Shown here piece after piece: positions 1-64,000 of a DNA stretch of 64,000 nucleotides. Made by a program: the position numbers and the translations under genes. How positions within the stretch are numbered: position 1 is the stretch's first letter; the number at the start of each line of letters is the position of its first letter. The notes beneath the pieces were generated by a model. It saw only the letters and a list, made by a program, of their open reading frames with translations. It did not search any database and had not been told where the DNA came from. This DNA comes from Aureibaculum algae. GTDB taxonomy: Bacteria > Bacteroidota > Bacteroidia > Flavobacteriales > Flavobacteriaceae. Where the stretch lies: NCBI RefSeq assembly GCF_006065315.1, contig NZ_CP040749.1, positions 3,804,001 to 3,868,000 of the forward strand. Direction: 5' to 3'.

Positions 1-617
1 CATTGCTTCAAGTAGTGGCTTTAACTAAAGTCGGTGCATTTTTAAATTGGGGCTTAGACAAAGATCTACTAGTACCTTTTGGTGAGCAAAAAGATGAAAT
101 GGCTGAAGGTAAATGGTATGTAGTGTATTTAGATATAGATGAAGCTACAAATAGATTATTTGCTAGTAGTTATATTGAAAAACAATTACAAAATATAAAT
201 ATTACCATAGAAGCAGGAGAAGAGGTTGATTTGTTAGTATATCAACAAACAGATTTAGGCTATGTTGTTATAATAAATAATGAACACAAAGGACTTGTTT
301 ATGAAAATGAAGTTTTTACTACCCTTAACATTGGTGATCAATTAAAAGGATATGTAAAAAAAGTAAGAGAAGACAATCATATCGACATCTCAATACAACC
401 TATTGGATATAGAAAATTTAACGATGCTAATAGTAACTTGATTCTAACCGCTCTATCTAAAAACGATGGTTTACTACCATTAACGGATAAAAGCTCTCCT
501 GAAGAAATATACAGCACTCTAGGTATGAGCAAAAAGGCATTTAAAAAAGCAATAGGGTTTCTATATAAGAACAGAGCAATTACATTAGAAGATTCGGGAA
601 TTAAATTATTGAAATAG
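1..617 (+). CDS. S1-type RNA-binding protein, CvfB-like (5' end outside window)
   Basis: This is the 3' part of a gene that enters the window already open, so its true start is not visible. About 204 residues remain. They contain repeated S1-like beta-barrel segments and a C-terminal winged-helix-like part with the sequence LGMSKKAFKKAIGFLYKNR. That tail is typical of the CvfB/YitL family, whose members are about 280 residues long and bind RNA. The role is therefore probably RNA-linked regulation in the cytoplasm. It converges on the mutase operon with only 3 bases between the two stop codons. The family assignment comes from motif memory. Confidence 0.75.
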   Translation, partial: LLQVVALTKVGAFLNWGLDKDLLVPFGEQKDEMAEGKWYVVYLDIDEATNRLFASSYIEKQLQNINITIEAGEEVDLLVYQQTDLGYVVIINNEHKGLVYENEVFTTLNIGDQLKGYVKKVREDNHIDISIQPIGYRKFNDANSNLILTALSKNDGLLPLTDKSSPEEIYSTLGMSKKAFKKAIGFLYKNRAITLEDSGIKLLK

Positions 618-620
618 AAT

Positions 621-1094
621 CTAACTTTCAATTAATAATTGTAATATATCAACGGCAGCTTCAGAAATATTGGTTTCTGGGCTAAATATGATCATTACCC
701 CGCTATCAATTAAAAGCTGATAATCATTAGGAGGTATAACACCGCCGGCGATAACCATTATATCTTCTCTACCATATTTTTTCAGTTCTTCTATAACATG
801 TGGAATTAAAATTTTATTTCCATCAGCTAAAGACAAAACACCTAATATATGAACATCATTTTCTACGGCTTGTTTTGCGGCCTCTTTTGGAGTTTGAAAT
901 AACGGACCAATATCTACATCAAAACCTAAATCGGCAAAACTAGTTGCAACCACTTTCACTTCGAGATAATGATCATCTTGTCCCATTGTTGCCAACATAA
1001 TTCGCGGACGACGACCTTCTAATTCAGCAAATGTATCAGATAATTCTGATGCCTTTTTAAATTGATTATCATTTGGTGTTGTCTTACTATTCAT
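621..1094 (-). CDS. Stand-alone B12-binding domain of methylmalonyl-CoA mutase, divergent
   Basis: The 157-residue protein matches the C-terminal cobalamin-binding domain of the mutase large subunit ([42 protein letters not shown]). In the family this domain is normally fused to the catalytic barrel; here it is a separate gene 21 bp downstream of it. The DxHxxG cobalt-ligand motif reads D-D-H-Y-L-E: the ligand histidine (H42) is kept but the conserved glycine is Glu45. The SxL and GG motifs are present. It is the last gene of the operon. Either it works in trans with the barrel or both are decaying. Identity of the domain is certain; function is not. Confidence 0.85.
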
Positions 1095-1115
1095 GTCAAT
1101 AATTAAATTTTAATT

Positions 1116-2663
1116 TTATTTATCTGGAGTTATTTCTATTGCTTTAGACATTTCTTCTAGTGTAGCTCTTCGCTCAGCAGCTACTATAGCCAATTCTAAT
1201 AAATTTCCCGTTCCTGATTTAGCACAATTACTTAAATTTAAAAGTGCTGCATCTACTAGTTGTTGATTCCTAATTGATTTTAAAGTATGTAATCTTTTAA
1301 TTTGAGCATCATTATCTGCAGCTAATGAAGCTGAAACAGCTTTCTCCTTAAATTGATATTTATTGACACCTACCGTATTATCTTCGCCACTATCAATATT
1401 ACCTTGTTTTTTTGCGGCCGCTTCTTCTATTCTCATTTTAGGAATCCCATGTTCAATAGCTTTAGTCAATCCACCAAGTTCTTCAATTTCTTGAATCAAT
1501 TCCCATGCTTCTTTGGCCATATTTTCAGTTAATTCCTCTACATGATAAGATCCTGCCCAAGGATCAACTGTTTTTGTTATGTTGGTTTCCTCTTGAATAT
1601 AAATTTGAGTCGAATTTGCTTTTCTGTGTGATAAATCAAATGGTAATTTCATCCCTGCATCAAATGCAGGACTATACAAAGATTGTGTACCTCCAAAAGC
1701 AGCAGCCATAGCTTCAATTGTAGTTCTTGCTAAATTATTAAAAGGATCTTGTACAGTTAAGCTTTTCTTATTTGTTTGACTGTGCGAACGCATAACCAAC
1801 GATTCTTGATTTTTGGGATTGAATTGTTTTACTATTTTTGCCCATAACATTCTTCCTGCTCTAAGTTTAGCAATTTCCTTAAAATGCTCCATACCTATAC
1901 TCCATGAAAAAGATAATTTCAGAGCTAAAGTATCGATATCTGTACCATAATTCAACCCCATTCTCAGGTATTCTAAACCCTTAGCCAACGTATATGCCAA
2001 TTCAAGTTCAGGTGTAGTTCCGGCTTCTTGAACTTGACAGCCCGATATTGAACTTAAGCCGAATTTAGGCATATTTTTATTTGTAAATTCAAAAATATCA
2101 ACACTAATTTTCATTGAATTTATAAGAAGAGATAAATCTGCACTATTCATCATTAACTCTTTAAGAATATCAATTTGGACAGTTCCCTTTAATTCTGATA
2201 CATTTACCCCTTGATCTTTAGCAGCTACAATATAAAAGGCCAAAATGGGCAATACGGCTCCATTAATTGACATAAAAACAGAGATTCGATCTAAAGGAAC
2301 CTGATCAAACAGAATTTTCATATCCTCAACAGAATCGATGACAAGACCTGCTTTACCAACCTCAGCTTGTACACCTCCTTCAGCATCTGAATCAAAACCA
2401 TGGTTTGCTACCGTGTTCAAAGCCACGTATAATTCTTTTTGACCCCTTGCTATACTTTTTCTATAAAAAGTATTCGTTTCTTCGACGGTTGAAAAATCAG
2501 CAAATTCATGAATTGTCCATGGATTACTCACATACATTGTAGAGTTATTACCACGAAGATAGGGTGCAATACCTGCTACAAAATTTTCATGTTGAAACTC
2601 TTGAGCTCTATCTTCAGAACTCATTGTATTCAATTTTATATGTTGGACGTTTTTACGAGACAT
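1116..2663 (-). CDS. Methylmalonyl-CoA mutase large-subunit catalytic domain, active-site residues lost
   Basis: This 515-residue protein aligns throughout with the TIM-barrel part of MutB/ScpA (GIAPYLRG, DSVEDMKILFD, NGAVLPILAFYIVAA, RAGRMLWAKIV, AIEHGIPKMRIEEAAA). The normal enzyme interconverts (R)-methylmalonyl-CoA and succinyl-CoA. Three residues known to be essential in the Propionibacterium enzyme are changed: Tyr89 is Phe54 (PWTIHEFADFST), Arg207 is Asn173, and Tyr243-His244 are Cys209-Gln210 (SISGCQVQEAG). The frame is open over its whole length and ends before the usual B12 domain. It abuts the small-subunit gene. It is either a pseudoenzyme or has a different activity. Confidence 0.85.
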   Translation of the reverse strand: MSRKNVQHIKLNTMSSEDRAQEFQHENFVAGIAPYLRGNNSTMYVSNPWTIHEFADFSTVEETNTFYRKSIARGQKELYVALNTVANHGFDSDAEGGVQAEVGKAGLVIDSVEDMKILFDQVPLDRISVFMSINGAVLPILAFYIVAAKDQGVNVSELKGTVQIDILKELMMNSADLSLLINSMKISVDIFEFTNKNMPKFGLSSISGCQVQEAGTTPELELAYTLAKGLEYLRMGLNYGTDIDTLALKLSFSWSIGMEHFKEIAKLRAGRMLWAKIVKQFNPKNQESLVMRSHSQTNKKSLTVQDPFNNLARTTIEAMAAAFGGTQSLYSPAFDAGMKLPFDLSHRKANSTQIYIQEETNITKTVDPWAGSYHVEELTENMAKEAWELIQEIEELGGLTKAIEHGIPKMRIEEAAAKKQGNIDSGEDNTVGVNKYQFKEKAVSASLAADNDAQIKRLHTLKSIRNQQLVDAALLNLSNCAKSGTGNLLELAIVAAERRATLEEMSKAIEITPDK

Positions 2664-4043
2664 TTATTCTTGGCTTGTCCTTTCCTGTTCAATTTTTTCA
2701 GCCAATCTTTTGGTAATAATTGGTCTTATTTCCGTTTTACGTGGTTTTATTTTCACGAATGGATACAATTCTAATTCAGACTTCATTTTTTCATCGACAT
2801 TAGAATATTTGTTGCTGCCTAACAAAATCACTTCTTCTTTATCAAATTGTTGTTGTTCCTTTGCTGCACTTTGCTCAATTTTACGTTGAATAGTACCAGC
2901 CTCCAATTGGCTTAAAAAACCACCACTTTTTTCAATATTTTTAAATAACTGTAACGCCTTTTCAGCAATCTCTTTGGTTAACGATTCTATATAATAAGAA
3001 CCTTCAGCAACCTGACTCACCTCTTTAAAGTAACTTTCTTCCTGTAAAATTAAAAGCTGATTTCTTGCAATACGTTCACCAAATTCATTTTTTTTATGAT
3101 ATAAACTATCATAAGACACATTAGAAATAACATCTGCACCACCTAGAATCGCACTCATACATTCCGTTGTAATACGTAACATATTTACATTAGAATCATA
3201 CAACGTTTTATTGCGTAAACTTGGTTTTACAAATAGCTCCGCTTTTATATTTACATCATATTCTTTAGTGAGTAATTGCCATACATATTCAAAAGCTCTC
3301 AATTTGGCAATTTCAAAGAAGTAATTGCCACCAATAGCAAATTGAAATGAGATCGTGTGAACAATTTGTTTTTTATCACCAGTAATAGTATTTAAGTATT
3401 CATTACCATGACCTAGAGCATAAGCCACTTGTTGAACAATGTCTGCACCTGCATTATGGTAAAGTCCAGCATCTACAGAAAGTACACTCGTATCTTTTGT
3501 AGCTTTTTTGAGAATATTTTTTAAAACAGAATTGTCTTCTTTTTTATTTCTAAACCAATTACCTGTTTTGGCAAGATTACCAATTAAATCAACATTCAGA
3601 AAAATAGGTAAGTTTTCACATTTCTCAATTAGTTGTATTAAAAACGATTCCGATAAAAAATTAAGTTTAAAATAAATGTGAACATTATCTTTTGTATCTC
3701 CAGAATTATGTAACTGGTCAAGTAATTGATTAATATCAAATTCAGCATGAGCTTCAAACTCAATCGTGTTTGCTCCTCGTTTTAGGGCGTCCTTTGCTAA
3801 AAAATTAGCCACTTTAACGTCAGAAATAAAAATAGATTGGCAAATAGAGTATTTCTTTTTAGAAGTAACGATAGGTAAAAATTTGATGTCGTCTTTATGG
3901 TAAAAAGGTTTTACTTTTATACCTTCATTAGACTCCCATACCAGTGTTTCATTATAATCGGCTCCTTTAAGATCAAATTGAATCTTTTGTTTCCATTCTT
4001 TGGCAGATACTTGATAAAATTTGTCAAATAAAAAATGGCTCAT
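2664..4043 (-). CDS. mutA: Methylmalonyl-CoA mutase small (beta) subunit
   Basis: This 459-residue protein resembles the non-catalytic small subunit of heterodimeric methylmalonyl-CoA mutase. It contains WKQKIQFDLKGADY, NAGADIVQQVAYALGHGNEYL and FQFAIGGNYFFEIAKLRAFEYVW. In the family this chain stabilises the B12-dependent large chain. Its start codon overlaps the stop of the FtsB-like gene (TAATG), and its stop abuts the start of the large subunit, so the chain udk, FtsB-like, mutA, large subunit, B12 domain is one operon read leftwards. Because its partner has lost catalytic residues, whether the complex is active is unclear. Confidence 0.88.
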   Translation of the reverse strand: MSHFLFDKFYQVSAKEWKQKIQFDLKGADYNETLVWESNEGIKVKPFYHKDDIKFLPIVTSKKKYSICQSIFISDVKVANFLAKDALKRGANTIEFEAHAEFDINQLLDQLHNSGDTKDNVHIYFKLNFLSESFLIQLIEKCENLPIFLNVDLIGNLAKTGNWFRNKKEDNSVLKNILKKATKDTSVLSVDAGLYHNAGADIVQQVAYALGHGNEYLNTITGDKKQIVHTISFQFAIGGNYFFEIAKLRAFEYVWQLLTKEYDVNIKAELFVKPSLRNKTLYDSNVNMLRITTECMSAILGGADVISNVSYDSLYHKKNEFGERIARNQLLILQEESYFKEVSQVAEGSYYIESLTKEIAEKALQLFKNIEKSGGFLSQLEAGTIQRKIEQSAAKEQQQFDKEEVILLGSNKYSNVDEKMKSELELYPFVKIKPRKTEIRPIITKRLAEKIEQERTSQE

Positions 4044-4363
4044 TATTTTTCTTTTATTGAATCAAAATCAATAATAAAGATGTCTTCATCCTTTCGTTTC
4101 ATCTTATATTCTTCTCTAGCAAATTTTTCTAACGAATCAGGATCTTGTAAATTTTTTATTAATTTTTTATCGTTCTCAGAACCTTCATCATAAAACTCAA
4201 TCGTATTTTTTATTTTACTTCGTTCTCGATTCAATTCTCGATGATTTAAATAAGAATTCTCATCAAAAAACAACATCCAAACTAAAAACAACAGTAAAAT
4301 AAGAATATACCTGTTGCTTAAAAATCGAACCACTTTATTTTGTCGAAACTCTTTAAAGGTCAT
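4043..4363 (-). CDS. Septum formation initiator family protein (FtsB/DivIC-like)
   Basis: This short bitopic membrane protein has 106 residues. A cytoplasmic stretch is followed by one membrane segment at about residues 19-35 (YILILLLFLVWMLFF). A coiled-coil region follows (NHRELNRERSKIKNTIEFYDE), then a conserved tail ending the coil (DPDSLEKFAREEYKMKRKDEDIFII). This layout is diagnostic of the FtsB/DivIC family, which joins FtsL and FtsQ in the divisome and activates septal wall synthesis. It sits directly after udk and overlaps mutA by one base; this neighbourhood is common in flavobacteria. Confidence 0.88.
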   Translation of the reverse strand: MTFKEFRQNKVVRFLSNRYILILLLFLVWMLFFDENSYLNHRELNRERSKIKNTIEFYDEGSENDKKLIKNLQDPDSLEKFAREEYKMKRKDEDIFIIDFDSIKEK

Positions 4364-4972
4364 TTATTGCAGTCTTTCATTAATGATGGTCCTCACAATA
4401 TCAATGGCTACCGTATTGTATTTATTATTCGGTATTATAATATCAGCATACTCTTTCATCGGCTCAATAAATTGATCGTGCATGGGTTTTAAGGTGCTCT
4501 GATAACGTTGTAAAACCTCATCCATATCTCTCGCTCTTTCTGTAATATCTCTTTTTAATCTGCGGATAAGTCGCTCATCAGAATCTGCATGCACAAATAC
4601 TTTAATATCCATCATGTCTCGCAAATCTTTATGAGAGAAAATTAAAATCCCCTCTACAATTAACACTTTACTAGCATGCGTTTTTACCGTATCCTTTGTT
4701 CTATTATGCATTGCAAATGAATATACAGGTTGCAAAATAGTTTTTCCCTTTTTTAGTTGAGCTATATGTTTGACTAATAAATCAAAATCAATTGCTCTAG
4801 GATGGTCAAAATTAATTTTCGCACGTTCTGTAATAGATAAATTATCCGTTTCATGATAATACGAATCTTGAGAAATTACGGTAACGTCCTCATTTGCTAA
4901 TTCGTTAATAATCTGATTTACAACTGTGGTTTTACCACTTCCGGTACCTCCGGCAATTCCTATTACGAGCAT
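4364..4972 (-). CDS. udk: Uridine kinase
   Basis: This 202-residue P-loop kinase phosphorylates uridine and cytidine to UMP and CMP in pyrimidine salvage. The Walker A motif GIAGGTGSGKTT lies at about residues 5-16. The uridine kinase signature INFDHPRAIDFDLL follows, then the substrate-lid region with repeated arginines (RLIRRLKRDITERARD). The length is normal for the family. It is the first gene of the leftward operon and its stop abuts the FtsB-like gene. Upstream to 5029 there is only a short AT-rich leader. Confidence 0.95.
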   Translation of the reverse strand: MLVIGIAGGTGSGKTTVVNQIINELANEDVTVISQDSYYHETDNLSITERAKINFDHPRAIDFDLLVKHIAQLKKGKTILQPVYSFAMHNRTKDTVKTHASKVLIVEGILIFSHKDLRDMMDIKVFVHADSDERLIRRLKRDITERARDMDEVLQRYQSTLKPMHDQFIEPMKEYADIIIPNNKYNTVAIDIVRTIINERLQ

Positions 4973-5029
4973 GAATTATATAAATATTAATATTTTTCTT
5001 GGTGCAAATTTAACCAAATATGCCTGATT

Positions 5030-5440
5030 CTACTTCTCTATTTTTAAAACTTCTTGTTCCGTAAACTTTATAGCATTAGAGTTACCAAAACTATTGGTTA
5101 TATAGTTCATTACATCTGCTATTTCTTGACCTGTTAACCCCATAGCTGTCATTGTGCCATTATAGGTTTTTCCATTGACTACGATCTTTCCTGACTGACC
5201 AAACTTTACAACTTTTAAGCTTTCTTCTCTATTTTTCATTAAAAAATCTGACAAAGCCAATGGTGGAATCACATTTTCTACGCCTTCTCCATCAACCAAG
5301 TGACAATTCATGCAGAAATCTTCATAAATAATGACACCTCTATCAATACTATCCATTACATCTTCATTATTTACACTATTCTGCCCAAAAACATTAAAGC
5401 ACAAGAGGTAAACTACACTAAACATTACAACTCTAATCAT
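5030..5440 (-). CDS. Secreted cytochrome c, likely electron acceptor of the sugar dehydrogenase
   Basis: This 136-residue protein has an N-terminal signal peptide (about residues 1-20, ending FGQ). A single haem-attachment motif C43-M-N-C46-H47 follows. A methionine-containing segment (YNGTMTAMG) probably supplies the sixth haem ligand. It is a small class I cytochrome c of the periplasm. Its start codon overlaps the end of the upstream dehydrogenase gene by 4 bases, so the two are translationally coupled. The natural inference is that it takes electrons from the PQQ enzyme. Confidence 0.9.
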   Translation of the reverse strand: MIRVVMFSVVYLLCFNVFGQNSVNNEDVMDSIDRGVIIYEDFCMNCHLVDGEGVENVIPPLALSDFLMKNREESLKVVKFGQSGKIVVNGKTYNGTMTAMGLTGQEIADVMNYITNSFGNSNAIKFTEQEVLKIEK

Positions 5441-6573
5441 GACTTCGGTACAATTTTAACAATTCCTAAATTTTCAATACCCACATAAATATAACCATCA
5501 GGTGCTTGTACAACATTTCTTACACGCCCTAAACCTTCAAATAATTTTTCACGTTTTACAACCTTATTATTTTCCAACACTAACCGTTCTAAATATTGGA
5601 ATTTTAATGAGCCAACAAGTAAATTACCTTTCCATTCAGGATATTTATCTGAAGAAATGATTGCAAAACCACTAGGTGCTATAGAAGGCACCCAATAAAA
5701 AAGAGGCTGCTCCATACCAGGTAAAGCTGTATTTTCAGTTAAAGTAGTCCCGCTATAATTAATTCCATAACTAATTTTTGGCCAACCATAATTTAATCCT
5801 TTCTGGATAATATTTATCTCATCACCTCCTTGTGGACCATGCTCATGAGTCCAAATTTCTCCAGTTTCAGGATGCTTAAACATACCCTGAGGATTTCTAT
5901 GACCATAAGAATAAATAGCCGTTTTGGCATTTGGTTCATTTATAAATGGATTATCATTTGGTACGGTACCATCATCATTTAAGCGATAAATTTTCCCACA
6001 ATCTCTAGTAATATCTTGGGGATTTTCATCACGATTACCTCTATCTCCAACAGAAAAATATAAAAACCCCTCATTATCAAAAGCTAATCGTGAACCAAAA
6101 TGTTGACCTTTAGTGGTATTCGGTTCCGCTTTATATAATTCTTGTTTATCAATTAAGGTGTTTCCATCTAACTTAGCTCTCATAATAGCCGTATTACCGC
6201 CGTCTCCATCACCCTCTTGTGAGGCGTAAGAAAAATAGATCCATCCATTTTCACTGAACTTAGGATGAATAATCACATCTAACAATCCTCCTTGCCCTCT
6301 ATTATAAATCTCAGGCAAACCAGATATTGTAACTCTTTCATTATTTTTAAAATGAATCAGTTCCCCAGTTTTTTCCGTTATTAATATACTACCATCAGGT
6401 AAAAACGCCATTCCCCAGGGTATACTAAGTTCATCTATAATTAATTCTGTTGTATAATTGGTATCAATTGGTTCTTCAGCTTTAACTTCTGAATCTACTT
6501 GTTGTGCACAAGCAGAATAATTTATAGCTATAAGAAGTAGAGAAAAGAATTTAAAAAGCTTCATAATGATCAA
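5437..6573 (-). CDS. PQQ-dependent aldose sugar dehydrogenase, lipoprotein
   Basis: This 378-residue glucose/sorbosone dehydrogenase-type beta-propeller oxidises aldoses with pyrroloquinoline quinone. The family signature is clear: IPWGMAFLPDGSILITEKTG near the start, GQHFGSRLAFDNEG, and the active-site run YSYGHRNPQGMFKHPETG then WTHEHGPQGGDEINII. The N-terminus is a lipoprotein signal with lipobox YSAC near residue 21, so it is probably membrane anchored. Yli I-type enzymes are the closest known relatives. It forms a two-gene operon with the overlapping cytochrome c gene. No PQQ synthesis genes are in view. Confidence 0.9.
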   Translation of the reverse strand: MIIMKLFKFFSLLLIAINYSACAQQVDSEVKAEEPIDTNYTTELIIDELSIPWGMAFLPDGSILITEKTGELIHFKNNERVTISGLPEIYNRGQGGLLDVIIHPKFSENGWIYFSYASQEGDGDGGNTAIMRAKLDGNTLIDKQELYKAEPNTTKGQHFGSRLAFDNEGFLYFSVGDRGNRDENPQDITRDCGKIYRLNDDGTVPNDNPFINEPNAKTAIYSYGHRNPQGMFKHPETGEIWTHEHGPQGGDEINIIQKGLNYGWPKISYGINYSGTTLTENTALPGMEQPLFYWVPSIAPSGFAIISSDKYPEWKGNLLVGSLKFQYLERLVLENNKVVKREKLFEGLGRVRNVVQAPDGYIYVGIENLGIVKIVPKS

Positions 6574-6612
6574 ATTTATTTTACAGGAACTAAAATTACA
6601 AATAATTATGTA

Positions 6613-6642
6613 TTGTCACTATTAATAAAAGCTATATATTTG
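6613..6642 (+). promoter_or_regulatory. Bacteroidota-type promoter for tRNA-Pro(TGG)
   Basis: TTG at 6613-6615 and TATATTTG at 6635-6642 are 19 bp apart, matching the Bacteroidota sigma consensus (TTG / TAnnTTTG). The expected transcription start is about 75 bp before the tRNA. Confidence 0.6.
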
Positions 6643-6723
6643 CACCTCCAAATTTTAAGAGTAGATTATAATTTATATTTTTTACAATAATTTGGAAGCT
6701 TATTTTATAAGTGATAGCTATTT

Positions 6724-6798
6724 CGGGGTGTAGCGTAGCCCGGTTATCGCGCCGCGTTTGGGACGCGGAGGTCGCAGGTTCGAATCCTGCCACCCCGA
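6724..6798 (+). tRNA. tRNA-Pro (anticodon TGG)
   Basis: The 75-nt cloverleaf is complete. Acceptor CGGGGTG pairs with CACCCCG. The anticodon stem is CCGCG/CGCGG around the loop TTTGGGA, giving anticodon TGG. The T arm is GCAGG-TTCGAAT-CCTGC. CCA is not encoded. Its 3' end (from the T loop to the discriminator) is the attachment site of the two elements that follow. Confidence 0.96.
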
Positions 6799-6799
6799 C
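6783..6799 (+). other. attL: tRNA-Pro 3'-end attachment site
   Basis: AATCCTGCCACCCCGAC lies inside the tRNA 3' end. The same 17 bases recur at 29420-29436, and a 15-base version (CTGCCACCCCGACAA) recurs at 34367-34381. These direct repeats bound two tandem integrated elements. Confidence 0.85.
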
Positions 6800-6821
6800 A
6801 AACCTAGTAATAGGTCAAACT

Positions 6822-6857
6822 AAAACACTGTTAATCGTATGATTATCAGTGTTTTTT
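6822..6857 (+). terminator. Terminator hairpin behind tRNA-Pro, supplied by element 1
   Basis: The stem ACACTGTTAATC pairs with GATTATCAGTGT (one mismatch) around the loop GTAT and is followed by a T run. The loop region TAATCGTATGATTA is shared with the hairpin at 29460-29493. Confidence 0.75.
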
Positions 6858-6898
6858 GTTTTATAGGGTATCAAACAAAACCATTTAAAACAGTATAA

Positions 6899-6922
6899 TA
6901 GGTGTGCAATTAGGTGTGCAGT
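6899..6922. promoter_or_regulatory. Candidate integrase arm-type repeats of element 1
   Basis: AGGTGTGCAATT and AGGTGTGCAGTT lie side by side about 100 bp inside the left end. Another AGGTGTGCAATT lies inside the integrase gene near 7149, and a related TAGTGTGTAATTCGGTG lies at the right end (29342-29358). Repeats at both ends near the att sites are typical of tyrosine-integrase arm sites. This is inferred from position and repetition only. Confidence 0.45.
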
Positions 6923-7016
6923 TTTATCCTAATTTTTCCCTATCTTTAAAGGACTTTTAGAAGCGATTTGACTTTCGTCTTTACAAACAAATAATGTTTA
7001 ATTAAAGACGTACAAC

Positions 7017-8282
7017 ATGCATAAAAACAGCACTTTCGCAATCATTTTCTTTACCAGAAAATCACGTAGTAACCCAAAAGAATTATTAATTTACGCACGT
7101 ATCACCGTTGATGGACAGCGTACAGAAATCAGTCTAAAAAGGTGCATTCAGGTGTGCAATTGGGACAATTCCAAAGCCCGAGCAAGAGGAATATCGTCAA
7201 ATTCGCGTATTCTGAACAAGTATTTAGACCATGTTTACGGTCAACTATTGGATTGCCATAGACAGCTTTTAGAGGAATTCAAGATAATATCTGCCAAATC
7301 CATCAAAGCCCGCTATTTGGGCGAAGATGACCAGCTTAAAACACTTAACGAGCTTATAAAGTACCATAATACCAATATGGTTTCTGTTTTAAAGTCTGGT
7401 ACGATGAAAAATTATTATACCACCGAAAAGTATTTGAATAAGTTCTTGGTTAAAAAATTGAAAACGAATGATATTTATTTAAAGCAACTGAATTATCGAT
7501 TTATCATTGACTTTGAGCAGTTCCTTAGAAATTACAGTCCAAAGAAAAAAAGGAAAACATTAACCAATAATGGTGTAATGAAACATTTGGAACGGTTTAA
7601 AAAAATGATAAACCTTGCCATTAAATTGGAATGGTTGGTTAAAAATCCCTTTAGTCGATTTCAATTGAGGTTTGATAAGTATGATAGGCAATATCTTTCA
7701 AAAAGGGAATTAGAGCTTATTGAAAATACTTATTTTAAAAGTGAGCGACTGGAAAGGATAAAGGATCTATTTATTTTTTCTTGTTATACAGGTTTGTCTT
7801 ATATTGATGTAAAGCAACTGACCGCCCATCAGATTGTCAAAGGTATTGATGCCAACTATTGGATTTATACAAAGCGTGAAAAAACAAATGAGACGGTTAA
7901 AGTACCTATTCTACCAAAAGCATTGGTTATTGTTGAAAAGTATAAGGTTATTTCTAAAGAGAAAGGTTCTGAATTATTGCTTCCACTCTACTCCAACCAG
8001 AAAACGAATAGTTATTTAAAGGAAATTGCAAAAAGGTGCGGTATTCGTAAAAATATAACTTTTCATGTAGCTCGACATACCTTTGCGACTACGGTACTTT
8101 TATCTAATGGTGTTCCTATTGAAACTGTATCAAAATTATTAGGGCATACTAAATTATCTACTACGCAAATTTATGCCAGAGTGTTGGAACATAAAATTAG
8201 TGAGGATATTCAAAATTTATTGGTCCGTTTTGAAACAAAAAAGCATCAATCTCAGTCTCAAACCCAATCAACATTTTTTTAG
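7017..8282 (+). CDS. Tyrosine integrase of element 1 (IntDOT-like, Bacteroidota type)
   Basis: This 421-residue site-specific recombinase has an N-terminal arm-binding domain, a SAM-like core-binding domain (about 110-210) and a C-terminal catalytic domain. HVARHTFAT carries the His-x-x-Arg-His box. LGHTKLSTTQIYARV carries the second His and the nucleophile tyrosine. The position of the first catalytic arginine reads TGLSY, a serine, as known for IntDOT. It starts 220 bp inside the left att site and very likely integrates and excises the element at tRNA-Pro. It is similar to the integrase of element 2. Confidence 0.93.
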   Translation: MHKNSTFAIIFFTRKSRSNPKELLIYARITVDGQRTEISLKRCIQVCNWDNSKARARGISSNSRILNKYLDHVYGQLLDCHRQLLEEFKIISAKSIKARYLGEDDQLKTLNELIKYHNTNMVSVLKSGTMKNYYTTEKYLNKFLVKKLKTNDIYLKQLNYRFIIDFEQFLRNYSPKKKRKTLTNNGVMKHLERFKKMINLAIKLEWLVKNPFSRFQLRFDKYDRQYLSKRELELIENTYFKSERLERIKDLFIFSCYTGLSYIDVKQLTAHQIVKGIDANYWIYTKREKTNETVKVPILPKALVIVEKYKVISKEKGSELLLPLYSNQKTNSYLKEIAKRCGIRKNITFHVARHTFATTVLLSNGVPIETVSKLLGHTKLSTTQIYARVLEHKISEDIQNLLVRFETKKHQSQSQTQSTFF

Positions 8283-8404
8283 CCTAAAATAGGATTCCCT
8301 TTCAATGTGCTTCTCTTTAAATAACGGAAGTACATGGAAAGGGAATTTTAAGTTAAAAAATCATTATGCTTTAACGAGCCGTTACATTATAAAAGCAAAG
8401 TATT

Positions 8405-8620
8405 TTATTTAGGCAGCTTTATGTCCTTGCAAATCACACTAAATATCTCGCAAGGATTGGCTTCTATGGCGAGGGCAATTTTATATAATTCTGTGACTCT
8501 TAATCTTGTTCTTGGATTATTTGATAAGTCACTCAATCTTGTGGTACTTATTCCAGTCTTTCTGGCAACATCTGATCTATTTACAGATCTTCTTGATAAA
8601 TACAATCCTAATTCAGTCAT
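8405..8620 (-). CDS. Small XRE-type helix-turn-helix regulator
   Basis: This 71-residue protein is almost entirely one HTH domain (LYLSRRSVNRSDVARKTGISTTRLSDLSNNPRTRLRVTELYKIALAIEANP). That is the lambda-Cro/XRE fold of phage repressors and antitoxins. It diverges from the HEPN-like gene, and the gap between them holds two near-identical 20-bp repeats that may be its operators. It probably represses itself and the neighbour. Whether the two are a toxin-antitoxin pair cannot be told from sequence. Confidence 0.85.
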   Translation of the reverse strand: MTELGLYLSRRSVNRSDVARKTGISTTRLSDLSNNPRTRLRVTELYKIALAIEANPCEIFSVICKDIKLPK

Positions 8621-8662
8621 TTTATTCCTCTTTAAGGATAATAAATATAGCTAATAAGGCAA

Positions 8663-8735
8663 TTTATTCCGAAAATAAGAATACATATATTGAATTTTGT
8701 CTTATTTTTAGTATATTTATTCCGAATTTAAGAAT
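8663..8735. promoter_or_regulatory. Paired operators between XRE and HEPN-like genes
   Basis: TTTATTCCGAAAATAAGAAT (8663-8682) and TTTATTCCGAATTTAAGAAT (8716-8735) are 18/20 identical. Each is partly palindromic (ATTC...GAAT). They start 53 bp apart, about five helical turns. A -7-like TAATCTTTG follows at 8760-8768 ahead of the HEPN-like gene. Binding by the neighbouring XRE protein is inferred. Confidence 0.6.
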
Positions 8736-8791
8736 GTTTGTTCTTAAATACTGTACTTATAATCTTTGAAATATATTTAAAAAACCTAATT

Positions 8792-10039
8792 ATGAAAACA
8801 AAAATTATGAATTTTAACAGGGTAGAATCTTCAAAAACGATTAAAAAGATTGTTTCAGAAATAGTAAAGGGCATGAATGTAAATCATATTTATTTGACCT
8901 TAGGAGAGAAAAATACTCCTTTTAAGTATCAGTTTACTGTGATTATAGAAGATATGGCAAAACGATTCAAAGAAAGCACTAAAGCAGTTTTAGATGCTTG
9001 TATTGACGAATACCCAGACTGTTATGCAAAATTCTTTACACTCCATTATATTCAAAATGAGACAAACAATGGTAATACTTTCTTTTTAAACCATTGCCTT
9101 GAAAATAGACTTGTTTATTGTCACAATAGTTATGATAAGAACTGGTTATTTAATAAAATAGACTTTTCTAAGGTTCTAAAAACAGCAAGATTAAACTTTA
9201 TAAAACGAAAGAGTAAAATATTAGCCTTTAAAAAAGGAGCTGACTTATTTTTAAAACAAGAAGATTATGGACAAGCAGTATTTATGCTTCATCAAGCCAT
9301 AGAACAAAGCTATATTACCGCAGAGTATTTTTTAATGGGAACAAGTTTTACTGGACATCTGATAAGTGACCATCAAATGTTTGTTGGCAAGGTAAACCCT
9401 GTATTTGGAAATATATTTCCAAAGGAAAATAAAAGACAAATAAACCTTTTGAACAAATTAAACAAAGCGTATAGTAAATCCCGATATACCCTCAATTATA
9501 AAATAAGCAAAAAGCAAGTTCAAAAGATATACAAGAGAGCCAACGTATTAATTGAATTCTTAGAAGATAAGTTTGAGTCAGAATTGAATGCCTGTAAAGA
9601 AAATATAAAATTATATGATTCTAGCTTAGTTGAGAAAGAAATTAAGCCCATCAACATGGAAGAAAAGGAAGTTGATGAGCCTTCTGTTTTACAACAAATT
9701 AAGGAATTAAGCGAAGATGGTTTTGAGTTGCTACGACCTATCGGTGGAATTCGAAAGGGCTATTACTTAAAATATGTTCATATCTATAGCTATGCTCATC
9801 TTTTTAGCATATTAGAATCTTCAATCAATGTATGCATACTCGCTTTAGAAGGAAGAGTCGATATGACACTTGATATTAGGAATAAAGAATCAGATGTAAT
9901 TAACGTTTTGGAATTTGCTAAAAATCTAATACCCCTGGAGGAAGCGAATTATTTAGATGAAATGCGAAGGCTTATGCTACCCGAAGAAAAAAATTCAAAC
10001 TCCATAGCATCGAAAAAGCAGAATCATTTAGCCCATTAG
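8792..10039 (+). CDS. HEPN-domain-like protein of unknown function
   Basis: The protein has 415 residues from the ATG at 8792. I prefer this start over 8738 because a promoter-like TAATCTTTG at 8760-8768 lies between them. The middle (about residues 140-250, QEDYGQAVFMLHQAIEQSYITAEYFLMG then SRYTLNYKIS) has the helical pattern of HEPN domains. The N-terminal part could be a decayed nucleotidyltransferase domain of the kind often fused to HEPN. The RNase motif Rx4-6H is not evident. It sits divergent from an XRE gene, an arrangement seen in toxin-antitoxin and defence loci, but no such role is shown. Confidence 0.6.
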   Translation: MKTKIMNFNRVESSKTIKKIVSEIVKGMNVNHIYLTLGEKNTPFKYQFTVIIEDMAKRFKESTKAVLDACIDEYPDCYAKFFTLHYIQNETNNGNTFFLNHCLENRLVYCHNSYDKNWLFNKIDFSKVLKTARLNFIKRKSKILAFKKGADLFLKQEDYGQAVFMLHQAIEQSYITAEYFLMGTSFTGHLISDHQMFVGKVNPVFGNIFPKENKRQINLLNKLNKAYSKSRYTLNYKISKKQVQKIYKRANVLIEFLEDKFESELNACKENIKLYDSSLVEKEIKPINMEEKEVDEPSVLQQIKELSEDGFELLRPIGGIRKGYYLKYVHIYSYAHLFSILESSINVCILALEGRVDMTLDIRNKESDVINVLEFAKNLIPLEEANYLDEMRRLMLPEEKNSNSIASKKQNHLAH

Positions 10040-10055
10040 TCTATGGGACAAATCA

Positions 10056-10181
10056 AAGTGCAAGATGTGTTTTTGATACTATAAAAACAACCTTGCCTGC
10101 TCCCGAAGGTTGCAGTATCAAAAAAAAGTCTTTTAAGGCAAAAAAATATACGTTTTTCAACTTGTGGATTTAGAGGCTGGT
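10056..10181 (+). repeat. Shared noncoding block, copy in element 1
   Basis: This stretch is highly similar to 31006-31129 in element 2: GCAAGATGTGTTTTTG, ACAAAAACAACCTTG, AAAGTCTTTTAAGGC and CAACTTGTGGATTTAGAGG are common to both. In this copy TGATACT and AGTATCA flank an inner CAACC/GGTTG pair, giving a stem-loop. It has no open frame. It may be a small RNA or a transfer/excision site. The rest of the 10040-10541 gap shows AT-rich filler and several weak inverted repeats, with no gene seen. Confidence 0.7.
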
Positions 10182-10541
10182 TGTCAATGACACATTTTTT
10201 ATTAATTACGGATTAATGGCTTAGAGAATCCACTAGTTTAAAAATGAACCAAGTCCGCTCTCGACACTTCGAGACGGATGCGGTAGTTTTCATCATCAAT
10301 GTATTTCTTATCTAATTTCAAGAAAACTACAAATTGTAACAAATTTTTATACTGTTTTCAAGGCTTCACAAAGGATTTGTTACAATTTTGGCAAGCTCTT
10401 AAAAAAACAATATTTTGAAAAACCCTTTAAATATAGAGCTTTGCGAAGCAAAATGCACCAGTAGCGTTGCTTTAGCACGCTACCCTCTTGCTCTTCAAAT
10501 CCGTTCGCCAAAAGCGAACAATTTTTCAGACAAATAGTTAA

Positions 10542-10937
10542 CTATTGCTTAAATTTATTGTGATTCATATATTCTTGCCATAAAATAAGGATAATTTTTT
10601 TTCTTCCATTTTCTTTCTTTGACAAAAAACCATATTCATATACAAACAGGTAAACATCTCCTTTTTGATTTTTCCAGTAATGCGTGAAAAAATTTGGGTC
10701 AAAGCCTAAATCTATAATTATTTCTGCTCTCACGGTTGCTTTGCCCGCTTTATTATATTCTTTTAAAATTTTTCGGTTTAGTTTCAATTGATTATCAACT
10801 TGGTTAAAAAACTTTGGAGCCTGTTCTTGCGACAATTTATAATGGTATGCACTTTTACAGTATTGATCACAAAATTTCTTGTCCGATCGCCCTTTGAGTT
10901 CCTTATTACAGGACAAACATATTTTTTTAAGTTTCAT
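10542..10937 (-). CDS. Zinc-ribbon protein of unknown function
   Basis: This 131-residue protein has an N-terminal zinc-ribbon (CLSCNKELKGRSDKKFCDQYCKSAYHY, with C-x2-C and C-x3-C pairs). A helical middle follows with KLNRKILKEYNKAGKATV, then a conserved C-terminal part. I recognise this as a recurring small protein in flavobacterial genomes, often near recombinases, without known function. It diverges from the XerC-like recombinase at 11036. The 100 bp between them holds an inverted repeat around CGTATAATATACG, which could regulate both. Confidence 0.65.
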   Translation of the reverse strand: MKLKKICLSCNKELKGRSDKKFCDQYCKSAYHYKLSQEQAPKFFNQVDNQLKLNRKILKEYNKAGKATVRAEIIIDLGFDPNFFTHYWKNQKGDVYLFVYEYGFLSKKENGRKKIILILWQEYMNHNKFKQ

Positions 10938-11035
10938 ATAATTTTAATTTTAATCGTACATTATACGTATACTATTCGTATAATATACGATTATTTTAGT
11001 ATTTAAATGTAATATTGAATAAAGTAGTAAGTCAA

Positions 11036-12160
11036 ATGGAAAAATCAATAACCCTTAAACACCTATTAATACGAAAACAGCAATGTATTGGACTACAGTT
11101 TTATACTGATACAGTAGTACAAGCATTGATAAAAGAGTTGCCAAGCCCTAAGTGGAGCAAGGAGTTTAACATGGTCTATATCTTAAACACTAAACAGAAC
11201 GTTAACCTTGTTTTTGAGAAATTTAAGGGTGTGGCTTGGATAAATGGTAATTATTTTTTTCAAAATAAAACGCTGAGAAATGATAATGTAGATGTTGATT
11301 TAGACTGGTTCAAGAAGCGTGAAAAGAAAAAAGGCTATAGAAAATGCCCCGAAGAATACTTAAAAAAACTTGAACTTAAAAGATATGCCAACAATACGGT
11401 CAAGAATTATGTGTCATGTTTTGAGTCGTTTATAAACCATTATAAAGATTCGGATCTATTAGATTTAAATGAAAATGACATTAGAGACTATTTGCAAAAA
11501 CTAATTAAGGAAAAGAAGTCAAACTCATCTATAAATCAGACGATCAACGCCATAAAATTTTATTATGAAGTTGTACTTGGCATGCCCAACAGATTCTATA
11601 CTATTGAAAGACCAAGGAAAGAAGAAAAATTACCAAAAGTTCTATCAAAAGAAGATGTTTTGAGTGTAATTGAACAAACCAACAACATAAAACATCGTTG
11701 CATCGTTAGCTTACTATACTCGGCAGGTCTTAGAAGAAGTGAATTGTTGAATTTGAAAGTGGAAAATATCGACAGTAAAAGAATGTTGATACGAATTGAA
11801 GGGGCAAAAGGCAACAAAGATAGATATACTTTGCTTTCAAAAACTTTTTTAAAAGACCTTAGGCTATATTATAGAGAATGGAAACCCAAAATATATCTAT
11901 TTGAAGGCCCTAAAGGAAATCAATATTCGGCAGAAAGTGTGCTCAAAATAGTAAAACGAGCAGCTAAAAAAAGTGGTGTCAAGATGAATGTTACCCCACA
12001 TGTTTTAAGGCATTCTTTTGCAACCCATCTACTTGAAAACGGTACAGATTTAAGATATATCCAAGCCTTGCTTGGGCATAAAAACCCAAAAACTACCGAA
12101 ATTTATACACATGTGGCGACAAATGTTTTTTTACAAATAAAAAATCCTTTAGATTTGTAA
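11036..12160 (+). CDS. XerC-like tyrosine recombinase at the head of the cassette array
   Basis: The protein has 374 residues from the ATG at 11036; an in-frame TTG lies at 11015. An N-terminal extra domain of about 90 residues precedes a SAM-like core-binding domain (about 103-195). The catalytic domain carries R233 (SAGLRRSE), H322 and R325 (PHVLRHSFAT), H348 (LGHK) and the nucleophile Y357. All catalytic residues are present, unlike the two IntDOT-like integrases here. It lacks the extra segment that marks integron IntI proteins. Its stop codon lies 41 bp before the first cassette boundary and it reads into the array, so it is the best candidate for the cassette recombinase. That role is inference. 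Confidence 0.85.
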   Translation: MEKSITLKHLLIRKQQCIGLQFYTDTVVQALIKELPSPKWSKEFNMVYILNTKQNVNLVFEKFKGVAWINGNYFFQNKTLRNDNVDVDLDWFKKREKKKGYRKCPEEYLKKLELKRYANNTVKNYVSCFESFINHYKDSDLLDLNENDIRDYLQKLIKEKKSNSSINQTINAIKFYYEVVLGMPNRFYTIERPRKEEKLPKVLSKEDVLSVIEQTNNIKHRCIVSLLYSAGLRRSELLNLKVENIDSKRMLIRIEGAKGNKDRYTLLSKTFLKDLRLYYREWKPKIYLFEGPKGNQYSAESVLKIVKRAAKKSGVKMNVTPHVLRHSFATHLLENGTDLRYIQALLGHKNPKTTEIYTHVATNVFLQIKNPLDL

Positions 12161-12211
12161 GGATATATGGAGTATATAGGTAACGGTACTTATATCCCTT
12201 CGTTGTCATCA
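12161..12211 (+). other. attI-like junction: recombinase end to first cassette arm
   Basis: Between the recombinase stop and the first cassette lies TATATGGAGTATATAGG, then TTATATCCCTTC, then GTTGTCATCA (12202-12211). The TATAT-spacer-CGTT layout matches the right half of the later cassette sites. It stands where an integron would have its attI. Confidence 0.6.
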
Positions 12212-12243
12212 ATAGCTAAAAGAATCAATTCAAACACAATATC

Positions 12244-13107
12244 ATGAATAGAATTTTAATAATCATAACTATCAGTTTACTGGTGTATTCCTGTTCAAAA
12301 GATGATAGCGGACCTAGAATTTCTGATAATAAACTACTAATTAGCACCTTATCAAATAACAATATTATTGGCATTGATAGTTTATTTTATGAAAATGGAA
12401 AAGTGACAGAGATTAGAGAATACCTGAATAACCAAATTAATCATTCAAGTGGTTTAAAATATTTATACAACGATAGCGGCCAATTGATTAGGCGTTTTCG
12501 GGAAGATAACATGACTATAGTGCCAGTTACTGAAATTAATTACACCTATAATAATGATGGTTCACTAAAATCTAGTGAAGGTTCTATTTCATATCATTAT
12601 TCTTATTATGAAGACACAATTGTCAGAAACGAAGGAAATGAATTCGAGACAAGAATAAAAATTGACAAAAATAAAAGGATTACGACGGTGGAATTAAAAC
12701 CAATAGGGATAAACGAATTTTCTATCTATAGAGAATTTTTTTATACTGGAGATGGTAATATAGATAAAATAGTAGATTATAATATCTTCAGTGGTATGCC
12801 AGATTATGAGTTACTTTTTACATATGATGATCAAATCAACCCGTTTAACTCTTTAGATTATAAAATCAACAACGGTTTAAGTCTGAAAATGTTGGAAGAA
12901 GCGACGAGAGTAGGACACTTTCCTTTTGAAGCGAGTATGTTAGATTGGGGTTATGTCTGTTTTAATAAAAACAATATTGTTTCTTGTTTTCTCGATTCCA
13001 AAGCTGTCGATTATTCATATAAGTATGGAGAAAACAATTATCCAACTGAAGTGGAATTCGACATTGTCCAACAACAAGATTACCGAATCTTTATAAGTTA
13101 TTGGTAG
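12244..13107 (+). CDS. Lipoprotein with YD-repeat-like segments (cassette 1)
   Basis: This 287-residue protein has a lipoprotein signal (MNRILIIITISLLVYSC, lipobox VYSC at about 14-17). The remainder is rich in short strands such as KYLYNDSGQLIRRF and NYTYNNDGSLKSSEG. These recall YD/RHS repeats and are common in Bacteroidota surface lipoproteins. The function is unknown. It is the only gene in the first cassette, starting 33 bp after the cassette arm. A further 137 bp of AT-rich sequence separates its stop from the cassette's end arm. Confidence 0.7.
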   Translation: MNRILIIITISLLVYSCSKDDSGPRISDNKLLISTLSNNNIIGIDSLFYENGKVTEIREYLNNQINHSSGLKYLYNDSGQLIRRFREDNMTIVPVTEINYTYNNDGSLKSSEGSISYHYSYYEDTIVRNEGNEFETRIKIDKNKRITTVELKPIGINEFSIYREFFYTGDGNIDKIVDYNIFSGMPDYELLFTYDDQINPFNSLDYKINNGLSLKMLEEATRVGHFPFEASMLDWGYVCFNKNNIVSCFLDSKAVDYSYKYGENNYPTEVEFDIVQQQDYRIFISYW

Positions 13108-13244
13108 AGATTTTGTGCTATATCAAGAAATGTAACTAGTATTCCAGGAGGGATAATAAATGAGCATGTTGGTGTCGAAAGACTTTACCCAGCCTATAAA
13201 AATAAAAAGCACAAGATAACGTGATTACTCAAATGGGTCGCTAC

Positions 13245-13448
13245 TGATGACAACAATACCTATAGCAAATAGGGCAGAAAGTACTATATTTAATGGCTTG
13301 GGCTTGCTAACTAAGTCCGCCAAATCTTTTGATTTGGCTTTTAAAAAATAAAGATAAAAACAAAACACAAAAGATTTGGCTAAGGGTTTTGGGAAATGTT
13401 CGCTGCGTGTCCGCCGCCCTACTTGCCATAGCCTCACCGTTGTGCCTA
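13245..13448 (+). repeat. attC-like site between cassettes 1 and 2
   Basis: The outer left arm is TGATGACAAC and the outer right arm GTTGTGCCTA. Inside, CTATAGCAAATAGGGC (left) pairs with GCCCTACTTGCCATAG (right), 14 of 16 bases. A central hairpin is formed by GCCAAATCTTTT and AAAAGATTTGGC. The outer arms match their own cassettes rather than each other, as expected for joined cassettes. At about 200 bp it is one of the longest sites in the array. Confidence 0.8.
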
Positions 13449-13458
13449 ATTTGAGAAA

Positions 13459-13890
13459 ATGATTGCCGAAATAAATAAAGCTTGGAATTGGAAAGGATTT
13501 AATGCGACCGAAATAGTTCGGACGAATGACTTTGGCAATGTGATTTTCAAAACGGACAAAACCGAATATTGGAGAATTTGTCCCGAAGAAATAAGTTGCG
13601 AAAAGATTGCGGAATCGGAATCGGAATTTGACCGAATCTCTACCGACTCTGAATTTATAGAAGATTGGGAAATGACAAACCTTGTGGAAATAGCAAAAAC
13701 GGAACTCGGAGAACTAGCGGAAAACCAAAAATACTGTTTAAAGATGCCAGCGATTATTGGTGGAGAATATGAAAAGTCCAATATTGGAAAAATAAGTTTT
13801 GCAGAACTGATTTCTTTTAGTGGAGATTTAGGATTTCAAATAAAGGATTTAAAAGACGGACAGAAAATTAAACTGAATATAAAAAACTAG
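13459..13890 (+). CDS. Tdi1/DUF1851-like small protein (cassette 2)
   Basis: This 143-residue soluble acidic protein contains KTDKTEYWRICPEEISCEKIA, DWEMTNLVEIAKTELG and KYCLKMPAIIGGEYE. This pattern recalls the Tdi1/DUF1851 group, some of whose members are immunity proteins against secreted DNase toxins. The gene fills its cassette: it starts 11 bp after the left arm, and its stop codon TAG is the first three bases of the right arm TAGGCACAAC. Such tight packing is a hallmark of integron cassettes. Specific function unproven. Confidence 0.65.
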   Translation: MIAEINKAWNWKGFNATEIVRTNDFGNVIFKTDKTEYWRICPEEISCEKIAESESEFDRISTDSEFIEDWEMTNLVEIAKTELGELAENQKYCLKMPAIIGGEYEKSNIGKISFAELISFSGDLGFQIKDLKDGQKIKLNIKN

Positions 13891-13903
13891 GCACAACACC
13901 GTG

Positions 13904-14227
13904 TCCTATGTAAAGCACTTTCCCGAGTCTTAGGTTAAATATACAATATTTTTCTTTTTTTTAATTCATGATATTATTTTTAGTGTTGAACTGTTGATTA
14001 CGCTTTTTGCGTTATCAATAATTCAATGCTAGCTTTATAAAACTCCGCATCCTATATGTGGTATCCGTCTTTAGCGAATCCACCAGCATCTCTATGATGA
14101 TTTTGGCAAACAAGGCAACTTGCTATAAATATGTGATAACTGTATTAGAGTTTCACCTACGGTGTTTTGTTGTCCTATCTTTTGTGCCAATTTTATAATG
14201 AGTTTTAAGCTTGTTTTATGTTTTTAT
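13904..14227 (-). ncRNA. Candidate bridge RNA region of the IS110 element (copy 1)
   Basis: This is a 324-bp noncoding stretch downstream of the transposase stop, where IS1111-group elements encode their bridge RNA. On the transposase strand it contains AACACCGT (14166 down to 14159), identical to the eight target bases next to the insertion (13895-13902). It also has several hairpins. The same region exists in the other copies at 19759-20082 and 26427-26750. It has not been folded; the RNA is inferred. Confidence 0.5.
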
Positions 14228-15283
14228 TTAACTAACTACACCTACTTCATAAGGAATTTCAGTTCTAATTACTGCATGAATTCGACTCAAGAGTTTCCTC
14301 GCTACTTTTACCAATATGCGTTTGACATCTTTACCTGAATGTGACCGATAATAGGCCTGCATAACTGGATCAAAACGCAACGCTTGCCAAGTAGCTTCTA
14401 CCAAATAACTACGCATTAGCCGATTTGCTCTTGGGGTTAACCCTGAAGTTTTGAGATTATCTCCACTTTGGTGTACCCAGGGAACCAATCCTACATAACT
14501 GGCTAATTGTTTGAAATTTTTAAAACGCCTTAAATCACCCAATTCACATAATAATCCACAAGCTACTATGCCTCCTACTCCCGGAACTGATCGTAATAAA
14601 TAATAATCTTTCTTATAATGCTTACGACAATAGGCACGTAATTTTGTACTCACATCTCGCTTTTGCTTATCTATATATTCATAGGTAATAAGACGTGTCT
14701 CAAAACAATAATCCATTGTAGGATATTCAAAAGTCAAATTTCTTAACCAATCTCTAAAATTATGAGACCAATGACTATTGTCAAATGGCTTTGGAATTTC
14801 AATCCCCAAATACAACAATTGCATCTTTATTTGAGTCTTTATTTTTCGATGTTCTTTAACCAGCTCATTTCTTCGACGAAACAAACATCTTAACTGCTCT
14901 CGTTCTATTGAAGGAACATGAATTCCTTTGAGTCGGCCATCCTTTAATTCTTTACATAACATACGTGCATCGATCTTGTCGGTCTTTTGAAACTGGGCCT
15001 TGGCTGGACGATGAACATCTGCAGGGTTAACAACCTTTGCATGCCATCCAAATGAAATAAAATGTCGATAATGACTAAAGCCACAACAACCCGATTCATA
15101 ACAGCAATAAACAGTATATCCCTTAAAATGCCTATCCACATACTTTTTTAAACTAAATGCATCTGGTGGAATAGTTAACGATGATCCATCAAAAAGATCC
15201 GTTGCAGTACGAATTTTCCAACTTCGCTTGTGTACGTCAATTCCAATAAATAACTTTGATCTAGTAGTATCCTTTGTTTTCAT
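14228..15283 (-). CDS. IS110-family transposase, copy 1
   Basis: This is a 351-residue DEDD-type transposase. The N-terminal RuvC-like domain starts at LFIGIDVHKRSW, with further acidic residues in CYESGC and KTDKIDARML. The C-terminal Transposase_20 domain contains LLRSVPGVGGIVACGLL and GLVPWVHQSGDNLKTSG, whose serine is the recombination nucleophile in this family. The protein is identical in the three copies in this window, so spread within the genome is recent. It works with a bridge RNA in characterised relatives. Confidence 0.95.
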   Translation of the reverse strand: MKTKDTTRSKLFIGIDVHKRSWKIRTATDLFDGSSLTIPPDAFSLKKYVDRHFKGYTVYCCYESGCCGFSHYRHFISFGWHAKVVNPADVHRPAKAQFQKTDKIDARMLCKELKDGRLKGIHVPSIEREQLRCLFRRRNELVKEHRKIKTQIKMQLLYLGIEIPKPFDNSHWSHNFRDWLRNLTFEYPTMDYCFETRLITYEYIDKQKRDVSTKLRAYCRKHYKKDYYLLRSVPGVGGIVACGLLCELGDLRRFKNFKQLASYVGLVPWVHQSGDNLKTSGLTPRANRLMRSYLVEATWQALRFDPVMQAYYRSHSGKDVKRILVKVARKLLSRIHAVIRTEIPYEVGVVS

Positions 15284-15347
15284 AATAATAAGTTTTTGAA
15301 CCTTAAAGTTATTAACTAAACTTTGGATACTGCTTTTACATGGTTGC

Positions 15348-15470
15348 TATAATTTATTGCTGGCTTCTTGCCTACTTACGAAAGTCCTCGCGGACTTTCT
15401 TGGTCGGTAATTATTTACTAAATTAGTTGCTTAAACCACGCAACAAACCATATACAAACACGTTGGCAAC
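15348..15470 (+). repeat. attC-like site between cassettes 2 and 3, right part
   Basis: The left part is TAGGCACAACACCGTG at 13888-13903; the rest was displaced by IS110 copy 1. Rejoined it reads AACACCGTG-TATAATTTATTGC, then a hairpin GAAAGTCC-TCGC-GGACTTTC, and closes with GCAACAAACCATATAC and CACGTTGGCAAC. Inner ends (TATTGC / GCAAC, GTATA-like / ATATAC) are mutually complementary. Confidence 0.8.
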
Positions 15471-15480
15471 AAGCAAAAAA

Positions 15481-15681
15481 ATGGAGAGAAAAGAATTTGA
15501 GTTAATTTTTGGCATTTTAAGTTTATTAGTTTCTATCATTTGGGGTTATTACAAAATAAAAGATTGGAACAGAATGAAAAAAGATGACCATATCAGGAAG
15601 TCTTATAGTATACAAATAATCGGCGGCCTTATTGTCTTTTTTATGATAGGAATTGTTGGAATTTATAGATATTTCTCTTAA
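15481..15681 (+). CDS. Small two-span membrane protein (cassette 3)
   Basis: This 66-residue protein has two predicted membrane segments, about residues 7-22 (LIFGILSLLVSIIWGY) and 44-62 (IQIIGGLIVFFMIGIVGIY), joined by a basic loop (KIKDWNRMKKDDHIRK). I do not recognise a family. The ATG at 15481 follows the cassette arm by 10 bases, so an earlier in-frame start would lie inside the recombination site and is unlikely. It is followed by a collapsed cassette site and a second gene. Confidence 0.65.
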   Translation: MERKEFELIFGILSLLVSIIWGYYKIKDWNRMKKDDHIRKSYSIQIIGGLIVFFMIGIVGIYRYFS

Positions 15682-15751
15682 TCAAATGAGTGTTGAACAA
15701 ATTCAGATAATGGAACATTATTGAAATGAAAATAAGCGAAATAGATATAAA

Positions 15752-15767
15752 GCCAGTTGGCAACAAG
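15752..15767 (+). repeat. Collapsed cassette site (left and right arms fused)
   Basis: GCCAGTTGGCAACAAG joins the start of a left arm (AAGCCAGTT, as at 18298-18306) directly to the end of a right arm (GTTGGCAACAAG, as at 15462-15473). The 120 or so bases of a normal site are missing, fusing two cassettes into one unit. Confidence 0.6.
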
Positions 15768-15774
15768 TTGAAAA

Positions 15775-16275
15775 ATGAAATACAAAATACTTATATTAAT
15801 AATTCTAACTCTTAGTATTGGAATAGAATCATATGCCTGTAACTGTGGAATACCCAAGAGTTTAGAACTTGAGCAAGATTATAATTATGAAAATTCAGAA
15901 TGTATATTTGTTGGCGAAGTTCTTGAAGTGAATAAAACTGAAAATACTTTTACAATTAAAGTTATTGAATCTTTTAATGGAAATGATAATTTAAACGTTT
16001 ACAAAGGAACATATGACGAACAATGCGGGCCAATAATTGATACAAAAGGAAAATGGCTTATCTATGCGAACTTGAACTCTGATAATATTCTTGTTGTAGG
16101 AAGTTGCGGAATTTCAAGGAACTTTAAAAATCCTGAATATAATGTTACAATTGAGGGACTTTTAATTAAAGAATTTAAAGGAACTGCTGAAGATCAAGGG
16201 AAAAAATTTAATGATAAGGGAAAAAAGGACTTGAAAGTTGAAATAGAAAGATTGAGAGTGAAAAAAGAGGAATAA
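15775..16275 (+). CDS. Secreted TIMP/NTR-like protein (cassette 3/4)
   Basis: This 166-residue protein has a signal peptide (MKYKILILIILTLSIGIESYA). The mature form begins with CNCGIPKSLE, the Cys-x-Cys start of netrin-like/TIMP domains. ECIFVGEVLEV and GPIIDTKGKWLIYAN continue the OB-like fold, with more cysteines (EQCGP, GSCGIS). In animals such domains inhibit metalloproteases; bacterial versions are uncharacterised. The C-terminus is lysine rich. It lies 8 bp behind the collapsed site and its cassette closes with GTTGCCAAC at 16282. Confidence 0.7.
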   Translation: MKYKILILIILTLSIGIESYACNCGIPKSLELEQDYNYENSECIFVGEVLEVNKTENTFTIKVIESFNGNDNLNVYKGTYDEQCGPIIDTKGKWLIYANLNSDNILVVGSCGISRNFKNPEYNVTIEGLLIKEFKGTAEDQGKKFNDKGKKDLKVEIERLRVKKEE

Positions 16276-16281
16276 CGGCCA

Positions 16282-16415
16282 GTTGCCAACAATATATAAA
16301 ATCAATACGGGGGATTTTCCTTCGGGAAAATCCCAGCTAATTTACTAACTTTGGTCTATTAACAAAGTTGGTGGCTTATTTAGTCCGCACAGCTTTTATA
16401 CTCAACGTTGGCAAC
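16282..16415 (+). repeat. attC-like site between cassettes 4 and 5
   Basis: The 134-bp site starts GTTGCCAAC and ends GTTGGCAAC, which are perfect reverse complements. Next inward come AATATATAAA on the left and TTTTATACTCAAC on the right. A central hairpin has stem GGATTTTCC / GGAAAATCC with a TTCG loop, followed by a second stem AACTTTG / CAAAGTT. No IS interrupts it, so it is a good reference for the site. Confidence 0.85.
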
Positions 16416-16471
16416 AAGCTGAATGACTGTACTTTCCTGAAATAGGATGACAAAAAAATTTATCAAAAACT

Positions 16472-17038
16472 ATGATTAAAGAATACTTATCTTCTATTAA
16501 TATATTTAAAAATTCAGAAATAGATGAAGTAATCCAATTTGGGAGTTATCATAAATATAAAAAAGGAGATTTTTTTATTAAGGAAGGACAAATAAGTAAG
16601 AATATGGCGTTTATAAATTCAGGGATTTTGCGTTCATATTACTATTCTAATTCAGGAAACGAAATAACTTATTGTTTATCATTTCCTGAATCATTCATTA
16701 CAGCATTCTCTTCATATATTTCACAAGAAAAATCAAGTATCAATATACAAGCATTAAGTGATACGGAGCTATTTGTAATACAAAAAAATCAAATGGATAA
16801 GCTAATTAAAGAAAACACAAATTGGCTTCTATTTCAAAAACAAACAGCAGAAAAATATTTCATGACACTTGAAAAAAGAGTATTTGAACATCAAAAAGAA
16901 AAAGCAGAAAATAGATATACCAATTTGATTAAAAGACACCCCGAATATATTAAACAAATTCCTCTTCAGTATATAGCTTCCTATCTTGGCATTACACAAA
17001 GACATCTTAGCCGAATAAGAGCCAAAACTGATTTTTAG
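16472..17038 (+). CDS. Crp/Fnr-family transcription regulator (cassette 5)
   Basis: This 188-residue protein has an N-terminal cyclic-nucleotide-binding fold (KGDFFIKEGQISKNMAFINSGILRSYYY). A C-terminal helix-turn-helix follows (IPLQYIASYLGITQRHLSRIRAK). Residues that contact cAMP in Crp are not evident, so another or no ligand is likely, as in most Bacteroidota members. It lies 72 bp ahead of the SRPBCC gene in the same cassette and may control it. Confidence 0.88.
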   Translation: MIKEYLSSINIFKNSEIDEVIQFGSYHKYKKGDFFIKEGQISKNMAFINSGILRSYYYSNSGNEITYCLSFPESFITAFSSYISQEKSSINIQALSDTELFVIQKNQMDKLIKENTNWLLFQKQTAEKYFMTLEKRVFEHQKEKAENRYTNLIKRHPEYIKQIPLQYIASYLGITQRHLSRIRAKTDF

Positions 17039-17110
17039 ACAATTGTCTAATAGTTAATGTAGCTTCAGAATTAAATTTGTATATAAATAAATCCATAAAA
17101 TTTAATTTTC

Positions 17111-17560
17111 ATGAATACATTGACTTCAAAAACAGTAACTATTAATAGAACAATAAAAGAAGTATATAAATTTACAACTAACATGGAAAACTTCAAATCG
17201 TGGTTTCCAAAAGTTATAAAAATAGAATCTAATAATTCATTGAATCATGCAATTGTTGGAAAAAAATACATTGAAACCGTTATAGTACCTTTTAAAGGAG
17301 AGAGTATAATTTCTTTAAATGTTGTAAAAGCAGAAGAAAATAAAATCTTCATTACTGAAGGTGATTTTTCACCATTATTCCCTAAGATGACTATAAAATT
17401 TCATGAAAATTCATCTAATACCACAACTTTAACTTGGTGTATGCAAAGCAGAAATACTAATTTGATATTTACATCTCTATTGTTGCCAATATTTAAAAAA
17501 ATCATGAATAAAAGAGCTAAAATTGGTGTGCAAAATTTAAAGACTATATTAGAAAAATAA
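17111..17560 (+). CDS. SRPBCC-family protein (cassette 5)
   Basis: The 149 residues have the START/Bet v 1-like pattern: TVTINRTIKEVYKFTTNMENFKSWFPKVIKIE at the start, then strands with GKKYIETVIVPFKGE, and a long C-terminal helix (LLPIFKKIMNKRAKIGVQNLKTILE). Members bind hydrophobic ligands in a central cavity or act as cyclases and stress proteins. The substrate is unknown. It is the second gene of the regulator cassette and may be its target. The cassette closes 15 bp after the stop. Confidence 0.8.
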   Translation: MNTLTSKTVTINRTIKEVYKFTTNMENFKSWFPKVIKIESNNSLNHAIVGKKYIETVIVPFKGESIISLNVVKAEENKIFITEGDFSPLFPKMTIKFHENSSNTTTLTWCMQSRNTNLIFTSLLLPIFKKIMNKRAKIGVQNLKTILEK

Positions 17561-17574
17561 AAATTGATGTAAAA

Positions 17575-17780
17575 ATTCAGCTAACACAGGTTAAAATTAA
17601 TACTGGCTTTTGGTGCTTGCCCAAAGTTTAGTGCATATTTACTAAGTCGCCAAATCTTGTTGATTTGGCTTTGTGATAACCAAAGAAACAAAACCAAACA
17701 AAAAGCTTCGGCTTAGTTGCGTGTTCAAAAATCTTGTCGATTTTCTGCCCGCACAAAGCCTAGCCAAAACTGTTGACAAC
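17575..17780 (+). repeat. attC-like site between cassettes 5 and 6
   Basis: It begins ATTCAGCTAACACAGG and ends CTGTTGACAAC. A TTAATACTGGC segment matches the left half of other sites (TTTATTGCTGGC). The centre has GCCAAATCTTGTTGATTTGGC, a 7-bp stem, as at 13319-13338. The left arm matches AGCTGAAT at the start of cassette 5 rather than the GTTGGCAAC directly before it. Confidence 0.75.
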
Positions 17781-17815
17781 AACCAGAAAATCGAACTACA
17801 AACAAAATTTAATCA

Positions 17816-18286
17816 ATGAATTCAACCGAAGTTATTTTATTAAACTTTTCCGAAATTAGAAGACGGAGTATAAAGTTATGGAGCGGAATTCCTAATGAAT
17901 ACCTGAATTGGAAACCTGACGAAAATGCGTTCACAATTATCGAAATGATAAGACACGTTTTAGAGGGTGAACATCTTTTCCATAAAATTATAGAAAATCG
18001 TGGGAATTTAGGAAATTACAAATCACCTTGGAAAGAACTAAAATATTCAGACTTGAAAAACGAACTGGATTTTGCCGAAAATTATCGAGCGGATTTTTTG
18101 AGTATGATAAATAGACTGAACGAATCGGATTTAGAGAATGTAAAGATTGAGAGAAAGGAAGTGGGACAAAGCAAAAAACTTGGAGATTATCTGAATCGAA
18201 TTGCATATCACGAAACTGTTCACACAGGACAAATGTTGAGCTATTTAAGAACAATTGGAATTGACCGACCTCAAATATGGGATTAA
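17816..18286 (+). CDS. DinB-family protein (cassette 6)
   Basis: This 156-residue four-helix-bundle protein of the DinB/YfiT superfamily has NEYLNWKPDENAFTIIEMIRHVLEGEHLF at the front and RIAYHETVHTGQMLSYLRTIG at the back. These supply the histidines (HVLEGEH, YHETVH) that bind a metal in this superfamily. Members act as thiol-dependent S-transferases or are induced by DNA damage. The substrate is unknown. It is the only gene in its cassette, with the left arm 36 bp before the start and the right arm 17 bp after the stop. Confidence 0.88.
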   Translation: MNSTEVILLNFSEIRRRSIKLWSGIPNEYLNWKPDENAFTIIEMIRHVLEGEHLFHKIIENRGNLGNYKSPWKELKYSDLKNELDFAENYRADFLSMINRLNESDLENVKIERKEVGQSKKLGDYLNRIAYHETVHTGQMLSYLRTIGIDRPQIWD

Positions 18287-18302
18287 CTGAAATGAAAAGC
18301 CA

Positions 18303-18440
18303 GTTGCCAACACAGTATATAAAAAATTGCTAGTTTTAGCTAAACCAAAGTTAGTTGCTTGTTTGCTAGCTTCTGATTTTCCTTCGGAAAATCCTCTCAC
18401 ACAAACACGCAACTTTCCATATACATAACCGTTAGCACTA
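18303..18440 (+). repeat. attC-like site between cassettes 6 and 7
   Basis: An uninterrupted 138-bp site. Left: GTTGCCAAC, then ACA, GTATAT, then AAAAAATTGC. Right: GCAACTTTCC, ATATAC, ATAACC, then GTTAGCACTA. The GTATAT/ATATAC and TTGC/GCAA pairs face each other with unequal spacers, like the extrahelical asymmetry of attC. The central hairpin is GATTTTCC-TTC-GGAAAATC. Confidence 0.85.
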
Positions 18441-18546
18441 ATTAAACTCAACTTTCCGAAAGCTGATAAAGTTTAACCATTATTTAACAACCGTTTTTTA
18501 CATTACGCTATACATTTGAAAAAAACATTTTATCTAATTTTTTGAT

Positions 18547-19734
18547 ATGACAAAACAATTCTTAATAATAATTTTATTATTCTGTTCCAACATCTATGGA
18601 CAAAATATAAAAGACAATATTGTTGGTTCTTCTTTATTAATTCAATCTAAAATAATGAATGATGAGAGAGAGATTCAAATCTTCTTACCAGATGGCTATG
18701 CAGATTCTGATATAACATATCCTGTTCTCTATGTTTTAGATGGTCAGCGATATTTTTTACACGCGGTAAGTCTTCAAAAGTCATTTATTGAATTCAAGCA
18801 AACACCTGAATTTATAATAGTTGGAATTTCAAAGAAAATATCTGATAGAAATAGAAACTTTAGTGTGAATTCACAAAAGTACTTGGACTTCATTAAAAAG
18901 GAAGTTATTGACTATATTGATAACCAATACAGAACGTCTGAAAAACGGATGTTATTCGGTTGGGCATTTGGTGGAGGTTTTGTTATTGAAACGATGACAA
19001 ATGAACCAGATTTATTTAATGTCTACATTTCAGCAAGTCCATTTCCGCTAAAAGGAAAAATAAATGAAATAGATAGCTTTCTAACAGAAAATCCAAATTT
19101 CAATAAATTATTATTTTTTAGTTCTGGAACAAATGAAGGTGTTGTAAAAGATGGAACGAATGAACTAAACTTACTTTTAACAGATAAAGCACCAAAAACA
19201 ATGAATTGGGTCTTTAGAGAATTACAAGATGAAGAACATAGGTCCACACCATTCACTACACTATATCACGGAATTAAAGAATACTACAACTACTTTCCTG
19301 AATTGCAATTCAATAGCCTTGAGGAATTCTCAAATGCTGGCGGATTAGATTATGTTTATAATTATTATCAAAAACGAGCATCAGAATTTGGGTTTTCAAA
19401 AGATTTGTCTGATTGGACAATGTTTACATTAACAAGAAACGCCATAAGAGCAAATGACTATAATCAATTTAATAACTTTGTAAATGACTTTAAGAGCACA
19501 GAATTTATCAGCAGATTAAGAGTAACCCGAGCTTGTTCAATTGCAGAATTTTATTTAAAACACAACGAATATGATAAAGCAATTAAGTTGTTTTTGTTTT
19601 TAGCAGAAAAACACCCTAACTCTGAAAGACCTCTGAACGGATTGGGAGACACTTACAAAGAATTGAAAAAAGAAATAAAGGCTTCTTCATATTATAAAAA
19701 AGCAAAAAAAATATCTGAAAGTAATTCTAACTGA
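18547..19734 (+). CDS. Secreted alpha/beta-hydrolase esterase with TPR tail (cassette 7)
   Basis: This 395-residue protein has a signal peptide (about 1-18, ending IYGQ). An esterase-D-like domain follows (IFLPDGYADSDITYPVLYVLDGQRYFLHAV, FIIVGISKK-type strand, DYIDNQYRTSEKRMLFGWAFGGGFVIE). The nucleophile elbow reads G-W-A-F-G-G, with alanine where the family has serine, so hydrolysis may be lost. The C-terminal TPR-like part (NEYDKAIKLFLFLAEKHPNSERPLNGLGDTYKEL) is usual in the Bacteroidota branch. Its cassette has the perfect arms GTTAGCACTA / TAGTGCTAAC. Confidence 0.78.
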   Translation: MTKQFLIIILLFCSNIYGQNIKDNIVGSSLLIQSKIMNDEREIQIFLPDGYADSDITYPVLYVLDGQRYFLHAVSLQKSFIEFKQTPEFIIVGISKKISDRNRNFSVNSQKYLDFIKKEVIDYIDNQYRTSEKRMLFGWAFGGGFVIETMTNEPDLFNVYISASPFPLKGKINEIDSFLTENPNFNKLLFFSSGTNEGVVKDGTNELNLLLTDKAPKTMNWVFRELQDEEHRSTPFTTLYHGIKEYYNYFPELQFNSLEEFSNAGGLDYVYNYYQKRASEFGFSKDLSDWTMFTLTRNAIRANDYNQFNNFVNDFKSTEFISRLRVTRACSIAEFYLKHNEYDKAIKLFLFLAEKHPNSERPLNGLGDTYKELKKEIKASSYYKKAKKISESNSN

Positions 19735-19758
19735 ATAATAACTAGTGCTAACACCGTT

Positions 19759-21202
19759 TCCTATGTAAAGCACTTTCCCGAGTCTTAGGTTAAATATACA
19801 ATATTTTTCTTTTTTTTAATTCATGATATTATTTTTAGTGTTGAACTGTTGATTACGCTTTTTGCGTTATCAATAATTCAATGCTAGCTTTATAAAACTC
19901 CGCATCCTATATGTGGTATCCGTCTTTAGCGAATCCACCAGCATCTCTATGATGATTTTGGCAAACAAGGCAACTTGCTATAAATATGTGATAACTGTAT
20001 TAGAGTTTCACCTACGGTGTTTTGTTGTCCTATCTTTTGTGCCAATTTTATAATGAGTTTTAAGCTTGTTTTATGTTTTTATTTAACTAACTACACCTAC
20101 TTCATAAGGAATTTCAGTTCTAATTACTGCATGAATTCGACTCAAGAGTTTCCTCGCTACTTTTACCAATATGCGTTTGACATCTTTACCTGAATGTGAC
20201 CGATAATAGGCCTGCATAACTGGATCAAAACGCAACGCTTGCCAAGTAGCTTCTACCAAATAACTACGCATTAGCCGATTTGCTCTTGGGGTTAACCCTG
20301 AAGTTTTGAGATTATCTCCACTTTGGTGTACCCAGGGAACCAATCCTACATAACTGGCTAATTGTTTGAAATTTTTAAAACGCCTTAAATCACCCAATTC
20401 ACATAATAATCCACAAGCTACTATGCCTCCTACTCCCGGAACTGATCGTAATAAATAATAATCTTTCTTATAATGCTTACGACAATAGGCACGTAATTTT
20501 GTACTCACATCTCGCTTTTGCTTATCTATATATTCATAGGTAATAAGACGTGTCTCAAAACAATAATCCATTGTAGGATATTCAAAAGTCAAATTTCTTA
20601 ACCAATCTCTAAAATTATGAGACCAATGACTATTGTCAAATGGCTTTGGAATTTCAATCCCCAAATACAACAATTGCATCTTTATTTGAGTCTTTATTTT
20701 TCGATGTTCTTTAACCAGCTCATTTCTTCGACGAAACAAACATCTTAACTGCTCTCGTTCTATTGAAGGAACATGAATTCCTTTGAGTCGGCCATCCTTT
20801 AATTCTTTACATAACATACGTGCATCGATCTTGTCGGTCTTTTGAAACTGGGCCTTGGCTGGACGATGAACATCTGCAGGGTTAACAACCTTTGCATGCC
20901 ATCCAAATGAAATAAAATGTCGATAATGACTAAAGCCACAACAACCCGATTCATAACAGCAATAAACAGTATATCCCTTAAAATGCCTATCCACATACTT
21001 TTTTAAACTAAATGCATCTGGTGGAATAGTTAACGATGATCCATCAAAAAGATCCGTTGCAGTACGAATTTTCCAACTTCGCTTGTGTACGTCAATTCCA
21101 ATAAATAACTTTGATCTAGTAGTATCCTTTGTTTTCATAATAATAAGTTTTTGAACCTTAAAGTTATTAACTAAACTTTGGATACTGCTTTTACATGGTT
21201 GC
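19759..21202 (-). mobile_element. IS110-family element (IS1111-like), copy 2
   Basis: This 1444-bp unit matches the copies at 13904 and 26427 in length, ends and transposase. It is inserted between AACACCGTT and TATAATTAATGG of the cassette site, the same position and orientation as the others. Its 3' noncoding part (19759-20082) repeats the candidate bridge RNA region. Confidence 0.88.
20083..21138 (-). CDS. IS110-family transposase, copy 2
   Basis: This 351-residue protein is identical to the transposases at 14228-15283 and 26751-27806. The DEDD RuvC-like domain comes first (LFIGIDVHKRSW) and the Transposase_20 serine domain last (GLVPWVHQSGDNLKTSG). It is intact and presumably active. Confidence 0.95.
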   Translation of the reverse strand: MKTKDTTRSKLFIGIDVHKRSWKIRTATDLFDGSSLTIPPDAFSLKKYVDRHFKGYTVYCCYESGCCGFSHYRHFISFGWHAKVVNPADVHRPAKAQFQKTDKIDARMLCKELKDGRLKGIHVPSIEREQLRCLFRRRNELVKEHRKIKTQIKMQLLYLGIEIPKPFDNSHWSHNFRDWLRNLTFEYPTMDYCFETRLITYEYIDKQKRDVSTKLRAYCRKHYKKDYYLLRSVPGVGGIVACGLLCELGDLRRFKNFKQLASYVGLVPWVHQSGDNLKTSGLTPRANRLMRSYLVEATWQALRFDPVMQAYYRSHSGKDVKRILVKVARKLLSRIHAVIRTEIPYEVGVVS

Positions 21203-21294
21203 TATAATTAATGGCTAGTTCTGGCTTGCTTACGAAAATCCTCGTGGATTTTGAACTGCCCCCAAAAAGTTAGACACTATTTGAGGGTGTTTTT

Positions 21295-21825
21295 ATGGAA
21301 AGAAAAGTTAAGTACAATTATGATTTTAAACTTCGCTGCGTAAGGCAAGTTTTAAATCACCATCAAACAGTAGAGGCTGTTTCAAAATTATATGGTTGCC
21401 ATCATACAACGCTTCACGATTGGATTCGCTTTTATGAAAAGTATGGTAAAAAGGCTTTATTGCCTAGAAAAAACAAGGTTTACACTTTGCCTTTCAAACT
21501 TAAAGTTTTAGAAACTATTGATAAAGATTTATTATCTTTCAGTCAAGCCTGTTTAGAGTTTAATATTCCTACTAAATCTGTAATTATGAAATGGCAACGT
21601 AATTATAAACAAAACGGTATTATTGGCTTAAACCATAAACCAAGAGGTAAACCAAAATCTATGCAATTTAAAAGAGCAAAAAAGAAGTCTAATAAACCTT
21701 TAACTCGAGAAGAGGAACTTTTATTAGAAAATGAATCTTTAAGAGCAGAACTAGACTTGCTAAAAAAGTTACAAGCCTTAATTCAAGAAGAGCAAAGCAA
21801 AAAGCAAAAGCCATTACAGAATTAA
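21295..21825 (+). CDS. IS3-family transposase OrfA (helix-turn-helix part)
   Basis: This 176-residue protein has two HTH units: YDFKLRCVRQVLNHHQTVEAVSKLYGCHHTTLHDWIRFY and FKLKVLETIDKDLLSFSQACLEFNIPTKSVIMKWQRNY. A C-terminal leucine-zipper-like helix follows (TREEELLLENESLRAELDLLKKLQ). It binds the element ends. An A-rich run near 21795-21812 and the open orfB frame upstream of its ATG suggest programmed -1 frameshifting to the OrfAB fusion, as in IS150-type elements. Confidence 0.92.
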   Translation: MERKVKYNYDFKLRCVRQVLNHHQTVEAVSKLYGCHHTTLHDWIRFYEKYGKKALLPRKNKVYTLPFKLKVLETIDKDLLSFSQACLEFNIPTKSVIMKWQRNYKQNGIIGLNHKPRGKPKSMQFKRAKKKSNKPLTREEELLLENESLRAELDLLKKLQALIQEEQSKKQKPLQN

Positions 21826-21866
21826 GGCATAAGTATGATTTAGATATATTACTACATCATACAAAT

Positions 21867-22649
21867 ATGGCAAGAAGCAGTTATTATTATCATAATAAAA
21901 GAAGTCTTGTAATTGATAAATATGAAGTGATAAAACGATTGATTAACCAGATATATCATCATCACAAAGGAAGATATGGTTATAGAAGAATCACTTTAGA
22001 AATCAACAAAAAAGGAATTCTTGTAAATCATAAAACGATATTAAAATTAATGCGTGAATTAGGTTTAAAAAGTTTAATAAGAATCAAAAGATATAAATCT
22101 TATAAGGGACAAGTAGGTCAAACAGCTCCAAACATATTACAATGTAATTTTAAAGTTGTAAAACCAAATAAAAAATGGGCAACAGATATTACAGAATTTA
22201 AAGTCTTTGGTAAAAAACTCTATCTATCACCAATAATTGATTTATTTAATGGAGAAATAATAAGTTATGAATTATCTGAAAGGCCTAATTTTAAACAAGT
22301 TGTTACGATGTTAAAAAAGTCTTTTAAAAAAATACCTAATCAAACGAACTTAATATTACATTCAGATCAAGGTTGGCAATATCAAATGAAACAATATCAA
22401 AGATTATTAAAAGAAAAAGGAATTACTCAAAGTATGTCTCGAAAGGGAAATTGTTTAGACAATGCTGTAATAGAAAATTTCTTTGGTATACTAAAATCTG
22501 AATTGTTTTATTTGAATAAGTATAGGTCAATAACTCAGTTAAAGAAAGACATAAAAGAGTATATAAAATATTATAATAACGAAAGAATTAAACCAAATTT
22601 AAAAGGAATGAGCCCGATTGAATATCGAGTTCATTATTATCAAAATTAA
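21867..22649 (+). CDS. IS3-family transposase OrfB (DDE catalytic part)
   Basis: The 260 residues form a retroviral-integrase-type catalytic domain. An HTH_21-like start (YGYRRITLEINKKGILVNHKTILKLMRELGL) precedes the DDE triad: D in WATDITEF, D in LILHSDQGWQYQ, and E in CLDNAVIENFFGILKSE. The frame is open upstream of the ATG (ITELRHKYDLDILLHH), so the active product is probably the frameshifted OrfAB fusion. All catalytic residues are present. Confidence 0.93.
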   Translation: MARSSYYYHNKRSLVIDKYEVIKRLINQIYHHHKGRYGYRRITLEINKKGILVNHKTILKLMRELGLKSLIRIKRYKSYKGQVGQTAPNILQCNFKVVKPNKKWATDITEFKVFGKKLYLSPIIDLFNGEIISYELSERPNFKQVVTMLKKSFKKIPNQTNLILHSDQGWQYQMKQYQRLLKEKGITQSMSRKGNCLDNAVIENFFGILKSELFYLNKYRSITQLKKDIKEYIKYYNNERIKPNLKGMSPIEYRVHYYQN

Positions 22650-22781
22650 TTATAAATTTGTCTAATCTTTTGGGTGCAGTCTATTTTCTATTCGGTTTTT
22701 ATTTGCTAAATTAGGTGCTTAAACACGCCACTAATCATACACGTATTCCAAGGTCAAATCCTAATAATTTATAACTTATTT

Positions 22782-23774
22782 TTAAGCTGCATATTTTTGG
22801 ATTTCTACATAAGGCGTTCCTCTTTTCACTACTGCAAATGCTCTTGATAAAATCTTATTTCTAACATTATTTAAAGCAACCATTTTTGGTTTACCTTCTT
22901 CGAGTTTCTTCTTGTAATATTGTTTTAGTTCTTTATCGCACTGTATAGCACTCACGCTGGCAAGTGTTAAAAGTGTTTTCATTTTTCTATCTCCTATATG
23001 GTGTATTCTATTCCTTCTTCTAATACTGGTTCCAGAACTGTGTTCAAAAGGTGCAACACCACAATAGCTAGAAAATTGTCGCCAACTATTGAATCGTTTA
23101 AAGTTGCTCGTGTGATATATAATCTGACAAGAAAGTATTAATCCGACTCCTTTTAAGGTATTTAGAAGCTTAAAATTCTTATCGAGTGATTTATCACTTT
23201 TCATTAATTTTTTAATACAAAGTTCTAGAGCTTCAATTTGTTTTGTGAGATAATGAATGGTCTTTTTGATAATTCTACAACAGTTGTCGGTTGAAGGACT
23301 ACTAAGTAAAGATTGCATTTCTTTAAGGCTACTCATCTTGCCTGTTCGATCTCTTACTAGCTGTTCTCTAATCGATAATAATCTGCCCAACTCTTGAACG
23401 TGATTTTCTTTTGGTGTACTAAGAAGTAGTTCTTCTTTATGTAACCAAGCATACCTAGCTATCATACCCGCATCAAGTTTATCTGTTTTACCTCTAACAA
23501 TACCTACAGATCGTTTGATTGCTAAGGGACTTTGTTCAATATAATCTATATTGTTTTCTGATAGGTAAACACTCAGGTTTGTAGAGTAATGTCCTGTATT
23601 CTCAAAACAGAAAAAATAGACTTGCTCTTTTAAATACGTTTCCGTCCATGACAATAGTGCTTTGTAACCCTTAGTAGTGTTAGAAAACACTCGATGTACT
23701 GCTCTGTTATGGATATGTGCATCGATTGTTAATTTAGATACATCAATTCCTATAACATCTACATAATTTTTCAT
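22782..23774 (-). CDS. IS110-family transposase, second type
   Basis: This 330-residue DEDD/serine transposase begins YVDVIGIDVSKLTIDAHIHN. Further acidic positions lie in CFENTGHYS and GKTDKLDAGMIARYA. The C-terminal Transposase_20 domain reads LLNTLKGVGLILSCQII and YCGVAPFEHSSGTSIRRRNR, with the nucleophile serine pair. It is distantly related to the 351-residue transposase here and lacks its GDNLKTSG motif. The frame is intact. Confidence 0.93.
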   Translation of the reverse strand: MKNYVDVIGIDVSKLTIDAHIHNRAVHRVFSNTTKGYKALLSWTETYLKEQVYFFCFENTGHYSTNLSVYLSENNIDYIEQSPLAIKRSVGIVRGKTDKLDAGMIARYAWLHKEELLLSTPKENHVQELGRLLSIREQLVRDRTGKMSSLKEMQSLLSSPSTDNCCRIIKKTIHYLTKQIEALELCIKKLMKSDKSLDKNFKLLNTLKGVGLILSCQIIYHTSNFKRFNSWRQFSSYCGVAPFEHSSGTSIRRRNRIHHIGDRKMKTLLTLASVSAIQCDKELKQYYKKKLEEGKPKMVALNNVRNKILSRAFAVVKRGTPYVEIQKYAA

Positions 23775-24003
23775 ATTTTTAAATATTATTTCCTTTTAAA
23801 AAGAAATGATTAATAAATGTTGCAATGACTATCACCTTTATTAGGAAAAAATTCCTGGTATTCCAAATGGTCCTAAGCAACCTAAGAGAGACAAGAGGAC
23901 TCATACGTATATAGGAACTGCTATTCCAAAGACCGTTATAGTTCTCCTCTTGTTTCTTAGTAAAGTTAATTAACTATTTAATAGCACGGTAAAGTAAAGA
24001 AGA
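23775..24003 (-). ncRNA. Candidate bridge RNA region of the second IS110 element
   Basis: This noncoding stretch lies upstream of the transposase start, the place where IS110-group elements encode bridge RNA. It has repeats GGTATTCCAAATGG and GCTATTCCAAAGACCGTT. AAGACCGTT also occurs at the target side (23999-24008). Structure not computed; inferred. Confidence 0.4.
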
Positions 24004-24034
24004 CCGTTGTAAAACATTTACCACTAGCCATACT

Positions 24035-25192
24035 TTAACCTTTCTTATAGGTAAAAAGCATATAAACTAGAGAAGAAAATGTTATTATAGCATAAAAATA
24101 GAATACAATAAAAACCTCTGAAATACCATTTTGATAATACCATCCAGAACCAAGAGCCCCTAGACCAATTCCAATTTCTAAAGCTATAAACATAGTAGCA
24201 ATAGCTTTACCCTTTTCTTTCGGATTGCATAAATCGACCGTCCAAGCATTTAAAGTTGGAGCTAATATGCCTATGGCAATCCCATAGATACAAGCTCCAA
24301 CTACTAAACCATTTTTTGTTTGATAAAAACCTAGTATAAGAAAAGATATAGAAAGAAAAATTAATCCCATAATGATTATTAATTGACGACTATATTTATC
24401 TGACAATTTTCCAGCAACAAATCTAATCAATAATGACGCTAGAGTAAAAATAATAAAAAATAGACCTTTATTCATTATTCCTAAATAATTTGATAATAAA
24501 GGAATAAGTGTTAATACGATACCAAATGACAAATAGGAAATAAATGTAATTATTGCAGGATAAATAACTTTTACATCAATAATATCATTCTTTTTTATTC
24601 TTAAAAAAGAGATTTGAAAGTTCCTTTTATCAACTAAAGTTTCTTTTAAATTTATAATACATAATATTGATAATAATGAAATAAATGACGAACAGTAAAA
24701 CAAAAAATTATATGACTGATGTAGTTTTATAAAACTACCCAAAACAGGACCTAAAGCTAAACCTGAACTAAAAAAAAGACTTTGTATTCCTAAAGCTTCT
24801 CCCCAACGATTTGAAGGTATAATATCCGTTAAAAAGGCTGCAAAAGCCGTTGGGCTAAAACCTGTTGAAAAGCCGTGTAAAAACCTTAAAAGTAAAAAAC
24901 CATAAACTGTTGTTAAAATTGGATATAGAAAACCACATATAATACACACGATTATTCCAATTAACATTACAGGTTTTCTTCCAATAGTATCGGTTAATTT
25001 TCCACTAAAAGGTCTTGAAACACCAGCTGTAAGTGTAAATAATGCGATAATTAAACCTATATATTTTTTTCCTCCAAGGCTTTCTAAATAAGTTGGAAGT
25101 TCAGGAATTAACATATTATAGCTAGATGAAAACAGTAATGAACTCAAACATATAAGTCCAAAATCAAAAGTATAGATAGATTTATTTTTCAT
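24035..25192 (-). CDS. MFS efflux-type transporter (cassette 8)
   Basis: This 385-residue protein has about 12 membrane spans. MFS signatures are visible: the loop 2-3 motif GKLTDTIGRKPVMLIG, RFLHGFSTGFSPTAFAAFLTDIIPSNRWGEALGI, and GKLSDKYSRQLIIIMG in the second half. This fits drug or metabolite efflux of the DHA1 type. It is downstream of the HD-domain gene in the same minus-strand operon, so it reads against the array direction. The cassette also holds a plus-strand Crp/Fnr gene that may regulate both. Confidence 0.88.
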   Translation of the reverse strand: MKNKSIYTFDFGLICLSSLLFSSSYNMLIPELPTYLESLGGKKYIGLIIALFTLTAGVSRPFSGKLTDTIGRKPVMLIGIIVCIICGFLYPILTTVYGFLLLRFLHGFSTGFSPTAFAAFLTDIIPSNRWGEALGIQSLFFSSGLALGPVLGSFIKLHQSYNFLFYCSSFISLLSILCIINLKETLVDKRNFQISFLRIKKNDIIDVKVIYPAIITFISYLSFGIVLTLIPLLSNYLGIMNKGLFFIIFTLASLLIRFVAGKLSDKYSRQLIIIMGLIFLSISFLILGFYQTKNGLVVGACIYGIAIGILAPTLNAWTVDLCNPKEKGKAIATMFIALEIGIGLGALGSGWYYQNGISEVFIVFYFYAIITFSSLVYMLFTYKKG

Positions 25193-25197
25193 ACGAA

Positions 25198-25773
25198 CTA
25201 TCTATTATAAAGTGATTTAATTGTTTTCTCTACATATTCCCAAATAGTGCTGGAACCTAACTTAATCTTTTCTGTTTTTTTAATAACATTCTCATAAATT
25301 ACATTAAACTCAAACCAAGTACCACCATTATTTGATTGATTTTGAAGTACAGGCTGAAACCTATCCATTGCTTTTGCAAATTTAGCTTCACTCGTTTCTC
25401 CTTCCTCGAATTCTTTCCAAATTGCAATTAAATCCTCTGCTTGGTTCTTTGGTAAAATTCCAAAAATACGTTTTGCAGCAACAAATTCTTCAGCTGTATT
25501 ATCGTGATTTTTTTTTGTGTCAAATAAAAAAGTATCACCAGCATCTATTTCAACAATATCGTGAATCAATAACATTTTTAAAACCTTTAAAACATCAATA
25601 TTTTCATTGGAATGTTCGTCCAAAATAATTGCCATTAATGATAAATGCCAACTATGTTCTGCATCATTTTCTCTCCTGTTACTATTAAATAACCTCGTTT
25701 TACGCTCAATATATTTTAGTTTATCTACTTCTTTGATAAACTCAATTTGCTTTTTTAATCGACTTGATTCCAT
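25198..25773 (-). CDS. HD-domain phosphohydrolase (YfbR/HDDC2-like) (cassette 8)
   Basis: The protein has 191 residues from the ATG at 25773; a longer frame to 25839 would cross the divergent promoter. The metal-binding HD pattern is clear: RRENDAEHSWHLSLMAIIL, LLIHDIVEIDAGDTF and EEGETSEAKFAKAMDRFQPVLQ. Relatives are 5'-deoxynucleotidases acting on dNMPs. It starts a two-gene operon with the MFS gene and diverges from the Crp/Fnr gene, 75 bp apart. The substrate is inferred from the family only. Confidence 0.85.
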   Translation of the reverse strand: MESSRLKKQIEFIKEVDKLKYIERKTRLFNSNRRENDAEHSWHLSLMAIILDEHSNENIDVLKVLKMLLIHDIVEIDAGDTFLFDTKKNHDNTAEEFVAAKRIFGILPKNQAEDLIAIWKEFEEGETSEAKFAKAMDRFQPVLQNQSNNGGTWFEFNVIYENVIKKTEKIKLGSSTIWEYVEKTIKSLYNR

Positions 25774-25848
25774 ATTTGTTAATCTTAAGACTACAAATAA
25801 AAAGTAATACCTTTGATTTATAAAGGACATTTGTCTCAACTGAAAAAA

Positions 25849-26403
25849 ATGATTAGAACAAATATTGAACTATTGGAATATATTGAAGCATTTAGAAATT
25901 CAATTCATTATTTTATTGAAGAGGAAATTCAAAAGGAGCAAAAAATAATATACCAGAATAGAAATAGCTCTTTTGGGTATATTATTAAAAATGGCATTGC
26001 AAAATGTTTTTTAACGGATGAGAATGGAAATGATTTTATTCAAGAATTTTTTAGTGAAGGAGAATTATTTGGAGAAATTGAAATAATAAATAATACTAAT
26101 AACTTTTGCACAGTTGAATCTATTTCAGAAATGACCGTTTATAAAATATCTAAAACCAACTTTCAATATCTTTTAGAAAATGACCAAAAATTTAATAATT
26201 TAATTATGAAATCATTTGCGAAAAAAATTCAATATAAAGCAGTAAGACATTCTTATAATCAACTGCATTCTATTAAATCTAATCTTTTTAGATTGCAACA
26301 ATCAACTTTAGATTTTATGGAAATTATTTCAAAAAATGATATCGCAAGCTATTTAGGAATTAGTTTAAGAAGTTTAAATAGGATTTTAAAAGATAAGAGT
26401 TAA
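25849..26403 (+). CDS. Crp/Fnr-family regulator (cassette 8)
   Basis: The protein has 184 residues from the ATG at 25849. An upstream ATG (25813) lies inside a -7-like TACCTTTG (25808-25815) and is unlikely. The cyclic-nucleotide-binding fold (SSFGYIIKNGIAKCFLTDENGNDFIQEFFSEGELFGEIEII) precedes a C-terminal HTH (ISKNDIASYLGISLRSLNRILK). It diverges from the HD/MFS operon and probably regulates it. The cassette ends 8 bp after the stop with GTTTTACAAC. It is distinct from the regulator in cassette 5. Confidence 0.88.
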   Translation: MIRTNIELLEYIEAFRNSIHYFIEEEIQKEQKIIYQNRNSSFGYIIKNGIAKCFLTDENGNDFIQEFFSEGELFGEIEIINNTNNFCTVESISEMTVYKISKTNFQYLLENDQKFNNLIMKSFAKKIQYKAVRHSYNQLHSIKSNLFRLQQSTLDFMEIISKNDIASYLGISLRSLNRILKDKS

Positions 26404-26426
26404 CAAAAACGTTTTACAACACCATA

Positions 26427-27870
26427 TCCTATGTAAAGCACTTTCCCGAGTCTTAGGTTAAATATACAATATTTTTCTTTTTTTTAATTCATGATATTAT
26501 TTTTAGTGTTGAACTGTTGATTACGCTTTTTGCGTTATCAATAATTCAATGCTAGCTTTATAAAACTCCGCATCCTATATGTGGTATCCGTCTTTAGCGA
26601 ATCCACCAGCATCTCTATGATGATTTTGGCAAACAAGGCAACTTGCTATAAATATGTGATAACTGTATTAGAGTTTCACCTACGGTGTTTTGTTGTCCTA
26701 TCTTTTGTGCCAATTTTATAATGAGTTTTAAGCTTGTTTTATGTTTTTATTTAACTAACTACACCTACTTCATAAGGAATTTCAGTTCTAATTACTGCAT
26801 GAATTCGACTCAAGAGTTTCCTCGCTACTTTTACCAATATGCGTTTGACATCTTTACCTGAATGTGACCGATAATAGGCCTGCATAACTGGATCAAAACG
26901 CAACGCTTGCCAAGTAGCTTCTACCAAATAACTACGCATTAGCCGATTTGCTCTTGGGGTTAACCCTGAAGTTTTGAGATTATCTCCACTTTGGTGTACC
27001 CAGGGAACCAATCCTACATAACTGGCTAATTGTTTGAAATTTTTAAAACGCCTTAAATCACCCAATTCACATAATAATCCACAAGCTACTATGCCTCCTA
27101 CTCCCGGAACTGATCGTAATAAATAATAATCTTTCTTATAATGCTTACGACAATAGGCACGTAATTTTGTACTCACATCTCGCTTTTGCTTATCTATATA
27201 TTCATAGGTAATAAGACGTGTCTCAAAACAATAATCCATTGTAGGATATTCAAAAGTCAAATTTCTTAACCAATCTCTAAAATTATGAGACCAATGACTA
27301 TTGTCAAATGGCTTTGGAATTTCAATCCCCAAATACAACAATTGCATCTTTATTTGAGTCTTTATTTTTCGATGTTCTTTAACCAGCTCATTTCTTCGAC
27401 GAAACAAACATCTTAACTGCTCTCGTTCTATTGAAGGAACATGAATTCCTTTGAGTCGGCCATCCTTTAATTCTTTACATAACATACGTGCATCGATCTT
27501 GTCGGTCTTTTGAAACTGGGCCTTGGCTGGACGATGAACATCTGCAGGGTTAACAACCTTTGCATGCCATCCAAATGAAATAAAATGTCGATAATGACTA
27601 AAGCCACAACAACCCGATTCATAACAGCAATAAACAGTATATCCCTTAAAATGCCTATCCACATACTTTTTTAAACTAAATGCATCTGGTGGAATAGTTA
27701 ACGATGATCCATCAAAAAGATCCGTTGCAGTACGAATTTTCCAACTTCGCTTGTGTACGTCAATTCCAATAAATAACTTTGATCTAGTAGTATCCTTTGT
27801 TTTCATAATAATAAGTTTTTGAACCTTAAAGTTATTAACTAAACTTTGGATACTGCTTTTACATGGTTGC
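26427..27870 (-). mobile_element. IS110-family element (IS1111-like), copy 3
   Basis: This is the third 1444-bp copy, inserted between AACACCATA and TATAATTTATTGC of a cassette site, in the same orientation as copies 1 and 2. Its 3' noncoding part is at 26427-26750. Confidence 0.88.
26751..27806 (-). CDS. IS110-family transposase, copy 3
   Basis: This 351-residue protein is identical to the copies at 14228-15283 and 20083-21138, with intact DEDD and serine domains. Identity of all three proteins despite differing neighbours shows recent copying within this array. Confidence 0.95.
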   Translation of the reverse strand: MKTKDTTRSKLFIGIDVHKRSWKIRTATDLFDGSSLTIPPDAFSLKKYVDRHFKGYTVYCCYESGCCGFSHYRHFISFGWHAKVVNPADVHRPAKAQFQKTDKIDARMLCKELKDGRLKGIHVPSIEREQLRCLFRRRNELVKEHRKIKTQIKMQLLYLGIEIPKPFDNSHWSHNFRDWLRNLTFEYPTMDYCFETRLITYEYIDKQKRDVSTKLRAYCRKHYKKDYYLLRSVPGVGGIVACGLLCELGDLRRFKNFKQLASYVGLVPWVHQSGDNLKTSGLTPRANRLMRSYLVEATWQALRFDPVMQAYYRSHSGKDVKRILVKVARKLLSRIHAVIRTEIPYEVGVVS

Positions 27871-27997
27871 TATAATTTATTGCTGGCTTCTCGCCTACTT
27901 ACGAAAGTCCTCGCGGACTTTCTATCTGTGATTTATTTGCTAACTTTAGTGCTTAAAACACGCAACTAATCTTATACAAACACGTTAACTGCAATTA
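27871..27997 (+). repeat. attC-like site between cassettes 8 and 9, right part
   Basis: The left part is GTTTTACAACACCATA at 26411-26426, ahead of IS110 copy 3. This part reads TATAATTTATTGCTGGC, a hairpin GAAAGTCC-TCGC-GGACTTTC, then CGCAACTAATC, TTATACAAACAC and the arm GTTAACTGCAATTA (27984-27997). It is very close in sequence to the site at 15348-15470. Confidence 0.8.
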
Positions 27998-28480
27998 TGA
28001 CCCGTCCTGAATAAAGGCTACATAATTTTAAACATTATGTATAGAAATGACAAAGTAATTAGACGGTATTCAGAACCATTTAAATTGAAAATATTAGCCG
28101 AACTTACCACCGGAAAACACACAAAGAGCGAACTTTGTAAACTCTACTCTATTGCACCAACAACAGTCAATGAGTGGATTAAAAAGTACAATCGTAAAGA
28201 CTTAATGAACACCAGAGTAAAAGTGGAAACAAAAGACGAAATATCTAGAATTAAAACCCTTCAAAAAGAAATTGAACAGCTAAAAAAACTACTACTTAAA
28301 AAGGATCTAGATGCTATGGTATTAGATTCTTACCTAGAAGTAGCTGCTGAAGATCTAGGATATAAATCTGTTGCTGAGCTAAAAAAAAAGCTAAGTATAA
28401 AGCCTTAATCAAAGCTAAAGAGAAATCTAAGGGATTTGCTTCTTTAACATGACCCGTCCTGAAATAAGGCTACATAATTT
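27998..28480 (+). mobile_element. IS3-family remnant with duplicated left end
   Basis: TGACCCGTCCTGAATAAAGG (27998) recurs in the same orientation at 28450 as TGACCCGTCCTGAAATAAGG. Each copy continues GCTACATAATTT. Only the orfA part lies between them; the catalytic orfB and a proper inverted right end are missing. Confidence 0.7.
28037..28408 (+). pseudogene. IS3-family OrfA of a truncated element
   Basis: The 123 residues have an HTH (YSEPFKLKILAELTTGKHTKSELCKLYSIAPTTVNEWIKKY) and a coiled-coil tail (ISRIKTLQKEIEQLKKLLLKKDLDAMVLDSYLEVA). The orfA frame itself is intact, but no orfB follows, so the element cannot transpose by itself. About 40 bp after the stop comes a second copy of the element's left end. 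Confidence 0.8.
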
Positions 28481-28602
28481 GCAACAAGTTTGCATTAAAA
28501 TAATAGTATTAGACTAATATGAATTATTGTATACTTATTGAAGTTTTGCACTTTTCTAAAGTTTACGTATTTTAGACAAACGGTTAAAAATAATCTGTAA
28601 AA

Positions 28603-29109
28603 ATGACACCAATAGAACTGGATATTCAAAAAATAGATAATATCAGTAAACAGAAGGAACAAGAAAATCTAAAGTTTCGTACTTTTCTAAAAGGACAAGA
28701 TGATGTAAAATTGGATAGGATTGTGCATAGGTTGAATAAGTGTGTAGAAAGTCAAATTGACTGTACCGATTGTGGAAATTGTTGTAAAAATTTGAGGCCC
28801 TGTGTTAATAGTATGGAAATTGACACCCTGAAGTCAATTGATAAAGTTTCGCGAGAATATTTTGTAGAAAATTTTATTGAACAAAATGAATTAGAAGATA
28901 TTAAATTTCTAAAAGGCACCCCCTGTAAGTATTTAATTGATAAAAAATGTTCTATTTATGATGTTAGACCAAATGATTGTAAATCTTACCCACATATTAA
29001 TAAAAAAAAATTTAATTCAAGAACTTGGGGTATTATTGAAAATTACGCGATTTGCCCAATTGTTTTCAATGTGATTGAAAGATTAAAAACGGAATTAAGA
29101 TTTAGATAA
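28603..29109 (+). CDS. YkgJ-family cysteine-cluster protein (cassette 9)
   Basis: This 168-residue protein has a cysteine pattern typical of YkgJ/UPF0153: CTDCGNCCKNLRPCV, then GTPCKYLIDKKCSIYDVRPNDCKSYPH, and a late CPIV. These cysteines are thought to bind zinc or an Fe-S cluster. The function is unknown. It is the only complete gene in the last cassette, placed behind an IS remnant. The cassette's end arm (ATAATTGCA at 29126) matches its start less well than the others. Confidence 0.85.
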   Translation: MTPIELDIQKIDNISKQKEQENLKFRTFLKGQDDVKLDRIVHRLNKCVESQIDCTDCGNCCKNLRPCVNSMEIDTLKSIDKVSREYFVENFIEQNELEDIKFLKGTPCKYLIDKKCSIYDVRPNDCKSYPHINKKKFNSRTWGIIENYAICPIVFNVIERLKTELRFR

Positions 29110-29144
29110 TTTTTTAAATATAATGATAATTGCAACCTGACCGT

Positions 29145-29167
29145 TAATAATAATAATAATAATAATA
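29145..29167. repeat. TAA microsatellite
   Basis: TAA is repeated about seven times right after ACCGT at the end of the cassette array. It may mark a decayed cassette site: AATCGCGAAGCGATT, a perfect hairpin, follows at 29170-29184. Between 29185 and 29419 I see only AT-rich sequence and a candidate integrase arm site. Confidence 0.7.
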
Positions 29168-29419
29168 CGCAATCGCGAAGCGATTTCTTGAGTCTAACGG
29201 GTATTTCCATACATTAATCTGTTGATCTATTCAAGTCCATTAATCATTAATCCTAATTAATTTTCAAACCATTAAATATATTTTTATCTTTATACCTGTA
29301 AAAACGAATAGATTTTGTTTTTAAATAGTTCTTTTTGACTTTAGTGTGTAATTCGGTGAACGCATACAGTTAAAAGTGTTTTAAAATTATGATATACAGG
29401 GTGTTACGTATTTTTATTT

Positions 29420-29436
29420 AATCCTGCCACCCCGAC
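29420..29436 (+). other. Middle att site (end of element 1, start of element 2)
   Basis: AATCCTGCCACCCCGAC is identical to the tRNA-Pro 3' end at 6783-6799. It is not followed or preceded by other tRNA sequence, as expected for an att repeat. Confidence 0.85.
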
Positions 29437-29459
29437 TTTTTAACAAATCAATTAGTAAC

Positions 29460-29493
29460 AAAAACTTGATAATCGTATGATTATCAAGTTTTT
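29460..29493 (+). terminator. Terminator-like hairpin at the left end of element 2
   Basis: AAAAACTTGATAATC pairs perfectly with GATTATCAAGTTTTT around GTAT. The core TAATCGTATGATTA equals that of the hairpin behind the tRNA at 6822-6857. Confidence 0.75.
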
Positions 29494-29542
29494 GCAGTTT
29501 TAGGACTATCATTTAATTTGAATTGATTTAGTTAAAAAAGTG

Positions 29543-29590
29543 ACCTATTCGGTTACCTTTTTATAAATCCCATAAAAAAGGTAACCGAAT
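29543..29590. promoter_or_regulatory. Candidate integrase arm sites of element 2
   Basis: ACCTATTCGGTTACC (29543-29557) and the inverted GGTAACCGAAT (29580-29590) lie just ahead of the integrase gene. The 15-base form recurs exactly at 34290-34304 near the other end. This suggests integrase arm binding; some may also regulate the integrase promoter. Confidence 0.55.
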
Positions 29591-29640
29591 TGTTAAGATT
29601 TGACTTTTGTTTTTAATGTTCAATTTTAAAACAAAAGATT

Positions 29641-30885
29641 ATGAAAACTTCGTACACATTCAGTATTCTATTTTGGCTAAAACTTGCAAATGCTAAAAAT
29701 GGAAAAGCAACTCTTTATGCCAGAATTACAGTAAACGGTAAACGAGCAGAGTTATCTCTTAAGAGAAAAGTCACTATTTCTAATTGGAATCCTCAAAAGA
29801 CTAGATTAAAAGGCACTAGTGATGAAGCCAAACTAATTAATAATTACCTTAAACAGGTCAATGCTCAACTTTTTCAAACCTATCAAAAATTAAAGTCTGA
29901 AAAGAAATTAGTTACCGCTAGTATCATTAAAGCCCAATTTTCTGGGGATGAAAACCGTCATGCTCTATCTGATATTATTGAATATCACAATGAGTATATG
30001 AAATCTACACTACGTTGGGGAACGCAAAAGAACTACTTTACAACCCATAAGTATATTTTCCTTTTTCTTAAACAAAAACATAAAACATCAGATATGTTCT
30101 TATCTGAACTCGGTTATAAATTCATTATTGATTTTGAACGCTTTTTAAGACATCAAAAGTCCATGGGCAACAATACCGTAATGAAACACATAGAACGATT
30201 ACGAAAAATGATTACGTTAGCCTATAAGATGGAATGGATAGATAAAGACCCGTTCCTTAAATTCGAAGCTAAATACGAAAAAAAGGAAAGAACATTTTTG
30301 ACCCTTGAAGAATTACAGGCTATTGAAAAGAAAAAATTTAATATTCCAAGGTTACAACTCATTAAAGACTTATTTGTATTCAGTTGTTATACTGGATTGT
30401 CTTATGGCGATGTTATGGGTTTGACCAATGATAGTGTATGTATTGGAATTGATAAAAAGCAATGGATATATTTACAAAGACAAAAGACCAGTATTCCCGT
30501 TAAGATTCCATTATTAACCAAAGCATTAGAAATAATCGAAAAATACAAGCTTTACCCCTCCTCCATTAATAAAGAGAGCTTGTTTCCTACTATTTCTAAT
30601 CAGAAACTAAATTCTTACTTAAAAGAAATAGCGGATGTTTGTGGAATAACAAAGAATCTAACGTTTCATATTGCCAGACATACTTTTGCTACAACAGTAA
30701 CTTTAAGTAATGGCGTTCCCATAGAAACTGTATCAAAATTATTAGGTCATTCTAAAATTACAACTACCCAAATATATGCGAAAGTAATTGAAAGAAAAGT
30801 TAGTGATGATATGCAGAAACTTCATGATGTGTTTGAAAATCAAAAAAGTAAAGTAATTGAATCTGAACGTTTGAAACAAGTTTAA
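29641..30885 (+). CDS. Tyrosine integrase of element 2 (IntDOT-like)
   Basis: This 414-residue protein has the same three-domain layout as the integrase at 7017. The arm-binding domain starts TFSILFWLKLANAKNGKATLYARITVNGKRAELSLKR. The catalytic part has CYTGLSYGD (serine at the first arginine position), HIARHTFATTV and LGHSKITTTQIYAKV with the nucleophile tyrosine. It is clearly homologous to, but not a recent copy of, the element 1 integrase. It presumably recombines the same tRNA-Pro site. Confidence 0.93.
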   Translation: MKTSYTFSILFWLKLANAKNGKATLYARITVNGKRAELSLKRKVTISNWNPQKTRLKGTSDEAKLINNYLKQVNAQLFQTYQKLKSEKKLVTASIIKAQFSGDENRHALSDIIEYHNEYMKSTLRWGTQKNYFTTHKYIFLFLKQKHKTSDMFLSELGYKFIIDFERFLRHQKSMGNNTVMKHIERLRKMITLAYKMEWIDKDPFLKFEAKYEKKERTFLTLEELQAIEKKKFNIPRLQLIKDLFVFSCYTGLSYGDVMGLTNDSVCIGIDKKQWIYLQRQKTSIPVKIPLLTKALEIIEKYKLYPSSINKESLFPTISNQKLNSYLKEIADVCGITKNLTFHIARHTFATTVTLSNGVPIETVSKLLGHSKITTTQIYAKVIERKVSDDMQKLHDVFENQKSKVIESERLKQV

Positions 30886-31005
30886 AAAACCAATCTCATA
30901 GTTTGATTGTTATTTTTCTTTTCAATAGCAACTGTTTTTTTGAAAGTTGGCAAATGGCTTAAATTTATAGTTTTAAAAGTACTTTAATTATTAAGGCATT
31001 GCGAT

Positions 31006-31129
31006 AAGTGCAAGATGTGTTTTTGTTGCCACAAAAACAACCTTGTCCGCTCCCGATGGTCGCAGAGTTAAAAAAGTCTTTTAAGGCAAAAAAATAAACG
31101 TTTTTCAACTTGTGGATTTAGAGGCTGGT
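31006..31129 (+). repeat. Shared noncoding block, copy in element 2
   Basis: This is the counterpart of 10056-10181 and lies a similar distance behind element genes. GCAAGATGTGTTTTTG and TTTTTCAACTTGTGGATTTA are exact in both; the middle differs. The rest of the gap 30886-31408 shows no gene. A TTTACGGTTTGAACCGTAAA palindrome lies at 31220-31240. Confidence 0.7.
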
Positions 31130-31408
31130 ATTGAAATGGTATTGGAAGCTTTGAGGAGGATATAACTTTTCGTTGCTATTTTAATAAAAATCTTCAGTAT
31201 GGGTAATTTTATTTTTTATTTTACGGTTTGAACCGTAAAAAATTGCGGTTTAAATTGGGATATTTTGCGGTTCTTAAAAAAAGAACATCAAATTTTTTCT
31301 CTATATTAGCACCAGTAAACTGTGGATTTTGAAGTGTCTTTTTATAAAGTCCGCACTGTTTTTCTTTCCATTTAATCATTTATTTTACGAACTTTAACCT
31401 AATCTGTT

Positions 31409-32968
31409 ATGAAAAAGACCCTTAAATTATTTGTTGTATTTTTTGCCATTGTTTTATTATCTAATTGTGAGAAAGAACCCATACAAAACAATATTAAGAC
31501 TGAAAATAATTTAGGCATACTTATTGAAAGTGTTAGCATAGAAGAATTACAACAGAATGAAAAATTAGCATCTACTATAGATGGGATTGCAAGTGCCTTT
31601 GATATAAATAAACGTATTACCAAAAAGTCTAAAGGTGGTATAAACAGCAATGATAACAGTTTTACAATATTGACCGATAAAATATTAAAGGTAAAAACGG
31701 ATTCTAGCGAAGTATATACCTTTAAAATTAAAAAACCTACACTTGCCTCTTCTAGTTTTGAGAATTTTGTGATCCAAAAAAAGTATGATAATAATTATAA
31801 CTTTTATATTTATAGGTTTACGTTTGATGTGGGCGGTAAAAACAATGACTTTCCCTACAAAATTAGGAGGAAACGAGTAAGTAGCGACCAAATTAATATT
31901 GGAAAATTCCATAATTTTTTAAAACAAAATGACCTTCCCGATGGCTGTTATGACGCGTATTGTATTAAAAGCCCTAGAACTTTTGAATGTGATTGGATAT
32001 TGGAACCTACTGATTGCCCGAGTAATGGTTCTGGTAATGATAACAACAACAGTGGGGATAACGATGGGAATAATGACAACAATGGTGGTTCATGGGGAGA
32101 TATTAATCCCGATGGCATTTCTAACAATGGCGGTGTTACCGATGGCGATGATGATGACGATGCTATAACCCCAATAATTGAGGAGTTTTGCCAAGAGGGT
32201 TATATATTAGATGGTTCTGGAAATTGTGTTACAGAAGCCTATTTTGACGAACAAATTTTTATTGATGATGAATTTAAGGACAACCCTTGTTTAAAAGGTG
32301 TTTATGATGATATGGGTAAGGCCAGTAAATTTAAAGAATATTTGAACAATTTTGATGAAAATTTTACAAATCCTGTGGCTAATTTGAGGTTTTCTGTTGG
32401 TGTACATCCTATTTATCCAAATGCTACTGCTGTTACTGATGAACCTGATAATTACTTAATAAAAATAACATTTAACCCTAATACCCTAAATAGACCTAAA
32501 TTAGATATTGCAAGAACCATGATTCATGAGGTGATTCATGCTGAAATGTACAGAAAGCTGTTAAGTATTGCTAAACAACCAAACATACCTTGGACAGAAG
32601 AATTTATTCATAGCTTAAAAAATGATTACAAAGGTTTAACGGATTATTATACCCGTTACTGGTTGGAATGGCCCCTTGACCAACAACCCGGAGATCCTCA
32701 ACACCAATTAATGGCAGAACATTTTATTGATATAATAGTTCAGGCACTAAAAGATGTTGACAGTTCTCTTACAGATTTGCAGTATAAAGCTATTGCTTGG
32801 GCGGGTTTAAAAGGAACTAGTGAACCTAATGCTCTTAATCAGTTAGATCCTGCAACTGGTTTGCCTCAAAACCCAACTGTCGCATGGAGTAATGTCCCAT
32901 TAGCGGAACGATTATTGCTAAATTCCACATACGAAACTTTTAAATCAAGTAATACAAATTGTCAATAA
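31409..32968 (+). CDS. Lipoprotein with HExxH zinc-peptidase-like motif
   Basis: This 519-residue protein has a lipoprotein signal (MKKTLKLFVVFFAIVLLSNC). A low-complexity Asn/Asp/Gly linker lies at about residues 205-255. The C-terminal domain has the metallopeptidase-like motif H373-E-V-I-H377-A-E. The surrounding IARTMIHEVIHAEMYRKLL recalls the SprT/zincin helix; a third ligand may be the later MAEHFI. It is surface-anchored and possibly proteolytic or toxin-like. It is the main cargo of element 2. Its stop overlaps the start of the next gene (TAATG), so they are co-transcribed. Confidence 0.75.
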   Translation: MKKTLKLFVVFFAIVLLSNCEKEPIQNNIKTENNLGILIESVSIEELQQNEKLASTIDGIASAFDINKRITKKSKGGINSNDNSFTILTDKILKVKTDSSEVYTFKIKKPTLASSSFENFVIQKKYDNNYNFYIYRFTFDVGGKNNDFPYKIRRKRVSSDQINIGKFHNFLKQNDLPDGCYDAYCIKSPRTFECDWILEPTDCPSNGSGNDNNNSGDNDGNNDNNGGSWGDINPDGISNNGGVTDGDDDDDAITPIIEEFCQEGYILDGSGNCVTEAYFDEQIFIDDEFKDNPCLKGVYDDMGKASKFKEYLNNFDENFTNPVANLRFSVGVHPIYPNATAVTDEPDNYLIKITFNPNTLNRPKLDIARTMIHEVIHAEMYRKLLSIAKQPNIPWTEEFIHSLKNDYKGLTDYYTRYWLEWPLDQQPGDPQHQLMAEHFIDIIVQALKDVDSSLTDLQYKAIAWAGLKGTSEPNALNQLDPATGLPQNPTVAWSNVPLAERLLLNSTYETFKSSNTNCQ

Positions 32969-33393
32969 TGAGAAAGATATTATTTATTTTATTTTATTTT
33001 ATTTTATTTCAAGCCTTCTCTCAGGTAAAATTAAAAGACACTCTTTATGTTTTATATAAAGAGGATACAGAATTAATAAAAACTGAAAAACACAAAGGAA
33101 CAAATGTTAGAAATTTCGGAATATTACTTGATATATATAAAAATGAAAAGTTTCGAGATTCAATAATAGAAAGATATAGAAAACGCGGAGGTCGATCAGT
33201 TCCAACTTATATAACCTTTTCAGGGGTAAGAAATTTTGTAGTAACAGATAGTTTAGACAAATATAAATTTACAACAATAGAAGATATATCAAAACTAAAA
33301 ACGAAATTGGGATTTAATCAAAAAGTTTTTTTTATTGAAAAATTGGAATGTAATAAGTATATGTTTCATGAAACAAATAAGACAGATAATTAA
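32968..33393 (+). CDS. Small secreted protein of unknown function
   Basis: The protein has 141 residues from the ATG at 32968, which overlaps the previous stop. A signal peptide (MRKILFILFYFILFQAFSQ) is followed by a basic mature domain (LKDTLYVLYKEDTELIK, SVPTYITFSGVRNFVV, NQKVFFIEKLECNKYMFHE). I do not recognise a family. The start KDTLYVLYKED resembles KDTIYVKYENK in the next, frameshifted gene, so the two are probably paralogues. Its position behind a protease-like lipoprotein could mean a partner or immunity role, which is speculation. Confidence 0.65.
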   Translation: MRKILFILFYFILFQAFSQVKLKDTLYVLYKEDTELIKTEKHKGTNVRNFGILLDIYKNEKFRDSIIERYRKRGGRSVPTYITFSGVRNFVVTDSLDKYKFTTIEDISKLKTKLGFNQKVFFIEKLECNKYMFHETNKTDN

Positions 33394-33815
33394 ATCCAAA
33401 TTGAAAATTAGGTATTTCGTCATAATTATTAATTTATTAATATGTCCTTTTTTTAGTTTTGGGCAAAAACCTAAGTACCCAAAAGACACCATTTATGTGA
33501 AATACGAAAATAAAACTGGAAATAAAAAATGGTTTGGGAATTATGGTTATCGTAATAATAAAAAAAAAGGAATCTTATTTAATTTAAAAGGTGTTAATAG
33601 GCAATCTATGCACTTTATGTCTTAAGCATTTAAAAAACTATAAATTGTCCAATTTAAAAGAAATAGATGAAATGCGGCATAAATGGATATTTGAAAATAA
33701 AAGACCTCCCGCTGACAGGAATGGAGTGTTTCAAACGTATCTCATTGAAGAAATTTCAAAAGAAAAATTTGTTATCGATCCTGTAATTTGGAGAAGTGAA
33801 GGGGTTGTTGACTAA
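33368..33815 (+). pseudogene. Frameshifted paralogue of the preceding small secreted protein
   Basis: The first frame (ATG at 33368) gives a signal peptide (ending SFG) and YPKDTIYVKYENKTGNKKWF, and stops at 33625. The protein resumes in another frame around 33620 (LKHLKNYKLSNLKEIDEMRHKW, EISKEKFVIDPVIWRSEG) to 33815. One extra T near ATGTCTTAAG explains the shift. A sequencing error cannot be excluded. The start overlaps the end of the previous gene by 26 bp. Confidence 0.65.
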
Positions 33816-34366
33816 AAACAATTCCCCAAAATAGATGTCTTTTTTTATTTTAAAGAAATCAATGCAGATACGTTATATATGAAATTTATAGAAGATTAAG
33901 AGTTGGTTTTTCATTTGTTTATTATGTAAATTGTAGTTTACAAATTAGTCTTGTCCGACTAAGATATAAGACCACTCCGCTGAAAGACGCAAGACATAAG
34001 ACTTAATTCCTAATTAATTGATTGTTAGGTCAAATGAATTGAGCCTATTTTTATATAGTTAATTTTTGCCTTAAAAATTAATAGCAAGGTATCGGTTAAT
34101 GAAAATGAGGTTAATCCTCATTTTCATTAACCTAATTGAAGTTTTAAAAAATTTACTCGGACACAAATGTTTTCAAATTATAAACTACAATAAAAACTTA
34201 ATTTATCTTGTATAATAATTAATAGCATATTATATTTGCCACACCTTAATAAAAGGTAAAACACAACAAAAGTTCTTATCATATAAGTTACCTATTCGGT
34301 TACCAAGTGTAATTAATAAAACGCAACTTTTTGATTATTAAAAATATAGGGTGGTTAATTAACATT
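33816..34366. other. Noncoding right end of element 2
   Basis: There is no gene here. The stretch holds the hairpin GGTTAATCCTCATTTTCATT with its upstream complement AATGAAAATGAGGTTAA (about 34098-34133), a Bacteroidota -7-like TATATTTG (34231-34238) and the candidate arm site ACCTATTCGGTTACC (34290-34304). Confidence 0.5.
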
Positions 34367-34381
34367 CTGCCACCCCGACAA
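34367..34381 (+). other. attR: right end of the tandem elements
   Basis: CTGCCACCCCGACAA equals the end of tRNA-Pro plus its first downstream bases (6787-6801). It is directly followed by a strong terminator hairpin, which was probably the original terminator of the tRNA. Confidence 0.82.
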
Positions 34382-34383
34382 TT

Positions 34384-34418
34384 AAAAGCCTAAAGAATCA
34401 AAGATTCTTTAGGCTTTT
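34384..34418 (+). terminator. Probable ancestral terminator of tRNA-Pro
   Basis: AAAAGCCTAAAGAATC pairs perfectly with GATTCTTTAGGCTTTT around AAA, followed by more T. It lies 3 bp after the attR core. Confidence 0.8.
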
Positions 34419-34457
34419 TTTATTTATTTAAGTTGCCATCGTAGATGAGCATAAGTA

Positions 34458-34690
34458 AATAAATAAAAAAAGACGTTAAAATGACATCGGCATTTTTGGC
34501 TTTTTATGAGCAACGCCCCTTCTTCAGGATCAACGAGTGGAACGAGGTAATCCTTTAAATTACAATAAATTGTAAAATACCAACGAAGTTCAGAATAAAT
34601 AAAAAAAGACGTTAAAATGACATCGGCATTTTAGGCTTTTTATGAGCAACGCCCCTTCTTCAGGATCAACGAGTGAAACGAGGTAATCCT
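34458..34690. repeat. Two 97-bp direct repeats
   Basis: 34458-34554 and 34594-34690 are nearly identical (AAAGACGTTAAAATGACATC, GAGCAACGCCCCTTCTTCAG, ACGAGGTAATCCT). No open frame is supported. The unit may be a dispersed repeat of this genome. From 34691 to 34863 I see nothing else. Confidence 0.75.
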
Positions 34691-34863
34691 GTTTATTCTC
34701 ACTATCTAAAATTTAATATCTCTCTTTTTAAAAACCTGTATAAGAATCACGATGAGGAAAAAGTATTTTTAAGCTAACTATACATTCCTTATCACATAAA
34801 AGAAATGGTTTTAGCTAAAACGCTAATAAATTACATTGATTTTAATATTATTTCACAAATCAG

Positions 34864-34896
34864 AAAAGCCTAAAAATTAAAAATCTTTAGGCTTTT
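34864..34896 (-). terminator. Terminator behind the receiver-glycosyltransferase gene
   Basis: AAAAGCCTAAA pairs with TTTAGGCTTTT, 55 bp after the stop of the minus-strand gene at 34951. T runs exist on both strands, so it may be bidirectional. Confidence 0.6.
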
Positions 34897-34950
34897 TTAT
34901 TAAGAACATTGATAAATCATTACTACAATCAGTAGTATTTTACTTTTTTT

Positions 34951-36120
34951 TTAATTCGTTAAACTTGGTTCCATTTGACTTTTTTTATTTCTATACACCC
35001 AAGCAATTTGTCCCAATTGACCAACAATTTTCACAGAATCTTTCATTGACAACTTAGAACCATCTGCATGAATCCATCTTTTTAAAGGTTGCTCACATAA
35101 CATTGCTTTTGCTTCGTTTAATCCAAAATGGATACTCATTCTTTTAAATATTTCTACATCGAAAATCCATTGTGTAACAAATTTTTCTCCAAAAGCAACT
35201 TCTATAACATCTTTACTAAAGATTTTCGCCCCACATTGTGTGTCTTTAAAATCCATTTTCAAAATCTTTCTAATAATAAAGTTGATCGTTAAACTTATAA
35301 TTTTTCGAGCAGATTCTTTCGTAATATTTGCCCCCATTCTTGAAATACGTGAACCACTTACTATTTTAAACTCTGTTGTTTCAATAGTTTTAACCAAATC
35401 ATCAAAATCAGCTAAGTCTGTAGATAAATCAGCATCTAAAAAACCAATATAATCTAAATCTTCCTTTTTAGCCATATGCAACATACCTAAACGAACTGCC
35501 TCGGCTTTTCCTCCATTTTTTTCACAATCATAAACCGTAATAAAATCTTCTCTCCCTTTTTGTAATTCTTTTAATACCTCCAACGTTTTATCCTTACTGC
35601 CATCATTTACAAAACACAAATGATAGCCAGAATTTTTATCTATATAATCTGTAAACTCCTTACTAAATAAACGCTCTTCTTCATTATAACAAGGTATTAC
35701 AACACCTACACAACGTTCTTGTATCATCACATTGCTTTTGGCAACTATACTATCAACCTCAGGAGCACCTATTAATCGTTTAACACGTGCACTAATCTCA
35801 TTTAAGCTTAATGGCTTTTTCATATAATCATTAATTCCCAACTCAAAACCTTCCGTTATAGTTTCATCTTTTGTATCTCCAGACAATACCATTATCGGAG
35901 TTTGCGAATTTTTAGTAATCCTAATATATTTTACAACATCTATACCTGACATTTCTGGCATATTAATATCTACTATCACTAAATCTGGATTAAATGATTC
36001 ATATAATTCTAATCCTTTCGCTGCATTTGTTTCAATTTTAACATCATAACCTAACTCCTTCAACCTCTTTTCTAATGGTAATAAAACTAATTGCTGGTCA
36101 TCTATTGCTAATATTTTCAT
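34951..36120 (-). CDS. Response-regulator receiver domain fused to a family 2 glycosyltransferase
   Basis: This 389-residue fusion has a CheY-like receiver at about residues 1-120, with acidic pocket DD7-8, phospho-acceptor D51 (PDLVIVDINMP) and switch-side PLSL. From about residue 137 comes a dolichyl-phosphate-glycosyltransferase-like GT2 domain (VVIPCYNEEERLF, CFVNDGSKD, GFLDADLSTD, VSGSR, DTQCGAKIF). It probably loads a sugar onto a polyprenyl phosphate in a phosphorylation-controlled way. It diverges from the GT-C-like gene, which could use such a lipid-linked sugar. The control is inferred. Confidence 0.88.
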   Translation of the reverse strand: MKILAIDDQQLVLLPLEKRLKELGYDVKIETNAAKGLELYESFNPDLVIVDINMPEMSGIDVVKYIRITKNSQTPIMVLSGDTKDETITEGFELGINDYMKKPLSLNEISARVKRLIGAPEVDSIVAKSNVMIQERCVGVVIPCYNEEERLFSKEFTDYIDKNSGYHLCFVNDGSKDKTLEVLKELQKGREDFITVYDCEKNGGKAEAVRLGMLHMAKKEDLDYIGFLDADLSTDLADFDDLVKTIETTEFKIVSGSRISRMGANITKESARKIISLTINFIIRKILKMDFKDTQCGAKIFSKDVIEVAFGEKFVTQWIFDVEIFKRMSIHFGLNEAKAMLCEQPLKRWIHADGSKLSMKDSVKIVGQLGQIAWVYRNKKSQMEPSLTN

Positions 36121-36206
36121 GATAATTGGTTTTCGGTATTAATTATGTTGTAAATGTACATTCTAACAGTATTTTTAAATTAATATTTAGTTAAAACCAT
36201 TGATGT

Positions 36207-36225
36207 CTTTCGACGAACGGTTTAT
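36207..36225 (-). promoter_or_regulatory. Candidate LytTR-type site upstream of the REC-GT2 gene
   Basis: GACGAACGGTTTAT (plus strand, 36212-36225). Its complement contains ACCGTTCGT, a full match to the published LytTR half-site consensus. It lies 92 bp upstream of the minus-strand start, and also 85 bp upstream of the plus-strand gene at 36297. Confidence 0.5.
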
Positions 36226-36296
36226 TTGTATAGATAAATAAAATAAGCTAATTATATTTTTTATATTTACCATGTGGATATTGTCGTTCACTTTAA

Positions 36297-39200
36297 ATGA
36301 AAGAAAAAACCAATAAATACTTAATTGTTGCTTTACTTATAGGTATTGCTTTTCACGGTACTTCAATATTCTTTACTCTCGAAACAACCTACGACGCACT
36401 TATACATCTATTTTTTGCTGAGCACTATGCCGGCAATTGGTTCGAACCTTGGAATGATAAATGGTATACGGGCTTTACAGTTATGAGTTACCCACCGCTA
36501 GTTCATCAGTCCATTGCTGCACTTTCTTACGTTGGAGGGCTTAAATTTGGCATGTTTACCGTCGCTTTAATTAGTATTATTCTATTTATAACGGGGGTTT
36601 ATAGGTTTTCATTGCTCATCACATCAAATAAAACAGCAGCTGGCTATGCAGCAATTTTAGCCGTTTTTTCATCATCGTTCGTAGAAACACTTCATATTTT
36701 CGGTCAACTACCTAGTATTATTGGTATTTCCGTGTTAATGCACTCACTTCCAGAAATATATTTATGGATAAAAACGGGGCGTTATAAATACCTATTTACA
36801 TCACTTTCTTTAATTGCAGTAACCGTAACATCACATCATGTGACCCCTATTTTCGGTATGATATTCTTCATATTCCCTTTAATAGGAATGGTTATTATGG
36901 ATGTTTCCAGGGAAAAAGTAGATTCAGCTAAAGCCATAACATTCAAAGTTTTTTTAACTAGTTTTCTTCAACTTTTTAAACGTATTGTCAGTTTTGGAAT
37001 GCTTTCATTAGCAATCATCGTTGGATGTCTATTACCGTATTGGATAAATTCTAAAGCGAATCCAATTACTCAAGTACCAATTCCACACGGATCTAGAGAT
37101 AATTTCTTAGAAATCACTTCGTCCGGTTTAGTGTTCTTTTTAATCCCTTGGGGTGTTTTATTAATACTTTTACCATATATATTTTACAGATATTATAGTA
37201 AGCGTTATTTATTTTTTGGACTCTCAATTACAATTCTTACTGTTTTAGGAACTGGAGGTACTACTCCGATACCTAGAATGTTTTTGGGTGAAACCGCTTT
37301 TAATATTTTAACCTTAGACCGCTTTACGCTATGGGCCTCTATAATGTCGTTGCCGCTTTTTGGTGAGTTTGTTTATCGTTTTGTTGATGGTGATTTAAAA
37401 GATCTAATACAAAAGAAGTTTGGTGCAATATATCATCGGTTAATTGGAGGAATACTTGCGGGGTTATTCCTATTTATGACAATCTTTACGATGAGCTTAA
37501 GCTATTTCAGGCCTTCGCAACCTCAAAAAATAAAGATGTTACCCATAATCAATTTTCTAAATCAAGATCAACATGACCAATGGCGTTATATGACATTGGG
37601 ATTTGGAGATCAAATGGCATGGTTATCTGCACAAACCAATGCCATGAGTGTAGACGGTAACTATCATTCAGCAAGACGTTTACCAGAATTAACTACGCGT
37701 CCTATTGAACGATTAGAAAATTCAAAATTTAAAGGTGTTGAAGGCGTTGGATCTTTGCAACAGTTTTTAACGACTCCTGAAAAATATAATTTCAAATATA
37801 TCTTCTCTAACGATAAATTTTATGATCCTATATTATATTTCTGTGGATGGCAACGTTTACGACAATTAGAAAATGGTATTCAAGTCTGGGAAAAACTAAA
37901 TGTACCTCCCGTTTCTTCTATACTGCCAAAAGATGATGTTGCTAGATGGCAAAAAATTCTTTGGGGTATTATGCCTTTTATAACCGTAATTATCGCTTTT
38001 ATACTAAACATTCAAATGTTCATAGTAAATGCCTTAAAAACAAAAGCTAAGGCAATTCCAGATTTTTTAAATTTCAAAAATAATTATACAAAATTTTCAA
38101 TAAACGTTCTTAGAATCACTCATATTTGGTCCATAATTTTAGCCATTATTGTCTTTTATGGTATCTATATTTTCTACATTAAAAACGATTCTCATCATTC
38201 ACCAGAAAATGCAATATTGTCCTATTATGATGCCTTAGACTTTAAAGAATATGAAAAAGCTTATGACTTAATAAATCCTGAAAGCAACTTAGCAATGGAC
38301 CAATACATGTTGGAGATTTCAGTAACTGATGGATTGTTGAGTTCTTATGCTAAATTAGATGCTATTGAAACAATTGTACTTTCTAAAACGGATAGTTTAG
38401 CTACTGTAAAAGTTAATACCAAATGGATTACACCTTTAGAAAAAATAAACAAAACGGATTTTAAATATTTGGTTAAGCATAAAAACAAATGGTATGTTCA
38501 ACCAGAAGAAATTGGTTCTGACTTACCTCCAGACCAATTGTATTCTAATAATATTACCAAGTATTTTAATCAAGGTAGAAGGCGAATAACGACTGAACAA
38601 ACCCATCATGAAGATATTTTAAAGCAACCTAATTTAGAAATTCTTTCTGCAAAATTGGTAAAACACAATAATAGCTATGCGTTAATTGGTGAAGTTCAAA
38701 ATATTGACAATGTACCTGCCGACGTCGTTTTAAAGGGAACATTATATAATGATGATGATAAAGAATTGGCTACTTATAATGCAAAATATCATGTCAAGCA
38801 CAAACTAATGCCAAAGGAAATCAGTTCTTTTAAAATCAATTTTGAAGGAATTGCTTGGTCTAAAACTCAAGATTCTATTCCTAAAACATTCAATCCTGAT
38901 GAATTTACACCCATTGAATTTGAAGAACAACCTACCAAATTCAACTTGCAAATTGCTGGTAATGTATCTAACTCCGATTTATATAAAGGTGCAACTTTAA
39001 GCGATTTAGATATTTCAGAAGAACTTATTAAGGGTAAACTATTTAATTCTGGTATTGAGGAAGTTACAATCCCTCAATTATTGTTTACCTATTATGATGA
39101 GCATAAAAACATGCTTTGGGTAGATCATCAATTTATTTCGGAGGGTATTAGACAACAACGACAACAAGTATTTGAATATCCAGTTTTAAAAAACGACATC

Positions 39201-39386
39201 ATAACTTTAATAAATGAAGATATGAAAAACTGTTATGTTAATGGTTTACCTAACAACGCTATTTCAAAAAAAGTGATACCCAATAGAATTAATAATCAAA
39301 CAAATACTATGTTACAACCTATTATAAACGCGAATTATAGTTTTATAAAAATAGAAATAAACACCTATATAGGGAGTCCAAATTAA
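36297..39386 (+). CDS. Large GT-C-like membrane protein with periplasmic domains
   Basis: This 1029-residue protein has about 10-12 membrane spans in residues 1-420. The first extracytoplasmic loop has acidic residues and aromatic motifs (FTLETTYDALIHLFFAEHYAGNWFEPW, VMSYPPLVHQ) like PTPS-related/GT-C glycosyltransferases. After further spans near 555 and 610, an NTF2-like domain (SPENAILSYYDALDFKEYEKAYDLI) and strand-rich domains fill the C-terminus. It likely transfers sugars from a lipid carrier outside the cell membrane. It overlaps the next gene (TAATG) and begins a three-gene operon. Confidence 0.75.
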   Translation: MKEKTNKYLIVALLIGIAFHGTSIFFTLETTYDALIHLFFAEHYAGNWFEPWNDKWYTGFTVMSYPPLVHQSIAALSYVGGLKFGMFTVALISIILFITGVYRFSLLITSNKTAAGYAAILAVFSSSFVETLHIFGQLPSIIGISVLMHSLPEIYLWIKTGRYKYLFTSLSLIAVTVTSHHVTPIFGMIFFIFPLIGMVIMDVSREKVDSAKAITFKVFLTSFLQLFKRIVSFGMLSLAIIVGCLLPYWINSKANPITQVPIPHGSRDNFLEITSSGLVFFLIPWGVLLILLPYIFYRYYSKRYLFFGLSITILTVLGTGGTTPIPRMFLGETAFNILTLDRFTLWASIMSLPLFGEFVYRFVDGDLKDLIQKKFGAIYHRLIGGILAGLFLFMTIFTMSLSYFRPSQPQKIKMLPIINFLNQDQHDQWRYMTLGFGDQMAWLSAQTNAMSVDGNYHSARRLPELTTRPIERLENSKFKGVEGVGSLQQFLTTPEKYNFKYIFSNDKFYDPILYFCGWQRLRQLENGIQVWEKLNVPPVSSILPKDDVARWQKILWGIMPFITVIIAFILNIQMFIVNALKTKAKAIPDFLNFKNNYTKFSINVLRITHIWSIILAIIVFYGIYIFYIKNDSHHSPENAILSYYDALDFKEYEKAYDLINPESNLAMDQYMLEISVTDGLLSSYAKLDAIETIVLSKTDSLATVKVNTKWITPLEKINKTDFKYLVKHKNKWYVQPEEIGSDLPPDQLYSNNITKYFNQGRRRITTEQTHHEDILKQPNLEILSAKLVKHNNSYALIGEVQNIDNVPADVVLKGTLYNDDDKELATYNAKYHVKHKLMPKEISSFKINFEGIAWSKTQDSIPKTFNPDEFTPIEFEEQPTKFNLQIAGNVSNSDLYKGATLSDLDISEELIKGKLFNSGIEEVTIPQLLFTYYDEHKNMLWVDHQFISEGIRQQRQQVFEYPVLKNDIITLINEDMKNCYVNGLPNNAISKKVIPNRINNQTNTMLQPIINANYSFIKIEINTYIGSPN

Positions 39387-40588
39387 TGAAAATAAAATTT
39401 ACATATCTGATAATTTCAGGATTGATAGCTTTGTTAGCAATACCTTCTAGCAATACTATGGAGGATATTGAAATCCTTACCAAAAACACGGAATATGTTG
39501 CTGGAAATACTATCATTTTTAAATTTTCGAATACAAATAACGAGAAACCTAATTTGTATGTAAGCAATAGTTATGGTTCTACTCTCATTGAACCAATTAT
39601 AGATTCTGATATTTTGAATTTTGAAATTCCTGAGTTATTATCAAACAAAACGGGAGTTGTACATTGGAAATTATTAAGTAAGGAATCACTTTCAGGAAAA
39701 TTCTACATACATCCAAAACAAAAAACAGAAACACTTGAAACTTATTTAGGCCCACCGAGTATTGGAGCGGGAGGCTCTGACTTTTCAATGTTGGTTGTTA
39801 TTCCAACAGACATCTATGACAACCCATTAGCTGACAGTACAAAGGTTATTGTAAAGCATCAATTTTTGAAAAATCAAAATGATGACATCATCATTATGAA
39901 AAATAGAATTGCCCATAAAAAAATATATTCAGAAAAAAAAATAGGAAGAATTTTAGTATCTTCTGAATGTTTAGATTTAAACTCAAAAGAAAACACTCTT
40001 AATGTAATGCCAGGAATTCCAACAGACTTCAGTATTTCATTCCAAAGAAATCATGACTATTCTGATGGCAATCAAATCACTACTTTTTCAACATCTATTA
40101 TAAAAGATACTTATGGAAATATAGTTAGTGATGGCACCTTTGTTAATTTTTTTATAACCAATAATTCAAAAAATATTTTAAAAACATCTGGCACTACTGT
40201 TAATGGAATTGCAGTTGCCAAAATGATTCATCCGGACCATGAGGAAAATTGGTCTATTAAAGCCTTTATTGAGGGTATGGCAGAAAGTGATGTGATAGAA
40301 TTATCATACAAGTCAATTATTTCAGATTTTGAAGTTCACTTTACGGAAAACAACAGAACCATAACCGTTGGGCCATTAAAAAGTTTTATGAATCAGATGA
40401 TACCTGACGGGTTGGAAGTATTACTTTCGGTATACGAAGGTAATCAGATTTTAAAAACACTATCTAAAAATTCATCAAAAGGTTTTACTACTTTCAATTT
40501 AGATTACAATACTTTTCCAAGTAAATCCTATACCCTAAAAATAAAGACTGCTAAAATTGAAAAAACATTTCCTAACACAAAGCTATGA
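39386..40588 (+). CDS. Secreted Ig-like/invasin-type protein of the polysaccharide locus
   Basis: This 400-residue protein has a signal peptide (MKIKFTYLIISGLIALLAIP). Tandem beta-sandwich-like stretches follow, such as TDIYDNPLADSTKVIVKHQF and SIIKDTYGNIVSDGTFVNFFI. These match the Big_1/invasin repeat pattern in which a structural variable follows 'D-x-x-G-N'. There is no enzyme motif. It lies between the GT-C-like gene and the GH5-like gene, overlapping both (1 and 4 bp), so it works with them, perhaps holding or guiding a polysaccharide in the periplasm. The role is inferred. Confidence 0.65.
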   Translation: MKIKFTYLIISGLIALLAIPSSNTMEDIEILTKNTEYVAGNTIIFKFSNTNNEKPNLYVSNSYGSTLIEPIIDSDILNFEIPELLSNKTGVVHWKLLSKESLSGKFYIHPKQKTETLETYLGPPSIGAGGSDFSMLVVIPTDIYDNPLADSTKVIVKHQFLKNQNDDIIIMKNRIAHKKIYSEKKIGRILVSSECLDLNSKENTLNVMPGIPTDFSISFQRNHDYSDGNQITTFSTSIIKDTYGNIVSDGTFVNFFITNNSKNILKTSGTTVNGIAVAKMIHPDHEENWSIKAFIEGMAESDVIELSYKSIISDFEVHFTENNRTITVGPLKSFMNQMIPDGLEVLLSVYEGNQILKTLSKNSSKGFTTFNLDYNTFPSKSYTLKIKTAKIEKTFPNTKL

Positions 40589-42102
40589 AAGGTATTAACA
40601 GAAACATATTACGAAGTGTTTTAGTGCTGTCTTACATCGCTTTAATTGTTTTTATATTGTTCGGTATAAGTAGTTTGTATAGCTATTTAAATACAGGTGC
40701 AGACCGTAGCAGCATGTTACGCACTGAAATTAAAAAGATTGACCAATATTTACCGCAATTAGAATGGGCGTCTTTAAAAAATGAAGGTCGAGTAATGGAC
40801 GACCAAACGTTGTATGCCATTCAAAATGATTATTTAGATGCATGGTATGTAAAACATGTGGCTTTTAAAACCAATACTTTAACAGGCATTAATGACTATT
40901 ACACTAAAACAGCTCGGAAAAATATCATTAAATTTATTAAACAAAATAACGATAAAAATATTTCAATTGAAGGTACTACTTTAAGACATCACCCTACGTT
41001 AGATTTTTTTAGCGAAGACGGAAAACTGGCTGTTATTACAGATAAAGATGTTGTTGAATATAAAAGAATTTACCAGGATGAAACCATTGTTCTAGAAAAC
41101 ACGGAAAAATCTACTTTTAAAATAATACTACTATTAGAAGATGGTTTATGGCGTATTAGACACATAATAAAAGAAGAAAGTGTCGATAATAAAAATAACT
41201 TTAAACCCGCTTCCATTAATTTTAATGAAATAAGAGGTATTAACTATTATCCTCAAGATTCTCCATGGGATATGTTTGGAGATAAATATGATACAAGTAT
41301 TATAGAAAAAGATTTTAAAATTATTAAAAATTCAGGACTCAATAGTATTAGAATTTTTGTGCCATATGAAGATTTTGGTAAAGCCCATGTTAAACCTGGG
41401 AAACTAAATAAACTTAACCAAGTATTAGATTTAGCTCAATCTGAAAATTTGAAAGTAGTAGTCACTCTTTTTGATTTTTTTGGTGATTATTCTGTTTTAA
41501 ATTGGACGCTTAATCAACATCATGCTTCAGCAATTGTTTATGCATTAAAAGATCACAAAGCTTTGTTAGGCTGGGATATTAAAAACGAACCTAATTTAGA
41601 TTTTGAATCGAGAGGCAAAACAAATGTAATTGCTTGGTTAGACAATATGATTGATTTGGTAAAATCTGTAGACAGTATTCACCCAGTAACAATTGGTTGG
41701 TCTAACACACAAAGTACTTCTATATTAAAAGATAAAGTAGATATTGTATCATTTCATTACTATGAAGATTTAGAGAAATTAGATACTGCCATAAAAACGA
41801 TGAGAATAGAAATACCGAATAAGCCATTAGTACTTCAAGAGTTTGGAATCTCGTCTTACAGTGGTCTTTGGAAACCTTTTGGCAGCTCAGATGAAGATCA
41901 AGCCAACTACCATAAAAAAATCCAAGAAATAATTGCACTTAATAAGTTACAATTTATGTCTTGGACACTTTACGATTTTAATGAAATACCAACTGATGTA
42001 GTTGGACGACTTCCTTGGCGAAAAAAGGCTCAAGAACATTTTGGATTTATAAATAAAAACGGAGAAAAAAAACCTGCGTTTGAGTATATTTCAAAGGAAT
42101 AA
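40585..42102 (+). CDS. Membrane-anchored GH5-like glycoside hydrolase
   Basis: The 505 residues begin with a membrane anchor at about 9-32. An NTF2-like stretch follows at about 60-200, then a TIM-barrel hydrolase. The likely acid/base is E335 (GWDIKNEPNLDF) and the nucleophile E419 (PLVLQEFGISSY), the spacing seen in clan A glycosidases (GH5/GH2). VDIVSFHYYED is the family's next strand. It would trim or degrade a beta-linked polysaccharide in the periplasm, a common partner of export systems. It is the last gene of the operon and converges on the GT4 gene, 2 bp apart. Confidence 0.82.
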   Translation: MKGINRNILRSVLVLSYIALIVFILFGISSLYSYLNTGADRSSMLRTEIKKIDQYLPQLEWASLKNEGRVMDDQTLYAIQNDYLDAWYVKHVAFKTNTLTGINDYYTKTARKNIIKFIKQNNDKNISIEGTTLRHHPTLDFFSEDGKLAVITDKDVVEYKRIYQDETIVLENTEKSTFKIILLLEDGLWRIRHIIKEESVDNKNNFKPASINFNEIRGINYYPQDSPWDMFGDKYDTSIIEKDFKIIKNSGLNSIRIFVPYEDFGKAHVKPGKLNKLNQVLDLAQSENLKVVVTLFDFFGDYSVLNWTLNQHHASAIVYALKDHKALLGWDIKNEPNLDFESRGKTNVIAWLDNMIDLVKSVDSIHPVTIGWSNTQSTSILKDKVDIVSFHYYEDLEKLDTAIKTMRIEIPNKPLVLQEFGISSYSGLWKPFGSSDEDQANYHKKIQEIIALNKLQFMSWTLYDFNEIPTDVVGRLPWRKKAQEHFGFINKNGEKKPAFEYISKE

Positions 42103-42104
42103 CT

Positions 42105-43307
42105 TTACGCTGTAACCGCTGTTCTCTTTGTTTTTCTAGAAATTATAGTTTCAAAAGTATCTAAGTACATGTCTGCAATTTTACTCATAGGCAATGCTGT
42201 TGCTGCCTTATAATTTGCTTTACCTAATTCCATTCTATAGGCTTCATTAGTTACGATACTTTCAATAGCATTTGCTAAACTTTCTACTGAAGTAGGCTCA
42301 AAAAATTCACCTTTATAACCTTCATCTTGCACTAACAATGCTAAATCTCCTAGGTCTGGCATTATTACCGCTTTACCATAACTTCCCGCTTGGTGTAAAA
42401 CACCTGAACTACCTGTTGTAGAAGTATAAGGAAATACAACCACTGCACTTTCATTAAATATAGTTGGCACTTCATGTTCTTCCACATATCCTGTAAACCG
42501 AACTTGCGGCACATGCTTATAATCTTCTTTAACTTTAGCTAAATATCCTGGTACGTTAGGGTTATCAGTTCCTGCAATAACAACTTCTAAATCTAACCCT
42601 GTAACTTGCCTTACTTTTACAACGGCTTCAATCATTCCCTCAACTTTTTTATACGTACCAAACTTTCCAAAAGTCATTATTTGCATAGGTTTAGTTGGGA
42701 CCTTATAATCTGGTTCTTCCGGTATTTCAAATGTACCATGTGGTATTAATTTTACGTTTTTTGCTTTATACTTAGCTTCAAGAATAGTCACATATTTCTC
42801 CATGGTAACTGCAACAGTATCTGCTTGAAGAATTAATCTTGTTAATGTAGAACCTATAAATCCATAAATTTTTTGCATTAATTTATTTGTCGTAAAACCG
42901 GCACTACCTAAATCTACTTCTTCTAAAATATTATGAAGTAAAACAATATTTGGTATTTTTTTAAGCTTACATACGAGTGGTAACATTAAACCTAATGCAG
43001 CCGCTACTTTTTTATCTCCAAATTTCATAAATTGTAAATTAAACAACACCGCATTTGGTTTAATTTTATTTATTGCTTGTGTTACCTTAAATAGGTTTGT
43101 GTAACTGTTGAATTTCCAACATTGCTTAACGGTTATCTTACAACCAGCCTCCGTAAATTCAATATCCTTTTTACCTTCTGTAAAATCAGTTAATAATACT
43201 AACTCAGTTACTTCTTCTTTTTGTCTGAAGTGTTTTACTAAATGATATGCATATTCATTTAGAGTAACTTTACTAGGAGGATATGCTGTGACAATCGCTA
43301 ATTTCAT
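42105..43307 (-). CDS. Glycosyltransferase family 4 protein
   Basis: This 400-residue GT-B-fold enzyme has an N-terminal Rossmann half (MKLAIVTAYPPSKVTLNEYAYHLVKHF) and a C-terminal nucleotide-sugar half. The latter contains IMTFGKFGTYKKVEGMIEAV, VRFTGYVEEHEVPTIFNESAVVVFPYTSTTGSSGVLHQAGSYGKAVI and a final helix region. These are the hallmarks of retaining GT4 enzymes that extend polysaccharides in the cytoplasm. It follows the flippase gene in the same direction, with 119 bp between them. That gap carries a copy of the recurrent motif. Confidence 0.87.
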   Translation of the reverse strand: MKLAIVTAYPPSKVTLNEYAYHLVKHFRQKEEVTELVLLTDFTEGKKDIEFTEAGCKITVKQCWKFNSYTNLFKVTQAINKIKPNAVLFNLQFMKFGDKKVAAALGLMLPLVCKLKKIPNIVLLHNILEEVDLGSAGFTTNKLMQKIYGFIGSTLTRLILQADTVAVTMEKYVTILEAKYKAKNVKLIPHGTFEIPEEPDYKVPTKPMQIMTFGKFGTYKKVEGMIEAVVKVRQVTGLDLEVVIAGTDNPNVPGYLAKVKEDYKHVPQVRFTGYVEEHEVPTIFNESAVVVFPYTSTTGSSGVLHQAGSYGKAVIMPDLGDLALLVQDEGYKGEFFEPTSVESLANAIESIVTNEAYRMELGKANYKAATALPMSKIADMYLDTFETIISRKTKRTAVTA

Positions 43308-43399
43308 GATATATGTGTTTAAATATGTTCTTTATTATGATGCAAATTTGAGTCTTTATTTATTCGAAAAGAGCTACATTTAGTTCAAAGAACCTTTAC

Positions 43400-43413
43400 T
43401 ATAGTTGAATGGT
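43400..43413 (-). promoter_or_regulatory. Weaker copy of the recurrent motif upstream of the GT4 gene
   Basis: TATAGTTGAATGGT (plus strand) matches TATAGACGAATGGT of 50321-50334 except for two bases. It lies 93 bp upstream of the minus-strand GT4 start. Confidence 0.35.
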
Positions 43414-43426
43414 AATTTTCTTTAGA

Positions 43427-44677
43427 TTAAATAGCTTTTTCCTTTATTTGATTATATTTAAAAAATACTAATTGAATACCGAGTAATAATAACATCGCTA
43501 TAATTTGCATATGAACTACTTGCTCTAAACTTTCGTGATAAAAAATAACTAATCCCATTTGCAACACACCAAATACCCCAGTAATAACTACAGGTATATA
43601 TTTATCTAAGGATAGGTAGTAATAAGCGAAAATATTAGATATGGCAAACATAGAGGTTGCTATTGCATATTTCCATAATAATGGAGCCATAGCAATATAA
43701 CTATCGCCAAATAAAAGGGTAATAATTGTTTCAGGAAAACTTAAACAAAGTACTATTATAGCAATTGAGATTACCGCTATATAACCTACATATTTAAAAA
43801 GAATAGAAGCAGTCTCTTTTCCATCTTTTTTAAGCTGAACTACCGTTGGTAATAAAAGCATTACAAACATCCAGGCGATAAAGTAAACCATTCTACCAAT
43901 TAAAGCTAAAGAGGCATATAAACCAGCCTCATAAGCTTCAAAATAATGTTTTACCAAAAGTATATCACTGTTGTTTATAATGATTTGGGTTAATTCGTAA
44001 AATACAGTAATAATAAAAAATGCTCTTATCTCTTTTGTATGTGTTTTACTTAATTCTAATGCCTTTTTTGGAATAATAGTAGGAACTTTGAATGGTATCA
44101 ATCCAAACACAAAAGACGCAATAATACCAACTGCAATTACGACAGATGATTGTATATTAAAAATTAGAATGAGCCCAAGTGTTATTATTAAACGACTTAA
44201 CATTTCGCCTTGGTAAGTAATAGATAAGGACTTAAAATTCTTTTTACCTTGAAAGACTCCACGATTTACGCTCATTAGAAAATAAAGGGGTACACCACAA
44301 CCAAATACAATAAACATATTTGACGATGAGGTATTAAATAAGTTTTGTAATTGGTTTGCAAAAACAACAATTAGGACTCCCATTATTATGCCGACAACCA
44401 AAGCATTTTTATAGACTTTAGAAATAAATCCTTTCAACACTTGATTTTCAAAAAGCACAGAAAATTTAGCCGTTACCAATTGAAAGGTCATCGCTGCAAA
44501 ACTTAGCACCAATAAAAATGTAATTAGCACAGCTGCATCTGCAAATTGTGCTGGCCCTAATAAGCGACCTAGAATTAAATTATATAAATAATTCCCTCCA
44601 TTCACCACCAAAACACTTAGCATAAATAATTGTTCTGGAGTAATTTTTTTAGATTTTAATGAGGCTATAAATTGCAT
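43427..44677 (-). CDS. Polysaccharide flippase (Wzx/MATE-like)
   Basis: This 416-residue integral membrane protein has about 12 spans. The N-terminus (MLSVLVVNGGNYLYNLILGRLLGPAQFADAAVLITFLLVLSF) is the typical start of oligosaccharide-flippase proteins. It would move lipid-linked sugar units across the inner membrane. It is upstream of the GT4 gene on the same strand. Its own upstream region (44678-45006, 329 bp) holds no gene; I see only AT-rich sequence and no convincing motif copy. Confidence 0.87.
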   Translation of the reverse strand: MQFIASLKSKKITPEQLFMLSVLVVNGGNYLYNLILGRLLGPAQFADAAVLITFLLVLSFAAMTFQLVTAKFSVLFENQVLKGFISKVYKNALVVGIIMGVLIVVFANQLQNLFNTSSSNMFIVFGCGVPLYFLMSVNRGVFQGKKNFKSLSITYQGEMLSRLIITLGLILIFNIQSSVVIAVGIIASFVFGLIPFKVPTIIPKKALELSKTHTKEIRAFFIITVFYELTQIIINNSDILLVKHYFEAYEAGLYASLALIGRMVYFIAWMFVMLLLPTVVQLKKDGKETASILFKYVGYIAVISIAIIVLCLSFPETIITLLFGDSYIAMAPLLWKYAIATSMFAISNIFAYYYLSLDKYIPVVITGVFGVLQMGLVIFYHESLEQVVHMQIIAMLLLLGIQLVFFKYNQIKEKAI

Positions 44678-45006
44678 TGGCTTAATTTTTGAAAAACTAT
44701 GTACTTTTAAAATGTTGTTTGATTAAATTGAAAACCATCATACATAGCTTTACATCAGCAGCTAAATTTCGTATAAATGAGATACTAGTATTCAGAAAAG
44801 TTCTTCTAAAACTTACTGTTAGAGTGTATCAAATTTGTTTCACCATCAAAATTTACGGTTAATACGGTACTTTTACTATTTCGTAATACGTACCTTAAGT
44901 GTTTAGCTGTAGTTCTATTAATTATTTCTATAACGATAAAAATAAGTTCATGTTGTATGAATGTAAATGATGTGTTTTCTAATTTTCGAATAAATATCAG
45001 TATAAT

Positions 45007-45285
45007 TTAAGCTAAATTCGTATGTCCAAATTTTGTATAAACAGCATTTGCTCCCTCTCCAACTATATAAAACGGTTTGTTCCATTGTAAAGCATTTGCA
45101 TAAATTGTTTCTAAAGCTTGAATTCCACTTTCATCAATTTCAGAAACCTTATTAATATTGATGGTCAATCCTCTTGATGAATTTAACGTAATTGTTAAAT
45201 GTGTTTTAAAATAATTTGCTGTGGTAAGGTTAATTTGACCTTCAACATTAAATATATTATTGGTTTTTAATATTTTAATTGCCAT
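45007..45285 (-). CDS. STAS-domain protein (anti-anti-sigma-like)
   Basis: The 92 residues form a single STAS domain with strand-helix alternation (KTNNIFNVEGQINLTTANYFKTHL, LTININKVSEIDESGIQALETIYANA). The loop IDESGI is where SpoIIAA-type proteins carry the phosphorylated serine. It could bind a partner kinase or phosphatase in a partner-switch, or regulate the polysaccharide machinery directly. No RsbW-like kinase is in view. It diverges from the TPR/beta-barrel gene, and the recurrent motif lies 103 bp upstream. Confidence 0.82.
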   Translation of the reverse strand: MAIKILKTNNIFNVEGQINLTTANYFKTHLTITLNSSRGLTININKVSEIDESGIQALETIYANALQWNKPFYIVGEGANAVYTKFGHTNLA

Positions 45286-45383
45286 AAATTCTATTTTTTA
45301 AATTAATATTGCTCTTATTTATGATACAAATATCATCACAAAAGGAATAAAAAGTAATTGATATTCGTTAAGTTGTAGTTATC

Positions 45384-45403
45384 TATAGACGAATGATTAA
45401 ATA
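45384..45403 (-). promoter_or_regulatory. Candidate LytTR-type site between the STAS and TPR/barrel genes
   Basis: TATAGACGAATGATTAAATA on the plus strand. It lies 103 bp upstream of the minus-strand STAS start and 40 bp upstream of the plus-strand gene at 45443. Confidence 0.5.
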
Positions 45404-45442
45404 CTTATGTTTAACTTGGTCTTCTTTTAAATTTATTACACT

Positions 45443-47503
45443 ATGATTATTAAAAAGCTATTGCTTCTGTTCACCGTTTTAGCATCTACTGTTATTTATT
45501 CTCAAGAGATGCAAGAAGGTTTTACGTATTTAGAAACAGGAAAATATGCAAAAGCGGAAACGTTTTTTCAAACCGTTTTAAAGGATTATCCAAATAATAA
45601 GACTGCACGCTTGTGTTATGGACGTGCAATTGGACTTAATGGAAAACCAGAAGAAGCGAATATATTATTTACCAATTTATTAGCAGATTATCCAAGTGAC
45701 TTTGAGGTAAAGCTAAATTATGGAGAGTCCTTATTATGGAATAGCAATTTTACCAAAGCTAAAACCTATTTTAAAAGTTTGATAGATGAAGACCCTAAAA
45801 GTTTTCCTGCTTTATTAAGTTATGCGAATACCCTTTCCAATTTAAAAGAATATGAAGATGCTTTAGTTTATGTAAACAAAGCATTAGAAGTGTTACCCGG
45901 AAACCCAAACGCATTAACTTCTAAAAAGTATATGTATTTAGGATATGCTTATCAGAAACAACAAGCACAGCAGTATAACGAAGCTGAATCACTGTTAAAA
46001 GAAAACCTAACCCTTTTTAATAATGACAAAGAAACCTTGTTAAACCTAGCTAACCTTTATTTAATTGCGAATCGTTTAGAGGACGCCAAAGCCACTTACG
46101 ATCTATTGGCCACAAACCCGAATAATAAAATAACTGCATTGAACGGTTTAGCATTAGTATCGCATTTAAATGGTAAAGAAAAAGTAGCTTTAGAGCTTAG
46201 TAAGCAAGCCTATAAAAGTATAGATACGATTTCTGACCCATCACTAGTTCAACCTACTACAGAACGTCATATTCAAGCTCTTATTTGGAATAAACAATTT
46301 AAACCAGCTGATAAACTTATTGCTAATTTAATCAGCTCTAAACCAAATGAAAATTGGATCTTGGCCTTACGTGCAACATTAAATATATACAAAAGTGATT
46401 TTAAAAAGAGTGTTACAGATTACAATCAAATTTTAGTGAATGACAGCACCTCTTTTGATGGTAATTTAGGAAAAGCAAATGCTTTAAAAGCTTTGGGTTT
46501 TTATGATGATGCTTATCTATCGGCAGAAAACACATTAAAGTTTTACAACAATCAGAAAGATGCTTCTAATTTTATAAAAAACCTCAACACTACTTTTACT
46601 CCATCTTACGAAGGAAAGGCATCTTATACTTTTGATAACGGTGATAACGAAGCATTTGCGTTTAATAATAGTTTAGAGTTTCCATTATCTACGAAACTGA
46701 AAGCACTGGGTAGTTACAATTACAGAAACACAAGTAATTCAGTAACTGATAATAAGGCTACTTCTAATGATTTTAGTTTAGGTTTAGCTTACCAGTTACT
46801 ACCTAATGTTACCTTTAGAGGTACAGCAGGTATTATGGCAGCTAATGCAAATGACACAGACTATACACAGCTATTAACAGACCTATCTTTTAATATTAAA
46901 CCGTTTAAATTACAGACGTTAGATATTGGTTATAAACGCGAAGTACAAAGTTTTAACGCTGAATTATTAGATCGTGAAATAGTACAAAACAATTATTATG
47001 CTAATTATAATTTAAGTACAAATTTTAAATTAGGTTGGTTTACACAATACTATTATACATCTCAAAACGATGATAATACTAGAAACCTATTATTTACATC
47101 TTTATACTATAACATTTTAAGTAAACCTTCCTTAAAGGCTGGTTTAAACTACCAATATATTACTTTCAAAAATCAAGTACCAACCATCTATTTTAGTCCG
47201 AACAAATTTAATGCCGTTGAGGTATTTGTTAATTTAATTAAAGACGAGGTTATTACTAAACCTAAGGAATGGTTTTATGAGTTAACCGCAGCTACAGGGT
47301 TACAATACATTGAAGATGATAGTAGCCAAAGTACTTACAGAATTCAAGCGAAATTAGGATATAAATTTTCATCGCGTGCTGCAGCTAATATTTTCGGAAC
47401 ACGAAGTAACATTGCTTCTGCCACTGCTGCTGGTTTTACATTTACTGAAATTGGGATTCGCTTTAAATGGTATTTATTTGATTCACCGACTTTCAGAAAG
47501 TAA
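45443..47503 (+). CDS. TPR protein with YaiO-like outer-membrane beta-barrel
   Basis: This 686-residue protein has a signal peptide (about 1-20, ending IYSQ). TPR units fill residues 22-390 (GFTYLETGKYAKAETFFQTVLKDYPNNKTARLCYGRAIGLNGKPEEANILF and repeats). From about residue 395 come amphipathic strands ending in a C-terminal strand (TEIGIRFKWYLFDSPTFRK), as in YaiO/PgaA-type export barrels. In exopolysaccharide systems such proteins guide polymer through the outer membrane. It stands alone and is followed by a bidirectional terminator. Confidence 0.85.
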   Translation: MIIKKLLLLFTVLASTVIYSQEMQEGFTYLETGKYAKAETFFQTVLKDYPNNKTARLCYGRAIGLNGKPEEANILFTNLLADYPSDFEVKLNYGESLLWNSNFTKAKTYFKSLIDEDPKSFPALLSYANTLSNLKEYEDALVYVNKALEVLPGNPNALTSKKYMYLGYAYQKQQAQQYNEAESLLKENLTLFNNDKETLLNLANLYLIANRLEDAKATYDLLATNPNNKITALNGLALVSHLNGKEKVALELSKQAYKSIDTISDPSLVQPTTERHIQALIWNKQFKPADKLIANLISSKPNENWILALRATLNIYKSDFKKSVTDYNQILVNDSTSFDGNLGKANALKALGFYDDAYLSAENTLKFYNNQKDASNFIKNLNTTFTPSYEGKASYTFDNGDNEAFAFNNSLEFPLSTKLKALGSYNYRNTSNSVTDNKATSNDFSLGLAYQLLPNVTFRGTAGIMAANANDTDYTQLLTDLSFNIKPFKLQTLDIGYKREVQSFNAELLDREIVQNNYYANYNLSTNFKLGWFTQYYYTSQNDDNTRNLLFTSLYYNILSKPSLKAGLNYQYITFKNQVPTIYFSPNKFNAVEVFVNLIKDEVITKPKEWFYELTAATGLQYIEDDSSQSTYRIQAKLGYKFSSRAAANIFGTRSNIASATAAGFTFTEIGIRFKWYLFDSPTFRK

Positions 47504-47613
47504 ACTATAGGTAGACGTTGTTATAATGTATCACTATTTCTAAAAAAGGATAAAACGGTCTAGAAATAGACTATTTTCTTTTTTTACTTTCACATCTATC
47601 CCCATAAAAAAAA

Positions 47614-47636
47614 GGCAAAAGAAAATTTCTTTTGCC
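47614..47636. terminator. Bidirectional terminator
   Basis: GGCAAAAGAAA pairs with TTTCTTTTGCC across a single A, with A and T runs outside. It lies between converging genes ending at 47503 and 47664. Confidence 0.8.
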
Positions 47637-47663
47637 CAAACACTAATGAAAATTCCCCAATAA

Positions 47664-50246
47664 TCAATTTACAATTAGTTTGGTGGTTTTATATTCTACA
47701 TAGTTACTTTTCACTTTACACAAATACATTCCTGAAGTTAAATTATCTTTATTTAGAGGTATCTCATTTTTACCAACTACAGTTTGAAATGACACTTGTT
47801 TTACTAGAGTACCCAATTGATTGTATACGAACAAGGTTACATTTTCCGCTTGTTGCGATGTAAAATGAATTTTAGAACTTGTGGTCATTGGGTTCGGTAC
47901 AACAATAGGATTTAATAAATCGTCACCACTATTTAAATTTTCAACAGCTAAGGTTTTACCAGTAGTAAAACGCAATTGCTTTAAGTGCATTTCTTTGGTC
48001 TCTTTAACACCACTTTCTGCAAGCATTGTAAAAACCATAGAAGTTACATCATTTAATTCTAAACTTTCACCGTTATCAGATGTAAAATCTGAAAAAGGAA
48101 CTGTAAAATCTTGTAAAGTTTCTGTTAATGTTATAGAAGTTTTAAATTGAGTTTCCCAATTCTCAATACCTTTTTTTACTAATCTTATGATTAACATCCC
48201 TGTTCCTTTCGCTCTCATTTTCAAACTATTGTAATCTGATAAATCTACAGGACTGAATTTCGGTGTTAATGCTCTATACGCAGCAATATACTCACTTGTT
48301 GTTGCTTCTAATTCTATATTTCTTTCAATTGGAAAATCATCATCATTAAAAGTATAATCATTCGATTCAATGTTATATTTCATTACTGATGTACTCGGAG
48401 CAGCATCATCATATCCCCAAGGACCGTCAGACATAAATAAATCATCTGGAGTTTCTGTTCCATCACCAATTCTAAAACCTATATCGAAAAGATTTCCTGC
48501 ATCTACCTGCACATTAGAAATATAATTACCGTCTAAATCTACATTTGTAGATACGTACTCCACAAAACCTGTTTCACTTGCTCTTAATCCGCCATCAAAA
48601 ACTACAGACTTACTTTTGTTCGTATTCACAATCTCTAAATCTAATTTACCTTTAAGGTATTTTCCTTTTCTAACAAATACTGTTGGCGGTGTAGAATTAT
48701 TATAACTTGTTATGGGCTTTTGTACTTCTAATAAATTTAGTACTTCCTCACCTAACTTTAATAAATCGTCTAAAGAATTAGACCAAATTTGAAAGTTATA
48801 AAAAGGCACATCTTTTTCATATCTATCTAAATTCCAATGACTTTCTACACCAAAATTAGCATTACCATTTATTGATTTTACAGATAAGCTTAAAACAAAC
48901 TCTAACGAACCATCTATATTTCTTATGAGTGCTTTTATAAATTTTTGTTCTCTTATTTCTATCGTTGATACTGAAATTAGTTCAGCACCTAATAACCTAT
49001 CGCATATATATTTGGTTTGTTCATAAACACCTTTTTCCGTTTCAAGTAATAAAATAGAAGCTACAGCCTGATTTTCTTTCATATAATCTACCGAATAAAT
49101 ATTGGTGGCATTTGTTATATTTATCAAATCCTTAGGTGATGACTCTATGATGTTATCTTCTCCAATGGTACCAAAAGGAATAAAATCGGTTAGCTCTATA
49201 CCCGTTTTGCTTGATTTTTTTCCATATTTAAGTGTTTTCGAAACTTTTTTCGCACTTGTCTTATCAAACTTATAACTACTTTTAGTACGTTCAAAATTTC
49301 GTTTACTAATTTGTTGTGACAATCTATTATTACTTTCTAACCCTCCAGAATTAGCAGTTGAAGTTGGAGCTACAAGTACAGGACAAGCAGCATATCCTGA
49401 ACAAGAAGGATCTTCACAGTCAATTAAACCATCACCATCATCATCAATACCATTCGTACAATCTTCTTGTAATACAGGAGCAGTAGGACAACGAGCACCA
49501 TCATTACTAGAACTTGAAGGACCGAAAGCAAATAAGTTCGAATCCATCGTGTTTTTACCGTTTAAATCTTGGACATTTTGAATAACATAAATTGTTCCTG
49601 TTTGATTTGCAGAGACGTAAAAACGACCAGAAGCATCAAAATAAACAGCTCCGTAGGTATAATTTAATCCTGTAAGAATAGGAACAATTCCAAGTGATTG
49701 CACATTACTCGTTGCAGGATCAATTCGATATAAAATATTCGTAGTTTTTTCAACGGCATATAAATTTCCATCTACGGCATTAAAAGCCCAATCGTGAACG
49801 CTAATGCTTTGAGACAAACGTTCTGCAGACATATATTTTGTGTAATTATCAGATTCAGGATTCAAATCTATTTTATAATACGTTTTACCACCGGCTTTTA
49901 AATAATAGATTCCTTCAGAGCTAATATCTCCAACATAACGATTGCTCGATGGTAATTCATCTATATAATATGTTGTTGTTTGAAAATTCTTACCAATACG
50001 TACTATTGATTTTTCTGGGCTACTTAATGAACCCCAGATATAACCATCTACAGGGTTATAAGCCGTTGCATTAACACTCCCTTTAGTGATATCGGTGGCA
50101 ACAGTATACGAATTCCCTGACGCTAAGTCTATTGCAAAAACATCATTATTTTGAAAAAGGTATGCATTATAATCACAATTAAACGGAACATCTTGTGCGT
50201 TTACGTTTAAGAAACATAATGCTAATAGTACTATTAATTTTTTCAT
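47664..50246 (-). CDS. Large T9SS-secreted multidomain protein
   Basis: The protein has 860 residues. A signal peptide (ending NVNAQ) is followed by a propeller-like N-terminal domain with repeated 'NxxDGxxY' patterns (TAYNPVDGYIWG, AFNAVDGNLYAVE). A calcium-binding-like stretch NGIDDDGDGLIDCEDPSC lies near residue 265. A carbohydrate-binding CBM11/CIA30-like domain lies at about 660-780 (SLKMRAKGTGMLIIRLVKKG). A C-terminal type IX sorting domain (PNPMTTSSKIHF to the end) marks export to the cell surface. It probably binds the locus polysaccharide. The recurrent motif sits 79 bp upstream. Confidence 0.8.
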   Translation of the reverse strand: MKKLIVLLALCFLNVNAQDVPFNCDYNAYLFQNNDVFAIDLASGNSYTVATDITKGSVNATAYNPVDGYIWGSLSSPEKSIVRIGKNFQTTTYYIDELPSSNRYVGDISSEGIYYLKAGGKTYYKIDLNPESDNYTKYMSAERLSQSISVHDWAFNAVDGNLYAVEKTTNILYRIDPATSNVQSLGIVPILTGLNYTYGAVYFDASGRFYVSANQTGTIYVIQNVQDLNGKNTMDSNLFAFGPSSSSNDGARCPTAPVLQEDCTNGIDDDGDGLIDCEDPSCSGYAACPVLVAPTSTANSGGLESNNRLSQQISKRNFERTKSSYKFDKTSAKKVSKTLKYGKKSSKTGIELTDFIPFGTIGEDNIIESSPKDLINITNATNIYSVDYMKENQAVASILLLETEKGVYEQTKYICDRLLGAELISVSTIEIREQKFIKALIRNIDGSLEFVLSLSVKSINGNANFGVESHWNLDRYEKDVPFYNFQIWSNSLDDLLKLGEEVLNLLEVQKPITSYNNSTPPTVFVRKGKYLKGKLDLEIVNTNKSKSVVFDGGLRASETGFVEYVSTNVDLDGNYISNVQVDAGNLFDIGFRIGDGTETPDDLFMSDGPWGYDDAAPSTSVMKYNIESNDYTFNDDDFPIERNIELEATTSEYIAAYRALTPKFSPVDLSDYNSLKMRAKGTGMLIIRLVKKGIENWETQFKTSITLTETLQDFTVPFSDFTSDNGESLELNDVTSMVFTMLAESGVKETKEMHLKQLRFTTGKTLAVENLNSGDDLLNPIVVPNPMTTSSKIHFTSQQAENVTLFVYNQLGTLVKQVSFQTVVGKNEIPLNKDNLTSGMYLCKVKSNYVEYKTTKLIVN

Positions 50247-50320
50247 GATATATTATTTATACCACAAATTTATAGTAATAAGGAGGCTTGAATTGTAATT
50301 TTCGTTGGATGAAAGGTAAG

Positions 50321-50340
50321 TATAGACGAATGGTTTAATA
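50321..50340 (-). promoter_or_regulatory. Candidate LytTR-type site upstream of the T9SS protein
   Basis: TATAGACGAATGGTTTAATA on the plus strand, 79 bp upstream of the start at 50246. On the gene's strand a TAAATTTG -7 box lies nearer the start (about 50275-50268). Confidence 0.5.
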
Positions 50341-50354
50341 CTGAAGTTAAGTCC

Positions 50355-51065
50355 TTAAAGCAAATTCAAACGTTTCATTAATTCTGGCCTATTAGAGCGA
50401 CTTACAGGAATTACATCTTTCTTAATCAACACACTATTATCTTCTATGTCAATTATCTTTTTAATATTTATAATAAAGGAACGATGTACTTTTAAAAACA
50501 AATCTTTAGGTAATTTATCTTCTATTTTTTTTAAGGTTGAATGCACTGTATAATTTTTATCTTCGGTTTTTACACGAATATAATCCCCCTTAGCTTCAAC
50601 CAGATAAATACTAGGAATATCAATTTTAATTAACCGCCTATCTATGTTAACATATAAATGATTATCAGACAAAGCACTTTCTTTATCAATATTTATAGGT
50701 TCTTTAACTTCCGTTTTTATAGATTCAGCTTTTACAATGGCTTTTTGAAAACGTTCTGGAGTAATTGGTTTTACTAAATAATCTACAATACAATCGTATT
50801 CAAATGCCTGAATAGCAAAATTAGCATCTGATGTTGTTAAAATAATTTTTGGTGGATTTTTTAAGGTATCAATAAAGTCAAAGCCCGTAAAATCAGGCAT
50901 ATGGATATCTAAAAAGATTAAATCTATCTCATTTTGATTTAAAAACTTAATAGCTTGAATTGCATTTGGAAAATCATCTACAACAGTAAGGCTTTTTATA
51001 GTAGAGCATAATTGATTAATTATAAGTCTGGCCGTCGCTTCATCATCAATAATAATACAATTCAT
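50355..51065 (-). CDS. LytTR-family response regulator
   Basis: This 236-residue protein has a receiver domain with acidic DDE at 7-9 and acceptor D53 (LIFLDIHMPDFTGF). A LytTR DNA-binding domain follows (LYVNIDRRLIKIDIPSIYLVEAKGDYIRVKTEDKNYTVHSTLKKIEDKLP, FLKVHRSFIINI). It is the output end of the kinase/Hpt operon directly upstream (10 bp after the Hpt gene). The repeated ACCRTTCGT motif ahead of several nearby genes fits the LytTR half-site consensus, so it may control the polysaccharide locus. Confidence 0.92.
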   Translation of the reverse strand: MNCIIIDDEATARLIINQLCSTIKSLTVVDDFPNAIQAIKFLNQNEIDLIFLDIHMPDFTGFDFIDTLKNPPKIILTTSDANFAIQAFEYDCIVDYLVKPITPERFQKAIVKAESIKTEVKEPINIDKESALSDNHLYVNIDRRLIKIDIPSIYLVEAKGDYIRVKTEDKNYTVHSTLKKIEDKLPKDLFLKVHRSFIINIKKIIDIEDNSVLIKKDVIPVSRSNRPELMKRLNLL

Positions 51066-51075
51066 AAATCACTAA

Positions 51076-51393
51076 TTATAAAAGTTCTAGATAATTAGTC
51101 ATGGTAGTTAAAATCGCTTCAAACTCTTCATGAAGGTCTATATTACCATCATGTAAATTATTTTCATAAGCTACTGCAACCTCATAACTTTTTTCAAGCC
51201 CTAAAATACTAATTTTATGTTTAAGTTTATGAACATTCTCAGCAATTTGTTTAAAATCCTTAGCATTAAAGTTTGAGAAATATATTTTTTTTTCTTCTGG
51301 AAACTCTAACTGTATTATTTCAATAAGTTTTTGTTCAAAGGCTTTATCACCACCTGACATGCTATTAATATATGATAAATTAGGTTGTTCCAT
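51076..51393 (-). CDS. Histidine phosphotransfer (Hpt) protein
   Basis: This 105-residue four-helix protein carries the Hpt motif ENVHKLKHKISILGL, with phospho-accepting H55. It relays phosphate between receiver domains. Its start overlaps the kinase gene's end by 14 bp, and the LytTR regulator follows after 10 bp, so a kinase to receiver to Hpt to LytTR phosphorelay is likely. The receivers at 56100 and in the REC-GT2 fusion are possible other partners. Confidence 0.88.
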   Translation of the reverse strand: MEQPNLSYINSMSGGDKAFEQKLIEIIQLEFPEEKKIYFSNFNAKDFKQIAENVHKLKHKISILGLEKSYEVAVAYENNLHDGNIDLHEEFEAILTTMTNYLELL

Positions 51394-52447
51394 GAGGTTC
51401 TTTTTTTAGTGTAAAATAAAAGGTAGTTCCCTTAGTTAACTGAGATTCTAGCCATATTTTTCCGCCATACAAATCGACAATTTTCTTAACTATGGATAGT
51501 CCAATACCCGTGGATCCAATTTTATTTTCTAATTTTTGAAAGGTTTTAAAAATCTTTTCAAAGTAAGCCTGATCTATGCCAATACCATTATCTTTTATAT
51601 AAAATTGCCAAAAATCATTTTTATCTTCGTAACCTATCTCTATAATGCCTTTTTCTTTGTCATTGTAATTAATGGCATTCGTAATTAAATTTTGAAACAA
51701 CTGTTGCAACCTGTATTTATCACCTTTTATACGTGGTAATACTTTTAATTTATGAATTGTAATATGTTCAGGTACTTCAATTAAATTAATTATATCATTA
51801 AAAAGCACATCGATATTGACATCGTAAAATTCTTCTTTGTTATTACCAATGGTTGAGTACTCTAGAATACCATTAATTAGCAATTCCATTTTCTCTACGT
51901 TATTCCTTATTAATTCTAGACTTTCTTTACCATTCTTATCAATAATATCATGATAATCTTCCTTTAACCAAGCTGTTAATGAATCTATACTCCGAAGAGG
52001 TGATTTTAAATCGTGAGAAACCATATGAGCATAATCACTTAATTCTTGATTTTGATAGGCCAGTTCACTTAATAAGGTTTCACGTTGTTTATTTATTTCA
52101 ACTATTTCTTTGGTTTGATTATCAATAAATTCTACCAACTTTAAACCGTCTAATTCTAAGTTTTCTTTAATTTCATGTTCTGGTAAATCATAAAATTTCA
52201 GGGTTTCAATAACTCGCTTTAGCTTATCAATAACTTCTTGTTGCAATTTTGACTCTTGTCGTAATTGTTTATTTGCATTAAACAACTCTTCTGAACTGAT
52301 TCCCATAGCTCTTTGCTGCATGGTAAACTGATCGTCAAAATTATTGTATGAGCTATTAATAGCTGACAAAAATTGTTCTAATTTTTTGTCAGCAACCTGT
52401 TCGTCACTTAAATATTTCCGTATTTGTCGTTTTAATAATGAGTTCAT
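51380..52447 (-). CDS. Cytoplasmic sensor histidine kinase
   Basis: This 355-residue kinase has no membrane segment. Long helices fill residues 1-130, a coiled coil that resembles the linker of FIST-associated kinases. The H-box (SDYAHMVSHDLKSPLRSID) carries H145. An ATPase domain follows with N, G1 and G2 boxes (QNLITNAINYND, IKDNGIGIDQ, GSTGIGLSIVKKIVD). Its start overlaps the FIST gene's end by one base. It probably receives the FIST protein's signal and feeds the Hpt protein encoded next. Confidence 0.92.
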   Translation of the reverse strand: MNSLLKRQIRKYLSDEQVADKKLEQFLSAINSSYNNFDDQFTMQQRAMGISSEELFNANKQLRQESKLQQEVIDKLKRVIETLKFYDLPEHEIKENLELDGLKLVEFIDNQTKEIVEINKQRETLLSELAYQNQELSDYAHMVSHDLKSPLRSIDSLTAWLKEDYHDIIDKNGKESLELIRNNVEKMELLINGILEYSTIGNNKEEFYDVNIDVLFNDIINLIEVPEHITIHKLKVLPRIKGDKYRLQQLFQNLITNAINYNDKEKGIIEIGYEDKNDFWQFYIKDNGIGIDQAYFEKIFKTFQKLENKIGSTGIGLSIVKKIVDLYGGKIWLESQLTKGTTFYFTLKKEPHGTT

Positions 52448-53580
52448 TATTCGCTTATTAGCGTTATAGTCATGGTCTGATTATGTAATTGACAGTTGTT
52501 CTCTCCATGGAAAGGTGCTATTTCTCCATAGGAATAAAATCCAGATAGAACAGTTTCAGTACCCACAACGTTTAAGACTTCTTCAATTTCTTCTTCAACA
52601 CGTTGGTCTAAGACCAATTTTCTGCCAATACAACTTACTAGAAGAGCCAATTCTGGCTTATTTTGCCTTAATTCTAAAGCTTGTTTCGCTGCCCTTTCAG
52701 ATGCATTTGCAATATTATCAACATGAGTCATCATCAGTTGTACTTTAGAGTTTTCTGGAATATCTCCAGCTAAAATTACAGCATTATTTTCTTCATCAAT
52801 ATTTAATATACTTCTAACGATAGATTGTTTTTCATCATTAGATTTTACATTTAACGGATACAATAAAGCGGCTCCAGGTAACTCTTTCGACTTTTCTCCT
52901 AAATATTTTTTATATAAATCTAGTGCGGGTTGGTTATCTAGTTCAAATAACACATTTGCCTCTGATTTTGTAACAATACGCTCCGGTCCAAAAGGCGTCC
53001 AACCTCCATAAATAGAGAATGTAACTTCTAATGTTTCACCATAAAAACCAATAGCTACTATTTCTCCTTCTTTTGGAGCTTCATTATATGAGGCAAGTGT
53101 TTTTTCAAAACGTGCTGCATCACCGCATAAACCACCTGTTATTAATATGTTATTATCTGTAGCAGCATTCATACCTTTGGTTAACTCACTACCATTTACA
53201 AAACTACCTTCTGAAATAACATAAATAAATTTTAAACCTTCTGAAGGTAATTGTTTTATAAGATTATTTCCAGTTTTAAAACTATCTAATTCTGTATTTA
53301 TAATATTACTTGTCTTTATTAAAAATTGACTTTTTTCAAATTCCATTGCCGTAATTGAGACACTTTCTTCCTCAACCGAACTTCCTATTATATCTGCACA
53401 AGTAGAACCAAAAACAACATGACCATCAGGAAACATTTCTTTTATTTCATTGTATATCTCTAAGTCGTCTAAAAGAAATCTATTTCCAAATACAAGAACT
53501 AACGGATTTGTTAATTTTTGTTTTGGAGATATGTACACCCAGTTTTTGCCTTTATTTTTTTGTAATTGAACTATTTTCAT
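52447..53580 (-). CDS. FIST-domain signalling protein
   Basis: This 377-residue protein has FIST_N (LVLVFGNRFLLDDLEIYNEIKEMFPDGHVVFGSTCADIIG) and FIST_C (PALDLYKKYLG, CIGRKLVLDQRVEEEIEEV, GFYSYGEIAPF, NNCQLHNQTMTI). FIST proteins are sensors proposed to bind small ligands such as amino acids and act with kinases. There is no membrane segment. It is placed 3 bp after the PAS kinase gene and overlaps the next kinase gene, so it is the likely input for that kinase. Confidence 0.92.
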   Translation of the reverse strand: MKIVQLQKNKGKNWVYISPKQKLTNPLVLVFGNRFLLDDLEIYNEIKEMFPDGHVVFGSTCADIIGSSVEEESVSITAMEFEKSQFLIKTSNIINTELDSFKTGNNLIKQLPSEGLKFIYVISEGSFVNGSELTKGMNAATDNNILITGGLCGDAARFEKTLASYNEAPKEGEIVAIGFYGETLEVTFSIYGGWTPFGPERIVTKSEANVLFELDNQPALDLYKKYLGEKSKELPGAALLYPLNVKSNDEKQSIVRSILNIDEENNAVILAGDIPENSKVQLMMTHVDNIANASERAAKQALELRQNKPELALLVSCIGRKLVLDQRVEEEIEEVLNVVGTETVLSGFYSYGEIAPFHGENNCQLHNQTMTITLISE

Positions 53581-53582
53581 TT

Positions 53583-55559
53583 TTATTTTTTTAACGTGAA
53601 GTAAAAAGTCGTACCCAAATTAGGTTGACTTTCTAACCAAATTTCACCCTCGTGTAATTCAACAATTTTTTTAACAATAGATAATCCTATACCCGTAGAA
53701 TCTTTTCGTTTATTTAAAGAATGAAATATTTTAAAAATTTTATCATGAAATTTTTCATCAATTCCCATTCCGTTATCTTTAACTGAAAATTGATAGTGAT
53801 TTTCAAGTTCTTCAAAACATATATCTATAAAGCCTTCCTCTTTATCAATAAATTTTATAGCGTTACTAATAAGATTCTGAAATAATTGTTGAAGTTTTGT
53901 CTTATTACCCCAGATAGTTGGTAATTTATCCTGAATTTTTATACAAATATGATCAGGTGTATAATTAATTTGCAATAAGTCTTTTAACAGCCTATCAACA
54001 TTAACATTTACTTTATCATTTTCATCAGAACCAATACTTGAATACTTTAATATATCAGTAATTAACTGTTCCATTTTCTCTAAAGTAGATTCTATGAGAT
54101 CAAAGTTTTGAATACTAGCGATATCTAACTTGTCTTTATTATCTTCTTTCAGCCAAGTTGTAAGTGCGTAAATACTGCGTAACGGCGATTTTAAATCATG
54201 TGACACAATATGAGCATACTCATGTAACTCGTCATTACTTTTTTCCAACTTTTTAAGTAAACTTTCCTTCTGAAGTTGTAGATTTTTAATTTCAGTAATA
54301 TCAAAGTTGATACCTATTGAACCTATGATTTCTCCTTTTATGTTATAATTAGGTGCACCACTTACCAACCAATGTCTAATTTCTCCCGCCTTAGTTTTTA
54401 TTCTCAGCTCATAAGACTCTGTCTTTCCTTGCTTTCTTTCACGTAACTTTTCCTTTAATATATTTTCATCTTTTTTTAAAGGAAGTATGTCTTTTCCTTT
54501 GATACCTATTAGCTCTTTTTCAGAATAGCCCGTCATGTTAACCAAACTTTGATTTACCATCAAAATTCTATCCTCAAGGTCTACCTCTATCAAACCTAGG
54601 TTCATATTAGAAATTATGTTGTAGTATTTTTGTTTTTCATCCTCTAAACTTTTTCTATAAGTTCTATTTAAAGTAACATCTTTAAAAGTCCATAAATACC
54701 CTTTTAATTGATCACCTTGAACTATTGGAATGTAATTTCGTTCTAAAATCTTATCATTTACCATTTCCAGTTCATCACCAATTACAATTTCTTTTTTTTC
54801 ATCTACCTCACGCATTCTTTTTAAAAAACCTTCAGGACTTTTAAATAAAACGCTGTTTTGTTCTGAAGATGCCAGACAATCCTGTCCTATTAATTCACTT
54901 GGATCATTATCTATATTAAAAAGCTCGGTAAATTTATTATTTGTAAGTACTATTTTTCTATTTTCGTCTTCAAGAACAACACCACTGTCTAGATTAAGAA
55001 TAAGTGTAGACAGTCTACTTTCTGATGCAATAAGTTGTTCTTCGTGGACTTTTTCCTTTGTGATGTCTCTAACAATACCTTGTGCAGCTACAGGTACTCC
55101 CTCATCATAAATTATACTCGCATTTATATGAACAATTTTAGATTGCTTATCTTTCGTTATAAGATTGACATTAAAGTCCGTTATAGAGCCTTCGTCAAAA
55201 AGAATTTTAAATGATTCTTGAACTCGTTTCAGTTCACTAAAATGAACCATTTTAATGAGGTTGAAATCTTCCTTAGCGTGTTTAAAACCAAGTAATGATA
55301 CTGCGGCCTCGTTCATTTTAAGGATATTTCCTGATAGATCAATTATAACATAAGCATCTACTATATTTTCAAAAACACCTTGCAACTGAGAATCAGTTCT
55401 TAAAAGTAATTTTTCTAAACCTATATTAGACTTTTTTAATTTCTCATTTACTTCAAAGAGTTCAGTAGCTTTGTGTTCTAATATTTTTTCAGCTTGTTTT
55501 CTTGCCGTTTTCTCTCTAGCTAATGCTCGTTTTAATATGTCGATCTGATGCTGACTCAT
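53583..55559 (-). CDS. Multi-PAS sensor histidine kinase
   Basis: This 658-residue soluble kinase begins with a coiled coil (1-60). Three or four PAS domains follow (from about 60: LQGVFENIVDAYVIIDLSGNILKMN; 185-300; 310-430: YYNIISNMNLGLIEVDLEDRILMVNQ). Then come an H-box (HEYAHIVSHDLKSPLRSIYAL) and an ATPase domain (QNLISNAIKFID, VKDNGMGIDE, STGIGLSIVKKIVE). It is related to the kinase at 51380. Its start overlaps the H-NOX gene stop (TAATG), so it is the probable partner of H-NOX, which in other bacteria inhibits a neighbouring kinase when NO binds. Confidence 0.92.
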   Translation of the reverse strand: MSQHQIDILKRALAREKTARKQAEKILEHKATELFEVNEKLKKSNIGLEKLLLRTDSQLQGVFENIVDAYVIIDLSGNILKMNEAAVSLLGFKHAKEDFNLIKMVHFSELKRVQESFKILFDEGSITDFNVNLITKDKQSKIVHINASIIYDEGVPVAAQGIVRDITKEKVHEEQLIASESRLSTLILNLDSGVVLEDENRKIVLTNNKFTELFNIDNDPSELIGQDCLASSEQNSVLFKSPEGFLKRMREVDEKKEIVIGDELEMVNDKILERNYIPIVQGDQLKGYLWTFKDVTLNRTYRKSLEDEKQKYYNIISNMNLGLIEVDLEDRILMVNQSLVNMTGYSEKELIGIKGKDILPLKKDENILKEKLRERKQGKTESYELRIKTKAGEIRHWLVSGAPNYNIKGEIIGSIGINFDITEIKNLQLQKESLLKKLEKSNDELHEYAHIVSHDLKSPLRSIYALTTWLKEDNKDKLDIASIQNFDLIESTLEKMEQLITDILKYSSIGSDENDKVNVNVDRLLKDLLQINYTPDHICIKIQDKLPTIWGNKTKLQQLFQNLISNAIKFIDKEEGFIDICFEELENHYQFSVKDNGMGIDEKFHDKIFKIFHSLNKRKDSTGIGLSIVKKIVELHEGEIWLESQPNLGTTFYFTLKK

Positions 55560-56098
55560 TAATTTTTCTGAATTGTAAACTTAACTTCAGTGCCATCTTC
55601 TTTTATTTTTTCTAAATTAATAGTTGCGGAAGAATTAAAATGCTCAAAAGTTTTATTCATTAAGCCCAATCCAAAATAATGCATAGCTCGGCTAGACTTA
55701 TAAATCATAATTAATGAATTGTCTGTTCTTTCTAAAATTTCAAAAGTAGGAAGTTCAGCATCAGGATATATTTTTCTTACTTCTATATGTATGTGGTTCT
55801 CAATAGAAGCGAGCATCTCAATAGGATCTTTATATGTTTCTATAAGGCCTGGATAACTTTCTGCCAATACAGCGAAAAAATGCTCGGCATAAACCAATAA
55901 TAAATCATCTTTTGAAATACCTGTATTTTCACTAAGATGTTGCAATAGTTGTAACATTTCAGAAAAACTATAAGTTCCAACAGCTGTATAGGCTCCGTTT
56001 GATTCTAAATCGGATTCATTGATTATTTTATCAACCATTTCAAGCCCAAATTTAGCTTCAACTAAATCTAAAAACTCAGTAAAAACAATACCTTTCAT
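55559..56098 (-). CDS. H-NOX haem nitric-oxide sensor
   Basis: This 179-residue haem-NO/oxygen-binding protein has the proximal histidine in NHIHIEVRKIYPDAELP (H104 by alignment of the IHxEV motif). The haem-propionate motif YxSxR is Y133-K-S-S-R137. The length is normal. In Shewanella and Vibrio such proteins report NO to kinases that control biofilm formation. Here the kinase gene overlaps it and a CheY-like gene precedes it by 1 bp, so an NO-responsive input to the polysaccharide locus is likely. Confidence 0.9.
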   Translation of the reverse strand: MKGIVFTEFLDLVEAKFGLEMVDKIINESDLESNGAYTAVGTYSFSEMLQLLQHLSENTGISKDDLLLVYAEHFFAVLAESYPGLIETYKDPIEMLASIENHIHIEVRKIYPDAELPTFEILERTDNSLIMIYKSSRAMHYFGLGLMNKTFEHFNSSATINLEKIKEDGTEVKFTIQKN

Positions 56099-56099
56099 T

Positions 56100-56510
56100 T
56101 TATAATTTCTTTAATTCATTAATACTCCAATAGGCTAATAATTTTTCAATTTTATGAACATAATCTTCATACTTTAAAGGTTTTAGCACATAACCAGCAA
56201 TTCCAATTTCGTAACATGCCAATAAATCTCGTTGATTGCTTGAGGTTGTAAGAATAACAGTTGGGACATATTTTAGAGTACTATCCTTTTTAAGTATAGA
56301 TAAAAATTCTATTCCGTTAATTTTAGGCATGTTTAAGTCTAACAAGATTATGTCTGGAATATTGTCTTTTTCTTCTAAAATCTTTAAGGCATCTTCACCA
56401 TTATTGGCTTCAATTACTTGATGATTTAGATCAAGCGAAGAAATAGCTCGCTTAAATTTCATTACTTCGATTAAATCATCTTCGATTAATAATACTTTCA
56501 AATTTTTCAT
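56100..56510 (-). CDS. CheY-like single-domain response regulator
   Basis: The 136 residues form a lone receiver domain: acidic EDD at 10-12, phospho-acceptor D58 (PDIILLDLNMPKINGIEFL), switch Thr/Ser (VILTTSSN) and lysine in VLKPLKYEDY. It has no output domain. It is the first gene of the seven-gene signalling operon running to 50355 and probably accepts phosphate from the operon's kinases. The recurrent motif lies 112 bp upstream of its start. Confidence 0.92.
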   Translation of the reverse strand: MKNLKVLLIEDDLIEVMKFKRAISSLDLNHQVIEANNGEDALKILEEKDNIPDIILLDLNMPKINGIEFLSILKKDSTLKYVPTVILTTSSNQRDLLACYEIGIAGYVLKPLKYEDYVHKIEKLLAYWSINELKKL

Positions 56511-56616
56511 TTTACCACTTATTTTAGTCTAATTAGACTATAAAAGTAATCCTAATCTATTATTTAAAAATAATCATTTGTTAATTGCACTTTAACTGTA
56601 GATGATTAACCCAAAA

Positions 56617-56639
56617 GTGTCGACGAATGGTTTTTAATA
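56617..56639 (-). promoter_or_regulatory. Candidate LytTR-type site upstream of the signalling operon
   Basis: GACGAATGG at 56622-56630 followed by TTTTTAATA on the plus strand. It lies 112 bp upstream of the CheY-like start. It suggests feedback of the LytTR regulator on its own operon. Confidence 0.45.
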
Positions 56640-56731
56640 TTAGAATTCACTAATAAAAATATTAGCAAAATAATCCTTATTTCTGAATTTCACCCTACCA
56701 TTATTAAAATTTAAAGTAATTAATCTCAACA

Positions 56732-57625
56732 CTATAGCACCTCAACTGTAAATTCACAACTAAATTTCTCATTAGCTACAAGCTTAATAACACCTTCTTT
56801 TTGAGGTAATTCTTTATTGTGATCTTTATGATCAGTAATTCCATGCCATGGTTCTATACAAACAAATGGAGCATCTTGATTTGAAGACCAAATTCCTAAA
56901 TATGGATAATTCTTAAAAGCAACACTCATATAGGCTTTTTGAGAAGGTTTATGTACAAACGTTACTTTAGAAAATGGGTTAGGATTAAAAATTATAGCGT
57001 CATTGTCAAAAAGAGAATTGTGTACCGTCAATAAACCTTTTTCCTCAAATACTTTTGATGTTTTAGTACAACGTAAACCATCTTCTATTACATCAGATTC
57101 CGGAGTTAGTTGCTTATCAAAAATCAATTGATATTCATTTCTTGAGTGCCCTTCTTCAAAAGGACAATTAAACGCAGGATGAGCACCAATTGAGAAATAT
57201 AAATCATCATTTTTGGAGGGATTGATTATTGTATATTCTGTTCGCAATGATTTATCTTCTAAGGTATATGTAACTTGTAGTTTAAAGTTAAAGGGGTATA
57301 TTTTTTTTGATTTCTCAGTACTAGATAATTCTAAACAAATACTATTATCTGTTTTATCAATTACTTCAAAATCACTATCTCTAGCAAAACCGTGCTGGTT
57401 CATAGTATAACGTTGACCCTTATACAAATATTCATTGTCGATTAGTCTTCCCACAATCGGAAATAAAATTGGAGCATGTCTTGCCCAAAATTGAGTATTT
57501 GCTTGCCAAACGTATTCTGTATTATCCTTTTTTAAACTAACCATTTCAGCACCATTTTTTTTAACAGTTAAGGTTAAATAATTATTTTTTAAAATATATT
57601 CTTTTTTGCTACTGATTTCGGCCAT
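56732..57625 (-). CDS. Aldose 1-epimerase family protein
   Basis: This 297-residue galactose-mutarotase-like protein has the beta-supersandwich signatures WARHAPILFPIVGRL, YTMNQHGFARDSDFEV, YFSIGAHPAFNCPF and APFVCIEPWHGITD. The histidines in NQHGFA and GAHPAF and the acidic residue in CIEPW are the expected catalytic and binding residues. It interconverts sugar anomers, perhaps hexose-6-phosphates as in the YeaD branch. It stands alone and diverges from the MscS gene. Confidence 0.9.
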   Translation of the reverse strand: MAEISSKKEYILKNNYLTLTVKKNGAEMVSLKKDNTEYVWQANTQFWARHAPILFPIVGRLIDNEYLYKGQRYTMNQHGFARDSDFEVIDKTDNSICLELSSTEKSKKIYPFNFKLQVTYTLEDKSLRTEYTIINPSKNDDLYFSIGAHPAFNCPFEEGHSRNEYQLIFDKQLTPESDVIEDGLRCTKTSKVFEEKGLLTVHNSLFDNDAIIFNPNPFSKVTFVHKPSQKAYMSVAFKNYPYLGIWSSNQDAPFVCIEPWHGITDHKDHNKELPQKEGVIKLVANEKFSCEFTVEVL

Positions 57626-57742
57626 GGTTAGGTTGGTTAAATTTTTTTTATTTATTTTATTAGTAAAAATGGAAGGTTAAAGTAGATAAATTTACCGCTA
57701 AAGTATTAATTTTGCAACTTAATTCTATTTATAATAAATCTA

Positions 57743-58261
57743 ATGATTATTAATCATAAGTATCAAATTCTATTAACAATAGGTTTAATTGTTTCTTTGT
57801 TAATTATTGGTCAATTAATTAAACTGGCCATTAGAAAATTTACTATTTTAAAATCTATAGATTTAAATAGAAGAAAGATTATTTTAAACCTTCATTATTT
57901 AATATTATATATTCTATTTGGTGTTTTTATAGCGATAATATGGGGTGTTGACTTTAGGGATTTTACCGTTTTTTTATCCTCAATTTTGGCTGTTTTGGGA
58001 GTGGGTTTTATCGCACAATGGTCTATTCTTTCAAACCTCACCGCGAGCGTGATTTTATTTTTCAATCATCCTGTAAGAATTGGTCATAGAATTAGAATTA
58101 TTGACAAAGATTATGATTGGGTTGGAACGGTAACAGATATTTCAGGATTCTTTCTTTTTATGAAAACAGACAAAGGAGAAAACATAACCATACCAAATTC
58201 AATAGTTTTACAACATGGTATAGAAATTTTAGAGCATATAGATGACGATGATGTTGGATAA
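57743..58261 (+). CDS. Small MscS-type mechanosensitive channel protein
   Basis: The 172 residues have membrane spans at about 9-27, 47-65 and 72-90. The MscS pore helix and beta domain follow (LAVLGVGFIAQWSILSNLTASVILFFNHPVRIGHRIRIIDKDYDWVGTVTDISGFFLFMKT, ITIPNSIVLQHG). It is much shorter than E. coli MscS (286) and lacks the C-terminal vestibule; such short forms are common in flavobacteria. It should act in turgor release at the inner membrane. A -7-like TTAATTTTG lies about 30 bp ahead. Confidence 0.87.
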   Translation: MIINHKYQILLTIGLIVSLLIIGQLIKLAIRKFTILKSIDLNRRKIILNLHYLILYILFGVFIAIIWGVDFRDFTVFLSSILAVLGVGFIAQWSILSNLTASVILFFNHPVRIGHRIRIIDKDYDWVGTVTDISGFFLFMKTDKGENITIPNSIVLQHGIEILEHIDDDDVG

Positions 58262-58286
58262 TATTTTTATTTTAGCCAATCAATTT

Positions 58287-58395
58287 CGGGGCGTACCACG
58301 CCATTGGCGTTACAGGGCTAAGTCCGGCCAATCAAGCCGAAGGCATGGTTAAAGTGCCACGCTTTGAGCGTGGAGATTGGAGGTTCAATAAATCC
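58287..58395 (+). pseudogene. tRNA-Pro relic with two 21-base insertions
   Basis: CGGGGCGTA, GCTAAGTCCGG, TTAAAGTGC and AGATTGGAGGTTC appear in order, matching segments of the intact tRNA-Pro(GGG) at 58674 exactly or nearly so. They are separated by insertions of 21 bases (58296-58316 and 58328-58348). The anticodon arm is replaced by CCACG-CTTTGAG-CGTGG and the acceptor 3' half is missing. It cannot be a working tRNA. Confidence 0.65.
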
Positions 58396-58425
58396 ATAAA
58401 ATTATTAATAAACAATTAAATAAAA

Positions 58426-58683
58426 GTGGAAGAATTTGAAGTGTATATAATTTTTAGTTCTTTGTGGAATAGATTTTATATAGGCCAAACTAATAATTTT
58501 GAAGAAAGAATAATTAGACATAATAAAGGACAAGTAAAATCTACTAAAAATGGTATTCCTTTGGAATTGGTTGACAAATTTGAAGTTTCATCGAGAACCG
58601 AAGCCGTTACTCTTGAAAGAAAAATAAAAAAAAGAGGTGCTAAAAGATTTTTAGAAGATAATAATATAGAATTCGGGGCGTAG
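58426..58683 (+). CDS. Small GIY-YIG nuclease
   Basis: The protein has 85 residues with a GTG start at 58426. The GIY-YIG core is clear: VYIIFSSLWNRFYIGQTNNFEERIIRHNKG (VYI and YIG motifs, catalytic R), then ELVDKFEVSSRTEAVTLERKIKKRG, whose glutamate binds metal. Small proteins of this type are frequent in Bacteroidota, often beside tRNA or rRNA genes. The last four codons and the stop overlap the first 10 bases of tRNA-Pro(GGG), and a broken tRNA-Pro relic lies just upstream, so it may have moved in by cutting a tRNA gene. Confidence 0.87.
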   Translation: MEEFEVYIIFSSLWNRFYIGQTNNFEERIIRHNKGQVKSTKNGIPLELVDKFEVSSRTEAVTLERKIKKRGAKRFLEDNNIEFGA

Positions 58684-58748
58684 CTTAGTCCGGTTAAAGT
58701 GCTGGTCTGGGGGACCAGAGATCGGAGGTTCGAATCCTCTCGCCCCGA
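58674..58748 (+). tRNA. tRNA-Pro (anticodon GGG)
   Basis: The 75-nt cloverleaf has acceptor CGGGGCG/CGCCCCG, anticodon stem CTGGT/ACCAG around CTGGGGG (anticodon GGG), and T arm GGAGG-TTCGAAT-CCTCT. CCA is not encoded. Its 5' end overlaps the GIY-YIG gene. Confidence 0.95.
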
Positions 58749-58754
58749 CAAAAG

Positions 58755-58784
58755 AAAACTTTTCATTAATATGAAAAGTTTTTT
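58755..58784 (+). terminator. Terminator of tRNA-Pro(GGG)
   Basis: AAAACTTTTCAT pairs with ATGAAAAGTTTT around TAAT and is followed by T residues. Confidence 0.8.
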
Positions 58785-59008
58785 TGTTTTATACAAGTTT
58801 GAGCTTGCTCAGAGACTGGAATAAAACAAAAAGACATATGAGCAAAGCGAATAAATGTTTTCTTTTAGCAACGAATTCCCTTAAGGAATATGAGCGAGGC
58901 GAATAACCCTCTCTTCTCAACTATTGATTTTAGGCTTTTTTTATTTGAATACATCACCAACGAAGTTGAATTTTAAATCGTTGCGGTACTATAAAAATAG
59001 TGATTTTT

Positions 59009-59593
59009 TTAAGCATCAAAATCATCAACTTTCTTTACTGCTCCAGCGGGTAATTCAAGTTTCACATTTCCTATTCTAACCCGCACTAGCCTTAATGTTG
59101 GAAACCCTACCGCCGCTGTCATCTTGCGTACTTGTCTAAATTTACCTTCTGTTACAATAATACCAACCCAACTTTTAGGGCCATGTCGTTCATCTCTTAC
59201 TTTTCTATCTTCAATAGGATATTCTGCTACCGAGTGTATATAAAATGCTGTACATGGTTTTGTTGTATACTCCTCACTATTTACTCCTATAGTTACACCT
59301 TTTTGAAGAGCTTCTATGGCATCATCATTAATAACACCATCTACCAGTGCATAGTACTCTTTTTCAACCTTTCTACTACGGATATATTCACTCTTCTTAC
59401 CGTCAGTAGTTAACAACAATAAACCTTCAGAGTTTTCGTCCAAACGACCTATTGCCATTACTCCCTCAGGAAAATCATGAAGCTCACCGATCAAACGTTT
59501 ATTTTTCCTTTTGTTTTGGTTATTTACAAATTGACTCAAATAACCGTAAGGCTTGTGAAATATGAAATGGTGATGTATCTCTTTAGTTAACAT
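59009..59593 (-). CDS. rRNA pseudouridine synthase, RsuA/RluE family
   Basis: This 194-residue enzyme isomerises a uridine in ribosomal RNA. The catalytic motif MAIGRLDENSEGLLLLTTDG contains the essential aspartate. The start HFIFHKPYGYLSQF and the end GKFRQVRKMTAAVGFPTLRLVRVRIGNVKL are family signatures. The N-terminal S4 domain is absent, as in RluE, which modifies U2457 of 23S rRNA in E. coli; site identity here is inferred. It is monocistronic. Confidence 0.9.
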   Translation of the reverse strand: MLTKEIHHHFIFHKPYGYLSQFVNNQNKRKNKRLIGELHDFPEGVMAIGRLDENSEGLLLLTTDGKKSEYIRSRKVEKEYYALVDGVINDDAIEALQKGVTIGVNSEEYTTKPCTAFYIHSVAEYPIEDRKVRDERHGPKSWVGIIVTEGKFRQVRKMTAAVGFPTLRLVRVRIGNVKLELPAGAVKKVDDFDA

Positions 59594-59687
59594 AGGATGG
59601 GTTAGCGTGTATGCGTTTTATTATAAAAATACAAAATCAGTATAACTTCTCTTTTATAATTTTCCACAACAAATAATCTGTAAATGA

Positions 59688-60029
59688 TTAGAGCTTAAAA
59701 ATGCTATCTAATGCTATCCATTTTTCACCTTTATTTGCCCAAGGAAGCCCCCGTTGGTAGTTCCACATCAACGCTTCCCATTCTTGTACTTTTGGATTAT
59801 TGGCGTCCATTTCTGCTTTTCTTTCAAAGCTAAACGTTTCATCAACTTCCATAATCATAAACATACGATTTCCTGTTACATAAATTTGCATATCAACAAT
59901 ACCGGCATCTTTAATACTTTTCGTGATTTCTGGCCAAATAGTATCTGCTTTATGATATGTTTTATATTCTTCTATTAATTTCGGATCATCTTTTAAATCA
60001 CAAGAAAAGCAATATCTTTTTGTTTCCAT
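59688..60029 (-). CDS. L-rhamnose mutarotase family protein
   Basis: This 113-residue ferredoxin-like protein begins KRYCFSCDLKDDPKLIEEYKTYHK. It continues SIKDAGIVDMQIYVTGNRMFMIMEVDETF and VQEWEALMWNYQRGLPWANKGEKW. The catalytic histidine (YHK) and the WNYQRGLPW region fit RhaM-type mutarotases that interconvert anomers of L-rhamnose or L-fucose. No rhamnose pathway genes are nearby. Confidence 0.88.
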   Translation of the reverse strand: METKRYCFSCDLKDDPKLIEEYKTYHKADTIWPEITKSIKDAGIVDMQIYVTGNRMFMIMEVDETFSFERKAEMDANNPKVQEWEALMWNYQRGLPWANKGEKWIALDSIFKL

Positions 60030-60269
60030 ATTTTTTTAAATGAAAAAATTATTATTTAGTAACGGCATCATACAAATTTAAAGTAATACACTTTAATAGC
60101 TCTCAAACAAAACATCAATTTAAATCCTTTTTTAAAATTAAATTGAAAAATTTAGTATCCAATACAGAACAAGAAAGGTATTTAAATTTATAAATCTTGC
60201 CATTGAATCAAATAATTATTTGAAAAATAAGTTTACTTATTATTAAGGGGCTATCATTAAAACAATTAC

Positions 60270-60605
60270 ATGATGAAAAATTTAATTTTTATTTCAATTT
60301 TTATTTTAACGTTTACATCATGTACTTCAAAAGATGATGACCCAATTGACGAACCTATAAATAACATTACCTACACAACAAACATTAAAAATTTAATTGA
60401 CAATAAATGTAATAGCTGTCATTCAAACCCTCAAAAAAACGGAGCTCCAATGGCACTAGTTACATTAGTAAATGTTAAAGATGCAGTTCTCAACAAAGAT
60501 TTAATAGGACGAGTTGAAGATGGCTCTATGCCTCCTGAAGGTGACGTTTTAACTTCTGAGCAAATAGAATTAATTAAAGATTGGGAAAAGAATAGTTTTA
60601 AATAA
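60270..60605 (+). CDS. c-type cytochrome lipoprotein
   Basis: The protein has 111 residues with a lipoprotein signal (lipobox FTSC, Cys18) and an acidic linker. A single haem site C47-N-S-C50-H51 lies in NLIDNKCNSCHSNPQ. The methionine in GSMPPEG is the probable sixth ligand. The domain resembles the cytochrome parts of PSCyt1/haem-domain proteins. Partner unknown; it is a single gene. An in-frame ATG one codon later is equally possible as the start. Confidence 0.82.
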   Translation: MMKNLIFISIFILTFTSCTSKDDDPIDEPINNITYTTNIKNLIDNKCNSCHSNPQKNGAPMALVTLVNVKDAVLNKDLIGRVEDGSMPPEGDVLTSEQIELIKDWEKNSFK

Positions 60606-60656
60606 AAATAGCCAATTAAAACGAATCAATCGAATATCATTTTATTTTAAAAGATT

Positions 60657-61295
60657 CTATTGTAATTGATATCTCACACCAATATTGAAAACATGATCGG
60701 TAAGGTCTCTCGTATTATAAAACGCTCTTTTACTTTCTTCTCTATAATTATTTAGGGTAAATATAGTTCCAATTTTTTTTCCTGCACTTTTCGCAATCAG
60801 TTCAGCTCTAGTCTTCGCATCTTCAATGGCTTTCTTTGACAAGTCTTCAACTTGCTGAGAAGTTAATGGTTTATAATATACATATTTTTCATTAATATTA
60901 ACACCCGAAAAACCTGTCGAAAGCAATTCAATAAACTTTGATTGAGAAGTGGTTTCAAATTGATACACCATTCCTTTTTTTCTATATCCCATCGCTGTAT
61001 AAGCCAATGCATCTTCCTTTAATTGCGATACATTAACATTATTACTTTTTAATTTATCGAAATAATCACTTTTTATTTTATCAAAACTTGTATTCTCATC
61101 ATAACTATTATAGGCTAAGTCTTCAGATACAATAATGGTAGTTGAATATTTCTCTACCTCTCTTGAATACTCAACTTGTCCGCTAACATCAATATATGGT
61201 TTATCTATTTGAGCAAAAGAAAAGGAGCTTATCATTACAAAAAGTATGGCTAATAATTTCAAATTTCGTAGGCTGTTTGTGTTTTCTAATTTCAT
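60657..61295 (-). CDS. SIMPL (DUF541) domain protein, secreted
   Basis: This 212-residue protein has a signal peptide ending SFAQ. The SIMPL fold is visible in IDVSGQVEYSREVEKYSTTIIVSED, YFDKLKSNNVNVSQLKEDALAYTAMG and VEDLSKKAIEDAKTRAELIAKSAGKKIG. Members such as E. coli YggE (oxidative stress) form periplasmic assemblies; the function here is unknown. It is monocistronic. Confidence 0.85.
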   Translation of the reverse strand: MKLENTNSLRNLKLLAILFVMISSFSFAQIDKPYIDVSGQVEYSREVEKYSTTIIVSEDLAYNSYDENTSFDKIKSDYFDKLKSNNVNVSQLKEDALAYTAMGYRKKGMVYQFETTSQSKFIELLSTGFSGVNINEKYVYYKPLTSQQVEDLSKKAIEDAKTRAELIAKSAGKKIGTIFTLNNYREESKRAFYNTRDLTDHVFNIGVRYQLQ

Positions 61296-61402
61296 AATTT
61301 ACTATTTAGTAATATTAAATTTTTGATTTATATCCATTACAAAAATCTACAAAAAGAGAGTGTATATACACACCTTATTATGGTAAAAATACACCCCGGC
61401 TT

Positions 61403-62617
61403 TTAGGGGGTTTTATTTAATGTAAGTACAGTAATTTCTGGCCTCATTCCAATTCTTCCAGGAAAACCTAACCACCCCAAGCCTCTATTAACATATAAAT
61501 ATTGATTATTTTGTTTATAAAGACCAGCCCAGTGTTTATATTTATATTGTATGGGACTCCATTTTTTGTTTTTAAAATTAAAACCAGCTTGCATGCCATG
61601 AGTGTGACCAGAAAACGTTAAAGCAATATCCGTTTTATCAATAATCTCTTGGGGCCAATGGGAAGGATCATGTGATAATAAAATCTTAAATGGTATCGAT
61701 TCCACTCCCGTTAATGCTTTCTTTAAATTGCCATATTGTTTAAAGGGTGGGTTCCCCCAATTCTCTACCCCTACAATAGCTATTTCCTCATCGTTTCGCT
61801 TAATAATTGCTACACCGTTTAATAATAAATTAAAATTAATTTTTTTAAAGAAATATTTTATGGATTCAAAATTATCTTTTTTGTCTTTTGGTCTTTTCCA
61901 TTGACTATAATCGCCATAGTCATGGTTACCCAAAACAGCAAATTTACCTTCTTTAGCCTCTAGTTTTTCAAACACCTTTGACCAACCATTGAGTTCCCAC
62001 GCATAATTATTTACTAAATCTCCCGTAAAGAAAATAACATCAGGCTTACAATCATTAATAAGTTTCACCGCACTTTCTAAAATATTATATCGATAATTAA
62101 AACTTCCTATATGGACGTCAGAAATTTGAACAATTTTAAAACCTATAAAATCTTCGGGTAAATTCTTAAATGCCACTTCAACATGATGAACTTTGAATCT
62201 ATAAGCTGCTTTGAAAATGGCATACACAATTACAAAAAATGGTAAAAATCCGGAAAGCAGTGCTAATACAATAATGAACCACTTCGAATTTGGTAATAAT
62301 TGATTTGTAAAATAAAACAAAGCGATTACCACAACAAAAATTATTTTTGGGATAAAAGAAGATACTGTTAAACCGTATAAACTTGAAATTAAAAGCTGTT
62401 TTCTTCCGGGATGTATGGAATCCATTTTAATCTTTAAAACTAAGATTGAAATAATCAATCCCAAAGAGAATAACCAAAAAGAAATATCAATTGAAATTTT
62501 AATTAAAGGAGTATTAATTAAATTTAGCATGGGTTGTAATCCGAAAAATGCTAGAACATCAATCACCAAAATGGCAATACATAATAGAACGATAGTAAAA
62601 AAGGAAAACGATTTCAT
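61403..62617 (-). CDS. Membrane metallophosphoesterase (YkuE/YaeI-like)
   Basis: This 404-residue protein has four to five membrane spans in residues 1-150, then a calcineurin-like domain. All metal motifs are present: KIVQISDVHIGSF, IFFTGDLVNN, AVLGNHDYGDY, LLSHDPSHW and TFSGHTHGMQAG. Relatives hydrolyse phosphodiester or pyrophosphate bonds of lipids at the membrane. The substrate is unknown. It is monocistronic and diverges from the HPF gene. Confidence 0.9.
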   Translation of the reverse strand: MKSFSFFTIVLLCIAILVIDVLAFFGLQPMLNLINTPLIKISIDISFWLFSLGLIISILVLKIKMDSIHPGRKQLLISSLYGLTVSSFIPKIIFVVVIALFYFTNQLLPNSKWFIIVLALLSGFLPFFVIVYAIFKAAYRFKVHHVEVAFKNLPEDFIGFKIVQISDVHIGSFNYRYNILESAVKLINDCKPDVIFFTGDLVNNYAWELNGWSKVFEKLEAKEGKFAVLGNHDYGDYSQWKRPKDKKDNFESIKYFFKKINFNLLLNGVAIIKRNDEEIAIVGVENWGNPPFKQYGNLKKALTGVESIPFKILLSHDPSHWPQEIIDKTDIALTFSGHTHGMQAGFNFKNKKWSPIQYKYKHWAGLYKQNNQYLYVNRGLGWLGFPGRIGMRPEITVLTLNKTP

Positions 62618-62701
62618 TTTTTAAATTATAATAACACGATTATTTTTTTATCTAAGAATAGTGTATTAAATTTAACTATTATTAATTAAAAATAAACTAA
62701 T

Positions 62702-63004
62702 ATGGAAATAATTATTCAATTCGTAAAAATGCCTACAAGTGAGACGATGGAAACGTTTGTTACAGAACGTTTAGAAAAATTAGAAAAAAAATATGATTGG
62801 ATTATTAAAGCAGATGTATCTTATAAATTAGAAAATGACCCTACAGGAAAGGGTAAAATATGTGATATTAGGTTAAGCTTACCTGGACCTTTAATTTTTG
62901 CAACTTCTGATGAAAACAGTTGGGAAGCTGCTACAGATGCAACAATAAGAGATATAGAAAAGCAATTACAAAAACGGAAGGCGTCCATGAAAACACATTC
63001 TTAA
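62702..63004 (+). CDS. hpf: Ribosome hibernation-promoting factor (short HPF/RaiA family)
   Basis: This 100-residue protein has the S30AE beta-alpha-beta-beta-beta-alpha fold (IIIQFVKMPTSETMETFVTERLEKLEKKYDWIIKADVSYKLEND, KICDIRLSLPGPLIFATSDENSWEAATDATIRDIEKQLQKRK). It binds the 30S decoding region and stores idle ribosomes. It is the short form, lacking the C-terminal dimerisation domain. A perfect hairpin terminator follows at its stop. Confidence 0.9.
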   Translation: MEIIIQFVKMPTSETMETFVTERLEKLEKKYDWIIKADVSYKLENDPTGKGKICDIRLSLPGPLIFATSDENSWEAATDATIRDIEKQLQKRKASMKTHS

Positions 63005-63042
63005 AAATTAGGGTCAATTAAAAATAATTGACCCTAATTTTT
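63003..63042. terminator. Bidirectional terminator between hpf and the beta-barrel gene
   Basis: AAAAATTAGGGTCAATTA pairs perfectly (18 bp) with TAATTGACCCTAATTTTT around AAAA. It touches the stop codons of both converging genes. Confidence 0.88.
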
Positions 63043-63530
63043 TAAAACTGATATCTCAAACTTAAAGCTAAATCAAAATCTAAATTATCACCATAATTAT
63101 TCACAATTCCAAATTCAGGTCTAAAATCAATTGACACTAATAAAGGAATATCAAAGTTATATTCTATTCCAATATTCCCATCACCATTAACAAAAAGACC
63201 ATCATCAAAGTCATCTTTATATTTGTCTTTGTGATTCCAAGTACCAATACCTGCCCCGAACCCTGCATACCAATTAAAACCATCATCAATATTCCATACC
63301 CATTGATAAATACCTGATAGTTTCCAAGCATTTCGGTATTTCGTATTTCTCAAACCTAAATCTATTTCTAATCTATTTTTAGTATTTAATTTTGTTTGAT
63401 AAGAAATTTCACCACCAAAACCATCATTATCTCCTAATCGAAATCCTAATGCATGCTTTGAAATTTCTTGTGCCTTAGTTTGACAAATAAAACCAGCTAT
63501 TAAAATAGTGGTAAACAATAATTTTCTCAT
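63042..63530 (-). CDS. Small outer-membrane beta-barrel protein
   Basis: This 162-residue protein has a signal peptide (MRKLLFTTILIAGFICQTKAQ). Alternating amphipathic strands follow (ALGFRLGDNDGFGGEISYQTKL, RLEIDLGLRNTK, WYAGFGAGIGTWNHK), ending in a C-terminal aromatic strand (DLALSLRYQF). That is the OmpW/OmpA-like eight-strand barrel pattern. The function is unknown. Its stop abuts the shared terminator. Confidence 0.8.
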   Translation of the reverse strand: MRKLLFTTILIAGFICQTKAQEISKHALGFRLGDNDGFGGEISYQTKLNTKNRLEIDLGLRNTKYRNAWKLSGIYQWVWNIDDGFNWYAGFGAGIGTWNHKDKYKDDFDDGLFVNGDGNIGIEYNFDIPLLVSIDFRPEFGIVNNYGDNLDFDLALSLRYQF

Positions 63531-63749
63531 CTATTTATAAATTTTAAATTATACATGTACATAATCAACATATTTGCAAACCTATTGACAAAAATTTACA
63601 TAATTTGACTCAAACCACTTAAAATTTAACGCTATTAATTACAATAAACATATTACCTTATTTGCTCGTATTTTATATATAGGCTTAAACCTAATTTGAT
63701 ACTATAAATTCAGCTTATTAATGGATTATAAAAAATGATAAGAACTAAC

Positions 63750-64000
<251 letters not shown>

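Follow-up and report, generated by a model that had tools for sequence, protein, structure and literature searches.

A cassette array of integron-like build beside a Xer-type recombinase gene in Aureibaculum algae

What enzyme serves a cassette array whose units resemble those of an integron when no canonical integron integrase accompanies them? The question is raised by a locus of Aureibaculum algae (NZ_CP040749.1), where eight cassette-like units span positions 12202-29142 of the window, the whole stretch of 64,000 nt that was analyzed. The locus is very probably an integron-like cassette array with a single insertion point, on which a Xer-type recombinase would act through folded bottom strands; this reading draws on sequence comparison. 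An earlier note had called the array integron-like and without a canonical integrase; it overlooked the recombinase gene, just beyond its range, and the insertion sequences (IS) within the sites.

Each unit opens with GTT, and a final GTT stands at 29143 (Table 1). The rule proposed earlier, that a unit ends with the reverse complement of its own start, holds exactly over 9-10 nt in units 1, 2, 3, 6, and 7 (five of eight) and at eight of nine positions in unit 5, but not in units 4 and 8, whose arms are unmatched. The ends predicted from it for unit 1 and for the unit with the MFS-like gene are present. Three further start-end pairs agree across units because the starts of units 3 and 4 resemble each other, as do the ends of units 3 and 5. 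Cassette 3 holds a second, internal copy of GTTGGCAACAAG at 15756, and its ORF at 15427-15681 has an in-frame ATG at 15481. The cassette 2 gene (13459-13890) encodes a T6SS immunity Tdi1 C-terminal domain protein, the cassette 1 ORF had no match in a family search, and cassette 7 carries MFS-like and HD-like proteins on the minus strand and a Crp-like regulator on the plus strand (names by eye). A known RNA family at the sites was rejected, as a search of the window against Rfam at gathering cut-offs returned only two tRNAs.

Table 1. Features of the recombinase platform and array in the window; each unit begins at its GTT.
Feature	Position	Strand	R' end	Details
Tyrosine recombinase of platform	11015..12160	+		381 aa from TTG; 374 aa from ATG at 11036
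attI-like leader	12161..12204	+		ends in insertion point GTT, 12202-12204
Cassette 1	12202..13438	+	13245-13254	ORF 12244-13107; start GTTGTCATCA, end TGATGACAAC
attC of cassette 1	13246..13447	+		reaches cassette 2 arm; 182-nt class; model R2 155.9 bits, R1 36.1 bits
Cassette 2	13439..15461	+	13888-13897	start GTTGTGCCTA, end TAGGCACAAC; IS110 within its attC
IS110-family element, copy 1	13904..15347	-		in cassette 2 attC; transposase 14228-15283
Cassette 3	15462..16406	+	16282-16290	ORFs 15427-15681 (listed span) and 15775-16275; end GTTGCCAAC
attC of cassette 3	16282..16415	+		model R1
Cassette 4	16407..17771	+	17577-17585	cNMP-binding domain protein 16472-17038; Polyketide_cyc2 17111-17560; arms unmatched
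attC of cassette 4	17577..17780	+		model R2, 110.8 bits
Cassette 5	17772..18430	+	18303-18311	DinB superfamily 17816-18286; arms 8/9
attC of cassette 5	18303..18439	+		model R1, 103.3 bits
Cassette 6	18431..24005	+	19743-19752	esterase with TPR 18547-19734; start GTTAGCACTA, end TAGTGCTAAC
IS110-family element, copy 2	19759..21202	-		in cassette 6 attC, same attC point
Cassette 7	24006..27983	+	26411-26420	start GTTGTAAAAC, end GTTTTACAAC; IS110 within its attC
IS110-family element, copy 3	26427..27870	-		in cassette 7 attC, same attC point
Unit 8	27984..29142	+	29127-29136	IS3-like ORF 28037-28408; CxxCxxCC protein 28603-29109; arms unmatched; array end in window

Cognate arms recur at related loci. 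First-cassette starts were taken from 77 of 84 loci (80 named and four of the own genome); L072, L098, and L107 were dropped because their sequence ends within ~55 nt past the stop codon, and L059, L115, L119, and L120 for an unclear leader (L120 with a pattern match). Twenty-three of these starts were placed by eye from the leader pattern, ahead of the arm test, and 21 loci were set aside for too little sequence, leaving 56 that include the four from the own genome. The first unit's own 9-mer arm lies downstream in 50 of the 56 loci versus 1.84 expected from swapped starts, and is absent in six; the figures are 51 versus 4.73 for 8-mers and 37 versus 0.79 for 10-mers. In a second test the sites were located by covariance model instead of by their arms, with 56 of 91 matches to model R1 (left out were own-genome matches, the loci L158, L160, L161, L167, and L169 with scattered single matches, and two further L173 matches). 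Arms are exact within 36 of 44 cassettes versus 0 of 56 junctions; among 1,000 shuffled pairings the mean was 1.46 exact matches and the highest count 6. Both tests thus contradict the notion that the arms pair no better than shuffled ones. The claim that arms match within a cassette stands, but alone it is not new: classical integrons also give arms that match within the cassette.

Because units were chained by requiring GTT[AG] and arms identical over 9 nt, positions 1-9 are selected. Across 193 units the start box is GTTR; position 5 is A in one unit and position 6 is never T. Position 11 is A in all 193, opposite C in 157, and position 12 is T in 170. Position 11 was partly selected in 55 first units and unselected in the 138 later units, where A is likewise found in 138 of 138. 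The integron core box GTTRRRY occurs in only 10 of the 193. The longest ORF lies on the array strand in 166 units and on the other strand in six, with no ORF of 50 aa in 21, so that the cassettes, like those of integrons, mostly carry ORFs in one orientation.

The insertion point is placed by comparing platforms. Of the 80 named loci, 73 have the recombinase gene directly upstream of it. Four platforms with recombinase copies of this type occur in the own genome, two of them alike up to the GTT and unrelated beyond. Eleven closely related platform pairs were chosen among 63 loci by similarity of the last 400 nt (three are the pairs of the window, L009, and L045), and in all 11 an identity of 90-100% gives way, at the GTT next to the recombinase gene, to that of random sequence, a switch that marks an attI insertion point adjoining the gene, as in integrons. 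Units common to two arrays of the own genome are 99.6-99.98% identical, with different units between them; almost all of cassette 3 recurs in a second array at 99.6%. In Arenibacter (L062), a duplicated cassette is 100% identical over 654 nt, with GTT at both bounds. Four joins of shared blocks fall elsewhere than at GTT: two are within an IS3-like element, a third is 10 nt into a unit, and the fourth is at a GTC variant. A search for the same cassettes in different places gave 11 matches: five inside one array, two matching a stretch to its own reverse complement, and four joining different genomes at 80-87% identity (L070-L104, L097-L163, L102-L089, L112-L051).

A gene order fixed without gain or loss of units, which would have spoken against mobility, was not seen; whole units differ between platforms, and conserved operons were rejected on these differences. 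It is highly improbable that the system is inactive, its old repeats kept matched by gene conversion or constraint. Such a history would suit the decayed arms of units 4 and 8 and the numerous sites broken by IS, but not the GTT-bounded duplicate, the near-identical cassettes with other units between, or the switch at GTT in all 11 platform pairs.

The ATG start yields a recombinase as long as the nearest relative of the protein. An N-terminal domain of ~100 aa accompanies the SAM-like and Phage_integrase domains, and R240, K265, H329, R332, H355, and Y364, which we take to be the catalytic residues, are invariant across 99 aligned recombinase rows. The protein passes family model NF040815; against the IntI model TIGR02249 it scores 198.6 bits, below the cut-off of 265, in a match of two pieces. 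Compared with the IntI4 structure, the IntI-specific insert (I2) is absent, 65 residues of IntI4 (178-242) being unmatched where the window recombinase has 23. The insert is present in all 30 listed IntI loci of the phylum, and a WQxxxP motif closes it. In a tree with 14 of the 20 distant-member loci (the search motif missed six), 21 IntI form a group apart from the platform recombinases (support 100/99). A first structure model from 16 rows (mean pLDDT 65.8) was replaced by one from 99 rows (87.5), to which the closest solved structures are 4a8e and 5hxy (archaeal Xer/XerA), with IntI4 (2a3v) close behind. Residues 1-105 were hardly covered by these whole-model searches. The N-terminal domain had no match in Pfam, and against profiles of solved structures its best match, to HARP (SMARCAL1), was weak (E=0.011, profile positions 8-45). 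It is absent in L165, L166, L168, L169, and L170 (274-310 aa) and cannot be essential, because four of these five still have sites. Judged by sequence, the enzyme is a Xer-type tyrosine recombinase and not an IntI. A canonical integron was rejected on these grounds, the enzyme being under the IntI cut-off, without the insert, and outside the IntI group, and the sampled genomes of the own family having yielded no IntI match at E<=1e-70; the earlier description of the array as lacking a canonical integrase is borne out, with a recombinase in the expected place. A passage in one classification describes an integron-like subgroup of tyrosine recombinases in which the insert is incompletely conserved (PMC8138268), so such enzymes may earlier have been grouped with IntI.

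A true IntI elsewhere in the genome might instead act in trans, the adjoining recombinase being a bystander. Canonical IntI is found in 57 of 198 Bacteroidota genomes, and 30 genomes have sites and no recombinase match, as this would allow; but sites associate with the platform recombinase (p=1.8e-8) and not with IntI (p=0.23), and two or more sites occur in 2 of 33 IntI-only genomes. A sample of 19 genomes from the own family, with the own genome among them, contained no IntI match at E<=1e-70. Around 20 loci of canonical IntI, 286 kb in all, the covariance model gave no site at E<0.2 (best E=0.24; the search motif missed the gene in L200), and the insertion point mostly follows the platform gene directly, all of which makes action in trans very unlikely. 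A classical attC regular-expression search of the same 20 stretches gave folded candidates in L181, L187, L193, and L196, in equal numbers on both strands and hence uninformative. The genome survey scored at most 16 candidates per genome with model R1 only, and at E<=1e-3 no site was found in 26 of 75 recombinase-bearing genomes. Among 20 loci from more distant members of the recombinase clade, 15 have covariance-model matches; sites are absent in the other five, three of which end within ~140 nt past the gene. In L171 and L174, the sites lie upstream of the recombinase gene. The predicted arrays are carried by many Bacteroidota, and by Flavobacteriaceae above all.

Strand asymmetry bears on how the sites would be used. 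Single sites were folded at minimum energy with DNA parameters and the consensus with RNA parameters, site length being the distance to the first fitting GTT; 51 (A2) and 34 (A3) sites were aligned from 67 and 40 non-redundant ones, respectively. The bottom strand folds better in 128 of 142 sites and the top strand in 12. On the bottom strand the inner stem has 121 G.T versus 3 A.C, compensatory changes affect 13 of 21 base pairs, and one G.T is invariant (51/51 sites). The R', L', L'', and R'' inverted repeats are thus predicted to fold on the bottom strand, as in integron attC; in the 118-nt class, where 51 sites were aligned, only 8 have an extra base, so that the extrahelical bases of integrons are not a regular feature of this class. 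Double-stranded Xer-like sites, with palindromes for dimer binding and the asymmetry a by-product, seem unlikely. The lack of the IntI insert, the archaeal Xer and XerA among the nearest solved relatives, and the often palindromic leader, with perfect arms of at least 8 nt in 61% of 77 loci versus 1.3% of controls, would suit them (the window leader is an imperfect inverted repeat, GGATATA...TATATCC by eye, with a longest perfect arm of 5 nt). A duplex palindrome, however, offers no evident reason for the excess of G.T on one strand, for the invariant G.T pair, or for the A at position 11 and the C opposite it.

The recombinase, an enzyme of another branch than IntI, likely inserts and excises cassettes as circles in integron fashion. 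In a circular cassette the outer arms would form 9-10 base pairs, followed by the conserved G.T at position 11 and roughly three further pairs. The recombinase would bind the bottom strand as a hairpin, cut beside GTT in the outer arms, and join the cut end to the attI-like site. Strand choice may lie in the bottom-strand G.T wobbles (A.C mismatches on top), which would replace the extrahelical bases of known attC, and the N-terminal domain, possibly a distant relative of fork-binding HARP, may help hold the folded DNA.

Insertions by IS interrupt many sites, and for two families of IS the point of entry into attC is fixed. The IS110-type element has the same left junction in six distinct attC sites, both junctions lying within the sequence read in five of them; the transposase of one copy was classed as IS110. 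Two more insertions interrupt the cassette 6 attC: a second element of the IS110 family (22782-23774) and one that by eye is IS3-like. IS1111-type elements likewise enter the attC of known integrons, and the IS1111-attC group also pairs an IS110-type transposase with one fixed attC point; here, in contrast, the host sites are attC of the present array type.

The papers that were searched contain no description of such arrays; integron surveys look for IntI and attC of known form. Passages in three sources list Bacteroidota among integron-bearing phyla (PMC8618304, PMC9668308, PMC2426708), and in one survey the passage concerned names Salinibacter ruber as the single complete integron in Bacteroidetes proper (PMC9024848). 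The wider proposal, which we hold with less assurance though on balance favor, is that Bacteroidota possess a second integron, in which an I2-less Xer-type recombinase of a clade apart from IntI delivers G.T-chosen bottom-strand hairpins to a hairpin-like attI, with arrays across the phylum, one perhaps of 75 kb. If true, Bacteroidota harbor a large pool of cassettes that has escaped notice, the I2 domain is dispensable for cassette recombination, and the passage from Xer-type to single-strand recombinase becomes testable by comparing two separate solutions.

Relative to known integrons, the novelty lies in the enzyme, in the consensus of the box, and in how the sites are formed. Shared with IntI integrons are an attI beside the integrase gene, an array of mostly one-ORF cassettes, and attC whose imperfect inverted repeats fold on the bottom strand. 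In Treponema-type integrons, intI is in line with the array. The present system differs from IntI integrons in an enzyme of a separate group without the insert, in GTTR with A at 11 and mostly T at 12 in place of GTTRRRY, in arms that reach 14 positions and leave the A at 11 unpaired, in G.T wobbles where known attC have extrahelical bases, and in an often palindromic attI-like leader and a recombinase gene that reads towards the array. R arms in IntI integrons, as one passage gives them, are complementary over 9-11 nt, much like those here (PMC2727003). Xer and archaeal XerA are alike in passing NF040815 and in the top structures, and differ in that the present enzyme stands at cassette arrays, has an extra N-terminal domain, and occurs in four genome copies. 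CTXphi integration by XerCD proceeds through a single-strand hairpin mechanism. A likeness to the present system is that a Xer-type enzyme acts there on a stem-bearing phage site, as one passage has it (PMC4792948); CTXphi, however, borrows the host XerCD, whereas the present recombinase comes with an insertion point and a cassette array of its own.

Judged from sequence, the array behaves as an integron by most of the tests made, and its recombinase fails the enzyme test that defines the IntI (canonical integron integrase) family; it is therefore termed an integron-like system with a different recombinase, in which recombination, circles and strand use are predicted. This agrees with the earlier note, which had proposed an integron-like array lacking a canonical integrase. 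The genome is a single contig (C1) of 5.17 Mb, on which the window spans 3804001-3868000. The window recombinase is 98% identical to an Aureibaculum luteum protein, and directly 3' of its stop codon lies an attI-like leader of about 44 nt that closes with GTT, the start of eight units. Every unit opens with GTT and in most cases closes with an inverted copy of its own start, after which come an imperfect inverted repeat and the GTT of the next unit. The closing reverse complement claimed for every unit holds in part: the two arms are exact over 9-10 nt in five of the eight units and agree at eight of nine positions in one, and they are unmatched in two.

Coordinates of features in the window, on the whole contig of the same genome (C1) and in sampled platform loci (L numbers)
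Feature	Sequence	Position	Remark
tRNA-Pro, recombinase-like ORF	window	6724-8282	ORF 421-422 aa
tRNA-Pro, recombinase-like ORF	L009	3943-5506	ORF 421-422 aa
Stretch compared with second platform	window	10224-12205
Recombinase	window	11015-12160
GTT closing leader	window	12202
Eight units	window	12202-29142
Second recombinase copy	C1	2761536-2762678	100% identical protein
Recombinase relatives	C1	553858; 1394621	40-41% identity
17 attC-type sites	C1	555546-630118	single orientation
Five attC-type sites	C1	1987764-2017887
Three attC-type sites	C1	3238754-3244640
Two-gene cassette	L012	14008-15905
1,756-bp element	L009	11352	in attC
1,756-bp element	L010	1094	in attC
1,756-bp element	L011 (reverse)	9303, 16585	in attC
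1,756-bp element	L012	15921	in attC
1,756-bp element	L204	5290, 11258	in attC

The cognate arms survive comparison with shuffled pairs over many arrays. When sites in arrays of more distant platforms are located with the covariance model alone, the arms of 36 out of 44 consecutive cassettes are exact matches (shuffled mean 1.46), and 0 of 56 match across junctions. Among the 56 first cassettes with sufficient downstream sequence, 50 are followed within 5 kb by a copy of their own 9-mer arm, where swapped starts would give 1.84. Positions 1-9 were selected; beyond them the pairing continues: position 10 pairs in 142 of 193 units, position 12 in 174, position 13 in 179 and position 14 in 142. 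Position 11 pairs in only two of the 193; A is invariant there at the start, and in 157 units the end carries C, a combination that reads as a G.T wobble on the bottom strand.

Related platforms differ by whole units, in line with the earlier note: they are alike up to GTT and differ in array content after it. A scan of named genomes matched at least 586 stretches, 532 of them coding for relatives; the best 80 of these 532 were used, and the genera in their titles (Aquimarina, Arenibacter, Maribacter, Winogradskyella and Gillisia, for example) are flavobacteria. Leader and GTT start are present in 73 of the 80 loci. All 11 closely related pairs compared show 90-100% identity over the 300 nt before GTT and 57-64% over the 300 nt after it, the level of random pairs (mean 60%, maximum 65%). 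In an Arenibacter locus (L062), a second copy of the first cassette lies further along the array, 100% identical over 654 nt, with likeness extending to the next GTT and GTT flanking both sides; in L090 the first cassette is found again at 90.5% identity. The two-gene cassette of L012 (a TcmP-type and a Gp37-type gene, by eye) has mismatched start and end arms and is perhaps a fusion.

Within the genome, attC-type sites follow all four platforms. The window platform is 97.4% identical to the second copy, with divergence beginning at GTT. Past GTT the two arrays differ, yet further on they have common blocks of 99.6-99.98% identity, between which the second array has about 7 kb and about 1.6 kb of different sequence. 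Three of the block joins coincide with GTT and one with a GTC variant; another is displaced 10 nt into the unit, and two are located in an IS3-like element. R1, a covariance model of attC sites, finds 52 sites at E<=0.01, 17 of which lie downstream of one platform and would form a putative array of about 75 kb. Two smaller R1 clusters have no recombinase match within 60 kb and resemble integron clusters without an integrase. Both 381-aa platforms are preceded by tRNA-Pro (called by ARAGORN in the window, by similarity in L009) and then a recombinase-like ORF, in stretches 89.6% identical, and look as though they had been placed in tRNA-Pro integrative islands.

The inter-arm distances of attC fall at 54-55 nt (6 sites), 114-121 (78), 153-157 (10) and 171-193 (45), with three sites outside. 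Lengths are discrete (118 and 182 lie about 64 nt apart, and 54 is one step lower), as if built from modules. The 51 sites of the 118-nt class have a consensus of 21 pairs, with compensatory changes in 13. Read on the bottom strand, their inner stem contains 679 Watson-Crick pairs, 121 G.T and 3 A.C; a further 12 positions are mismatched in other ways and one is gapped. One G.T pair is kept in 51/51. Among 142 distinct sites, the bottom strand has the better predicted folding in 128 and the top in 12, with two ties. A 1,444-bp IS110-family element has three copies in the window, each within attC repeats; it occupies the identical point in six distinct attC, besides two copies in common cassettes. 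A 1,756-bp element, assigned to IS1182 from one transposase (L009), enters seven attC at another fixed point.

Of 77 leaders, 61% contain a perfect inverted repeat of at least 8 nt; for 48-mers drawn at random from these loci the share is 1.3%. The longest repeat stops 3 to 7 nt 5' of GTT in 53 of the 77. The window leader has an imperfect repeat whose longest perfect arm is 5 nt. The palindrome seems to be kept as such, because arm sequences vary widely between loci yet stay complementary. By eye, the leader is similar to an attC 3' half, and eight loci (L084, L089, L093, L095, L097, L103, L111, L117) have two tandem palindromes between gene and GTT.

Across 198 genomes of the phylum (R1 E<=1e-3, array recombinase E<=1e-50, IntI above its cut-off), 79 have R1 sites, 75 the array recombinase and 57 IntI. 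Recombinase and site occur together in 49, recombinase alone in 26, site alone in 30 and neither in 93 (p=1.8e-8). For IntI and at least two sites, the counts are 13 with both, 44 with IntI and fewer sites, 45 with such sites and no IntI and 96 with neither (p=0.23); at least two sites occur in 2 of 33 genomes that have IntI and no array recombinase, and in 16 of 90 without either enzyme. IntI was found in 0 of 19 genomes of the organism's own family in this sample; a search of that family with the window recombinase as single query matches 128 of 199 genomes at E<=1e-40. Four genomes (G282, G330, G342, G352) have at least five R1 sites and no match to the array recombinase clade at E<=1e-50.

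The window recombinase clears the NF040815 (XerA type) model but does not reach the cut-off of the IntI model. The product name that NCBI gives to NF040815, 'site-specific tyrosine recombinase/integron integrase', serves as a label, not a test. Its alignment to IntI4 (2a3v) is interrupted where 65 IntI residues face 23, and the IntI insert is present in all 30 phylum IntI loci inspected. In a midpoint-rooted tree of 63 rows, with a tool warning that the long branches of IntI and of XerC/D come together, 21 IntI form a single group (100/99); another group, of 38 (99/96), contains the array recombinases along with further recombinases from Bacteroidota. In its catalytic part the enzyme is similar to archaeal Xer, XerA and IntI4. 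The N-terminal domain has predicted secondary structure b-b-a-b-b-a-b, and the best solved match of its profile is the HARP domain of SMARCAL1 (weak, E=0.011); possible kinship with HARP is a lead only.

In the literature searched, with subscription papers mostly and preprints wholly outside it, no description of such arrays was found. Published sources credit Salinibacter ruber with a complete integron within Bacteroidetes (PMC9024848), include Bacteroidota or the Bacteroidetes/Chlorobi group in lists of taxa that carry integrons (PMC8618304, PMC9668308, PMC2426708) and describe an integron-like subgroup of tyrosine recombinases with an incompletely conserved IntI insert (PMC8138268). In known attC, extrahelical bases determine strand choice (PMC2727003), whereas an extra base occurs here in 8 of 51 sites of the 118-nt class; the classical box GTTRRRY is matched by 10 of 193 units. 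The attC of classical integrons are entered by IS1111-type elements (PMC11187229). In two loci (L171, L174), sites lie upstream of a recombinase of a different subtype (motif HSYATHLLESGADMRFIQELLGH), and array and gene are divergent, like those of classical integrons.
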